Positions 1 through 64,000 of a stretch of 64,000 nt of DNA are shown piece after piece. Positions within the stretch are counted from its first letter, which is position 1, and every line of letters begins with the position of its first letter. The stretch spans positions 33,164,216 through 33,228,215 of the forward strand of contig OX388352.1 in NCBI GenBank assembly GCA_947579665.1, read 5' to 3'. The stretch comes from Sympetrum striolatum. Its lineage: Eukaryota; Arthropoda; Insecta; Odonata; Libellulidae. The position numbers and the translations under genes are program-made. A model generated the notes under the pieces. That model was not told the DNA's origin. It did not search any database and saw only the letters and a list, made by a program, of their open reading frames with translations.

Positions 1-2974
1 TGCTATATTTTGGGATTCTCGAAGTCACTTAAACTAGTTAGGAAATAAAACCAGAAGTACTAGTTGCTCTCTGTTGGAAACCAAGTGTTTTAACAAGTCC
101 ATTGCTTCACTATTGATCCCCAAAACTATTGATTTGAATATTAATTTACTATTTAATAAATCCTTACTGAAAATATAAAGCTATAGCGTCGACTAGAGAC
201 CGTGTCTTACGTTTATTACGAATGTGTTGCAAATTAGAGTATCTATAGCATATTTAAAATCTTAAAATAGTTTGAAATTAATTATTTTCAGAGATAGCCT
301 ACGGATTACCCACGCCATAAATCCGGATTTAAAAAAAATGCCTCAGTTGAAATTAATCGAAAACGCAAACGAAATTAATCGAAATCGAGTGTCTTTAAAA
401 ATTTGATTCCTATACATTTCTCAAGTAAAATCCTTTATAGAGCCCTAGCGACAAACCAAGGGTTATTCTTGAAAAAATGTAAGATGTGTATGTGAGTAAC
501 CATAATATAAAATCCTTATACTAAATAATAATCATCTTTATTAGCTGAAACTGTTTCAAAAGGTTTTCCTTAATTGTCTGCAATGCATTTTTCATGGGAG
601 AATTTCGTGTCAGCCTTGTATAGAACCCAAAACTACCTTGGACGAAATATTTTTCGTTTCCGTTACAAAATAATATGCAATAACGATATATGAATGTTCA
701 AATATTTACTATACCGGGAATCACTAAAAAATTCAAAAATCTGCCTAACACATAGTAACGTTTTATCACAGCGTTTGGAAAATATCCGAGCTTTGCGGCC
801 TTCTAGGATCACCTCTATGATAGGTATGATCAATATCTCACTCATAATGGGGAGATTCCGTTGCGGCTCGTAAGACATGAAAAAGTTGGGTAAATGGCGC
901 CTGTATTTTAAGCTGAGAAGTTGTCTCAATCTACAGGATGAAAAACGAGTATTGCGGGGTTGTCAATATTACTTCAAATATTGCGTAGTGGTATCAAGTT
1001 TAAGGTTAGAATCTGTTATCTTTGAGCAGGGAACTTACTCGGAAAGTTTCAAGCGCACCTGGTGTTCTCCATGTTAGGGGAAACAGAAACTCGTATACCT
1101 ATCTTAAGAATTGCTCTATCTATGTAGGTTGTGACACTGTGACAGTGTGACAGGAAAAGATTTAGTTCCTAAATAAAGAGCTGATTTTTCCATTTTACCC
1201 TGAATTGATAAGGAGAAGTAAAATATTAATAACTGTGAAAGCGGACAACTTAAGTAAAGTTAGAAACATTTTCATGGAAAACGTTATTCTCAATTGACCA
1301 TTGCAAAACCAACGTTACAAAGATTCGCACGGAAATATAAATCATCCATTTCCTCAATAAAAAAATCACCGAATATAACGTAAGGTATAACTCTCGATGG
1401 CATTTTAAAAAGAAAAATAAATTCTATGAATAACCCTTTTGTAGTTGATACGTCAACGGAAAATGTGTGCCAGTGGTAAGATAAGGTAAGGGCAGAAAAT
1501 ATTGTCAGAAATATCACAAAGGCTTAGAAGAATTAGCAAAAGAGGAAGTAGGATTTTATTAAAAATAATTTGAGGCTAGTTTAAGCGTAAACTGCAATAT
1601 TTAATTATAGTTTATATAGAAGATCGAAGCTCTACCTTCACTGCTGATGCTAGAATATTAAAACAGTGTATATCGGGACGAATTTTATAAGTCCTGATGA
1701 AATAACAGGACCGTTGTCATGCCATTTATCTTTTAAGAGGTAGTAGTTAAGATATTGAAGAAAAAGTTGGAGAGTTGAATTGCTCGTTCTAACTTGGCCT
1801 ACTTCTTGTAAAGCTGACATCGAACTATGACTACTTAAGGCACATTTCTATGGATTTAAAATTTTAGTTTTGTAAAATATTGTGACAGTAATGTAGATTC
1901 AAAAAAAGATAGGAGAAAGATGATCTGAGGTAAAAATATATCAATTTCTCCGTGGAAAGAACGTCTTTTTCACGATATCTATGACGATGACCATTCTTTC
2001 AAGAAAAACTAACTTCAGTAAAGTTTCAATACATAAGTAGGATGTTTTATATCCTTATTAGATTGAATTTAATTTCAAAATGGCCAACATATATTCCCGT
2101 GAATACATAATGTAAAAGAGGAACATAATTTATTGATGGATTAAATTCGCATGAATTATATTTATACCAATTTTGTAATTAATTAAATAAAAATTTTAAA
2201 ATTCCAATTATATTTGAATGTGGAATATTTATCTTAGCTTCAGTTTTCTGTGTAACGGTTCTGTTGTATCCTCTAAGATGCAACGAAAACATCATTCAAC
2301 TACTGGACGATATGGAAGAATTTACGACATCAAACAATTATTTTAGCGATTGAACAGATTTACCCTATTTGGGTTGACTTAGATTGAATATCCAATAATG
2401 CAATTTTGGGAAAGAGAGAGAAAGAATATACATATTTTACATTACCGCAAACGTCGAACTAGAGCGATTATTTTAGTTAAGTCAAAGGTAATTATTGAAC
2501 AGGTAAAAGGTATAGAGTTAACCAAACAATCGAATGCTAGGCCTTGCCAGTAAATTCCATCTATTTATTTTTGAAACTGTATTGTTGTAATACAGAAGAT
2601 GCAATAAAATATGTTTCTCATAGTTTTTGTTAAGTTCCAAGTAGAACAGATATATAAACACAAAACTGTATAATATGAAAACTTGTATGATTTGTACGAA
2701 CCATTCAATTACGAATTTTCCGTATATGATTACTAAATAAACTCGTTCAGAAAATGCAAGATTATTATGGTCTACCGATAAGCAATTACTGTAAAAATAA
2801 TATTAAATATTGGTTTTATTATATAAAAATTATATGAAATTAACCTCAACCAAAATATTATTATGTAGTTGCTGACATTTTTGGGATAAATGTAACAATT
2901 CAACTTTCTCCAAGGGTATATATTAGAAAAAATGTAAATTTCCTTAAAATTGATCTATATTTCAGTATACATTA
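1..2974. other. AT-rich DNA, no gene seen
   Basis: Only short random open frames occur (longest 88 codons, on the minus strand at 663-929). There is a small palindromic run, CACTGTGACAGTG, near 1136-1148 and a short ATTAATCGAAA repetition at 350-390. Nothing else is recognised. Confidence 0.6.
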
Positions 2975-3199
2975 GCGGTATAACGACAGTATTGCGTTAA
3001 GTGATGTGAATGATAAGGATTCAGTAAAATAATACAAAAGCTAAAACGAATACAATACTAAGCAAGATTAATATCAAAACTTAGTGCTCGCAAACAATTA
3101 GATACTGTTCAAATTACATATATTTATTTCTGCGTGTTATCTAAATACTAATATTTATGTTTCAGTTATTTTTTTATATTTTATTACTCTCCTACATTT

Positions 3200-3600
3200 T
3201 TATTGCTCTTGATTTCGAAAACCAGTACCAACACTTACTCCTTGAGTCCGTGCATCCATGATTTTGCTGGTTTACCTTCTGATGTCGATGAAGGGGGAAG
3301 GGAGGATTTGGGGAGAATACATAACGCCCTAAGGAGTGGACCCGGCCAGATCAGGGTGGCGTGCAATGGGGTGCATCCTCATGCCTAAGGATCTCCCCTT
3401 TACCACCCTTAGCTGGTTAACCGCGGGCTCCGACCTCATAGACAGAAAGATCGAACTGGTGAGAAGAGAGGGCTAGCCTCTCCCCAGCAAAAGAAGGTGA
3501 AAGAAAGGGCCCTGGAAAAGATGCCTGCATCTGTAGGCTATTCGGCTAGGGTTGAGAGGAGTAAGGCATTACTCCCTCTTCCCCTACAGAGCAGGTAGTT
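3200..3600 (+). repeat. GC-rich core of left outer arm
   Basis: A GC-rich block of about 400 bp that stands out sharply from AT-rich flanks. It is nearly identical to 23135-23530 on the other strand, clearly closer than the flanks of the same duplication. It holds a 61-codon open frame at 3203-3388 that differs from its twin at 4 of 61 residues, with no family I recognise. A short palindrome, GGAGTAA...TTACTCC, lies near 3557. It may be the 5' part of a non-LTR element or a region kept alike by gene conversion. Coding status is doubtful because the frame is short and ends without a splice donor I can defend. Confidence 0.6.
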
Positions 3601-3959
3601 AATACATAAAGATGCACTTCATTTAAAGCTGCAGCCACTACATTAATATTTGGATTGGCTGAAATTGACTGCAAATTATTTTAAGGAGTTTAGAAATTAT
3701 TGACTATAAAGTATTTAATGACTTACTGGAACCATTAATTGCCAAGGTTAAAATTTAAAATCATATTTGATTCGATTTAAAGACAAAAATGTTAAATTAT
3801 TTGATTATTAATGATATCTTAGAATGAAAAAGTGTGTATAAGAAGCTAATATTTCAAATGGAAAAAATGCCTCATTATCTATGGCAAATTAAATTTATTT
3901 GAACAATAAGAGGCAATTATGCAATTGCAAAATTAACAGTAAATATAGGTAGTACTCAC

Positions 3960-3995
3960 AAGGGTACATCGGCAGTTTAAGATTCAGCACTTACC
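3960..3995 (-). pseudogene. Microexon-like element, left copy (interrupted)
   Basis: On the minus strand a pyrimidine-rich stretch ending in AG precedes a 36-nt segment followed by GTGAGT (complement at 3954-3959). The right-arm twin at 22719-22760 has the same acceptor and donor and is 42 nt, so the length difference is 6 nt, in frame. In the only frame open in the twin, this copy has a TAA after GTA AGT GCT GAA TCT. It is therefore broken if the element is coding. The first bases GGTAAGTG could themselves be a splice donor, so the exon call is tentative. Confidence 0.35.
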
Positions 3996-4799
3996 CTGTA
4001 AAGAAAGGAAGAAAATAATGAATATCAAAGGATAATTTCTTTAAATGTATAAATCTATGAATGTATGTACATAAATAACTTAAACGAATTATTATAGTTA
4101 TAAATGTTTTTCTTCTTATGTTTATTATGGAGCAGTACTGTGCAAATATGAGAAATCACTATTTCCCTAAATTTTACCCAGTTGAGATTACTTTGGAACC
4201 AGTTTCATTCCACAAAAAAAATTCTTTCGGATTTTCAAGCATGTTTGGAGACAAGATATTAATTTAGGCTACTTCATAATTTTCTCCGGATGCTGGATCA
4301 ATATAAACCTGCGGTAGATATAGTGCGGGATAACTATCAATGAAGTCAAAGGGGTTACCTATTTCCCTATACTGAGATAGGTAGCGCCTTCGCCTTCATG
4401 TAGAAATTAGGAAGATAAATGTTACATATGGGACTAGATATATAGATTTGTTTAAGCTTCTACAAGCTATATATTTAAACCTTGATAGTATCATAAGGTA
4501 GATTACTCTATTGTTTAAAAGAAAAGTTTTATTTATACCATTCCCCGTCAGAACATTTTTCCATAGGTTGCACTACAATAATTTTAAGGGAAACAACCAT
4601 TTGTTAAAGAATATATCCCAACATTGAGAATGATATTCAAATCTCGAAGAAATAACAGAAAACCGAGATGTATTAGTATATAGATGTCCTTAATTTTATA
4701 TATACATTTATCTGCTATCAGTACTTTTTATGAAAATGCGTGTTTTTCGAATATTAATGTCATAAATTTGCTGATAGGATGGCGATATAATATTCAGAG

Positions 4800-4840
4800 A
4801 TACATATATCCTGGGTTCGACTCCAAATAATTCGAAGGTA
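4800..4840 (+). repeat. Isolated B-box-like core
   Basis: TCCTGGGTTCGACTCC, near 4810-4825, matches the core of the tandem array units. Flanks are too diverged to assign a full unit. Confidence 0.3.
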
Positions 4841-5834
4841 CTATCATGCGGCGTGTAAATACTGACGGTGTGTAGGACGAATTTCATTTTCAAAATTAAA
4901 GTATAAATTACGTTCCTATGTAATCGAGTTAAGTACCAAATGAACGGGAACGAAATACATTTTTTACGATGCGATATTCGTAAACGGATTTCTTAGTAAC
5001 TTCGCAGTTGTAAACAAAGCATTTTCTTACAACCAAGATGATTGTTAAATCTGAGCTCATGCAATTATCCGTAAGTATACACGGTGACCATAATTTATAA
5101 TTAGTCTAAATAAAATGTTAGAGGAGAAAGTTTTTGTCATATAAGCATATACATGTATTTTTATTTCATGCAAATAATTGGGGAAATATTTCTTCTTATT
5201 TACAGATAACGTATTAGAAATTTCATTATCAATTCATCCAATACCAAATCTTTTGAAGAGTAATGTCTTATGAAGAATATAAATCAGAAATGTGTTAATT
5301 ACTTCTGGAATAGCAATATGCTTTCTTGCATGGGATAATTCCCGTTACAGAGACATTTATGAAGACATTACATCAAACTCGACTTTCTAAGGTGATACCT
5401 AATAAATGCATAGGTAAATATCATATTATTGACAACAAGTACGATGATAGCTAATGCGTAGCATAAGATATCCGAAGCTGGTTTTAGACGTACTCTGGAG
5501 TTGATGAAATGACTATGTTAAAATGCTCCGCGGTGAAAGGAGTTAAAATTACGATAAAGCTAGCAGACTAACTCCGTAAAATCGCTTTGATAAAATTCTT
5601 TGTTTCCATTTAGATAGAAATTAGAGGGAGTAACAGGAAAATACACTGAAAGGAATGTAAAAATAATATGAAATGGAACTCTCTCTTATTCTTAATGTAC
5701 AAGAACGCGAAAAAATGATAATATTAAATGCATTTTCTGGTTGAGGATAAAGAACAAGTCTGTCATGAACTTCAATCAAATAGGTAAAAAAGATCGAAGG
5801 CCACAGTAGACACACTTTGGATCTAAGAATTTAT

Positions 5835-5905
5835 TTCGCGGAAGCCAAACTCGATTTTCTTATAATAATATGAAAGCGAAAGCAACGGAAAGGGAAAACA
5901 AAATA
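5835..5905 (+). repeat. Short direct duplicate, copy 1
   Basis: A CTCGATTTTC followed by an AAAGCGAAAG...CGGAAAGGGAAA run matches 7015-7090 with scattered changes. The copies lie about 1.2 kb apart in the same orientation. No gene content. Confidence 0.45.
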
Positions 5906-7014
5906 TCAGTGGGCTTTGGTGAAAACTTGTACTGAATGGGGAAGTTTAGTTCAAGGACTACTTAGAGAATTGTAAACAGAACGCGGCGGGGAAATTGAGT
6001 ATTTCTAACAAAATAAATAATACCAGCTGATAGATAAGAAAAAATTAGATAATTGCTTTAAAAGGACTTCAAAATGTACGAGTCGTAAATGTGAATATCG
6101 TAAACACTTCCGAAGTAGGCCATTTCTTTTTGAAATCGAAAGTTTGTATCCAAAACAAATGAATATCGAAACCATCATTATCATCTACTTAAAATTTAAA
6201 GTGGTTCCTACTAGAAATATGCAATTCTAAAACAACTTTGCCAATGATTTTTTTATGCTTGAACATCTTCCCTTTTCTGCGCGAGAAAAATTAAAAAAGC
6301 ACTCCACTTCATTTTTAGATTTGTGGCCGTGGACTCATTTATCAATCCATACGCTCCTTTACTGCAAACAGTAATTCACAAAAAGAAAAGGAAGAGGCAA
6401 AAGCATACATGATAGCTATCAAACGACTGCAGAAAACTGTAATGACCGTGAATGGTCCATCTTAGCCAAATATCTTCCTACATTTTGTGCCATTTACAAT
6501 GAAAAATAATATTTTCCATTGTCTTGATTGTCATTATTCTTTAACGGTTTGTTTCTATTGTCTATCCTCAGCTTTTTTTTCCTTTATTTTGCAAATAGTG
6601 TTGCTCACTTAAGTCATGAAATACTGCCAAGAAGACTATACATGAAAGCCTGAACAAAAATATTAAAACTTAAATGGAAGGTATCCCATAAGAATATTCA
6701 ATAACTAATTCTTAGGGATATATTTAGATATTTGATAATGAATTAGTAACAGATAAATGCGCCCTTTCATGTCGAGCGCCGTATAACAACAATAAATCTG
6801 ATTCATTTAGAAGTAATTAAACAAATGAATGCCAGCCATTTAGTCTGGAATAAACTTCGTTCCCGTGAAGCGCACAATGTAAGTAGTATCTTGATTCTAA
6901 AGATCACAAGTGTATGGTTTCTAAAGTAGGAGAAAGTCGGCCACGAATTTAGGATACAAAGGCAAAAAAGCTGAAGGTCGTTGGGGACCATTATCGGTCG
7001 GCTCTATGGAATTT

Positions 7015-7090
7015 GTTTATGTAAGATAATCTCGATTTTCGGAGAAAACTTTAAAGCGAAAGTAACAGAAAGGGAAAGCAAAATATGAAT
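7015..7090 (+). repeat. Short direct duplicate, copy 2
   Basis: Partner of 5835-5905. The intervening DNA shows no further colinear similarity that I could see. Confidence 0.45.
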
Positions 7091-7311
7091 GGCCATATCG
7101 TAATTACGCGAAATTCCACGCCCTTTGGGCCATGGAGATAATGCGAAAAGGAAAGTACATGTTTGTTACCAAGAATAATGACTCGGAAACGTCATTAGAA
7201 GCAAAAAAATGTGCTTTAGATCAAGAATGAGGTTGAAAAATAATTATACTTTGGTTTCATGACTGTCAACGAAGAATATTACATCTAGATAGCGAACTTT
7301 TTTTTACATTG

Positions 7312-7524
7312 TAAGCCACTGTTGCCCTTTATCGGTAAAGTCCCCCTAAGCTCTCATGAACTTGTCAGGGGGTGCTTCACCGTGGCAACAGAAACAGCGA
7401 ACACACACAATCATTCCCCGATCGGGAAAATCCGACCAGCCGGGTCTCGAACCCGGGACCTCGGGGTTTGGAGTAATAGCGTAGATGGAATGCTATACAC
7501 TCCGCCACCTAGACCGGTTTGATC
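7312..7524 (-). mobile_element. tRNA-derived SINE, family A
   Basis: On the minus strand the head carries a Pol III A box TGGCGGAGTG (complement 7498-7507) and a perfect B box GGGTTCGAGACC (within 7442-7454). The intervening length suits a tRNA with a long variable arm. The tRNA-like head is followed by an unrelated body ending near 7312 (CTGACAAGTTCATGAG, then CCGATAAAGGGC). A truncated relative of the body is at 48312-48372. The plus-strand open frame 7322-7522 is an accident of this element. Confidence 0.8.
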
Positions 7525-9189
7525 TACAATATGGAAGGAACAAAATTTCAAAGGAAAGTTAACAAATATTAAGATGTGAAAAGAAATCTTAACGGGGATG
7601 ATTTTGAAACAAAAAAATGATAAATGAGATTCACTGAGCCAAGGGGTTTCATTATTCATGAAGGTTACAGAAACAATCAGATAAGTTTGCACGTGTAGTA
7701 TGTCCTCTTCTCAATCATAAAAGAACTTTTATTATTATTACAATAGACCACTCCAAAGAAGGAGATACAGAGAGGAAGAGAAAATATTACTGGATCGAAA
7801 TGACAATGAAACACATCAAGTAAATTTTACTGAAATGTTAAACATGCAAGATTTGTCTTAACTTATCACAAAATGTATTTTAAATAAGTGAAAAGGGTTT
7901 GATATGTAAATATTAGTCAAATACGAGTTTCTTTCTTATTAGCAAAAGAATTTTGTTATTCGAAAGGCACAAATAGAGACATTAGGATTTAGACAAATGT
8001 AAATTACAATGTGACTTTATATGTCGACTCCAACAACGGAATTGTAATAGGACGAAGAAAGTAATCCTTATTTAAACACCACAGTTTTATTATTATATTA
8101 TTGTTGCTAATTATTATATGGTATAGATATAAAGAAACAAAATATTTTGATTTTCTGTGCGTATGCGGCAAGGTGAACGAAAGCGCATTTCAAACTTCGG
8201 AACTCGCAGCAGGAGACGTGAAGGCCAAATAAAAGCGTGTTTTTCGAAAAAAGACGATTTACGTAAGGCTAGATTCCTGTTTACCGCATAAAGTTATACT
8301 CTTCTCTTTAAAGATAAACGGATAAAATGTTTATTGAGATGGAATTACTACATACAAAAGCACATAACTCAGTACGTTAAATTGGTATAATAAAGAAATA
8401 ATGATACTTGAAACACGAAGCTCTGTGATAACTACTAATATTTGAGACATCAATAAAGAAACCAAGTAACAAAGGATTAACCAAATTCCAACAGGATTGT
8501 CTATAGGACCCCACTTATTAATTCGAGTAACTCTATCACTGCTGATAACGTTCGAATGTTTAATAGGATTGTCGATGAATTTACACCCAGCATAATAACG
8601 AATCGATTGATACAGAAGGCAGACAATAGCAGAGAAAAAGATTAAAGTAATTGAAACAATTTGTCGTATTGGATGCTTAATGACATGTCTTTGTAACTGT
8701 TTGATTCAATTTTAACTTAGCCTTCCCTTTAATTTTCGACAACGCACAAAAGGTTTTAGGAAAGCGACTATGAAGAATTATATTGTGGAATTTACAAATT
8801 ATTATTTCTGTAAAACTTAAAACTCTAAAAGTTAATGTAATATACGAATGAAAGTCTTTAAAGTTAGTATACAGTCACTCAAATTCTGCGCTTTGACATT
8901 CGAGATTAAAATACGTCCCTCGGGCATAAGTCCGCAACAAAAGTAAAATAAAACAATGAATTGGTGAAACAATTCCAGCGTCATCAATGAATAAGCAGAT
9001 AACTTCCAATCCTCTGAAAGGGCCCTCGGCTATGTCTCTAACATGCTCCCATTATTTGCAAGTAGAGCTGTGATTATCTCATACGAGTTGCTTGCATTCT
9101 GCAAGCATATTGATGTTATAAATTTCAAGTCGATATCATATCGGGAAGGTCCTTAAACTTAATTTGTATTTTCCCTTTGAAATCTATGG

Positions 9190-9420
9190 TAGAATACAAA
9201 TGGTGCCCCAGGGTCGAACCAATAATCATAAGGTAAAAGATTATTTTTTTCTAAAGATAACTGTCGTTAAAGAAAATTCTGTTTTATGAAACATTCATTA
9301 CTTCTGTTCACATGCCTGGCCATGTAATTTCCACCTTCTCGGTAAATAAATCATACAAAATGGATTCCCGCCATACATTTCAAATGATAGCCGCCTGGTC
9401 TCGAACCCAGGACATTTTGG
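9190..9420 (-). repeat. Two further B-box repeat units, opposite strand
   Basis: Minus-strand cores GGTTCGACCC (near 9212) and GGGTTCGAGACC (near 9400) are 188 bp apart. The sequence after the second, including ATGGCGGGAAT, resembles the unit after the 10857 core (ATGGCGGGGAT). These are the same family as the 10840-11710 array but in the other orientation. Confidence 0.5.
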
Positions 9421-10039
9421 AAGATGTGAAAACATATAACGACATGGTAGGAATAAAACTAATTTAATCCACAGACTTATGTCGATATCGGGATGATCCT
9501 AAAGCAAGATTCCATTGTTCCCCTTTCTAGTGGTATCCTATTCTAGTAGTCTAAAAGCGATTCAATTTATACGTATATAGATTAAGGAGCTGGTTCTTAG
9601 GAGTAATACGTTTTGCTAAGATCACGAACTCACGAGAAACGTATTCAGAACGCAATAATTTAAGTGTAAAAGGGTAAATTAACTATGTTTGGGGCTACCA
9701 CCTGACTTCTGTATAACTGGAGTAAATAATAGTAGTAAAAAAGTTATTATTATTAACTGAGACAGTGGAAATAAAATCAAATCTCACGGGCAACGCCAGC
9801 GGTGCATACAAGAGCATACGATGGAACAATTCCTATGCTATCAAACTTAAAGCAGATATCCAATTTCCAATTCTAAATGACAAACAAAAAGTCTACGACT
9901 GCTGCAGCTTCCGTCAATGCATCTCTGCTTTTTACAAAAAGGTTACAGCAATTTACATTTATTAAAATCATTTTAAGTCGAAAATCAGTAAGTGAACTGA
10001 ATGTCCTATCCATTGTTGCCTAGCAGCCTAAAAATCCGA

Positions 10040-10720
10040 ATTAACTTTGTATATGTTATGGAGCACTTATGTAGAAACAAAAATAATTGCGTTTATGATA
10101 CTGTCATAAAATTGATAGACAGAAAAAGTATTGCATGCGACTTTTTACGATATGGGTATGATGAAAAGTATACACGCGCCTGATAGTCTTAACACTAGTT
10201 AAAGCAAAATCTAAAATAGCACATTCACAAGGGCATTCCAATAGAATCCGAAATGTCATAATGTTATATTGTAGTTCATTCATGTTATTGAATCATTTAA
10301 GAAGTAGAGGGTTGTAAAGTTAAAACGAAATTGCTCATTTGCCCTACAAATGGTAATATTCCATATTCACCTATAATATCAAAATTAATTAAGAAAATAT
10401 TCGCTAAGTCTTTTTAATTACATAGACAAAGTCTTAGACGGAAATCATCAAAACCAATAAAAAGAAATCATCTTTGAAAATACAATTCTTCGATAAAGTG
10501 TAAATATAAATTCTCCTTACCTAATAAGTTGAAGTCCCGGTCGCAGGTGTCCATGAAACTCTTCGGTGATCTCTTTAACGACCTTCGCATTTGAAACACG
10601 AGAGACGTACACCAGAAAATCAGCGAAAGGAGGACCTTTATGCTTGAAATCTAGAAAAAAATTAAAATATCTATTATATATAGATGCTTCTCCGGATTCA
10701 TTCATATATCATATATTCAT
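10040..10720 (+). repeat. Left middle arm of the palindrome (L2)
   Basis: Matches the reverse complement of 20180-20815, including the exon-like block and its flanks. A run at 10200-10300 and its twin at 20580-20680 share most bases. The arm ends inward where a 165-bp-unit tandem array starts. Confidence 0.8.
10521..10650 (-). CDS. Exon-like block, left gene copy
   Basis: On the minus strand an acceptor with a T-rich tract ending TTTCTAG (complement at 10651-10652) precedes a 130-nt segment that ends ATTAG|GTAAGG (donor complement 10515-10520). One frame is open through the whole segment. It begins FKHKGPPFADFL, continues VSNAKVVKEITEEFHGHLRP and ends GLQLI plus two leftover bases. There is no in-frame ATG, so it would be internal. 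It is homologous to 20191-20331 and 18782-18907, but each of the three copies is open in a different frame. That means at most one can preserve the ancestral protein. I do not recognise the peptide. Confidence 0.35.
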
Positions 10721-10739
10721 ATATATATATATATATATA
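10719..10739. repeat. (AT)n microsatellite
   Basis: About ten AT dinucleotides at the inner edge of the left middle arm, at the junction with the B-box tandem array. Confidence 0.9.
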
Positions 10740-10839
10740 GAGAGGATACAAAGTCACAGGCTAAACCACTAGCGTCAATGGCTTGAAATTTTTACGACAA
10801 ATTGGCCATAACGTATAACCTCCAGAAAAATTGCGATTT

Positions 10840-11710
10840 TGAACCTCAGTGTCATGGGTTCGATTCCAGAGGGCCCCAAAGTCGCGATTTTCCCCATAAG
10901 ATTACATGGCGGGGATTTTCGAAAATTTTTTTGAGGCACTTCCCGGAATAGCAGAGAGTTGAAACTCGAGGGACCGCTAAATGTCGTGCATAGCCAACGA
11001 AAATCGGAAAGACATCTTCGAATATTGTCCTTGGTTCGATGCTAGGCCGGGGCAAAAATCGGCCGTTTAAAATGCATTGCGGCGATTTTTAAGATTTTTT
11101 TTGGATCCTTTCCCGATAACATGGATTATTGAAACTCGGCACGTCGATAGATATCATGAATTTATTTCATAATCGAATTTTACATATTAGCTTATGGTCC
11201 TTGGTTCGATCCCAGAGGACCATTTGCACTTCCCAATGCTTTTCTTACGGAGATAACGGAAACAAATTTTAGGTACTTCCCGGCACGATATCAACTTCAA
11301 ACTTTGCATGTACAAAGATCAAGTCCAGACAAATCAAACAGTGCATTCACAGCTATCAAAGAGTCCTGGGTTCGACACCAGGTGTCTCTGCAATCGGAAG
11401 TTAATCCGATTTTTAGGAATTATTTTGAAACCTTTGCCAATAATATAGAAACTTCAAATTCGGCATATAGATAGAGATCATAAATAACTTTCAGAAACAT
11501 TTTTTAGATTTCCAAGATCGTCCTTGGTTCGAATCCAGAGAGCCATTTAAATTCGTAAAAATTAGAACGTCTTTTGAGGCAGTTGTAGCCCATATTTCTG
11601 CTTGAATTTTCACACATCGTTAGAGATGGTGATGTTCTATTGTGCTGCATAGTAAGTTCACAGTAAAGACCCGGGTTCGATGCCGGACGATGGAATTTAG
11701 GCAAATTTTA
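10840..11710 (+). repeat. Degenerate tandem array with a T-arm/B-box motif in each unit
   Basis: A GGTTCGA core with flanking complementary bases recurs at about 10857, 11036, 11202, 11367, 11526 and 11673, so unit lengths are roughly 179, 166, 165, 159 and 147 bp. Between cores the units share poorly conserved stretches such as TTTTTTGAGGCACTTCCCGG and TTGAAACTCG. Several cores form a small hairpin resembling a tRNA T arm (for example TGGTCC...GGACCA around TTGGTTCGATCCCAG at 11195-11222). The core matches the RNA polymerase III B box GGTTCGANNCC. Strong drift outside the core shows the array is old. It is inserted in the left arm only. Confidence 0.7.
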
Positions 11711-11864
11711 AGAAAAATTTCAATCTTTTTTTTTCTTTTGATGGCCGTCCGGATATGATGCCGACATGAAAATAGTGTTGTCGATCTGCTTGCAGTATGC
11801 AAGCAACATTTTACTCGTAATTAATACAAGTATACATAAAATATAAGTATTACATAAAATAATT

Positions 11865-11995
11865 CTTATCATGTAAATATTCTAATGAATATGAATAATA
11901 AGCTGCAACCTTGAGCATGTAAAGAAATGACCGATATGATAGGAGACTTTCTAAGGAGATTTCAGTTAGACTAATGTCAGCATTTACATTCGCCA
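11865..11995 (+). repeat. Left middle-inner arm piece (L3)
   Basis: Matches the reverse complement of 20040-20170, including the stretch read on the minus strand as GAAATCTCCTTAGAAAGTC. On the right this piece is directly joined to the exon block. On the left it is separated from the exon block by about 1.1 kb holding the tandem array, which dates the array as a later insertion (or the right side as a later deletion). Confidence 0.7.
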
Positions 11996-12059
11996 ACTAT
12001 GAAAGGTCGCTGTGTCTCTAACATGCTCCAAGTGTTATCACAAGTGCTGATCATTAATT

Positions 12060-14170
12060 CATCCTTTTACTATAGTTAAGTCGAACTTCGGTTCAGAAAG
12101 AGAAAAATTACGCATTCATACTGACAAGTACAAATCGTATCAAATTCTAAAAAATGCGTATAGTTTATACCATATACCAGATGCACAAAAAAACTGTAAG
12201 AATTACACTACTAATATAAGAAGTACCTAAACTTGATACATGAAATTTCCGAACTACTCGAAATAATATAATCATATAATTAAAATAAAATTATTGGAAT
12301 CTAAGCTCGCTAAAACAATTATGAATAAACTTGGATATACATAAAATTATTCCGGATTGGGGAAGCGATTCAGTTATTTTCGATAGCATGTAACCGTTAC
12401 ATTCAAAATAATGTTTTCCGTTATTCTATATTACAAAATATTTACTAAATATCATGCGAAAGCTAAGGTTCGATGAATTTCTTTTTCGTACGCTTTGTAA
12501 CTTAAAATTCAGCGTAAAAGGCATACGCCTTTCATTGAAAATGTCAGCATCGAATAAACTTTATAATATTTTGTGACGACGATCATTTACAGACATATCA
12601 ATACGTGCTTATCAAGTCGGATTGCTAATAAATCGGATAGTAAGAACACGCGTGATTAAATAAAATACACGATGAAGAAAAAGAAGTAACCTTCTATCTC
12701 TAAAGACGACTGAACTGAGTGACCTTCTCATAGAGAAAGGAACGCGAGGCATCTAAAGTTAGTAACGTCGACACTTGATCTATCAGCATTTACAAATGGC
12801 AAGAGAAAATACTTCTTTAATAGGATATCAATAATATGAAATTCTATTCAGTTAACTAAATCAACTTAGCATATATATGATCCTAAGTCGTGGCCAAGGT
12901 AATTTTGAAACCATGGAAAAGCATCCACTAATTAAAAACAATAATTACTTAGCAAATAACAATAAGTATAAGATAAATGGCTAGCCTTTACAAGTACGCT
13001 CCCATCACAAAGGTTACGATGTTAACGCAAGTCGGTTAAATTCATTACTAAAGTTTTTTTTAGAAAATTCGGTAGCAGGTAATTTGAAATTATAGAAAAC
13101 ATGAATGCAGTAGGATATTTACTTGAGAATTATTTAATATACAATGGTAGGGTAAAACTTAATAAGAACTTATTTCAAATGCCAATAACCGTTACATTCA
13201 TCAAACGATTTCCGTTTTTTCTACTGTTGGAGGTATTTGCTAAATATCACACAAGATTTTGAAAATAAGTCATTTTTCACATTCTTTTTAAATTATAAAA
13301 AATAATAAACGTCCCTTTTTTTAATTTAAGCTTTGATTTGATATTCTGAAACTCATTTACGACGAAAACTAACAAACTTACGTTAGGTAATTATCTAATC
13401 GAGTAATTACTATGAAGTGGAAGCTTATAGAAAACGGAATACAAGATAACGAGATAGAATTCTTTCAGTCTTCAGTGACGACTGAGCTTAATGACCAACA
13501 CATGACACGGAAAATAACACAACGAAGGAACTTAAAATATCATAAATTCCAACTCAAGGTAGAAAATACTCCTTCGATAAGAGACAATCAATTCAATTAA
13601 GACATTTTATGCAACACACCATGTAGAAGAAATCCTTTGTTAAGTTCACGGATATTTTAACACACGGAAATTTTTTCTCTCATTCCGTTGACAAATAATC
13701 ACGATCGAGAATAATTATTTCTAAAAAGAAGAACCCTTGACTTCAGGGACACAAATTAATAACAAAAAATGTCGTTAAACTTTAAAAATATCGTTCCGAT
13801 TCCGAGGTTCCGCAAATAACGCAAGTAGGTAAGTTTAAATATAACGGTGTTTTCCAGAAAAGCCAGAAAAGGTACTCACCTGAAGAAATCCGGACAACGA
13901 CTGAGAAATTTTCCGTTTGAACAATGTTTGAACACTATTCTTGTCCTGTGATTGGTCCATTTCGAATTCGCTGTGATTGGCCCAGCCCACCTTCCGTTTT
14001 TATAATTTTATAATAAAAACTTTTAATTAATTTAAAAGCCAATTCATTTAGAAATTCTTGAAATTGAATTTTAAAATTTCTCGAACTTCTTTATTTTTGT
14101 AAATGTTAATTTTACCCTTTACGATTATTATTACAACTACTCTTAATCTATGAACAAACGAGTGGGAAAA
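12060..14170 (+). repeat. Left inner arm of the palindrome (L4)
   Basis: Almost colinear with the reverse complement of 16390-18500; paired positions sum to about 30560-30600 throughout. Comparing 13412-13620 with its partner at 16950-17160 gives about 90 percent identity with a few small indels. It contains the left promoter and first exon-like segment (13874-13980). The open frame at 13412-13600 lies inside the arm, is degraded in the twin by an indel, and is not a gene. Confidence 0.9.
13874..13980 (-). promoter_or_regulatory. Left outward promoter with 5' exon and donor
   Basis: On the minus strand, two CCAAT boxes (complements ATTGG at 13976-13980 and 13951-13955) lie about 74 and 49 bases upstream of an initiator-like TCAGTC (13904 down to 13899). 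A short segment of about 23 nt ending TTCAG follows, then the splice donor GTGAGT (complement 13874-13879). CCAAT pairs are NF-Y sites, and TCAGT is the common arthropod initiator. The same arrangement and spacing occurs in mirror image at 16577-16683. No TATA box is obvious. The transcript would run left, away from the palindrome centre. Confidence 0.55.
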
Positions 14171-14229
14171 GCGCATTGGTACACTCAAAGGATTAACATG
14201 GATATTTTCTTAGTATTTCATTAAATAAA

Positions 14230-16330
14230 CGGATCTTTTTCCTTTCTACTATATTTGCTTAAGGAAACTGATGATCGTATTTATGATAAATAAAATATGT
14301 TCTTTTATGGTTAGATACCCTTTTCTAAATGAAATTAAGAAACTCCTTCAATCGGAAATTTTTCGTATACTATACTGCAATGATAATGAAAGTTGTGCAC
14401 ATAAATCCCATCAAAAAGAACACTCTAAGTATATAGTTGGACACTCTCTTTGGTTTATATTGCATTATTATAAATATCTTCTCTAAGGAACAGAATTTCA
14501 ACATTCATACCTTCTGTGTGTTTCCTCTTCAACTCCTTTCCTTAGCTTTTTATCTCACATTGGTAATTTGGTAGATATACTCCGTATTTTAGTTGTTACT
14601 ACTTATACAGTTATCGATAACATTCGCTTTTACCACTATCACACACAGATGACACAATTAAGGTGTTGAGTTATATATACTGTAGCACCACTCTTTTTAA
14701 CTATTTATACCAGTTGGAGGGATATCACAAGAGAGAAGGCGTAACTGTAACTACGAAGAAATTCCTTCGAACATTTCTCCGGTAGATTCATGTGTCCGAT
14801 TTTCTTAGCATTGAAGGAACATTCACAAGAGAAACTTGCTGGTATTTTAGAAGTAGGTAATGGCCGCCATTATGAGAACAAAAACGAGGACTGACAGCAA
14901 TGAGGCAAACATTTCTGAATTCTTTTGAAATGCCATTTACGTGATTCAGGTTTTTCAAGACGATCGATTTTTGGAAAGCGCGGGAATGGTCATGTTATCG
15001 CCTCGTGGTGTATGGAGAATATTTGAAGAGCCAAAGTTGAGTAAATTTTAAGTTATAATTATTTTTTATGTATTTAAAGCGAATTTGTTTTTCGGGATCA
15101 AGATTGAGTGTCCTTATGGATATACGTTTTGCTGTGAATGTGCTACAACAACGACGAACAACACCAAATCAACTCCGGGATACCCAGAAATGCTTGGTTT
15201 TAGAGCAGAGTTAATTCTATAATCAGTGATTATATTAAATAGGGGTGAACTAGTGTAGAATTCGAAATCAGTGATTGAAGATCGTCAATGAAGGACAACC
15301 TAAGAATGTTTCACCTTCGTACACGCACATATTGCCTTCAGTGGTACATGACATAAATGTAAGTATGGAATGAATGATATATAATTATACATGTACATTG
15401 TCAATCAGTGTGAAGTTTCCGACTAAATGTCATAGCCTAACAAGGAGTTCCTATTAGTTACAATCGGATACTTTGACGGAACGAGTTATGTTGTTGAGCC
15501 AGGAAGGATAGCAGCATTTTCGATGCTGTATATTCAATTTATCGGTTGATTCCATTGTCAGCCACGGTCTTTCTATTTAGAAATAGATGTAAATGGTAAC
15601 GAAATTTAATCTGAATGTTAATTCATAAATCTATCAAGTTCTATAATCTCCAGTTTTGTAACGTTTCATTTTAGCATTACTTTGATTGGTACACAGGTTG
15701 TTTTGGAGGTATATCAGTGGAAACATTAGCTCGAGACTGGTAAATTCTAGACCTCTTCACCATTAGCTGTAATTCATTTAGTAGACGAAATGAGGCCATC
15801 TGGATAATATGAGGGGTGAGGCAGATATGCCATGGTTTTCTCGCAGGTTAGGAAGAGTTAGTGAAACTTCAGATCAATTATTACTAAAACATATTGCATA
15901 GCCATAACAATCTACATCAAGAGCAGGCACAAATACCATGTTTATATCATTAGCTTGCATATTTCCACTGCTATTAACAGGAAAAAACTAAGGGTTAGAT
16001 AGTCATTTATGCTTCTGCAAAACAATAATGGGTATAACGGCATAGTAATTGTTTATATAAATCAATTAATTGTGCCCGTAAGCAAATCCTATTCTTTCGT
16101 TTATGGAAAATGAGGTATTTTAATGCAAGATAGATCGGCAATTAGAATTTTTCATATAAATATCAAGGATTAAAAACTTAATTGTGGCCATCCTAGTGTA
16201 ATATTATAACGATCTGAATTATTGAATTTATACTCGTATGTGCTACTATATCGCCAAATTATCGTGAAGTTTAACTAAATAAAATTTTAAAAAATCATTC
16301 CAAGAAAATAAAATTCAATTTCAACAATAC
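14230..16330. promoter_or_regulatory. Unique centre of the palindrome with housekeeping-type promoter motifs
   Basis: No counterpart of this 2.1 kb is seen elsewhere in the window. It contains a perfect TATCGATA (14612-14619), the DRE motif bound by DREF in flies. It also contains a YY1/Pho-like AATGGCCGCCATTATG (14859-14874) and an E2F-like GCGCGGGAA (14978-14986). An ATG at 14986 opens 21 codons to a stop. The combination is typical of TATA-less housekeeping promoters, so a bidirectional regulatory centre is possible. No gene body was found, and open frames here (for example 14271-14486) have no coding support. Confidence 0.35.
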
Positions 16331-16389
16331 CTAATCTAATTTTCTATTTATTCATAATTTAAAAAAACGGATGTATTACCATTTACTTA

Positions 16390-18500
16390 CCCCACTCATT
16401 TGTTCATAGATTACGTAGTTGTAACAATAAACGAAAGGTTTAACATAAGTATATTTATAAGAAAATTAAGCAAATAAAAATGTTAAATTTCAATTTTAAG
16501 AAAACCTAATTGTATTGTTTATTAAATAATTTAAATCTATTGATTATAAAATTATAAAAACGGAAGGTGGGCTGGGCCAATCACAGCGAATTCGAAATGG
16601 ACCAATCACAGGACCAGAATAGTGTTCAAAAATTGTTCAAACGGTAAATTTCTCAGTCGCTGTCCGGATTTCTTCAGGTGAGTACCTTTTCTGGCTTTTC
16701 TGGAAAACACCGTTATATTTAAACTTACCTACTGGCTTTAATTGAGGAACCTCGGAAAAGAAACGATATTTTTTAAGTCTAACGACATTCTTTGTTATAT
16801 TTTTATGTTCCTGAAGTCAAGGGATCTTTTTTTTCGAAATACTTATCCTCGATCGTGGTTATTTGTCATCGGAAGGAGAGAGAAAGAATTTCCGTGAGAT
16901 AAGATATCCGTTACGGTAATAAAGGATTTTTACTACATGGTGTGTTGCATAAAATATCTTAATTGAGCTAATTGTCTCTTATCAAAGGAATATTTTCTAC
17001 CTTGAGTTGGAATTTATGATATTTTAAGTTCCTTCATTGCGTAATATTGGTGCGTAATTTTCCGTGTTTATGAGTTGGTCATTAAGCTCAGTCGTCCCTG
17101 AAGACAGAAAGAATCCTATCTCGTTATCTTGTATTCCGTTTTCTATAAGCTTCCACTTCATAGTAATCACTCGATTTGATAATTACGTAACGTAAGTTTG
17201 TTAGTTTTCGTCGTAAACGAGTGTCACAATATCAAATCAAAGCTTATATTAGAAATAAAAAACGTACATTTGTAACGGTTAATTTTACTATAATTTAAAA
17301 AGAATGTGAAAAATGACTTACTTTCAAAATCTTGCGTGATATTTAGCAAATACCTCCAACAGTAGAAAAACGGAAATCTTTTGATGAATGTAACGGTTAT
17401 TGGCATTTGAAATTAGTTCGTATTAAGCTTTACCCTACTATTAGAAATAAATATTAAATAATTCTCAAGTAAATATCCTAATGCATTCATGTTTTCTATA
17501 ATTTCAAATTACCTGCTACTGATTTTTTCTGGAAAAATAACTTGCATTGAAGTTCATCGACTTGCGTTAATATCGTAACCTATTGAATTGGAGGGTACTT
17601 GTTAAGGCTAGTGATTTATTTTGTACTTATTGTTATTCGTTTAGTGATTATTGTTTTAGATTGTAGAATGTTTGAAGGCGTCAAGAATTTCGTGGTTACA
17701 AAATAGGTTATCGTAATTATGGTTAGTTGGTTAAGGTATCCGAATAGAATATAATTTTGTTTGTCTTGCAACCAAGAAATATTTTCTGTTGCTATTTGTT
17801 AATGTTGATAGGTCAAGTGTCGACGTTACTAACTTTAGGTGCCTCGCGTTCCTTTCTGTATGAGAAGGTCATTCAGTTCAGTCGTCTTTACAGATAGAAG
17901 GTTGCTTATTTTTCTTCATCGTGTATTTTTATTAAATCGCGCGTGTTCTTACTATTCGATTTAGTAGCAATCCGATTTGATAAGCACGTAATGATATGTC
18001 CGTAAATAATCGTCGTAATATAATACCAGCAAGTTTAATAGCTGCTTAAATTACTAATGACAATCATAAGTAAAGTAAAGCATAATCTTGAACTATCGCG
18101 TTGTTTTTATCAAATTACTCGAACAATAGAATAACGGAAAACGGATATTTTGAATGTAACGGTTATAGGTCATCGAAAATAACAGAGCCACTTTCCTAAT
18201 CTATAATAGTTTAATTTATTTCCTATTACATTATATTTCATTTATAATAAGTTCATTCGTTATTTTTTTAGCGAGTTTAGATTAAATTAAATAAGATTTA
18301 AATTGATTAATGGATTATATTATTCCGAGTCGTTTGAATATTTCATATATCAAGTATAGTTATTTCTTATATGAGTAGTGTAATTTTTCAGTTTATTGTG
18401 CATCCGATTTAACCTACTTCTACCCTTTTGAATTTGATTCAATTTGGTACTCGTTAATATGTTAGCGGAATGTTTCTCCTGAACCGAAGTTCGAAATTTA
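16390..18500 (-). repeat. Right inner arm of the palindrome (R4)
   Basis: Reverse complement of 12060-14170. It holds the right promoter and first exon-like segment (16577-16683). The rest is intron-like AT-rich sequence conserved only because of the duplication. Confidence 0.9.
16577..16683 (+). promoter_or_regulatory. Right outward promoter with 5' exon and donor
   Basis: Two CCAAT boxes (16577-16581 and 16602-16606) share the context CCAATCACAG and lie about 74 and 49 bases upstream of an initiator-like TCAGTC (16653-16658). A segment ending TTCAG at 16677 is followed by the consensus donor GTGAGT (16678-16683). This fits a short noncoding first exon spliced to the signal-peptide exon at 18782. 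The mirrored copy at 13874-13980 keeps every one of these motifs while bases between them have changed, which mildly supports function. Confidence 0.6.
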
Positions 18501-18589
18501 CTGTCGTAAAAGTCTATGAATGTTCAATTACTGAATTTCCCGAAGGCTTCGTCATCAGAACTTCATATCCTGATTTATGATACTGCACT

Positions 18590-18965
18590 GCAATAAAGAG
18601 TAAATCGTTATTTTTTGTAGCGTGTATAACGGATGTGTCGATTTTAAAGTAACGGAAATCTCATTTGAATATTACTGCTCAAATTGTAAACGTCGATACA
18701 TGTCCAACGCTTCAGAGTATAATATTTACCCGATTGCTATTATTTAATATTATTTTATTTTAAATTTTTCCAAATTTTCAGCAATTTCAACCTACCCTTC
18801 CGATGTTTTACTGGTTTGTGCTTCTCTCGTGTCTCAAATCAAAGGTCGTTGAAAGTGATCGTCACGGAAGAGGCTCGAGGACACAGACAGCCGCGGCTTC
18901 AAACCAGGTAATTACAATTTATCTATATTTTTATCAATATTAAGTTTATTTTTATTGATCATATC
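18590..18965 (+). repeat. Tandem exon-bearing duplicate, copy 1
   Basis: This piece and 20030-20350 are diverged direct copies about 1.4 kb apart. They share an ACGGAAATCTC stretch, an AATATTTACC run, a pyrimidine tract, and the exon with its acceptor and donor. By position within the palindrome, copy 1 is the partner expected for the left exon at 10521-10650, yet in sequence the left exon is closer to copy 2. Confidence 0.65.
18782..18907 (+). CDS. Candidate first coding exon of a secreted peptide
   Basis: A pyrimidine-rich tract ending TTTTCAG (AG at 18780-18781) precedes a 126-nt segment that ends CCAG|GTAATT at 18907. An ATG at 18803 opens 35 codons to the donor, phase 0. The first residues, MFYWFVLLSCLKSKVVES, look like a signal peptide: an aromatic/aliphatic core, a cysteine and small residues before a charged stretch. 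The remainder is basic and rich in Ser, Thr and Ala. It lies about 2.1 kb downstream of the promoter and donor at 16577-16683 on the same strand. The two sister copies (20191-20331 and 10521-10650) lack this ATG frame. No family is recognised and the downstream exons are not established; the start is the first ATG in the segment. Confidence 0.4.
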
Positions 18966-20029
18966 TTTATTTTATTTGATTTCAAATTCATGTCTATCAC
19001 TTACGTAATTAAAGAGACTTGAATTTGGGAGTTCCGAACGCAGTATACAAGTATAATTGAACGACTTTTTCGAAGTAACCAGTAGGAGCAAGGACACACG
19101 GTGAAATTAGTTTATTAAAGTTATAACAATTTTTAGAGTATAGTAATAATAGTAATATAAAATTATTTAGTACTGCCGCCTCGCCTTTTTTATGGTTAAT
19201 TTTTATTCACAACAATTAAGTTGCTAAATAGATCGACTGCCTTTTTGTAATTTCAAGTTGTTCTTCAAGATTATTTTAACGTTAAGTTCCTATTAATAAA
19301 GATCAAGCCTTGTATATTTAATGCATTTCGCATTCGTCCAAAACCTTTACAAAATATTTTACCCCTCAATCAGAGCTTTTTTATTATAAGAGAATATATT
19401 TGATCGCTTCTTTACTTCAATATATATAGCATATGCTAATCAACGAATTTCGTTTAGTTGAAAGTAGTAACACACAAAAAAATATAATCAAAGCTCTACT
19501 GGCAAATATTGGGAGCACGTCAGAGACATATTCGAGGGCCCTTTTAGAGGATTTGAAGTTCTCTGCTTATTGTTTGATGACATATGAATTGTTACACCAA
19601 TTTTTTATTTTGATTTTGCCGCGAACCTATACTTACATAATGTATGTCTTGGTGCATTCATAACATTTTTGCTAGCCTTGATTCGGATAGTTAAAGTACT
19701 ATTACTGAATTTTATTGGTGTATTTTGTTCGGGTTTTTATGGTGATGTTACATAAACATAGTATAACTGAGAAGTTTATTTCTCTCTCAGTATTTTTTCA
19801 TCGGTATAGATAAGGCTGCGTCGATTCTTTTGAATATTATTATAATCGCTACTCATCATCATAGGTAACTAATGTTTCTTCTTCTAAATCGAAATTGGAA
19901 TTTCACTGTCCTATAAGATTTCATAAAAGCTCAACTAATGAATTATTAAAAACATTAGTCACCAGTATTTAACTCCCTGGTTGATTTTCATGCTTATAGT
20001 TCAGGTTTATTAAGTAGCGATTCTTAATA

Positions 20030-20350
20030 GTAAGTGGAAAGAAATGCTGACATTAATGTAACGGAAATCTCCTCAGAAAGTCGCCTATCACATCGGTCAT
20101 GTCTTTACAAGCTCAAGGCTGTAGATTAGAATATTTACCTAATAGCAATTATTTTATGTGATATTAATTTCATATTCATTTTTTTTCTAGATTTCAAGTA
20201 TAGTCAATAGCCCCTACTTTCGCTGTTTTACTGGAATGTGCATCTCTCGTGTCTCAAAAGCGAAGGTCGTTGAAGACATTAGTCACGGAAGAGTTTCGTG
20301 GACACCTGCGACCGGGACTTCAACTTATTAGGTAAGGAGAATTTATATTT
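20030..20350 (+). repeat. Tandem exon-bearing duplicate, copy 2
   Basis: Direct, diverged copy of 18590-18965. It also pairs in inverted orientation with the left arm in two pieces: 20180-20350 with the left exon block at 10521-10690, and 20040-20170 with 11865-11995. Confidence 0.65.
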
Positions 20351-20815
20351 ACATTCAATCGAATAATTTTATTTTCAAAGATGATTTCTTTTTATTGGTT
20401 TTGATGATTTGCGTCTAAGACTTCGTCTATGTAATTTAAAAGACTTAGCGAATATTTTCTTAATTAATTTTGATATTATAGAAGAGCTCTAGTGAATATA
20501 GAATATTACCGTTAGTTAGGCAAATGAGCAATTTCGTTTTGACTTTAAACCCTCTACTTCTTAAATGATTCAATAACATTAATGAACTACAATATAACAT
20601 TATGACATCTCGGCTTCTATTGGAATACCCTTGCGAATGTGCTATTTTAGATTTTGCTTTAATTAGTGTTACGAAATGATCATACACCAATATCGTAAAA
20701 AGTCGCATGCAATATTTTTTCTGCCGATCAATTTATGACAGTATTATAAACATAATGATTTTGGTTTCTACATAAGTGCTCCATATTATATAAAAGCATA
20801 TTGCCGATTCTTCCT
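20180..20815 (-). repeat. Right middle arm of the palindrome (R2)
   Basis: Reverse complement of 10040-10720. Similarity stops near 20815, just before a decayed LINE fragment at 20960-21460 that sits between the middle and outer arms on this side. Confidence 0.8.
20191..20331 (+). pseudogene. Exon-like block, right copy 2 (frame disrupted)
   Basis: A run of T ending TTTCTAG (AG at 20189-20190) precedes a 141-nt segment that ends ATTAG|GTAAGG at 20331. Both splice sites are strong. Aligned with 18782-18907, the position of the ATG has become CTG and the frame then meets TGA. Aligned with the left copy, the frame is shifted by a 4-base difference in the middle. The 3' part still encodes a stretch ending RGHLRPGLQLI like the left exon. 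It is either a decayed exon or a noncoding exon. Confidence 0.45.
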
Positions 20816-20959
20816 GTGCTATTTAGCCTCATCTGTCCTTTTTTTTCCTAATTTTAACTTCTCATCGTGATCACCCTGCGTTGAATAATTTGGTTTTTCT
20901 AATCTGTAACTTTATTCCCACTATTCTTCAGCAGCGTTTTTTCTTGAAAAACTTCCTTC

Positions 20960-21460
20960 TTCACCTTCCTATTTTTTTCTTAAGTTTCCCACCCAAGAAT
21001 TTCTAACATTTCTCTCCTTATTGTGTCGATTTAATATATACCCTGCTGCTTTCTGTTGCACCCATTCCATTTTCTTTATATTAGTTAGGCCGTACGGATC
21101 CCATACGTTTGTCGCATTTTCTACTATAGGCCCTTTTATTGTTTTGTATCCTAAGTCTTTCGCTTCCCTACTAGCTCCCTTTAAGTTGCTCATCACGTCA
21201 TGGAAATGTTTAAATGTTTTAGAGATTACTTTATCAATGTGATTACCCCAATCCCATATTTTGGAAATCCAACCGTTAAGTACTTACAGTCTTTTACCTT
21301 GGGATCTTTTTCTACGTTAACCTCGTATGTGACTTCTCTTTCCCTCATACTATTCGCGAAGGTAATGTGTTTGCACTATTTTACAATTATTTCCAGTCTA
21401 TTTACCGTTGCCCACTTCTCAACCGCTTTAATGTTACGTCACTGCTTTTATTAGGGCGAG
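20960..21460 (-). mobile_element. LINE reverse transcriptase C-terminal fragment
   Basis: The minus strand encodes a region containing YKTIKGPIVENATNVWDPYG and then IKKMEWVQQKAAGYILNR. This matches the conserved segment after the RT domain of CR1/Jockey-type LINEs (typically a Y..L..P.LEY....WDP...I..IE.VQRRAARF pattern). Upstream, HIDKVISKTFKHFHDVMSNL fits the preceding segment, but stops and shifts are present. It is an old, broken piece, of a different subfamily from the 25985 and 36203 copies, and lies between the middle and outer right arms of the palindrome. Confidence 0.7.
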
Positions 21461-22718
21461 ATATTAGACTTTAGAGTCTCTTTTTACATCCAACGCTTTC
21501 TCGTATAAAATTTAAAAAAGGGCTAGAAAAAGTTAAACAGAAGAGCGGTTAAACAGAACAGAACGGGTCACAGAAAGAGGCAAAGGAAATTATTGTTTGA
21601 TGAAGCTAATTGTAAATATAACGAGAATTCTATAGAGAATCCTTTATCGTAAACTTTATCAAGAGTGCTAGAGTTTTTAAATTTAATTAAAAGAGTGCCG
21701 CAGATTGGACTCATTATTTTCAATTATTACTATCAATTATTATTATTAATATGACTTAAATACTTAGTATTCCCGATTTAACATGTCGAATTATATGCCA
21801 TTGTAAGAAGTAATTCCGTGCTACTTAGAATCTGATTATTATGTTGTTAATAAAGGAGAATATCGTTACACAGGAAAATGAATCTAGCCTTACGATACTT
21901 GTCCGTTTTCTACTGAAAGTGACCTTCACGGCTTCTGCAGCGCATTCCTGTGTACAAAATTCACTTTCGTTAACTTCGCTACACAAACGTAGATATGGAA
22001 ATTTGACATTGTTTGGTATGATATATTATGATGACCGACATGTGGGAATTTGAGAGCCATAGAGCCATTTGAGACAGTTTGTTTTTATTATGTTTGAATG
22101 TATTTACAACTCAGTCTCAGTTAAATTAATATTATTTTGTAGGAAAAGTTTAAAGACCAGCTAATCCTGTGGCTAAATTATAAAGAATGACATTTAACAT
22201 TTGCAAGTCATTAAGACTGCAATTGCACCTTTGTTTTGCAGCATTGCTTAGTAAAGAGAATTATAGCTTTTTCTTGAAGTGAACGATGAAAATAATAAAA
22301 ATTACAACAGCTACTGTAAATTAACAATTCCAGTTACAGAATATTTACATGTCCACTGCAGTATTTTCTTTGACCTTTGGTTTATTAATTGAAAATGATT
22401 TTGATTCAATCTATAGTCTTAGTTCAGCATTCTTATATGCCTTACAATGTATGACGCAAACTCTCGTTTAAACTCTTAATGTTCTGGATGTAAACGAGTT
22501 AGGATGTATCTTCGAATGTTAATACCAAGTAGCTAGGTCATTTGAATGTAGAACTATTTTACTATTGGATACTATTTAAAACAAACATTATAAGGAAAAG
22601 ATTAACATACAGCTATGTCTTGATAGTAATTTATTTAGGATATCTATTTACTTTCATATATAGTTATGCTTTAAAAGTAATTACCTTTTTATTTATTCTT
22701 TCATTCCTTTCTTTGCAG

Positions 22719-22760
22719 GGTAAGTGCTGAATCTAAAGCTCCAGATTGGGTTATACCCTT
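22719..22760 (+). CDS. Candidate microexon, right gene copy
   Basis: A 42-nt segment preceded by a long pyrimidine tract ending TTTGCAG and followed by GTGAGT. One frame is open and reads VSAESKAPDWVIP followed by a split codon. It needs two leftover bases from the preceding exon. The exon-like block at 20191-20331 ends with that phase (ATT AG|GTAAGG), but the upstream signal-peptide exon (18782-18907) ends in phase 0, so at least one joining step is unexplained. Splice sites at both ends are conserved in the inverted twin at 3960-3995. An alternative is that GGTAAGTG marks the end of a different exon. Confidence 0.35.
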
Positions 22761-23134
22761 GTGAGTAAAACCAGTCTTCATTATTAATTTTGAAATTGCA
22801 TTTGTGCCTCCATTTAGTTGATAGAATATTATTTGCCATACATAATGAGGCATATTTCCTTTTGAAATAACAGTTTTCTATTAAAAATATTTCATTCATT
22901 CTCATTCATTCACATCTAAAGACATCACTAGTAGTCAAATAATTTCACAAATTTGTCTTTAAATCGAATTAAATGTGATTTTAAACCATGACAAGTAATT
23001 GTTCCAGTAAGTCATTAAATACTTTCTAGTCAATAATTTCTGAACTCCTAAAATAATTTGCAGTCAATTTCTGCCAATCCAAATATTAATTTCGTGGCTG
23101 CAGCTTTAATGAAATGCATCTTAATGTATTAACT

Positions 23135-23530
23135 ACCTGCTCTGTAGGGGAAGAGGGAGTAATGCCTTACTCCTCTCAACCCTAGCCGAAAGGCCTACAG
23201 ATGCAGGCATCTTTTCCAGGGCCCTTTCTTTCACCTTCTTTTGCTGGGGAGAGGCTAGCCCTCTCTTCTCACCAGTTCGATCTTTCTGTCTATGAGGTCG
23301 GAGCCCGCGGTTAACCAGCTAAGGGTGGTAAAGGGGAGATCCTTAGGCATGAGGATGCACCCCATTGCACGCCACCCTGATCTGGCCGGGTCCACTCCTT
23401 AGGGCGTTATGTATTCCCCCCAAATCCTCCCTTCCCCCTTCATCGACATCAGAAGGAAAACCAGCAAAAACATGGATGCACGGACTGCAGGAGTAAGTGT
23501 TGGTACTGGTTTTCGAAATCAAGAGCAATA
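23135..23530 (-). repeat. GC-rich core of right outer arm
   Basis: Twin of 3200-3600 in opposite orientation. The equivalent 61-codon frame runs 23528 to 23343 on the minus strand and stays open. Four residue changes over 61 codons with no stop is mild evidence for constraint, but recent duplication or conversion explains it as well. Differences are few and scattered, for example at 23188-23189. Confidence 0.6.
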
Positions 23531-23739
23531 AAAATGTAAAAAAATAACTGAAACATAAATATTAGTATTTAGATAACACGCAGAAATAAATGTAGGTAAT
23601 TTGAATAGTATCTGATTCTTTGCGAGCACTAAGTTTTGATATTAATCTTGCTTAGTATTGTATTCGTGTTAGCTAGTGTATTAATTTACTGAAACCTTAT
23701 CATTCACATCACTTAACGCAATACTGTTGGTATACCCCT

Positions 23740-25814
23740 ATGCTTATATCTTTATGAATCAGATGCTTGTTTGGTGAAGTATTTTTAATAGTAAACGTAT
23801 TATAATTCTGATGACTTATTATAGTTTATAATGATTAGACTATTGACACATCGTATCACTACTACACTTATTAGATCCTACTGGTTCCTAAAAAAGGATA
23901 TGTTTTGAAAAAGTTTTGCCCTATTTCTGTTGAATTCCTTTTCTTGTGAACTTAAAATGGTTCGACCCGGAAATTTCGGCAACTATCATACCCTTCAGTA
24001 AGTCCATTTTAGGCTATCTAGAGTAATATCGATTTAGATTAATGCCTGCTATTTACTCTCAAGTAAAAGCTGCATATTCGTATGCCTGTACAGTTGGGTG
24101 GATCGAAAAAACCATTTTTCGAAATCCGTTAACGGCTAATTCCTAAAGTTTGTGGTTGGTGGTCCTTATAACATATAAAAATTTTCAACTCGATCTGATT
24201 TTGTCCTGAGGCTGCGAATTTTAGTCAAAGTTTTAAATTTTTTTGAAAACTGACAAATATTTGCATTTTTTCTGATGGTTTCTCAATGTTTCCGAAGTGA
24301 TTTAATGGCAAAGAAGTACATATATTGCTTGGTTGATGCTTAATATTTAATATTTAGTACGTTTGAATCAAGGAAAATGGATTCTCAGTTCGCCAAAATT
24401 CGTCAAAATACGCAAAATATACAGAAATCTTACGGATGTTGGTTAGACAGTAGGGTGGGTCGTTTTGTCTTTTTTTCTGATAGAAATATAATACCCGATA
24501 ATAGCAGAACACAATTCTCATCGATCAATTTGTATGTTTACACCTCAGTTTAATATGCGACATATGTATCTGTAGATTAATATTAGTTTTACGGAAAGTA
24601 CTGCGGCTCCAGGCCAGAACGTGGAACTTAACTCTCCAAATTTCTTGTTATTTAGAACCTTCAATAATAAAATTTAAACGATAAAGGTCATAAAAACATG
24701 CTTTTAATTCTATCATGAGTTATAAATCGCATATAAGAAAGTTTAAACGATCAATAAACTGACCTTTCAGCTCTCTCAGCAAGGTGCTTCCCGATCGGCA
24801 CCTGTTTAAATGTCCGAGCGTCAGCAGTAACGCTTGAGCTTCAATTTTCTACATTCGAGAGAACTAGATATCGTAGTTTACGCTATTCTTACCTCCGTGT
24901 ATTGCTGGTTAAAATTTTACTTCCTCAGATAGTTGAAATTTCTTTACCTGTTTCTTCTAAGCAATTCGTTACGAGATTATTCTTAGGACATTTGTTGCCC
25001 CTGCCACTAGAACACTTTCCGCGTTGACGAATACCGGTTTATCGCGTTCCACTACAGGCATTATCATATTTTGAAAGGGATGAAAGTTAAGTTTTTTAAT
25101 AGATATACGTAATTTTACCTCGCGAAGTGATTGTATACATTTCTAACGCTCTACGGTTACTACACTCTGGTTTTACACTCAACGGTTACAGTGTGGGGTA
25201 CCCTCATTCGAAACATAACAATTACGGAATTAGCTTTGTCGAGCGAGAGGGATTCCCATTGGAGGGAAGAAGGATTCCCAGAATAGTACCACTTCGCAGT
25301 AGATAGTCTTTATCGAGCGTGCTCGAGCAATGTGTCGAGCTGTGCGGTAAAGCATTCGTCATTTAAAACAGGAAAAGGCTAGAGGATTTTCTATGGAATT
25401 AAATAATGAATTGAAACCCATTATCAATGTGCTCAATGAGTTATGATAAAAAACTTTAAAAGGAAGGGTATCAAATTTGGTTAAGTTTTCAAAGCGATTC
25501 AATCAGAATATGTTTTCAGAATACGGAGTGAATGTAATACAACCACCTTATTATAAATGGTATACATGTGATTAGAGAAATTCATGTGTGTTCTGACTGT
25601 TACAAAATTATACTACTATCCCGAACGATATGGACGTGTGTGGTCTAAGTTCAAAGGTTTTCGGATTTTCCTCATACTTTAAATGCGTAGTGTCTCAAAG
25701 GTATACTCAGGATTTCATACTTTTATTCTCTTCCGAGATATGATATTTTATAAATGGAACGACCCAGTGGTTTCGCGTTGCTACGACTGTTAGCATAATT
25801 CTTTCTGAATTTCG
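23740..25814. other. Unassigned DNA with GGGTSG-type ends
   Basis: CAGTTGGGTGGATCGAAAAA near 24096 and CAGTAGGGTGGGTCGTTTT near 24448 share a GGGTGGRTCG motif in the same orientation. An AACGACCCAGTGG near 25756 is partly its complement. This could be the remains of DNA transposons, but the inverted match is only about 9 bases. No transposase is seen. Confidence 0.35.
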
Positions 25815-25978
25815 CTTTCGTCTCCATTCGCTATGACTTCCTCCTCCCCTTTCCTCCTCATCCTCTTTCAGCTCCTCTTTAATCTCTTTCTAATAATCTC
25901 TCCTCCCCTTACACCTTAAATGCTCGACCACTCTCTCCTACAACACCTTTCCACCCTCTTACATCTTCACCTGCATTA
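25815..25978. repeat. Pyrimidine-rich tract
   Basis: About 160 bases strongly enriched in C and T on the plus strand (CTCC and TCTC runs), directly beyond the 3' end of the minus-strand LINE at 25985. It may be the purine-rich tail of the element or a pre-existing tract. Confidence 0.6.
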
Positions 25979-25984
25979 ATGCCC

Positions 25985-26890
25985 TACAAGCCGCCTTTCG
26001 GCGTGTGGCAGGGGGTGTAAACATCAGTTGAATCTAAACTACTTCCTTGTTCGGTTATTGTCGCGTATCGTTCGCGGAAAGTATGAATTTTTAAAACGAT
26101 TCGTCCTAGCATATATTTCTCTTAACTTACGGTCATTATCGAATCGACCGAGGTAGCAGGGGGTTGCATGATATCGATTGTATCTTCCGGAAATGTAGTT
26201 TTCCTGAATTTACTAAGCAATCGCAGTCTAGCTTCCAATCTCCTTTCTTTCAAGGATTCCCAACCTATGTCTGTGAGAATTTTTGTAACGCTTGCTTTTT
26301 TATCGTAGCATTTCTTAACAAAACGAACCGCTTTGCGCTGCACTTTCTCGAGTTCGCGAATACACTTTAATCAGCCGGATCCCATATACTTGCCGCATAT
26401 TCCATAAGAGGTCTGACCAAGGTAAAATAACATCGCTCTCTCACCTTTTCATCGCATTTACCGACAATACGCTTTACAAAGCCAAGCCCTTTACTTGCTT
26501 TGACGCAGAATTTTCGAATATGCGTGCTCCAATTTAAGTTATTAGTAATTTTGATCCCCCGAGATATTCAACTGAATCTACTACTTTTATATTAATTCCA
26601 TTAATTTTTTTACGGGTGATTTGGACGAAACTTTTTCTTTTCGAAGAAATTAACTACGGAGCTATTTATCTACGTTAATATCTAATTTCCATTTTTGCAC
26701 CACCTTTGGATGAGGACTAAATCGTTTGAGAGAGATGTTCGGTCTTCCTCGTTAGTAATTTCTCTATATATAACCGAGTCATCCGCAAATATCCTCACAT
26801 TGCTAACTATCTCGTCACTCAAGTCATTGATATAAATCAGGAAAAGAAGAGGTCCAATTACACTGCCTTGAGGTACGCCAGAGGTAACTT
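25985..26890 (-). mobile_element. 5'-truncated LINE with RT catalytic box
   Basis: On the minus strand from about 26885: GVPQGSVIGPLLFLIYINDL, then IFADDSVIYREI (FADD at 26778-26789, the RT active-site box), then a frame break near LIQRWCK. Later comes an open end, QRKAVRFVKKCYDKKASVTK (inside 26122-26343). The 3' end carries the GC-rich hairpin tail at 25985-26020. This identifies a CR1/Jockey-group non-LTR retrotransposon, missing the endonuclease and the N-terminal half. It is not functional. Confidence 0.85.
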
Positions 26891-26899
26891 ATATTCAAC

Positions 26900-29800
26900 T
26901 TATTCATACTTTTTTCGTGCACCCAGCGAAGGGAAAATATTGTTTTAATGGAAAAATCTACGCCGATATTTTGACGTGAATGCGGGTATTGAAGTCTCTA
27001 GACGGCGGGAGAGATTATGGCAGAGGAGGGTCTGATGTGATGACCTAATCTAAGCAGCATTAGTTGTTCAAATCATTTTAGGTAATTATTTTACTAAAGA
27101 TTCGATTCATAAAATCATCATTATAGTGGAATTTAAGTCCGAGGAATGCTTAGCTACAATTCTCCAAGCTGTCCTTTTTTTCAGTCAACCACTACATAGT
27201 CTTATAATTCCCTATCTTAAGGCTAATGTCCATGTAAGTGGGCCATTTTTGCCGGGTATTACATTTCGATCAGAAACAAGCGGGAAAACGCCACACCCTA
27301 GTATACAATACGTGAATTTTGAATATTACTGTTGGGGAATTGAAAGATAAAGACCGCGTTTTAATCAATAAGATCCTTTCTTTATGTGAATGAATTTCAC
27401 GGATGCACTGTAATTTAAAACATAACGATGGGAGAATTCTCTCTCGAATACTCTTCCTCTTTTATGAAGACGTTTGAGGGTAGAGATATTATTATTCAAG
27501 ATTATCACCACTAGCACCGTCATGCTCTCAATTATATTACGATTTCAAAGAAATTGGATCTTTGGGTTTAGGAATTGCTTAGGACCGTGAAGCATTCGAA
27601 CTTTATTTACGGTGAAGATATTTTAAGCAACATTCATTCTACAGCTATCCATTAATTACAGAGGCGCTTTTTACTCTTAGGTAAAATCTATAATGTCTTA
27701 AGTAAAATACTATAATATTCAAATTTAAAGTAAATAAAACATTCGAATGGTATCCTCCTTTAATAATTTTAATCAAACCTATAAGACTTTACGATATGAA
27801 ACTTAGCCTTCAATCAATTTTATTTTTATTCCTCATCTAGTAGCTTGTGTGCACCACTTCTTGTGTCACAAACCTACACTTTCGCTTTCCTGCCAAACCT
27901 AAATCTAAGTAAACAGAAGTAATAGGTATTTTCGTAAATACCAAGAGATATCTTCAAACTTGATTGCTATTTTGCTTACCCTTTCCGCTGCTTTCTCAAT
28001 AACATTGTTCTCAAAATATGCAAACGATATTTCGAAAATATTTCCGTCAGACCAGATATGGGGTTCCAACAACCTTCAGTACTTCGGCCTCGATTTTCAC
28101 AGTTCAAGGTAGTCTTATAGTCTTGGACAAACCAAGGCCATTCTGATTATTTTTTCCTGTTTCTATATTGTCTCAGTTTGGTAATAAAATGTAGTAACAT
28201 AATATTTCGGTTTCATATCGGCTTTCATAGCAATGTTCGCTTTAAAAATTCCGTGCTTCATAACTTAAGGTCACTATCAACTCAAATTTTTGCCAAAGGC
28301 TTTTCATAGCTTAGGCAGGAGACTAGGGTTCTATCCCACGCTTTTTTGCAAAGAAATAATATGGATTTGATTAAAATGGGAATTATGAGATTTTTCACAG
28401 GCTTGACTTCTTAACCAATTAATATTTCCGTCCCGCAATGCGCAACTTTGAATCTTTTATGCATAGTCATTTCTTCAATAACTGGTTTCGCATCATTCCT
28501 CTCATATGCGAACTGTTGTATGGCATGCAATGAATGTTGTCCATTGCATGAATTTTCGCTGTCTAATCAAAACGATTATTCGTTAGAGAAGGAAATTAAC
28601 AGCAAATCCTTCTAATAAATATGCTTCCGTATCTTTGTTTGACATATAGGAAATCTAAAAGTTATGACAAATTTCAAATTGTAGAGTATGATTACATTCC
28701 AGTTATTTTATTTTTAATTAATAACTTGTAAAAGCAAACCTGAAGACCTTTCGATATTGGCGACATTTTATTTTAAAATTAAACTTGTATGAATTCAGCA
28801 AATGTTGGGGAAATAATGATCTTTCATTTTAGCGTTTAGCAAAGTCATTATAATTGTTTTTACAAACAGTAATTTTGATTGATTTTAAAGTTAAAAAACT
28901 AAAAATATTTTCAATGAAACATCTCACAATTAGTATAGATCTTGCTCCTTTTTAATCAACCTCTGTTAAGTGTATGTAGTAGGTAGTGTGATGCATTTGG
29001 TTCCCTCGGTGGCTATCGCAAGGTCGATATCGATAGATGCCGTAATATCTCAGTCTAATCCGAGACATATACAGTAAACAGATCTGTTGTTTATAGGAGT
29101 TAGCTTAAATATAGGCGTGGCTGCGGTGAAGCTTCAGGCACCTTTCCAATATGAACGTCAATAAGATTATTAGTATATACAAGTTACTACGCAGGTAAAC
29201 GTTTATACTATATCTCAGTAGATACATAACATACTTTTTGCTTTTCACTCAACACTTGCCTCATACTTATTACTAATACCAACGTGTACAATTACGCAGA
29301 AATTTTGAAAAGTTGACCGATAGATACTAGCAAGTACTAAAAATATTAAGCAAACAGATGGACGATAACCTTTTAAATTATATTTCATGTTTAATAATGA
29401 AACATAGACACGAATAATTAAACGTTTTAAATGACAACGGATATTATAAATATTTGAAATCACGATCTGGTTTACAACTTTTCAGTTAATACGCGTGTGC
29501 TTGTTCATTTGATAATGACGTGTTGAAACCCGGTCGTGCTTTCCCATTGTTTATGATATACATTGCATGCAGATGGTTGCCATTCGCTTATTTCAAATAA
29601 GAATATGTGGAAATTTGAAGTTTCGTAACAACTGCTTAGCTTCAGATGCCTGGACTTTTAATAGTAATAATAGCAATTCTTGACAAGATATCTCCGCTAC
29701 CGTTAGGCGCCTACCATACGTACTTGCAGTCACTTTCAACGATGTCTTACGGCAAGTGTGAGCAAATTTTCAATTGCCGCCAGATGCTAATTGAACATAA

Positions 29801-29924
29801 TAGTGTGGTAAATTCGTATTTTCTATATAAGCTGAAATGAAAAAAAAACAAACTTCTGAAGTTTAGATGTACAGTGAGAATTTTAATATCTTGTCAGAGT
29901 TGAATTTGAAACATAAAGATAGTA
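26900..29924. other. AT-rich DNA, no gene seen
   Basis: Contains a TATCGATA DRE-like site (29028-29035) in a GC-richer patch around 28980-29130 and a B-box-like AGGGTTCTATCCC near 28327. No open frame is convincing. Confidence 0.5.
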
Positions 29925-30640
29925 AATCAAGATATTCGTGGATGACACAGTAATTTAGGGGAAATAGAGACTTGAGAGGATCGATTAACCCTGTCAAATG
30001 ACTTAGATAGAATTACGATATGGTGCGATGATTGGCAATTGGAGCTAAATCTAGACAAATATTGAGTAGTTAACCACTTCGAAATTAAAACTGTAAAAAA
30101 TAAATATTTGTATAGCCTCCCCGTGGTAAACTTAATATAAGTAGAATTGGTGAAATATCTTGTAGTAACCACCACAAATAATTTATCATGGAGTACTCAC
30201 ATCCGTAATTTATTTCGAAAACCACTTAAGAAACTTGGCTTATTTAAATCTACTAACTAAAAGATAAGTCTGTAGTAGCGCAGAAAAAGTTCTCCAGCGT
30301 TACTTGGGTCTCACTTCGAGTATGCATACAGTTTAGGTGATCCCCCCGATAAACGTTGCATTCGGGAATCAGAAAAGGTACAACGAAATTTGACACGATT
30401 TGAAAATAAAGCTTCGATAAATCAGTGAAAGTTACTCAGATGATACAGGATGTGAGATAGGAATCTTTGGAAGATACAAAATTAATAAAAAGGATAAATA
30501 TACTAAATAAGTTCAGAGAAAGTACGTTTCTAGAAGATGAAACTCATATAATGCGACCTCCCTCTTACAAAGGAAGTTCTGATAATGCGAGAAAGACAAA
30601 GTGGAAATGTCATAGCGATACTTTTTATATTTTCTTATGA
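29925..30640 (+). mobile_element. Decayed LINE fragment with FVDD box
   Basis: The plus strand reads IFVDDTVI (29932-29955) followed by a stop, then SNDLDRITIWCDDWQLELNL, then a LGVTTTN..SW-like segment near 30150-30190 with stops and shifts. The 3' part (30390-30600) parallels the ends of the other LINE copies, with MRPPxxY-like residues near 30550. The shared 3' hairpin tail is absent. It is more decayed than the other fragments. Confidence 0.7.
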
Positions 30641-31883
30641 AACTAGTTTTCATACTTCACATGAATCATTCTTTAGGAAAAATTGACGCATCTGTGTATA
30701 ATAAACTTTAATCGTTTTCCCTCCTTATTTCTCATTCAAATGGCCTAATTCCTCAGCAGTGTAGTTGTAGTGAGTTTCACTGCTCACTTACCACCCTGGT
30801 TTCCTCCCTCATGATTTAGATTGCTTCATACGTTCGTAGTACGAAATTTGGTTCGCATATTTTTACTTCTAAGCCCCACATACACATTTCAGAGCGTAAT
30901 TACTCTTTCCCCGTTTGCTTAACCTATGGCAAGATGCGAACAATGAAAGCACCGAATTTCCTAAGGAGTCTGGCATCCGTAAAATGGCTTCTCAGAAATG
31001 AACAACAGGGCTTCATAAATCGGCTTCACTTCCAAGAACTTCTTCATTCAGCAACCCAGATTGCAATCGTAGACAAAAGCAGAACCGTAGTTTTTCGTAA
31101 CTTTTGCCCTACTGGGCAGGGGAGTTCTTAGTGTCCCAAGATGATTAAGCAATACACGTTTAGTTCCATTGAGCTTTATTATTTCAGAGCTATTTTCTGC
31201 GTCGATGAAACGTATAATTTAGCATCAACTTTATTCAAAATTTATATCACATTCAACTGGTAATGCGGCTAGGATGGAAAACTTTAGTCTCTTTGATGAT
31301 ATATAAAAAATGCATTAAAGTAAGTTCGGTTTAACATATGAACGCTTCTCGGTGAAATAAGTGAGGCAAAGGTAATTAATTTTAAATTATTATTCTTCAT
31401 TGACAATCGAATTCATAGTTTTGTATTCGTGAAGGAAGGCCAAGATTTCTTTAAATAAAATATTATACCCGTGGAAAGATTTTGCTTTACCACATATTAC
31501 TTCGAATGACTCTCGCACATGCAAATAATTGCTACATCTTACAAGCTATTTTTTGAGGAACGAATCATTCCATTTTCTTTCATATTGGGGAGAGTGCAAC
31601 TACAGACTAAATTAGAAAGAGGTTCATATTCAGAAACTGAATCAAATATACATTTCAATAGAATCAAATGTCTAGTATACTTAATCATAGCGAAAATCAT
31701 TTTTCATATAACACACTGACAAACTCTCAAACAGATAAAGATATCGTTATTATATGGTTGAATTTATAAGTTTACTATAAAGAGCCATTTTTTCTACTTT
31801 CGGGTTGTGTATGAGGCGATTTCGTATCTTTTTCGATTTAACGATAATAAAAACAAGAAAATTCTCCTCAAAGATTAGCATTA

Positions 31884-32203
31884 CAGTAGAACTCCAATTA
31901 TCCGAATCAATTGGGACCGGACCCCATTCGGATAATCAAAAATTCGGATAATCGAAAATTCGGATAATTAATTAACTTCTGTATGTACATTGAAAACGGG
32001 AGAAAAAACTACATTTATAGTATAACAAGAGTTATGTATTTATTAATTTAAAAAATGGTAACACTTTGGCATGTCTATTCGGTTCCTACCGTTATGCTTA
32101 CCACGTCAGCGAATTTAGAACTGCTAAATGAAATGGCGTCCTAAAGCGATTCGGATAATCAGCGATTCGGATAGTCGGAGTTCGGATAATTGGAGTTCTA
32201 CTG
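31884..32203. mobile_element. Complete pogo/Tigger-like MITE
   Basis: Terminal inverted repeats CAGTAGAACTCCAATTATCC (31884-31903) and its complement at 32184-32203 are perfect over 20 bases. A TA target duplication flanks both ends (31882-31883, 32204-32205). The termini resemble pogo/Tigger elements, which begin CAGTA and carry TTATCCGA subterminal repeats. The motif ATTCGGATAATC is repeated near both ends. It is 320 bp with no transposase, hence non-autonomous. Confidence 0.92.
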
Positions 32204-32209
32204 TAGTTA

Positions 32210-35200
32210 GAAAGGTTTATGTACGATGGAAACTAAAGAGTGGGTCTATCTGGAATACTGAAAAATATAAAAATAGAATCGCGAACCAATTTTTATCAAC
32301 TTGATAAATAATCATACAGTATGACTATTTTGGGAATGTATTAATAGCTGTAAATATTTAATGGTCAATTTATGGATTTTCTGCTAGTACATCTACATGC
32401 ATATTCTGTGAGTCACCTTTTGGTACGTTGCTTGGGCTTATTATCTTGATGAATAGAAAATTTTTCATTGGTATTTCGGCACAGGATAGACTAAAATATA
32501 TCTTTGTAAAGCTCAGTATAACTCATAAATGTAATTACATTAATTCTGCGATGTAGTCTACTCTTTTTTGAAAAGAAATTTCCGCTACATTATCTCCTGT
32601 AAAAACCATATTAAAAACGATCAAACGTATGAATCATGTTAATGTTTATTTAGGAGAAAATAATCTGAATTTCATTATTAGAACTTTAAATCGGAAGAAG
32701 TATAAACGCTGATCCCGAAAAATCCCATTTCTGCTATCGTACACAGAAGTACGCTTTGATGCAATAATGCTGTAAATTAAGTGAAACGTGTATGTAAATA
32801 AAATGTATAGTCATATTCATTGGCAAGATCGAGACTGCAAGCCTCCTCCTAAACCCAACTTATCGATACTTAACGCATAGTTATAAATTTTAGGCAATAC
32901 TATAAAAAATACAAGAATTGCAGATTTAAAAAAAACCTAAGAATTCCATACGGAAATCATTATTCACAGTGAATCTACCGATAGCAGAAGCTAAGAGACA
33001 AGGATGAAAATGTAAATATATCCATACACAAAAGATAAGTTCAAGAAAAAATGTACGAAGTTATGTAGAAAGGAATGCATTGATATTTTATAATCGTGTT
33101 AAGCTAATTCAGGTACAGCATTGTAGAGAAAGTATACCAGTAACACTTGGTGCCAAGTAATATTATAGTGATATAATTAAATAATTAAATTGATACTTAT
33201 CAATGCAAATACGAAAAAAGAAGAAATAAGATACAAATAAGACTCGATGTCGCAGAAGCGAAAAAGTAGCAGCTCCTTCCTCTGACCTTTCTGCATAACT
33301 CGTAATATATTCAAGAAGAAAGAATCCCACAGGAAATCGTTAAGCCGAATGAATTGCCTAAATTAAGATGCGCGAAAAACCGATCAGTCTATAAAAAGAA
33401 TGTTAACGCGTGGTAATATTTCTGGATTAATGGTCGCCAAATGTGTCCATTCAGCGATGTCGTAGTTTAAATGTCCAAATTTAGAACGAGGACCCTTGGT
33501 GTGAGCCTCACATCTGACAAAATAAATTCGCAACCGCAGAATGCCATTTTCAAGGTTTCTTCTTGAGCCTCGTAAATGTCACTTCAGATTTAACCCCCAT
33601 CCATCCCGAGAAGAAATGCCGTTATAATTACGCTTCTAATGAGAACCTTACCAAGTCCTGTCTCTTAAAGAGAACATTTCACAGAATAAATCGCACAGCA
33701 TTCTTCCGCAGCAATTTACATGTGACTCTTACAACAAAATGGAAAACTTGCGATATTTTATTTGATATTGGGCTCAGTTGTTAGAGATGGACTAATAGTT
33801 AGTGGTAACATTGTTAGTTATTGGTATTCATCAATACATATCCACTCTGTAATAGTATATACAATATTAACAACAAAAAATTCAACGGTTAGGACTGTTA
33901 AAAAACATTTTTCTCTTTTTTGATATTATTATTATTTTTAAAAAGCTGCAAAGAATTATATAATTTATATAATTGATAATTTCGCCTGGTAAATAGAATG
34001 TGCATTATAATTATGAAAAAGAATAATTTCATCATTTTCTCATGATCATATATCATCTATCGACAACAATTAAAGTATAATAATTATTTCAGCCCTTACA
34101 CAATTTCACTTTTACAATATAATTGTCAATTTAAAAGTAAGTTTTTTCTCTTAACACTATTACAAAAAAGTTATTACCAATTAAAATGATGTATTTTCAC
34201 TTTATAGCTAAGTTACTTCAAGCAAAATCTACCGCAAACAAAAAATTAAATATGCACCATCTAAGGGAGATGCCGTTTTCTGATCATTAGAATCAACACG
34301 ATTCCATTTACTTCCGAATTCGTGAATTAGTGTTAAGTACGAAGTAGAAATCATAACGGGAGGTAGAGTTCCTTTTATTTACGAGGCAATCTACTGGGAA
34401 GTTACGTCGCTGAGCCATAAACTATTTCGGGCGAGCAGTTCGCCTATGACAACGGACGTGAAAGAGGGAAAATACATGGTTAGCAACTCAGAAGGACATA
34501 AAAATAGTTTTAGCCGCAATTAAAGTCCACTGTCAGAATGGGAATGAAATTGTTTTTCGCGAATATCGGTGTACAGTACGTGCGAGGGAATGCAAAGAGA
34601 AAAGTGAGCTACTTAAACCACGAAACAGGTTTCTTCGAGAAAGCTTAGATTTATTTCCTCGTAATTTTTCGCGTTCATCAGCTTTTTATGGGGTGAAACT
34701 GCTGAAAAGATGCCAGGTCTAAGGAGAGCTATTTTTCTTGCACGTAAGAGAACACGCAAAAGAACGTCGAGCAAAGATTTGTGGTACTGGAAATCATTCA
34801 TATATCTGCGTTTACATTGTAAAGGCGAGAGAGTGCTTTTCAAACGGACGCGGGATTTTCGTTGTGAGAGCAATAATTTTGGACGTGACATATTAATTTT
34901 GAATGGCATATTTTAAAAATTCCTGTATAGTTATTCGTGTACTCCCCCTCTCACATTACCGTCAAAACTAGATGTAAGGGTATAAATTCTGACTGTTTTC
35001 CTATGCATGTACCAGATGGTGACTGCAAGGTTGAAACCGGTTGACATTAAAAATCTTGAGGTAAATACGAAGTTCGCCCTGTCATTCATTAAATGGCGTT
35101 CCACCAAGTACAGTAAAATCTCATCGAATATATTCGTGGTAAGGAAAGAAAATTTGGAACAAGGCTGTTAATGGATTAGAGGTTTTTAATGTCCAGTCTT

Positions 35201-36195
35201 TGTCGGTGTTCCTCGTCTCATTCCCGATATGCGGAGAAAACAGGAAAGGAAAACCGCAAACTTTAAAGACACCCAAAGCTCTTTTCGAGAGCCAAGCTCT
35301 CCTCGTCACACATAGCAAAATCGGCAAGGTGTGGGATATTTATTGTCAGAATGGTGGATTTGGAGGGGGAATTCCTGTGACGTACGTAAAGTCTTATACT
35401 GTTTGTGAATAACTATATTCAGGCAAGGGCTGGTTTTGCTAATATTTTCTTTTAATTGGCTACCAAAAGCTTTCCAGCCAATATGAGGAGTCATTTAGCT
35501 TTTCCTTAATTACCTCACAGAGTGAGAATGTTACATAAGGAAAAGTCCACACAAGTACATCACAATGGATCTTATGAATAATATATTTATTTATATATTT
35601 AATTATAATTATATATTATTTTCGCAGGGTTCGATGAAAAGCGCCCAAGGTGCTTCAGTACTTATCATATCCTGTAACATTTATACTGTAACACCCATGG
35701 ATTGAAAAATGAGTAAACGATTAATCTTGTTCCAAATATAAACGAAATATATCCCATTCCGCAAGCCATGGTATAGGAACCACTTAGATGTGGTATAAGT
35801 TGAATATGATAAGTATGCAGTAAGTAGATATTTTATGGAATTATAGCGTATTCAATGAATTACCTATATTTGATGTACTTACGCAAGATCAAACAGATTA
35901 AGTGCATTCATATAGTGTAACATTGTTATAAATACATTAGCTTATCGCCTGATTCAGTGAAGTTCACATTAGCTTTTGATTGGATGGATTTTTACGTGAA
36001 AGTAACACTTCCGTCTTCTGTAGCTTCTAAACAGTAGAGAAGCTGTGGTAATATAAAATAAATATCCAAGTTGCTTATTTCAGAAAAACTGCTTATTATG
36101 GATACTAACTCGTCCGCAAAGGGAATCAGTCTTCATTAACTTAATTAAAATTCTGAGTCATACATACACATATTTTCTTGTCTATGTCTATGTAA
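32210..36195. other. Unassigned DNA with a GC-richer patch
   Basis: The patch from 34380 to 35420 is less AT-rich and has overlapping open frames on both strands (up to 98 codons at 34613-34909, minus). Their overlap on both strands, the lack of recognisable domains and the lack of clear splice sites argue against coding. It may be regulatory or a worn repeat. The flanks show nothing. Confidence 0.45.
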
Positions 36196-36202
36196 GAACA
36201 CT

Positions 36203-36482
36203 GCAAGCCGCCTTTCGGCGTGTAGCAGGGGGTGCAAGCACCTTGACTCTATTTTCCTAAACGGTTGCATTCGCGTATACTTCGCGGAAAAAATGAATTT
36301 TTGAAACGATTCGTTCTAGCATCTATTTCCCTAATCTTTCGGGCAGTATCAGCACGGCCCGTATAACAGGGGGGTCGCATTATATCGGTAACATCATCTG
36401 AGAACGTATTTATTCTGTACTTATTTAATAAATTTATCCTTTGAATTTTTCTTCTACCTTCTAATGATTCCTTGTATTTCAA
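36203..36482 (-). mobile_element. LINE 3' end, strongly truncated
   Basis: The minus strand encodes SLEGRRKIQRINLLNKYRIN, then DIMRPPCYTGRADTARKIRE and a terminal FKNSFFPRSIRECNRL, the usual C-terminus of this LINE family. The conserved hairpin tail at 36203-36237 follows. Only about 280 bp is present. Confidence 0.75.
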
Positions 36483-38890
36483 TAGTCAGTAATCTGGATA
36501 ATCTGTCATAAGGTTGCAGTCAGACAGTTGCCTATATTGTACCGGCGCCTTATTTGTACCACTTCCGTAAAATGGAAAAGTTTCGTTACTTTCGAGATTT
36601 GTCGTGCGTAACAGCGTAACGTGGACACCAGTTTCCTAATTTTCACCCCTTGCAGATATTTAAAAATACAGAAACATTTTTCTTATAATGGAGTGTTTTT
36701 GAACATTTTATCATTGGATTCTATGCAATACTTCACAAGGAACAAAAAAATAGTTTCAATCACTGTGTAACTTACAATTTGAGCTATATAAAATTAATGT
36801 AAAAGGTTTTACAATATTGGGAACTCTCCCCTATTACTACATACATTCTAGTATTCCTCTAATCAGCCGAGTTCGATTCAGACACTGGTATCGAGAATTC
36901 ATAAATAGTTCCTGAAAAGCTTCCCCGAGGAATTTTTACTCGATGTGCATTACTTAACCTCCAACATTACACTTCCTATCGTACTTCCGTTATGGTAAAT
37001 CAATCTTGCGCCTCGGATTTCTTGTAGATAAGGGTTGGACAAAGATATGTGGATAAGTGAAAGGTTAGAGAAGATGTTTCGGTCAGAGAATGATGGTGGC
37101 TACTGACTGTAGATACTGGTTGAATTCCCTTTCCGTATTCTAAGGAGAAATAAAAACTATTTCTTGATTATAACTTTCCTCGGAAGCCTAAATTAACATC
37201 GAAGAATATTATTAGTTTCCGTCACTTCCATCTACACTAACTATATAAATGGTGTATATTGCATTTGTCTTTCGGTGAAGGACAGAGGAAAATATATTTT
37301 TCATTCGCTTTTGTCTTAATCTTGTTCCCAGCTGAGATTTTATGAAATGAGATTAAATAATCTTATTCGTTCTGCTCATTCCCCTTTAAATACTAGGTGA
37401 AGTGTAGCTTAATGTTGAACTTAGGTTCAACTTGCTCAAAAATATTGAGATAGTATTTTCCTTCTCAGAATATGCTAAGGTTACTATGCGTCCACCATGA
37501 CCCATAGGACATTCAGATACCACGCATAAAATCGGTAAGATGGATGCATGCTGCATGTGGATGTAAACCAGATTTATTTCTTTAGTAAATTTTCATTGAG
37601 CTTCGAACCATATTTTTTCTTTCAGATATCTCGTTTCCACCGAATAAGTTCAATTCGAACTTAGTTAAAATTCCGGTCTAGCTCCGCCAGTTCCCTTCAA
37701 ATCGGCTTGAATTGTTTTAATCGTTTTCTCGCTCCTACTAGTCAATGTCAACCCTATAAAACTTGTTAATTGCGTATTCATTTCTATAATATTATACTAC
37801 ATAAAATTCTTGGTTAAAAGATTTAAATTTCCTCCCCTATTTCTCTAATATAAAATTGATGTTACGCCTACTTTCGAAGCGAAGCGATGATGAAAATAGG
37901 ATCGGTTCAGGCTCAATTTTTTTCAATCCGCATTCGTATTTCTGTTCGGAAAATAAAATGCTATTTTATTTATCGAGAATTGAAGGCATTCTGAAAAAGA
38001 GACCGTTTTATAATTGATAGACGAGGAGTATTCAAAGAGATGGTATCAGACAGGCTGTTGTGGATGGGACCCGAAAATAGTTAAGTGATAGTGGATATTG
38101 GGAATCAACCTTGTCGTTGATAGTGCTACATAAAAAATTAATGTCGGAGAAGGTATGAGAGGCTTTAATGGGAAAGAGATTAAGTTGATTTAGAGCATGA
38201 TTCTTTGACATACTCCTATGAGACGATAACGATCTCTTTACGAAAATCGGTTCGATGCCCATAATCGTTATCTAAGATCTCAGCCTAGCGGAAACTCTAG
38301 GAGAGATAGTTATAAATCCTGGCAACAACAGGATGCTATCGAACGATGGATAAGTCCGCTAGAAAACAAAGCGTTGCACACGATAATAATCCCTATCCGT
38401 AGGATAAATAATTGGACCAAAATAGTTCCGTTTAGGTTAGGGCTTCAGTTTACCCACACATCGGTCTCGGAAGAGGCCCGTTCGAAGGTTCGAGGCAACA
38501 CATTCGCTCCCTCCCTCACACGTCGTAAATTCCTTACATAAAACGAACGTATTTAAAACTCCGGCGTCTGCGTCGCCCGATCTCCACTATATGACGCTTG
38601 AGATATTCGAAGAGTGCGAAAATCAGCACATTTTCGACAAGAGAGTTTGTAAAGTAATCACACCAACATTTGTTTGTACTACAGATGAATTTTTGGGCCC
38701 ATTTTTTCACCTAAGTCTTGGCACATTCCAAATATTAGCTGTTGAGATAATATTTTGTTTCCAAGTACAGTCAAAAGTTTAATTAATCTAAACGAAGCGA
38801 CGATAATGTATTTAACCACAAAAGAAAAGAAAATTATCTAATTATATTACTTGGTGGATGTCTAAAATAAAGTTAAGATAATTCTATGGG

Positions 38891-39015
38891 GGCTCCCAGA
38901 TAGTCATGCGGACAGCGCGTTCGCTTTTGGTGAAAGCGGTCCCGGGTTCCATTCCCGGGGGAGCCAATGTGCGAAATGACCTCAGCTGTCGAAGCACTTT
39001 TAACAGTACTACTAC
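38891..39015 (+). mobile_element. tRNA-like SINE, family B, copy 1
   Basis: Bases 38891-38966 fold as an almost complete 76-nt tRNA. The acceptor stem GGCTCCC pairs perfectly with GGGAGCC (38959-38965). The T arm is CCGGG-TTCCATT-CCCGG. The anticodon arm CGCTT-TTGGTGA-AAGCG gives GGT in the anticodon position. The A box is degenerate (TAGTCATGCGG). A shared tail follows (ATGTGCGAAATGACCTCAGC, then CGAAGCACTTTTAACAGTAC) and ends in TACTAC-type repeats. Two further good copies (42953-43075, 44790-44902) with the same tail show it is a SINE and not a stand-alone tRNA gene. Confidence 0.8.
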
Positions 39016-39121
39016 TCCTACTCGAAGTTAAGATAATTCAATGATAAGATAGAGAAATGAATGAAATAAATAATTTAATGTTGGCTATAGTCGATTTGTT
39101 CTTGTAATGGCTAACTATAGT

Positions 39122-39195
39122 TATACTATACTATACTATACTATACTATACGCAGTATACTATAACTAAAACTGCGGTATATAACTATATACTGC
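39122..39195. repeat. ACTAT pentanucleotide microsatellite with inverted flank
   Basis: Six or so ACTAT units (39122-39151) are followed by TATA- and CAGT-rich sequence that can fold back on the array (GCAGTATAC...GTATATAAC...CTGCAGT). Confidence 0.85.
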
Positions 39196-40834
39196 AGTAA
39201 CTGATGGGGACGAATAATTGTAAAAAAACTACCGGTTATCAAGAGATCTGTCGGTAGGGTTAATGAAACCATTACTTTGCTCTAATTAGACCCGATTTAG
39301 AATACATACGCAGTTTACAGGACCCAATAAAGCAGCATTTCCCTGTGCATAAAAAAATCAGGTACAGCAAGAGAAAATAAGGATGTAGAAGCTAGAACAA
39401 ATTCCTTCAAAGATTCATTTTTCCGTGAACAATACGTGGCAGTATTCCAGAGAAACTGATTAATGGCCACGCTCCCCTCCCAACACGTAGCGGCGGGTTT
39501 GTGGGTACATATAAAAATGGAGGTTTGAAGTTAATGTGACATTAGCAATGAACTGCAGAAAATCTGGGAGTTACGATGACATCTCTAAGAACAGAGCGAG
39601 AGAAAATGTTGTATTTTATAAGTTTGAGGAAACTATTGCTCCAATCTCCGTACGCGGAATTTGTAAAATACTCAAGACCTTTCAGTAAAAGGTGGCTGAA
39701 ATTGAAGGTGAAAAATTTTACCATCAGAAATGAAGAAATAAAAACTAATCACGTATACTGTGGAACGTAAAACGAGAGAATGCCGACCGAATGGGATGAG
39801 TCACGTTTTACAGATGCATAAATCTTGAGTGCCTAAACAATTACAAAGTATAAAACGATAGGAAAATGAAGAGGTTGAATACCGAGGAGGAAATGGCTGG
39901 AGATATTTAAAGACGGAAAGGGCAAATAGCCTCATCCTAGGGAAGAAGAAGAAAACAATCAAAGCATCCGCTCCTTAAAGAAAATGAAAATTCTACGAGA
40001 TTCGAATTCCAATCAAATTTTGTTTACAAGCTGCAGAAGATATTTATCGACCCTGAGACTGAGACACAAAACAGACGAGCCCTTGAAATGAATTTTAAAT
40101 TTCTAAAAGTAAGAATGAGAGGTATTTCATTGAAATATTAAGCAGTTGTTAGATGTTTCTTGATCTTCGTTTCTAAGTTATTCATGCAGTGTAAACTGTT
40201 GACTAGGGCACTATCTGTAAAGATACAAATACAAATTTGAGAGAGCAAATATTGCAAGAGAATAAGTAAGTATTCTGTTCGAGTGTGTTAAATGCATGGG
40301 TTTCTGTATATTTTATCTACGGTAAATAAATAGATTATATGTATTTAAATTATTACCGTATTCAAGGTAGATTAGGCTAGGCATCCAGATAACCATCCTA
40401 AAAATTGTTTTCCTACAACGAAATCATACCCAAGGTTCAACAGATCCTTATTCCTTCCATTAATTATAGCCAAGAGCACTGAAGAGGGAATGAGACTTGC
40501 TAGGCTATACGAGGAGTGAGGTAATTTTACCTCCCACGCTTCACTAAGCGGGAATGCTTTTAGAAGAGAAAGTCGATATAAGCGCATCACAATGATTCTA
40601 GAAGCAACACATTACAAAATTTAAAATAGGGAGTGATCTTGCTGAATGTAATAATTCGCAGTTACTTATACCTCCGTAATTTACATATTATTGCAGCCAT
40701 AAAAATAAGAAGAAAGCAGTTTTATTAAACGAAAAAATCTATTTTTCTCAATTTTACACCGAAAGACGAATTCCATTCAGAGTAAGATATTTAAAATTAA
40801 TATGAGAATGCTGGACTTCGTGGAATGCCATGAA

Positions 40835-40939
40835 AACTGAATGAGGAAACTAAATTGTCATTATCAATGATGATGGCCGAAACCGGTCGAAAGAAAAATA
40901 TATTGTGGAATATACAAAGTTTAGTTTCCTCATTCAGTT
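40835..40939. repeat. Hairpin: 20-bp perfect inverted repeat, 65-nt loop
   Basis: AACTGAATGAGGAAACTAAA (40835-40854) pairs perfectly with 40920-40939. The loop contains GATGATGGCCGAAACCGG, and a related GGTTGAAACCGGTTG lies at about 35033. The GAAACCGGT core recurs in dispersed repeats of many animals, so a small foldback repeat is likely. Confidence 0.7.
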
Positions 40940-42430
40940 AGTAAAATATTTTATTCGTCGATACGAGGTATCAGTAAAATAATATTTAAATAAATACAAA
41001 AGCGGGACAATTCAGGGCACACTGAGCATTGAGGCTGCCACCTGATGACAGAGAAATAGCTGTTATGTTTCCAAATAATTAAATAAACCTTCACCATTAG
41101 CCTTCTAAAAATACGTTCAGCTTACATTTAATAGGAATCCTATTTTAATCAATTAAAATTGTTATTATAAAAATTATTCCTATGTTTAACATTTGCATAT
41201 TTACAAGGCAATTAGCAAATAAGGCACAGTCTCTCAAAGATGCAATTTTCAATCCGTCTCTTTGAGGTAAAATCCGCTTTTCTAGGTGTTAAGGACCTTG
41301 TTAGCAAATAATTCATCACAAAAGGAAATACCTTATGTTAAACGATAATATTCCATCGTTTACGATTTTATTTGATTCTTATAGTGTAACGTTAATGAAT
41401 AGTACATTTAAAACATAAAAAAGTCTCTCATGGCGTAATCCAAGAGCAATAGGCCTGAACAGGTGGTTACAACTGAAAGAGTGGGAAAGGTTTCAATTCA
41501 GTACTGCCGTGATTTCTAATGAACGAAAAGTTGCATTTGGCATATGAATCTTCTCCTAATACCTCCTTAACCATTTCAATGAGATAAAAATCTTGTATAA
41601 CTGCTCATAGCATAACGTTATAATAACCAAATATTGCGTTTTTGTAGAGATAGAAAGATGAGAAGTTTTATTTCAAAATACTATCATAGATCTGTGATCG
41701 TTTCCCAACTTGCCTATCACGAGGCGGTAGGAATAACACAAAGCAAAACAAAGAGGATAAACTCATGTTATTCAAGAGCAGTCACGTAACACCTCCAAAC
41801 CTTAAAGACATCTGGCAAGTGTTCCTCTCCTTTAAATTCCCAATGCAATACTCTTGCATGTCCTATCAATATATGCATTGTCAGGTGAACGTCATGTTGC
41901 AATGGTTCTTTCAGAATCGGCCGGAGAATTTGGCCTCTCCCAATCTATCGATTATTTAGGCAGGCAGTTAATTAAAGAATAATGAACTAAGTGCTTAGTG
42001 CATTCCTCTTTGTTGTTGATCCGAGCAAATAAAAGAGACAGTGATTCAATGCGAGGGTGGTCTTGCAAAGACGAAGCATTGGTTCCAACATTGAGCAACC
42101 AGAAGCCTGACCACCAAAAGTATCGGCGGCAACTACGATCGGAATTTCAATGTTTCTAGATGTGATACCCGTTTTGTACTATTGCAAAACTTCCTGTTAC
42201 GAAAAGGATCCCCTCTAAATATAGTGCACCTATTCCGACAATGACATCAAACTGCTTTCAACGTACATCTCAAGTCCTCTGATTAATGCATGTCTACGGA
42301 GCGGGTGGATACCTAAACTTAATCCGTCAACACCTTTTTCCGCAACAGATCAGTTAAAAATAACCTTTGATGTATTCGTAAATGAATGAATGAACTTCAC
42401 CTCCAAGTGTCGACTTCCAACCAGTTTTTA

Positions 42431-42473
42431 ATTCACCCCAAATTTATCTCTTGGAGATAAATTTGGGGTGAAT
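42431..42473. repeat. Perfect 20-bp palindrome with 3-nt loop
   Basis: ATTCACCCCAAATTTATCTC (42431-42450) is followed by TTG and then its exact complement (42454-42473). Pairing stops abruptly at both outer ends. A stem this long and exact with so short a loop is characteristic of template switching at a replication fork. No transposon ends or target duplication are visible. Confidence 0.9.
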
Positions 42474-42952
42474 AATCTCTACCTTACGTACCGACTTCCT
42501 TTGAAACTAAAATTAGGGTTCAGAGGTATTTGAGCTTTTCCATATTGCTGCACCAATGAATATATAAATAGCGATCAATCATTCAAGTTATTAATCCAGT
42601 TATTATTGTTTCATATATATATTTTCTAAGCTATCATCAAAAGAATGTATTCACGTTTATGACGTAGAGGAATTAAATAAAGGGAGAATAAGACACCATT
42701 CTTCAAAATTTAACCAATTATAGCTTAATTAAGGCAACGTGAATTTAGAAGTTCTTGTAATATTGAAAATTGTTCTCAAAATTGAAAACTAGATTTTACT
42801 TAGAAAAGACCTTAAATTAACGAAAGAAAAGAGACATACAAGTACTTTTTCCACAGTTTTATTCTTAAAAATAGGTAAATTAAGTACTATAGTATATAGT
42901 ATACTATTATAACAAGTCTGTGTCAGTTTTTGTGAACTTAAATTACCATGAG

Positions 42953-43075
42953 GGCTCTCGGATAGCTATATGGGCAGCGTGTTCTGCTTCGATCAAATGG
43001 TTCGAATCCCGATGGGAGTCAATGTGCCAACTAACCTTAGCTGTCAAAGTTAACAAGACAAGTGCTACTACAAAT
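42953..43075 (+). mobile_element. tRNA-like SINE, family B, copy 2
   Basis: Diverged copy: GGCTCTCGGATAGC at the head, the B box GGTTCGAATCCC and GGGAGTC closing the acceptor stem. The tail then contains TTAGCTGTCAAAG and ends in GCTACTAC. The anticodon region is altered. Confidence 0.75.
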
Positions 43076-43443
43076 TACGAAGAATTTGAGTGAATAAGTG
43101 AGCATACTATAGAGTAGGAGCATTTCTGAAGTGCTGCATAATTGTTTTGGATGAAATAGATACTATACAGCCATAAATGTAAGCCATTTAACATTTAATA
43201 ATACATTTAAGCTATACATAGAGTCATTATCATTATTTTTACGAGGATATACGTATAATCTGTAACGTTTAACACTCTCATAATCGGCGATAGTTCCTAC
43301 TCGAATTTATTCTTATTCCGAAGCAAACGATAAATTATGGGAATAGACGAGAGAGGTGGTCAAAAAAGTACGATATAGCTGTTCTCTAATCAATGTAAAG
43401 GTAGCCGTCGATTTCAATCCAACGATCAAATAAAGTTGGACCA

Positions 43444-43525
43444 TCGTAATCAAACACTTAGTAACTTCCACAGTTTTAAATAAATATAAATAAAATTGTG
43501 GAAGTTACTAAGTGTTTGATTACGA
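43444..43525. repeat. Perfect 29-bp inverted repeat with 24-nt loop
   Basis: The arm 43444-43472, beginning TCGTAATCAAACACTTAG, pairs without a mismatch with 43497-43525. The loop is A/T-rich (43473-43496). The perfect match implies a recent origin by local template switching. Alternatively it could be a structured RNA precursor. It lies 1 kb from the perfect hairpin at 42431. Confidence 0.9.
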
Positions 43526-43769
43526 CGGTTTATACGAAATTCCACAAAGTGAGGATAGAACATATTGATTATAAAATAAAGTTGGCTTTTTCGCGATATT
43601 AAGTGCGCTATATGATGCATTCATACAGTCTTGCTGGCAATTTTGGGAACATATTTTTAGAACATCGAAGTAGCTGAAGAAACCATTGCCCCAGGATCCC
43701 CGCCATTTTCAAAAATAATTTTCGAAAAAATGTAGAACTTTTAATTGGAGGAACATCCATGATTATATA

Positions 43770-44460
43770 AGAATGTCCATGAGAATTACGCTTGGTGAGC
43801 GCTACAAATTATTTTATTATTTTGCACGTACGTTTTCTATACATAGCAATAACATCCGCGGGGTAAACCTAGTGACAGTAGAATCGGTAAAATATCTTGG
43901 AGTAACTCTCACAAATCATTTATCATGCACTGCCCACATCCAAAATATACGTGGAAACGCACTTAAGAAACACGGCTTCGTTAAAAGAATAATTCAAAGA
44001 AGCGAAAAAAAAGTTCGCGAGCGATGTTACTTAGCGTTAGTTATATAGGCTTCACCTTGGGTACCCTGCAGAACAATGTTATATTCGGGATATAGAAATA
44101 GTACGACGAAAGGCGATACGATTTGTTAAGGATTGCTACGATAAAACAGTGAATGTTGCACAGGTAATACAGGATACGGGATGGGAGTCATTAGAAGATA
44201 AAAGAATAATTCAAAGGATAAATTTATTAAAAAGTTCGGAGAAATTACGTTCTCAGAAGATGTAACCAATTTAATGCGACCTACCTGTTATATGGGCCGT
44301 TCTGATACTGCGAGGAAGATTTCGGGAATAGATGCTAGAACGAATAGTTTCAAGAATTTATTTTTTTCCGCTAACGATACGCGAAAGCAATCGATTAGGA
44401 AAATAGAGTCAAGGTTTACGCCCTTGCCTTAGGCCGAAAGGCGGCTTGCAGGGAACTTAC
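43770..44460 (+). mobile_element. LINE 3' end, 5'-truncated
   Basis: The plus strand encodes VESVKYLGVTLTNHLSCTAH and GNALKKHGFVKRIIQRSEKK up to a stop near 44048. After a frame break come RRKAIRFVKDCYDKTVNVAQ (about 44105-44165), an MRPTCYMGRSDTARKI-type segment and the terminal SANDTRKQS region. The GC-rich hairpin tail appears on this strand at about 44428-44455. Same family as 25985 and 36203. Confidence 0.8.
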
Positions 44461-44789
44461 ATAGACATTATTGTATAGTCACAAATTTTAAAAAGGACAT
44501 AAAAAATTAAAAGTTTGGCAACAAATAGCAACAATACATACGTAGAGGTAATTGAAAATGTATGATATTGATATAGCTTCTTCATTATTTAATTATATCT
44601 TTCAAGTTTCGGTCAACGGTGCTACTAGCTACCATATAAATTTCTTTATTATGTAAAAGAATACGAATTCACTATTAAAATTCACCTTTGATGGACAAAC
44701 TACAGAGCCCAAATGATATTTGATTTATCTGTTTCAGATATTGTAAAATGATACGAAAAACGATTAATTGGCAGTAATATTAGTATTGT

Positions 44790-44902
44790 TAAAAGTGCTT
44801 CGGCAGATTAGATCTTTCACACATGGACTCCCACAGGGAATTGAACCCGAGACCGCTTTCACCAAAGCCGAACGCGTTGCCCACTTGGATATCCGGGAGA
44901 CC
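44790..44902 (-). mobile_element. tRNA-like SINE, family B, copy 3
   Basis: On the minus strand the head has a good A box (TATCCAAGTGG) and B box (GGGTTCAATTCCC). The anticodon arm CTTTGGTGAAAG is as in copy 1, and the tail has CTGCCGAAGCACTTTTAACA. It lies directly downstream of a LINE 3' end (43770-44460). Confidence 0.78.
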
Positions 44903-45839
44903 AACGATTAATTTTCCCTATTTTGACACAGGTACCTTCATAAAAAGCAAAACTCATATTGCCAAGAATTCAATTTAATATTTTAAGGGCTTAAATGTGA
45001 ATGCTTCAATAGAGATACACATCAAAGCATGTTTATACGTAGCTGCCATTTTCATTTCCATCTCGTTCAAAATATTGACATTTCTCGAGAATGTTTTGAA
45101 TAATACGTGGTCTCATTGCGAGAAGAAATTCCTAACAAAAAACCAACTGTTACGAATAGGCTGCAGGGGGAACAATTGGGGAAGGCTTGGGAATGTCGTT
45201 CCTCAGGAAAATCCAAAATAAACGAGAGAAAAGGCAAAGCTTAGAAGTATTTTTAAGAAGCACTCATAAATACGAAGCGGTTTTAATAGTGCACGCGTCT
45301 TCTAAAATTATAATATTAGATACCTAATTATTACGAAAAGAAATTCCAGTGCGTGATAACATTTTCGGTTGTTTACAGGGTTTAAATATCTGGCTTTTTA
45401 ACATACTACCGTTGCCAAATTCCAGTTTATTAAAAACAGCACGTGAAGAAATAGGCCAGTGTATTTAAGCACTCTGTACTGTAAACTTCCCGCTATCTTA
45501 TTGTCATGAATGAAAATGAAAAGAACAGAGTTAATAGAAGCCATTGAACGAACGAGGAAACATTTCTCTTCCAACGGATGAAATATTTTGAAAGTCGAAC
45601 ACATATCTGGCCAAACAAATGCATGATCGATACTATAACTTATCTGCTACAAAATTCACTTAAGAAGCGAAAATTCTATTAAAAGCCACTAACTGTTAAA
45701 GGTTACAGCAAGTGCTAAAAACAATATGCTTCATTTGAATAAAATTTCTTCATCATTTAACTAAAAGCATGGGTCTATTAGCTGTCTGCGATCGTTTATG
45801 TTAATCCCCTTCCAACTCTTTAATTTCATGGAATGATCA

Positions 45840-46230
45840 CACAATTCAGCCATTACAGCATCCCAAAGCATTGGTATACTGGTATTCCTCCCGTTTTCTG
45901 GTCTAAGATTTTATCTACAAAAATGTTATTCAACAGCTCGGCGTGTCTTATCAAATGGCCAATAAGCTTCGATTTCCTCCTTTTATTGTATTTAATAGGG
46001 TTTTGCTTACCCTTAATTCGTTCAACACTCGCTCGTTTGATTTCCTTACTGTCAAACTGGTTTTAGCGATTTTCCTCCAAATCCGCATTTCAGCAGCTAG
46101 TAATTTTTCTTTTTCTTGTTTTCCTTAAGTCCTCGTCTCGCAGCCATAAGTTGAAACACTCCATATTAGTGTTTTCGCAAATCTCTTCCTTGTATCTACG
46201 GAAAGATGTTTGTTTGTTAGTAAATTTCTG
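45840..46230 (-). mobile_element. Fragment of a second LINE family
   Basis: The minus strand encodes RKRFAKTLIWSVSTYGCET, a stop, then EKEKLLAAEMRIWRKIAKTS followed by LTVRKSNERVLNE. This is the typical post-RT segment of another LINE group (pattern RK.L.K...WSV.LYG.ETW ... E..AFEM..WRR...ISW...V.NE.VL). Plus-strand frames at 45833-46128 are shadows of it. Confidence 0.75.
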
Positions 46231-46234
46231 TTTC

Positions 46235-49200
46235 TTTGAGATGCTTGTTTTGCTTAGGCTGTTCAAATGAAAGATCAGAGAGGGTATTCACTAACATTTA
46301 CTAGAGGCCACGGGAAAGTAAATTGATGCATATTTTTTCTCGACAGTCTCTGATACTCTAACAATGATTATATTACCAATTTTTCCCAAAGCCTTGCAAG
46401 TCAACTAACCTAAGGGAGTTCAAAAACTACTCCTCGAAAAAAATACTATCCAAATTTCAAAAAAGCATTTCTGTCGTCGGGAGTTAATGAAATTCAATTT
46501 TCCCAACCATTTCTATACATAACATTATTAAATTTCCTTTTATTTTCTCGGTTTTTAACGCTCGCCTTTTAGCAGTAGTTGCTTGCCTGCATCAGATTTA
46601 TGCTAAGCTAAATACAATGCTGTTGAAATCCGTAATATAGAAAATGAATGCATTTCCAATTGTTTTATCAACTGGAATCATACATTATTTCTGAAAGACT
46701 GAAATCGGTAACAAGTAAATATCTCAGAATTTATCTAGACACTAGTTCAATAAATATATTTTTAGCCTAAATTTTGTATACTTAACAAAGAAGAAGGTAA
46801 TTTAATGTTTCATCAGTCAATTAACTTACTTATTTATTATGAACTTATTTTCATCAGATTATTAACAATTGCTTGAATAGAAAAAGATAAAAACAAGATA
46901 TGCATTGATATTTAAAAATAAATACATATGTCTGATATAGGTATTGTGAAGTACATTTTTCAACCCTTACTCAGGAACTTCTTCGATTCCAATTTTTGGA
47001 TATTTGGTATTTTGGATGGAATTTGATAACTAGTTCTTTCTGGCTCGAACAATCCAATTTTCCAAATTATATAACGCTATTTTTTTCTCTAGGTTAACTG
47101 TAATGTATTAGCATCTTTCGAAATTAATGACTTTCTGTGTTTGTATGAATGTAAATGATGGCATATAGGATGTCGAATGGAAACAACTGACTATAGAGAA
47201 TACACTAGGGCAATTAATACGGTCATGTAAGGACAATTAAAACATAATTACGTAACTCGTTATTAATAGGGCTTCTAATCCATCCCTTTTACTCAACACC
47301 GTGAAACAAGATATTTGAGTCGACTTTATTCCCAAACGTGATAGTCGGAATGCGTTGTTGATACGAAAATCCCACCGCGAAAGCCAATGAATCCGCGACA
47401 AGAAAGTGATTTGGAATCCTATTTTGGTTAGAACTCCATTCCCACGGTGGAGAGCGAGACAAAACAAGTATAAAATGGCGGATCTGGCGAGCGATGTAAA
47501 CTTTAGGTGGAGATAGTGGAATGGGAGGGAGGAGCACACAAATTTCAGAAACGGTTCCTTGGCCTTTCTCTCTGGTGTTTCTCAGTGATGAGCAAATGAT
47601 TAGCAATGACAGAAAACTGCATTCATCGACAAAATTACTATGAATCGATTAGTTACTCATCGCATTCAAATTGAAATTCTGTTCACAAACACTTAATACG
47701 ACTTCTTATGGGAAATAGTGGCTTAGTTGGATTCTGCGATTGGGACAGAAACTCATATTCGTGCTGTTAATTTTTTCATCAGTTTTCTCATCAATTCTTG
47801 TATATAAATGGCGCCTTTAGTTTATTCGCAATGCGAGTATGCGTACATAAACGATCACACTGAAAGGGAAGGGAATGTGGCCGAGAAGGAGATTATTTCA
47901 AACGGTCTTAGACTCAAAATCTTAATTCCCTTTTTTTTAATTTATTTGTGGGAAATTATAAATTGCGTTTGAGGGGTTTTTGATAATAATAATAATAACG
48001 AATTTATTCAAGGACGACGTTGAGACTTGCAATACTCATCTTATATCCAACCCTTTTCATTACATAATTGAAGAAAGAGTTTTTAGGGTGGGACAAAATA
48101 AATTAAAAAAGAGGTGAATATATTGTGAGTTTACAAAACAACCTAAATCTGCACTTTGAAAAAAAATTAAAAACTTGCATGATAATGTTGGTTGGTAGGA
48201 GAAATAATGTTAACTTTTGATTCTGGAATTATCCGTTGGTAAGTATTTAATAGTAAATGGTTCTTTTTAACAGAAGGGGACAGTCAATACAGTATATTAG
48301 CATTTAATTTTTTTTGGCTGAGCTACTGTTAACCTTTATCGGTGAAATCGCCTTAAGCTATGACGAACTTACCAATACAATAATATTACTAATACAAATA
48401 CATACGTACATATGCTGGGTAAATATGTAAGATATATCTACGTAAAGGTTTTAATAATGTTGAAGAAATGATATAAAGGGGCTGCCACGTGACAATTTTC
48501 GTTCAGCACCAATAATCATAAATAATTAAATACTAGAATACATAATTATTCGAGTATTCCTTCATTTACTTTCTTGGATAATAATAAGAAGAACTTCCTC
48601 AATCTTACATTCTGCAGAGGTTGACACACTATATAATCGCAGTTTAATCACTATCGACGTGAATTGGCTCAAAACACTGGTGTTCTCAATACCACGAGAT
48701 AACAAGCGAAGCAAAACCAAGGGTTTTGTGGCATAGCCTCACGTTATGTGGTTTAGAATATATTAAAGAGCTGTGTCTTGAGTATCTTCATGTTGTTCTC
48801 TCTCGCTCGTTACATACCACCGGATTCCGGCCTTGGTGTTAATTATAAACCGTCGCTCTAAACCGAATGGTGTATGAGTCCTGCGAAAGCTGATGGCACT
48901 CCAATGCGCTGTAGGGTGAAGAAAGCCATTTCGGAAGAAATGGACTCAAAAAATTTTAGAAAAGGAGAGCACAGGATAATGACCTGTGATACTAGAACAA
49001 ACAACCTTAGGGGTCTTTTATTAAAAGTATCAGTCTGCTAAACCAAAAATCGTGCACCGCGTAAGCTACCGAAGTACATGAATTGCGAACGTTTTCAAAA
49101 TGATGGCCACCTTTAGGGTATCATTTCTTCATTTTCGCCAACAGTATTTTACAATCACTTTCTTTCATGATACTGTTTTATTTTTTTAGTTCTATAAATT

Positions 49201-52200
49201 ATTTACCCACGATATTAAAATCTAATCAGCATTTCATATTAGGTTTAAAGTTCTCTTTTACTATAGAATTAAATCTGAAATTTGCAGAATTTGAAGAATT
49301 TTTCTTAAGGGAAAGGAATGATTGCAAATGCATCATGTTAGAACGCACACTTTAACCAAAACAATACGATTGTATTTTGAATGATACGTTGTACAGTAAG
49401 GGCTATCTTGTATATTAAGAAATTCTTAGAGGAAAAATCATGAAACTACCCTAACAAAAATTAAAGTAATAAAAATACCTAACAAAAATACCTAAACAAA
49501 AATTATAAGAGAGGAATATAAGGATTTTCAATTAACAAAATGTTAACCTTCAAAATTAAATGATCAACTAAGACTGTCGAACACACTCTGAAATGTATGA
49601 CATAACCAGACTCTGAAGTTCCCCGAAACGATCCTCTTGAGATTTGGCAACTATGGCGGTCGCCCCTAGCTCGGTCGAGATTTATATATAATTCAGTAAT
49701 TTCAAGACTAATAGAACAAATTATATGCATCATAATGGAATGTTACTAAGTTGTCATCATCTACCAATGATTTTCTACCTGAGTCAACTTACGAGTCACC
49801 AGAAAATGTTTTACGATATTATATTTAATTTTTAGAAAAATTCAGCTTCTGCTAACACCATTGTACTTCTTTTTCAAAAACAAAAGTACACGGTACTAAA
49901 ACATGGAAAAAATACTAAGTTCATTATTGGGAAGGCTATGAAAATGCTATGAAAAAAATACCCGTGTTACAGGATGAGGTATGATTTGTTCCGAAAATGT
50001 TTACTGTTTTATATGCCAGGCTCTCCGTATACTAAGGAGGAACTTCGTGGAATTCCTACATTTTAGTATATAATAAAACCAGTAGTACCATAAGGAGTTT
50101 TAATGTGATTTTCTACTGGTATTACTATTCTAATGAAGAGACTAGCTGATAATTAACGCAGGCTAAAATGGCGACAGTTCCTTATCGGCAATTACAATCA
50201 TTTTTTAAGTATTAGCATCTACATTCTTTCTTAGAACTAAATTTCATCAATTATTTTATCATCCTTAATTGAATTTTCTATTTAAGTTCTTAGTTACATA
50301 TTTAAGCATATGGGCACATTATTAATTGCATGGATGTGGAATATAAATAATGACATCAAATACCCACAGAAATCAATTGGTACCTATTATACTTCATAAA
50401 AACATCACTAAAAACTCATCCAGGCAGTATTTGTAAATGTTTCAATGAACCATTAATGTCCACCTCCAGAATACCGATATTCCTCAAAAATAATATTTTT
50501 GTTCGATCTCGCCGCTTGCCCCTCTCGCCGCCTGGACCCGGCCCTCAACGTAACCCAATACCGCTAAAGCGAAAAATTTCGATATAGCTTCAAATCTCGG
50601 TTATTTGCGGACAATCTGCATTCCAATATTTAAAGGCGATTCGAGATTGACTTGCCCTTGGTTAGTTAATTCGGAGAGAGTGAAAGAAAGGAACTGTGTC
50701 ACCTGATGTTGGCAGTTGCGTAACCTATCCGGAGTCTAAAAGCGGGCATCATGCGGAGGCGTGACTCACTTGGGGGGAGGGGCCGAGATTCGAATAAGAG
50801 GCAGGGGAGGTAGCCACGCCCAGCGACAACTCTCCCTTTGAGGACGGGAAGAGCAAAAAAGCCATCCCCGCCACCCAACACCATTTCACAATTAGCTTCT
50901 CCAAAGAAAACATCCTCCTGATTATGAATACTAAAGCTTTGAGAGAATCCCTCCGACTATTCATAGAACGAAAGGATTTCTCCAAGTCCGGCCGAGCATA
51001 AACAGGCAGTTATGAGCTAGATGAAGTATAGAGAGATACGCGCTTAGAAGAATATATAATAACTCGTTTATGTTTAAAAGCGGGTCTCGGAAATGCGAAA
51101 GAAAGCGTCCAAACCGCTTTACGGCGCAACCGAGAGAATTCTTCGTCGACCCCCTGCTCGTTTTTTCCGCCATAAAGTCGCCCTGTTAAAACTGAAATAG
51201 GCACAATAAATGTTGTTTATTTAAATCCGCACCCGAGTAAACAATGGAAAATATTGAATAACTAGTTGGCGTAGGTAAGCCGTTAACCTCTCCGAACCCT
51301 TCATGTATTTTAGTAAAATAATAAGCGCTGTAAATTCAGTCTAATAAACAATGCCTTGCTCATGGAATTACTCTTAGAAATAAGAGATAAACCGGCAAGT
51401 AAAATTTAAATTTGAACTAAAATTAACCTGAGCGTTAGCGAAATGCAAAACATGGTGTCTTCGCATTAGTTTCCTTATAAGAAATGTTACGTTTGCTATG
51501 AGAAATTGACAAATAGTAAAGATAGTAGATATATAGTGGTAATCATTGCAAACTTTTCACGAATACATGAATGAAGTGATCGCTTTTTATACTCTGTTCC
51601 TGTTTTTTAGTCAGAAATGACAGTTTAGGAGGAATAAAATTCCACGTATTTAATTATTAATTCCTAAGTTTGCGAAAATACCCTGATGCCATCTCGCCTT
51701 TATACGTTGACCAGGTTCGTGTGAATAAAGCTTTTTTTCCACATTTTATCGTTGTAATATTTCACATGCGATATTCATCTATCATACTCACTAGAAAAAG
51801 TAGTAGTAGCATATATAATTCATTGGCATACGTTTTCGTCTTCTCGAAAAGCATTACGGCTTAGCTTACTTTGATTTCACTGCAAACGGGAAAGACTTCC
51901 AAAAGTCACTCTACGAAACTATTTTAAAGCTCATGGTTTTCCCAAGTTTCATGCAAAGGATTTGGAAAACTAGAGATGAAATCTTGCTTCGGTGGAATGG
52001 AAGTAACGCAAAGCATTTCTACAGAGATCATTTCCTTCAAACATCCGTATACAGAAATTATTACTCATAGATTTGGAACTAATTTATTGAAATTGAATGT
52101 GTAAACATTTCAATTTTGAACTTCATTTGATGCACTGATAGAAGCCGATGAAGCGAAGGGAGAAAGATGTTAAGATGAGAGAAGTTAACAGATGAAAACG

Positions 52201-53925
52201 CAGTAAGCAACACGCCACACACCCGCCTACTGTTTCAGGGAAATTCTGGAATCGGGTATCTCTCAACAGATGGATATCTGGTTCGGGTGGAGTTTAACAA
52301 CACTTTATGGTCGGCTCGAAAATTCAATCACTGCAACCACATTTACATCTAATCAGTTCAAAGCATCAAAGTAAACCCAACATATAGGGGAAAATGGCTC
52401 AAAGGAACGGATCTAAAAATATAACGCCATTTCCTCGACTGAAATTAACTGTTTCCGTGGAATCCATTGGCTTCAGCGTGGGCTACGGATCACTTAAGAA
52501 ATCGCCGAGACTACGCTTGACTAAAGGCAAAATCAAAGATTTAACACTTTGTCTTAATACTACGGTAAATTATAACTCACAGACGAACTAAATATTACGT
52601 TTTCCTTACCTGTTGACTATTTATCGATGCATTCGATGCATCTTGTACTAACTTTTGTATTCCAAAAATAGTCATAATTGAAAATTTGAGTTAAGTTTTC
52701 TGGGTAAAATGGAAAAAACATACTTTCGAAACAAACGAATTGTTTCAAGATAGAGTACTTCAAAGAAAGGAAAGATCAAATAAAATCAGTCCATTGTAGC
52801 GTATTCTTCTTGTAAATACGTAAACTCTTGTACGTAAATGGGAAAAAACGATTAAAATGACTCTGCTATTCCTGATCTAATAAACTCCATTTTCTTAAAC
52901 TTATCGACGAGACTTTGTAACAAAAATAGACTAAATATTATACAAATTTATAGACAGTGTAAAATATCATCAACCCTCCTAATTTTACCGTCTCATTTTT
53001 AGTTTATTGTTTTATATTTTCAATTTTATTTATTTTTTTAATTTTCAAGTACACGTGATTACTAGAGAATTTTTAATCTCCCATTTTGATCTATCGGACT
53101 GATTACTCCAATTTGCATGTTATTGCTATTATTTTCTTAATTTACAAGGCGTTATCCTTTCTTTTTTCATGTATTTTAAGCAAATATAAATACATTATCT
53201 GCTCTTTCTTCGGTTGGTTGTAGATTATTCTCTTCTGAAATATTTTGTTAATTTGTCATTGGGTTGCTCAGGTTTTTCAAACTCCCTTCCAGTCGGTGTT
53301 TTCCTAGAGCGAACTATGTTTACCTAGGTTCAGATTAAGGCTTTTTTATACACACACAAAGTAGTTCCTTTTTTTTACTTTATTCTAACGCTATCTCTTT
53401 TTTATATCCTCGAAGACCTTGGTCAGGAAGAGACCCATCACTTCCAATCCCACACAAATAAAATCTTCTTATAGCTATTATTGTTATTTTTACTAACTGG
53501 CCTAATACCGTCATTTTATTTTCACTTTCGCGAACATACATTTTACCTATTCTCGTATTTTACAAAGAGAACTAAGATCTTGAACCTAACTAGAATTTGC
53601 ATCTATTGGTATTGTACCAATGTCAAAATATATACAAGTGTGTTATTTTGAGTTATCAATCCCGTCTTAGATTTAACTCTTTGTAATTAAAGAGACGTAA
53701 AGAATGTATTACGATAGTTGAGTTGGGAGTAAATATCAGCATAATAATTCAAGGAAAGTGGAAATAACATCAATGATTAACAAAATAAAAACATTCCAAG
53801 AAAAAAATATTCAAAGCAGTATAATACCTTTGAAGAAAAGTGAGTGTAAAACACCAGAAAAACATGTAGGATTTATAAAGAATAGCTTTCAGAAAATATT
53901 GTATTCATGAAAAAGACTCGGAAAA
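46235..53925. other. Unassigned DNA with two GC-richer islands
   Basis: An island near 47340-47600 has TATAAAATGGCGG (about 47470) with an ATG opening ten codons before AG|GTGGAG. A second island, 50490-51210, is the GC-richest single-copy stretch of the window and has three overlapping minus-strand frames of 61-78 codons. Neither matches a known gene family. The family A SINE fragment is at 48312. The rest is AT-rich without signals. Confidence 0.4.
48312..48372 (-). mobile_element. Truncated SINE family A body
   Basis: Sixty bases matching the 3' body of the 7312-7524 SINE: plus-strand CTTTATCGGTGAAATCGCC against CTTTATCGGTAAAGTCCCC, then a diverged ATGAACTTGTC equivalent. The tRNA-like head is absent. 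Confidence 0.55.
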
Positions 53926-53929
53926 TAAA

Positions 53930-54942
53930 ATAAGGTAATTCCAGTAGAGATGCCCCACCTAAGGAAAAGACTCCATAAAAATGACTTCAGTGATAACAAG
54001 AATGTGAAACTGCGTGATGAAATATATCATTTATTGGTTATTAACAGTATATAAACAAATTTTGTTTAAAAACATTTTCACCCAAAATTTTAAACTTTTT
54101 CTGCATCCCTGCATTTGGTCATCTCTCCCGAGTTTACGGGTGAGACGCCCTGTGAGAGGGATGTCCCATTAGCTTAAACTGAATTTAATCTGGAAAGCGC
54201 ATACTATATAACAAAACTGTTAAATTTAAGTTGAAATTAGGATGTAACTAAAGATTTAATTTGAATTTAAAACCGATTTAGAAGTTTCATATGCAAAAAT
54301 TTAGCCAAAAAGTGTAGTACATTTAGTGAACAATTTCCATTTAAAATTATAATGAAATTTGCAATTGGTATGAATGGGGGTTAGAATAATTACAAAATAT
54401 AGACGTTTTAACCGAAAAAAATGACGACAATATTGATTTTTTTCGAGATTTCGAGGAAAAAATTCTCACAGAAGATATTTTTTGATTTCGAAAAAAAAAA
54501 TTATATTAAATTTTATATTAATTATATTATTTTTATATCCCGAGAAGAGATGGGGCGTCTATCCTTTCAGTACGGGAGAGATGCCCTTACAGCCAGTGGG
54601 GCTAATTTTGTCCAAGATGGCCAGTCACTGCACGCGGATATTAGATGAGCATATGGCTACAAGTTTTCGCCCTTTAATTGAAAATATTAAACTATTTAAA
54701 CTGATGCCAACCAGAAACATTATACTCTATCTTATAACAGGGCGGAAAAAAACAGTACCTACTTGAAATGATGCTATAAATTTGCGTGAAAAGAATTAAA
54801 TGCCGTGAAATTCTTGCTGATAGAGAAATGCATTCCAACTAACTGACGAGCATCGTCCGTAGAGTAATATTGTAATTTTCCTTTAATATACTGCGACTGG
54901 GGCGTCTCTCCCGGTGGAGCATCTCACCTGGAATTACCTTAT
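53930..54942. mobile_element. Non-autonomous DNA transposon of about 1 kb
   Basis: The left end ATAAGGTAATTCCAGTAGAG followed by ATGCCCCACC (53930-53959) is matched in complement by 54913-54942 with about three differences. Flanking bases allow a TA or TTA target duplication. A motif of the form GRGAYGCCCC or its complement recurs inside (about 54150, 54550, 54590 and 54905), a subterminal-repeat pattern that is often a transposase binding site. Open frames at 54421-54766 are short and unlike any transposase I know. Confidence 0.75.
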
Positions 54943-56082
54943 ATTCCGGAATCACGTAATCGATGGTCTAAGGATAAAATCATAAAACACCAGAACATGG
55001 AGATTAAGAGAGGTAACTTAACTTTGTAAGTAATTGTAAATAATTTAGACCTAGGGGTAGTTTGATCCTCATGTCCTCCAACATAAGGTGCCAATAGCTA
55101 AGTAGGTACAGTAAGGATCAGTAAGCAAGGTTAGAAGTGAGGAAGCAATTCATTGAGCCAGAATGCTATGAGCCCACAAAACAGCAAAAAGACCATATCA
55201 GGAACACACTTCATTGCATTCAGTATTTAGATTTATTTGTTTGCCCTCAGCGAAATTCAAAATATGGGAGAGTTGCCAAAGAGATATTGGAAGCTTTAGA
55301 GTGCTTCTTAGGAAAATCTACGCTAAAGAAATCGTCATGAAAATATATATGATTTGCCAAAAAGAAATATAGAACTACAGAAGTTAAAAATGATAGAATT
55401 GCCAAAATATAACAAAAAGATTGAAGTGAATATAAAGAAGAATAACAATATATTCTGGTAACCATGCAAAATCCAAGAAAACTTCCAAATTTCTCATTTG
55501 ACAGTTGCCAATACAATTACAGCTGAAAATATTTTCTCCAAATTTTACTCTTTTATACCTAAGGTATCAAGTTAAAAACTATAAGGAAACGATCGAATAA
55601 AACTGTTTAGTAAGGCTTGATTGAGTTACATTACCTTTTATCAAGTTGTGCGAAATATGACTGACGCTAATTCTAGATAAATTACCACTTAAAACATACT
55701 TAAATATGGATCGGAAAGGGCGAATGTTACTATTCATCATCGCTCATACGACACTCATATCATTACATCCCAGAACAAGGCTGGTACAAAATTAAATAAA
55801 AGATACACCCTTCATCATGAACCAAACGCCTTTAAAAATATATTTTATTCATCGAAATATGCACTTTATTGGGGATAGAGAGAGTAGAAAGATAGCAATG
55901 TTAAAATATCGTTGATGTAAATAATAAAAGGAGCAAACCTGTGACCGTTACAGGATATATTTCATTTGCGACGATAGTTTCGACGCTTCACATCATCATC
56001 AAGCCCAAAAGACTGTTCCTTTCACTCTTTCCACTACTGATTCCTTCCTAAGAGTAGGAATTCTACATCTCCCTCTACATGG

Positions 56083-56400
56083 AAAGCCTGCAAGCCGCGT
56101 GGCAGAGGGTGTAAACAACAGGCGTTCGGAGTACTTGTTCAGTTTGTTATAATTGCATATTGTTCGTGGAAAGAATTGATTTTTGTAACTCCTCATCAAT
56201 GCTCATTTTTAGAAGACCTATACACCGGCAGAAGTTGCAGAAAGTTTGCATACTATCGGTAACGTCTTCCGCAATTGTCTGCAGTTTCCATCAGTTTATC
56301 AATCAATTACGGTCTAGCTTCAAATCTCTTTTCTATCAATTATATCCACCCAGTGTCTGAGAGGATTTTTGTAATGCTTGCCTTCTAATCGTACTGTTTC
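56083..56400 (-). mobile_element. LINE 3' end, decayed
   Basis: A CCTGCAAGCCGC hairpin tail (with an internal deletion of about 9 bases) is followed on the minus strand by a decayed C-terminal region. It resembles 26020-26400 in order: a TTCGTGGAAAGAATTGATTTTT piece, then a segment near 56310-56370 matching the ERRLEAR-type region. Many stops. Confidence 0.65.
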
Positions 56401-56404
56401 TTAA

Positions 56405-59400
56405 AAAACGTTGATGGTTATAATAATAATAATGATATATTTCTTGAGTTCAGAAAATAAATACAATTTATTGAGTGAAATATATGCATCCCTGAAAAAA
56501 ACTCGTTCAGAGATTGCCTTAACCTAATGCAGCAACGGTTGCCATCAAATTTATACACTCTATCATTCAGCATAAAAAATATACTGTTCATTAAATCATC
56601 ACTAAAAAGTAAGGCTGGCGAGGTAATACCCATTGCATACATTGACATTAATAAATACAATTAATGAAACAGAAAAAATTAAAGATATTGATCAATAATA
56701 ATTGATTGTCATATCAATGACCTAAGGTAGTAATCGTTTCGAGCAAGTATTTGATTTCGATATATGATCTATTGAATTATATAAGACGTGTTTCAACGAG
56801 AATGCATGTATATGATTATAATTAAAGTTAAAATAAAAGCAACTATAATGTCCTTTAAAATATCGCAGGTCCAAAGAAATCCCCGCTTTTAAAGTAACAT
56901 TAAAGTTACCTGTCAGCCAGAAATAAAATTTACGTGAAGAGTGGGGTTACTCATCCACGCATGGTGGGAACGGCCATTAGCAGCTATCGAAGTTCTAAGA
57001 AAAGCCGAACGACGCACCGACTGAAAACAAATTCCCGCCGCAACTGCCGAATTCGCCGAAAATGTTGATGTATTTGGGAAATTAAGGCGGATTCCGAAGG
57101 TGGCAATCGAGTTATTTCGGACACGCCACCAATTTAAAAGTAAAGACAATTTTAAGAGACAATTTTAAACCGCGCCGTCAAATACGTAGCAAGGAAGCAA
57201 AATCGAGCTATTTTAGCTGGCGGGAATGAAAATAGCTAGTCGGATTCCAGTCACGAAAACGCTCAACTTTAACCGCAGTAAAATCGCATTCTTCCGGGAA
57301 GGACGTAACTGGAACTTAAAATAGGAGCAAAACTTTGAGAAGATGGAAAATTCTACATTGTATTGAAAGGAAAATCCCTTTGAGGAGTAAAACATAAAAC
57401 AGGAGAGAGAGAGAGCGCAAAATATCTTGAGGTTGTTATAACCCCGGACGAGTGTAAACGTCAATCTACGCCAGATGATCGCAAAATCAAAGGTAAATCC
57501 GAAAATAAATTTATAGTGCAACACCTGCCCAACGTATCCTTTGATCTTTCAACTCCCTCCTGGTAAAATATACACTAAAAAGAGAAACAGGGTACTGAAA
57601 ATATGTAATAAAAAAGACCGCATTAACAAATCGTGCGAGAAAATTTGAAAATTTTCGTGCAATTCTGAATCTTGGATAGGCTGGCTTTGGTAGAAAGACA
57701 AGTTTCTGAGTTATGCAAGTAAGAGATGAAAATATAAAAAAATTAAAACATAATTTTCTTCCATTTGTCTTCAGTTGTATAACATTAAAAACTTAATTAA
57801 AACTCACGGTTTTATATATGGACGAGTGTGCTCCTATATTTTTTAAATTTAGGATTACACTTATAATAGGACAAAACCCTTAAAATTCTAAATACTTGAA
57901 GTTGGTTGGTTTTGGCCATTTGTGACAATTATTTCTCTCATCTCACCATCAGCGGTATACTTTATATTACGTGAAGTAGTAATGAAAACAAATAAAGCTA
58001 TCTCATATCCGTGGAGATATTAAAAACAATGATAAGATTACCGGTGAAATTTGATCATCAAAAGACAGGACAGGAACTAAACAAAGAATGAGCATATAAG
58101 AAAAGTAAAGGTGAAGGTTGCATCAGTATATGAGATAAAATACATGGAAGGCAGACAAAAGTCATATGTGCGATCGTTTTCTGATTCAGCGGTCTCGGGT
58201 TCGACATGGATGGGGGCTACCATGTTGACCCAGCATATGAGGAAGTTTTATATTTTTTGTTTTTTTTTTGGAAACAAACATAAAAAAACCAACCGAGACA
58301 TCTAGCCAAATCAACAGCTATTTATTTAAGATATTATCCTACAACGATACCATCTTTTTATAACGTATGAATAAAAAAAGAAATTTACAATAGGTATGAG
58401 TCAACTCAAAGAATTTCTTTATTTTAATTTTAAAAATAAAAAATATTTTTTAAGTACGTTTTAGCGCAAAATTATTTACATGATAGATTATTCATTCTTT
58501 TAAGGATGAGTCATGGGTCAGTCTGAAAGGGTTTATGGATGAAGGTAGGGAACTCAAAAGGTTACGGAGTCGATAGAGTAGGGAACGTTGTGCAAGGAAT
58601 AATCTATACGTTGGAGCACGGATTAGAGGAGTAATTAGTTTGATAACTTGTTTGAATTGAAGAACATTGTACATCAAAGGTTCCCAAAGTGATCCATATA
58701 GATTTACAAGGGGTCCAGGTCAGGGAGAAAAAATGAGGGAAACGACATATTCTTCATTTTTTGAGAGAATAATAGAATTTTTGGAATCCCATTTTTACGG
58801 ATATTATAATCAAATGGAAACTAGATACGGCTTTTTAACAAGAAAATTCAACGTTAAGCAGGCTAGAGGGTCCATGGAAAATGTAAAGGGTTCCACGGGA
58901 AATACATTTTGGGAACCTATATTGAATATGGAAGAAAGATCTGATTTCAATTATATTTCATTTGCGGATCTTAGGGAAATGTTATTTCTTAATATATGAT
59001 CTGTGGATGAATTATATAGGTGTGGTTCACGCGATTTTACTATATTAGTAAAAATGTTAAATATTTGGTTTAGTGCGATAAAATTTGAATTAGCTGACAT
59101 TGCAACCCTCTCCGATTGAGAAGAGAGCACTAAATTTCACAGAACAGAGGCGTAGTCTCCACAGTAAAAGGGCATCCAAAGAAGAGGTTTCGGATGTTGA
59201 TGGGTGAAAACGATTAAGTGGCTACATAAGATAGGAAAGCTGGAGACACCACAAAGAATTGGATGGACAAGGAAACTGATAGAAAGCAGATATGAAGGAG
59301 ACAAGCCAACAAAACTTGTTTCCAACTGAGAACAATTTACGTGATCATAAAGATCATAAGATGGCGTGTGTCATGAAGAAAGACAGCTCGGTTGTTAGAT

Positions 59401-61355
59401 TATCTTAAAAAGGGAATCTAAACAATCTCGAGAGATAAGCAGAAAACGGAGAATCTACCCAGACATTTAGCAACCGGTGGAGAAATACTAAGTTTAATCA
59501 TTACGATGAGGAAAACGAGTGAATTTGAAACCACCAAAATGCGGGATATTTTTACCACTCGCGCCGGTCGTAAAAAAGTCGAATCCGTTACATGACGTCA
59601 AAATTTGTTATTATTTTTTTGAATGAGCTTATTTTTCAAATGTTTGACGAAGACCAAATCTGAATTCTGACAATTGGAATTGATGATAAAATGTATGGAA
59701 GTTTATGATCTCTTTGTATCTGCATTTAAACTAACTCACTCATTCAAAGGTGATAGTAAAATTACTTTATATTGTTGCTTACTAAAGTCATTAGTTTTAG
59801 TTGTCACTAAAGGAACTGCGCTAATACGCATTGACAGAAGGAAATAATAATAATAGAGATCGGTCATTCACTTGACCTCTATGTTCCTAAATTTTCGTCA
59901 AGGCAAATCTCGAAACCAATCTCAATACGTCGATTTGATTACCTCATTCAACAATAGATTAAAACGTAATTTAGTCGATTCAGCTAACAGAAATGTTACG
60001 AACAAAAGAATGTCAGCAAAAAATCTCACGAGAGTGGCAATTAAAAAATGAACGGGTAGTACGCACGATCCAGACCGAATATGATAAAACATATGAACAT
60101 CGTGCAACGATTTCTAAATTTAATCGACGGCCAATATACTATTGAGAATATGACTGGCAAGAGAATGGGGTGGACATATGCAGTAGTGATTGCCAAATGG
60201 GTCGAAAGTAATTAACCTACATACACGAAAGATGCATGAAAACCGCTCGCCTGACGGGATGAATTAGTGTTTTCCAACGGACGTGGAGGCCCAATTACGA
60301 AATATGATGAAACCATTTCTATAAATAAGGCTTTTGAGTCGGGAGGAAAAGCGACCTGTGCGCTCCAATGATATAAAACAATGGAGATTGAGCATAGCAC
60401 GACCAAAAGGAGCACTCTATTTTGAGGTTTAGAATTCTCTGATCTTTCGTGTCGTGAACTCTGACCTAGGATATCGATCTCTCATTATTTTCGTTACGGT
60501 CTCGCTCTTTTTCAATGAAAACTAAAAATTTGGATTTATTTTTAACTTTCATCGTCTAACCGCTTTTTCCGTTGGAATATTATACGTTATAGCGTCTTTT
60601 ATTGGCGCAAATATTAGTTACTTTTAAGAGAACTTTATTTTTTAGGTTTCTTCATAAAAGTTTTAAAATTCACTGATATATAAACCGGAGGAGATTATTC
60701 TATTGTCACAAGAAACATTTTTTTAGGAGGAATGTTAGTTATTTGGCACCTAAATGTATTGCTAGATTAAACATGAATTTTCAAACATACAGAACTTTGG
60801 TGTTTTTAACTGAAGATACTTCACTTAAGGAAGATTTTTCTTAAGAATTCAAGTAGAAGAGCAATTTGTTGATCCTATTCATGGTTTAAAGGGATTAACT
60901 GAGGGTAATTCAAAATGCCTTATTAAGAAAATTTCAGCGTATCTTAAGCAACTTTCTTGTACTACCGACGAATATTCTTGTGATGGAGATGGTTCCGAAG
61001 AATTTCTTAAGAGCGATGTCAATAATAAAAAATTTTAATTAGAGAGTTGAGAATCGTCGACGTCTATATGATTATAAAACGGAAAATTTTAAATTACTTA
61101 AAAAAATATAATCACAGTTACGCTTGATTTGAATACCATTCAAGAACTGGACCAGAATAGATAATGATTTCCGGTTTACGTCCAAGAATTTTAATTTTTT
61201 GAGCCGGGTTTGATTTTCACTCCCGATTTATTAATGGTATTTTCGGTGTAGGTTTCCGAATCCTTCCCGGGTCGATAACGCATATGAGGGTGGGGATCAT
61301 TCCGAAGTATTCCATTCCATGAACTATGTCGAAAAAAGAATTCCGATAATCATTT
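56405..61355. other. Unassigned DNA with small regulatory-like sites
   Basis: A GC-richer stretch lies at 56930-57530, with a repeated GACAATTTTAA (about 57146 and 57159). A 110-codon plus-strand frame at 58667-58999 is the longest in the window, but it has no recognised domain. A perfect CRE, TGACGTCA, is at 59593-59600. A GC-richer stretch lies at 60210-60420. No gene can be assembled from these. Confidence 0.4.
58150..58240 (+). mobile_element. Possible decayed SINE family B fragment
   Basis: AGCGGTCTCGGGTTCGAC at about 58189 matches the 3' half of the family B head, followed by a GGGGGCTACCATGTTG stretch resembling the acceptor/tail join. The 5' half is not recognisable. Confidence 0.35.
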
Positions 61356-61357
61356 AC

Positions 61358-61438
61358 GTACACTCCTGGCCAAAATTAGCAGCACCTCCCTAGCGATCCT
61401 TACGGCTGGTGCTGCGTTAATTTTGGCCAGGACTGTAC
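61358..61438. mobile_element. Tc1-like foldback element (fused terminal repeats)
   Basis: GTACACTCCTGGCCAAAATT with a GCAGCACC extension (61358-61386) is mirrored by 61408-61438 with about two differences, separated by only 21 bases. TACA/TACT ends and CTGGCCAAAA are typical of Tc1-family termini, and TA dinucleotides flank both ends. It looks like an internally deleted element reduced to its two ends. Confidence 0.8.
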
Positions 61439-62639
61439 TTGAAAGTAATCAAACTGCAATCAGTACAAAAATAAAGGATGATATAAGTTTACTACGCATT
61501 TTCGTGCGCTTTCATGTAAAATGTATGAACAAACCAAGTATTATAGAGGAGCACTGGACAATTGTCTCATGCAATTACATTATCTACCTATCATTATTGC
61601 ATCAACAGAAACTTAAAATCTCATTTCATTGATGTTAAATATATCAGTTATCATCTCTCCGAGGTATTCTTCGAAGATAGAGAAGGTCATAGCATCAATT
61701 AAGCGAAGAAATCCCGAAATATCTTATCACAAATACCTTCTTGTACGCACAGTTGTAGCAACGTTTTGGCAATGATATTTTTCAAATTATTTGGGCTCGT
61801 AAGTTAAATAAATTAGGAATAGAAATCTTGCTGCTACCGTATATTAATTAATGGAGACATTTTCTTATTTCCTTTTGTAACAGGAAAGAACAAAATGTAT
61901 ATTTAATTTAATTTTGTCTCAGTCTAGTTCTTTACCGTGATAATATGAAAGCCACCGAGTAATTATACTAAATAATAGTAATTTAGCAAGTAACTATTAT
62001 AAAATGACGGTAATCGTACCGTTACCCAGATTTAGAACACCATTTTGCAAACCACTCATCAATAACATCAATGTTTCTTCACAGTACACGTTTTACTAGA
62101 TTCTTTTCTTATACAGTGCCACAATCATTGCTTATTATTTCTTGACTTTATTATTTATGTATAATAATAAATAATTTATATATCTATATTATTGCTTGGC
62201 TGATTGATTGCCATTTATCGATTTTTAATAAGAAAACTATGCCATTGAGACATAAAAATACGTAAATACCTAATCATTTGCTCGATTTTAATCCCAGTTT
62301 ATAATCTTTTATGTAGTTAATTAATTGCTAAGTATAAAAATTAAGCGATTCAAACTCAAAACAGATGATCATAAAACAGAAATTAATTTATAATATTATA
62401 TATAGGAGTATTTTCTTCTGGGAGATATAGTTATTTCGGATTTTCAGTTAATTAGAGTATGAGAGAATCAAACGTCTGGGCAATGATATCGTGATAGGAC
62501 TACACGAAGGAACAAAAAAGCAAAATCTTTAAACATTGTTGTTAAAGAAATTTCATCTTTTTCTTGTTTTTTTAGAGAAGCATATTTTGTCTTTATTGAG
62601 ATCATTAAATAATCTCGGTCTGAGTCCAATAGTAAAGCA

Positions 62640-62815
62640 AGACAAGAAAGAAGGACTTGAAAAAACTGTCGGGGCCGGGGATCGAACCGGAAGTTCTGGC
62701 CGGGTAGCCTAGCTTGGCAACCTCCCGGGGAAGATCCTGGGTTCGATTCCCGGCCCCGTCAGACATTTTTCAAGTCCGTTTTTCCTTGGGATTTTTCCTG
62801 GGCGCACGCCCTTAT
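62640..62815 (+). mobile_element. tRNA-like element with inverted flanks, family C
   Basis: The centre reads a good A box (GTAGCCTAGCTTGG, about 62703) and a perfect B box (GGGTTCGATTCCC, about 62741) with a T arm CTGGG-TTCGATT-CCCGG. Around it lies an imperfect inverted repeat. GGACTTGAAAAAACTGTCGG and the following GGCCGGGGATCGAACC on the left are mirrored on the right from CCCGGCCCCGTC through TTTTTCAAGTCC. The left flank thus carries its own B box on the other strand. This is a SINE or a head-to-head SINE remnant, and no true tRNA acceptor pairing is present. Confidence 0.6.
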
Positions 62816-62819
62816 GTGC

Positions 62820-64000
62820 AAAGTACCTTTAACCCTTTCCTCAAGACAAGGTTTTCCAGAATTCTGGGAATTATACCCTTTACATTTGTGAGTTCTACCA
62901 GAAAAAGCTTCTGTCTCTGATCATGAATGAAACTTTATGCTTCTATTTACAACTGTCTTTAATAATTACGACGTCATATCTTCGTGTTGCACTATACCCA
63001 CCTAGTTTCGCGATTTATTTCATCCACCACTTTGTATTTCTCCCATATCGTGGAATTCGCCTTAGGACCCATTCGGTTGAAGACATTTTTCCTACAAAAA
63101 TCTCGTGTTATATTTATGAATACATATTACACAGGCAAGAAATTTTATGTGGCAATGCCATCGACTCGGACCAAACCTGGCCTATAAAGGGGTCAAATTA
63201 ATTAATCCTTTTCCATTACTTATCATTACGATTTCACCATTAAACCCTTTATCAAACTTTCCGAAATATTAACATAAATTTTTTTCTCGATTTATGTGTT
63301 CTTTGACCCTTCCACTTAGTTAAATTTATCCGATTTTCAAAGTTTTTCATTCGCTATTTTTTCGCGCTGTTTGCTTTTCTATCGTCGATGCAATCGTGAT
63401 CCACTCAGTAGGCCCACAGTAATTGACATAGAGCCTTTTCAGTCCCCATAAATGAATAAGATGACGGAAGCTGACTTTTAAAAATGAATGAGCCACTTCT
63501 CAAACGAAATTGAAATTTTCTTTTCCGGAGGCTGTCGAAAAATATCATCGGTTACTCCTCATCGGATTGAGAGACATACGTCAACGATGACTCAGTTAAA
63601 CTTCTAAAGAGAGACGTAGCAGCAGCAATATGAGCCTATGAATCGCGATTTTTTTTTTACCGAATCAACAGTCGTTATTCGAATTTGAAGCAGGGTTGCA
63701 ATTGAATCGTATGACAGTAATTTTAATTTTAAACTGACATCCACACGATTAGAAAAAGTCATGATTTTTTCTTCTATAATAATCCTAATGAAAAATCTCA
63801 CACGAAAAATCCACGTTGTCTAGGTAAACACGTAACGTGATAAAATATTAGTCTGGCACCATAGAAAGGAAAAAATCGTGTTGTTGTCTCATATCTTGGC
63901 AACTTCCGTAAGAATTTCATTGTTTGCCACTGGTTTCGACAAGGAGGCACGAAAAAATCTGAATCAGAGTTCTAATTGAATCGTATGAAGTCACCTTTTC
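62820..64000. other. AT-rich DNA, no gene seen
   Basis: Overlapping frames at 62923-63201 and 62984-63187 read the same DNA in two frames and look random. No repeat or regulatory structure was recognised up to the window end. Confidence 0.5.

What the first reader, a model, noticed from the sequence alone, without database searches (positions are those of the whole stretch)
2975..23735. A 20-kb interrupted palindrome with nested, diverged arms
Inverted blocks at four nested distances share a common centre near 15.28 kb and together span about 20 kb. Arms have diverged (about 3-15 percent) and gathered independent insertions, so the structure has persisted in the genome. Large palindromes usually either decay by deletion at the centre or are kept alike by arm-to-arm conversion, so a long-lived one with mirrored promoters is unusual.
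Basis: seen in the sequence. Interest (0 to 1): 0.9.

Follow-up and report, generated by a model that had tools for sequence, protein, structure and literature searches.

The report
Mirror-image pair of likely RNA genes
A stretch of DNA from a eukaryote of unknown identity holds two diverged mirror-image copies of one segment, each predicted to be a spliced, probably non-coding gene read outward from the middle; this looks like an ordinary old inverted gene duplication, though its patchy similarity suggests that parts are likely still kept alike.

Summary
The inverted blocks are real and far above chance. They are collinear and run further out than reported, from about 1,448 to 25,032, around a 2.2-kb spacer that does not align. 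They do not share one centre: the outer block's midpoint is 13,358 and the inner one's 15,287, because the left arm is about 4 kb longer. One pair (8.9/19.6 kb) is out of order and is probably a dispersed repeat. Aligned identity per block is 70-91%, in patches.

The arms read best as two head-to-head copies of one transcription unit. Each has, in mirror image, TATA and CCAAT motifs, a CAG|GTGAGT donor, an exon-2-like segment with both splice sites, and a GC-rich 3' segment (98% identical over 398 columns) ending near AATAAA. I found no reading frame kept open in both arms, and no Pfam or Rfam match reached its cut-off in what was scanned, so it is probably non-coding. Internal tandem duplications predate the inversion. 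The patchiness fits selection, arm-to-arm conversion, or both; my tests do not separate them. Divergent paralogous pairs with inverted repeats are known in Caenorhabditis (PMC1803023). Verdict: new member of a known kind. Host, copy number and relatives could not be examined.

The parts
1448..1845 (-). Left arm, outermost block (pairs with 24555-25032)
   Evidence: 70-73% of aligned columns; weakest block, 53.6 and 41.9 bits against control best 38.3
2973..4095 (-). Left arm, outer block (pairs with 22623-23740)
   Evidence: 91.3% of 1,087 aligned columns, sharp outer edge at 2973, gradual decay towards 4095
3180..3583 (-). Predicted 3' terminal exon, left: GC-rich segment after CTCTGTAG acceptor-like site, AATAAA at 3199-3204 (minus strand)
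   Evidence: 3215-3612: 8 differences and no indel in 398 columns, GC 0.51, CpG o/e 0.42; exon status predicted only
10047..10661 (-). Left arm, exon-2 block (pairs with 20180-20795)
   Evidence: 91.3% of 595 aligned columns
10521..10650 (-). Predicted exon 2, left (TTTTTTTCTAG acceptor, TTATTAG|GTAAGG donor)
   Evidence: read; splice sites shared with right arm, body differs by indels
10662..11835 (.). Left-only insertion (or right-only loss) between exon-2 block and 11836 block; holds repeated GGTTCGA-type motifs
11836..11985 (-). Left arm, block pairing with 20042-20173
   Evidence: 87.9% of 132 aligned columns
12064..14166 (-). Left arm, inner block (pairs with 16391-18512): promoter, exon 1 and intron-1 tandem units A (12380-12930) and B (13173-13690)
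   Evidence: 85.8% of 2,034 aligned columns; units A and B
13880..14012 (-). Predicted core promoter (TATAAAA at 14012 and 14004, CCAATCA at 13980 and 13955) and exon 1 ending at donor CAG|GTGAGT (motif from 13882)
   Evidence: 13875-14015 is 96.5% identical over 141 columns without indel, 80.0% upstream
14167..16390 (.). Central spacer, not alignable between arms
   Evidence: no inverted match between the arms there
16391..18512 (+). Right arm, inner block: units B (16870-17410) and A (17600-18180) of intron 1
16545..16677 (+). Predicted core promoter (TATAAAA at 16545 and 16553, CCAATCA at 16577 and 16602) and exon 1 with donor CAG|GTGAGT (motif from 16675)
18782..18907 (+). Second exon-2-like copy (exon 2') with its own acceptor TTTTCAG and donor CAG|GTAATT, inside the right-only stretch 18513-20041
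   Evidence: 66.7-69.7% to the two exon-2 regions
20042..20173 (+). Right arm, block pairing with 11836-11985
20180..20795 (+). Right arm, exon-2 block
20191..20331 (+). Predicted exon 2, right
   Evidence: read
22623..23740 (+). Right arm, outer block
23148..23550 (+). Predicted 3' terminal exon, right, AATAAA at 23527-23532
   Evidence: exon status predicted only
24555..25032 (+). Right arm, outermost block

Best explanation
This is an inverted segmental duplication of at least 12 kb whose two diverged arms each carry, in mirror image, one copy of a predicted spliced and probably non-coding transcription unit that would be read outward from either side of a 2.2-kb spacer. Shown by sequence: collinear inverted homology; mirrored TATA and CCAAT motifs and an identical CAG|GTGAGT donor; exon-2-like segments with acceptor and donor in both arms; a GC-rich 3' segment with AATAAA in both arms; tandem duplications inside the arms that are older than the inversion; large arm-specific stretches. 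Inferred: an ancestral unit first gained tandem copies of exon 2 and of a roughly 0.6-kb intron-1 unit, then the whole unit was copied in inverted orientation, then the arms diverged and took up unrelated DNA, while promoter, exon 1 and the 3' segment were kept alike by selection on both copies, by arm-to-arm gene conversion, or by both. Untested: transcription, splicing and any function of the RNAs.
For: Collinear inverted blocks far above controls. CAGGTRAGT occurs 2 times in 64 kb on either strand, at the mirrored places 13882(-) and 16675(+); CCAATCA occurs 8 times, 4 of them mirrored in the two predicted promoters; TAACGGTTA occurs 5 times, 5 of 5 in the inner arms. TATA-to-donor region 96.5% identical with no indel against 80.0% directly upstream; 3' segment 98.0% with no indel. 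Tandem copies predate the inversion: unit A left-right 77.8%, unit B left-right 90.7%, A-B 59.7-60.8%; exon-2 regions left-right 88.1%, either to exon 2' 66.7-69.7%. Exon body more conserved than flanks between exon 2 and exon 2' (0.698 and 0.731 against 0.639 and 0.667). Probably non-coding: exon-2 copies differ by indels of several lengths; the exon-1 frame open on the left has a stop on the right (read by eye); stops in all six frames across the 3' segment; 24 translated frames gave no Pfam match at its cut-off; no Rfam match at gathering score.
Against: No transcript was seen. TATAAAA is common here (50 in 64 kb), so alone it means little; CAGGTRAGT at two copies is one homologous site, not two independent ones. 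Between the arms exon 2 is no more conserved than its flanks (0.877 against 0.885) and less than the following intron (10180-10517, 93.6%), which does not fit plain selection on exon 2. The 3' segment does not fold better than shuffles (minus strand z -0.83, 20 of 100 shuffles as good; plus strand z -1.63, 6 of 100). The exon-2 consensus fold has an unfavourable covariation term (+0.56; 9 of 30 pairs with a break or gap, 4 of 30 with a two-sided change). Pfam with X at stops is insensitive: it missed pieces that I take for reverse transcriptase, so lack of domains is weak evidence. Protein-coding exons outside the window cannot be excluded. That the 3' segment is an old inserted repeat was not excluded, because its genome copy number could not be searched.
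Confidence: 0.6

Rival explanations
1. The arms are two insertions, in opposite orientation, of one long mobile element, and the exon- and promoter-like features belong to that element.
For: The window is rich in repeats; the GC-rich, CpG-poor 3' segment differs in make-up from its surroundings (GC 0.51, CpG o/e 0.42), as an inserted repeat might; genome copy number is unknown because the genome search did not complete (11 tries).
Against: Identity varies from 64 to 100% per 50-column window, not the even divergence of two insertions of one element; homology fades outward to 70-73% instead of ending at termini; the 3' segment, exon 2 and promoter/exon 1 have no further full copies in the window, apart from exon 2' (short partial matches only).
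Confidence: 0.15
2. The two arms are the 5' ends of a divergent pair of protein-coding paralogues with untranslated first exons, the coding exons lying outside 1-25 kb.
For: Non-coding exons 1 and 2 with alternative copies are common in 5' leaders (general knowledge); inverted homology reaches the left part of the window, where it may be cut off by the window edge.
Against: AATAAA after the GC-rich 3' segment in both arms suggests transcript ends there; no Pfam match in sense frames 1-4200 (-) or 25000-30600 (+), weak evidence.
Confidence: 0.2
3. The inverted pair is a source of double-stranded RNA: read-through across the centre would give a long hairpin that is cut into small RNAs.
For: Long inverted arms; transcription through both would pair arm with arm.
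Against: Predicted promoters point outward, so each transcript would hold one arm only; the loop would be at least 2.2 kb; pairing is interrupted by kilobases of unmatched DNA.
Confidence: 0.03
4. Assembly artefact: two haplotypes or a fold-back read joined in inverted orientation.
For: Such artefacts make false inverted repeats (general knowledge).
Against: Arms differ by 9-30% per block and by kilobases of unmatched sequence, and share tandem duplications older than the split; artefacts would be nearly identical.
Confidence: 0.02

Closest known systems
Divergently oriented paralogous gene pairs with inverted-repeat intergenic regions in Caenorhabditis (PMC1803023; abstract and 12 passages seen)
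   Same: Head-to-head paralogous units produced by an inverted duplication, with similarity highest in parts of the arms and faster change elsewhere; one C. briggsae case has an insertion that interrupts the arms (81.6% identity).
   Different: Those pairs code for proteins, their intergenic regions are short (446 bp with a 126-bp spacer in the main example) and their arms are mostly over 95% alike; here the units are probably non-coding, the spacer is 2.2 kb and the arms are far more diverged and interrupted.
Large palindromes of mammalian sex chromosomes (PMC3723533, PMC8981503; search listing with abstract openings only)
   Same: Inverted duplications carrying gene copies, with arm-to-arm conversion as upkeep.
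   Different: Those arms are above 99% identical throughout; here only short patches approach that.
Divergent hsp70 pair of Drosophila at 87A (recalled; the search listed no paper)
   Same: Head-to-head duplicate genes around a spacer, kept alike by conversion (recalled).
   Different: Protein-coding and much more alike (recalled).

Membership tests
Divergent (head-to-head) duplicated gene pair | Two homologous segments in inverted, collinear order | tested here: met
Divergent (head-to-head) duplicated gene pair | Each copy carries promoter and splice signals pointing outward | tested here: met
   as sequence motifs only; transcription not testable
Divergent (head-to-head) duplicated gene pair | Both copies transcribed | not testable with these tools
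   no RNA data
Long non-coding RNA gene | No conserved reading frame in the exons | tested here: met
   indels in exon 2, stops in all six frames of the 3' segment, exon-1 frame stopped in right arm (by eye); no Pfam match at cut-off in 24 frames
Long non-coding RNA gene | A known or conserved RNA structure (not required, but would support) | tested here: inconclusive
   no Rfam match at gathering score; only sub-threshold matches; folds near shuffles
Palindrome maintained by arm-to-arm gene conversion | Arms nearly identical, over 99% | tested here: not met
   86.8% over all aligned columns
Palindrome maintained by arm-to-arm gene conversion | Tracts of raised identity beyond what even divergence gives | tested here: met
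   inner block two-rate model 0.94/0.78, lnL gain 33.4; intron 1 alone 0 of 5000 shuffles as uneven; not met on their own for 10047-10517 (808 of 5000) and 2973-3214 (734 of 5000). Selection could give the same.
Palindrome maintained by arm-to-arm gene conversion | Arms closer to each other than to the orthologous arms of related species | not tested
   no related eukaryotic genome was available; the genome search did not complete

The most novel reading that the evidence does not exclude
An ancient head-to-head pair of non-coding RNA genes whose promoter, exon 1 and GC-rich 3' exon are still homogenised by arm-to-arm gene conversion across a 2.2-kb spacer, while the rest of the arms has drifted to 64-85% identity: a non-coding counterpart of the maintained inverted gene pairs of Caenorhabditis, in which conversion tracts are confined to the functional parts.
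Probability: 0.2. Interest if true: 0.55.

Novelty: new member of a known kind. Interest (0 to 1): 0.3.

Why it matters
If both copies are transcribed, the locus is a compact natural experiment on how duplicated non-coding RNA genes keep promoter, first exon and 3' segment alike while introns drift, and on whether selection or conversion does it. If they are not, it is an ordinary old inverted duplication. It also shows that an inverted repeat with a kilobase-scale spacer can survive long enough for the arms to diverge by up to 30% per block.

Tried and rejected
Rejected: a common centre (midpoints 13,358 to 16,014); the 8.9/19.6-kb pair as arm (out of order); a protein-coding pair within the arms; a known RNA family (no match at gathering score; 3 and 1 sub-threshold snoRNA-like matches judged chance); tRNA genes (0); strong RNA structure of the 3' segment; bacterial-type promoter and terminator scan, not meaningful in a eukaryote (35 found, 32.7 expected).

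Led nowhere: host identity. Two searches with reverse-transcriptase-like pieces gave one unnamed protein each (66% over 50% of the query; 59% over 59%); no PDB match. A 21-base piece of the 3' segment has 0 exact matches in viral contigs and genome contigs, which hold no animal or plant genomes as such, so this says little. Selection against conversion: if selection acts, tandem units A and B should be conserved between the arms at the same places. Site table Fisher P 0.11; windowed rho 0.28 (4 of 87 shifts as high), 0.30 (8 of 83) and 0.60 (0 of 79) for windows of 20, 30 and 40 columns: a lean towards selection, not a decision. Literature: 4 papers, none on this; 108 papers, 12 listed; 0 papers; 15 papers, 12 listed; no claim of absence from print is made.
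Full report
What was checked. The window is eukaryotic in character: 34% GC, only 4 ORFs of 100 codons or more with the longest 110, no tRNA by ARAGORN, no Rfam match at gathering score, and several stretches that I recognise by eye (recall) as reverse-transcriptase fragments, such as 26125-26370 (-) and 43719-44045 (+). The host was not identified.

The inverted blocks. A self-comparison lists 21 pairs in the whole window. The main inverted ones in the first 24 kb are 12576-14166/18016-16391, 2973-4095/23740-22623 and 10045-10661/20796-20180, with smaller ones at 12064-12429/18512-18126 and 11839-11985/20170-20042. These follow one another in strictly mirrored order. The pair 8945-9077/19617-19484 does not and is set aside as a probable dispersed repeat. 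With more sensitive settings the collinear matches score 41.9 to 1920 bits, against 28.3 to 38.3 bits for the best chance match in 20 controls. Homology continues outward at 1448-1845/24555-25032; this is the weakest part. The midpoints drift from 13,358 to 16,014, so there is no common centre. The left arm (1448-14166) is about 4 kb longer than the right (16391-25032), chiefly through 4096-10046 (5.95 kb against 1.83 kb on the right) and 10662-11835; the right arm has its own 18513-20041.

Anatomy. Read outward from the 2.2-kb spacer, both arms show the same series. First, two TATAAAA and two CCAATCA motifs, then an exon-1-like stretch ending in CAG|GTGAGT. This nine-base donor consensus occurs 2 times in 64 kb, at these mirrored places. 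The stretch from TATA to donor is 96.5% identical with no indel, falling to 80.0% upstream. Second, in intron 1, two tandem units A and B, about 60% alike, each preceded or ended by TAACGGTTA (5 of 5 occurrences in the window lie in the inner arms). Third, an exon-2-like stretch of 130 nt (left) and 141 nt (right) between a pyrimidine-rich acceptor and a GTAAGG donor. The right arm has a further copy, exon 2' (18782-18907), with its own splice sites. Fourth, a GC-rich, CpG-poor segment (3215-3612: 8 differences in 398 columns, no indel, GC 0.51, CpG o/e 0.42), with AATAAA downstream. Promoter, exon and terminator roles are predictions from sequence.

Coding potential. Exon-2 copies differ by indels of several lengths, the frame open in left exon 1 is stopped on the right (by eye), and the 3' segment has stops in all six frames in both arms. 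Twenty-four translated frames, covering the sense strands of both arms, gave 2 Pfam matches, both below cut-off (DUF2605 E 0.11; Tudor_Coilin E 0.21). This scan missed presumed reverse-transcriptase pieces too, so it is weak. The plus strand of the left arm and most of 26-64 kb were not scanned. Non-coding is the better reading, not a proven one.

Order of events. Left and right copies of the same unit are closer (A 77.8%, B 90.7%, exon-2 region 88.1%) than different units in the same arm (A-B 60.0-60.8% within an arm; exon 2 to exon 2' 69.7%). So the tandem duplications came first and the inverted duplication after, unless conversion has made the arms look younger.

Patchy identity. In the inner block a two-rate model (0.94 and 0.78) beats one rate by 33.4 log units, with high stretches 12592-12784, 13062-13624 and 13824-14012; intron 1 alone is more uneven than 5000 of 5000 shuffles. 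The outer block is uneven too (0 of 2000 shuffles; longest identical run 224 against a median of 53). The exon-2 block is not (P 0.145 and 0.26). Selection and conversion both predict patches. For conversion or intronic constraint: intron 10180-10517 is 93.6% alike, more than exon 2 itself, and the outer block ends abruptly at 2973. For selection: the promoter-to-donor region stands out, and units A and B lean towards being conserved at the same places (rho 0.28-0.60; site test P 0.11). I cannot decide.

Structure of the RNA. The 3' segment folds about as well as shuffles. The three exon-2 copies allow a 30-pair consensus with 4 two-sided changes, but 9 pairs have a break or gap and the covariation term is unfavourable. 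No structural claim is made.

Comparison. Divergently oriented paralogous gene pairs around inverted repeats, present in three Caenorhabditis species and thought to be actively maintained, are described in PMC1803023 (abstract and 12 passages seen). The present locus is the same kind of arrangement with a longer spacer, more divergence and probably non-coding units. Sex-chromosome palindromes (PMC3723533, PMC8981503; listing and abstract openings) are far more alike in their arms. It is filed as a new member of a known kind. Interest 0.3: well-formed and informative, but the arrangement is known and no function, host or copy number could be shown.

Noticed in passing
43440-43529, 42431-42473, 61358-61438, 62643-62788: Four short self-inverted (hairpin) sequences, 89, 93, 81 and 74%; possibly foldback MITE-like elements.
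   Followed up: no
26125-26370 (-), 36252-36485 (-), 43719-44429 (+), 20972-21283 (-): Broken pieces that look by eye like non-LTR reverse transcriptase; DNA copies at 30112-30596/43849-44319 and 36184-36471/44468-44184 match at 73 and 84%. Pfam did not recognise those scanned.
   Followed up: partly
10662-11835: Left-arm-only stretch with repeated tRNA B-box-like motifs (CCTTGGTTCGAxxCCAG; 3 copies of 34 nt), perhaps a tandem SINE-like element.
   Followed up: partly
3001-4000, 22001-24000: CpG o/e is low (0.34-0.56) only in the outer blocks, and high (1.38-1.75) in the inner arm windows 12001-14000 and 17001-19000.
   Followed up: no
31882-32205: A perfect 25-base inverted repeat and short tandem arrays around an ATTCGGATAATC unit.
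   Followed up: no
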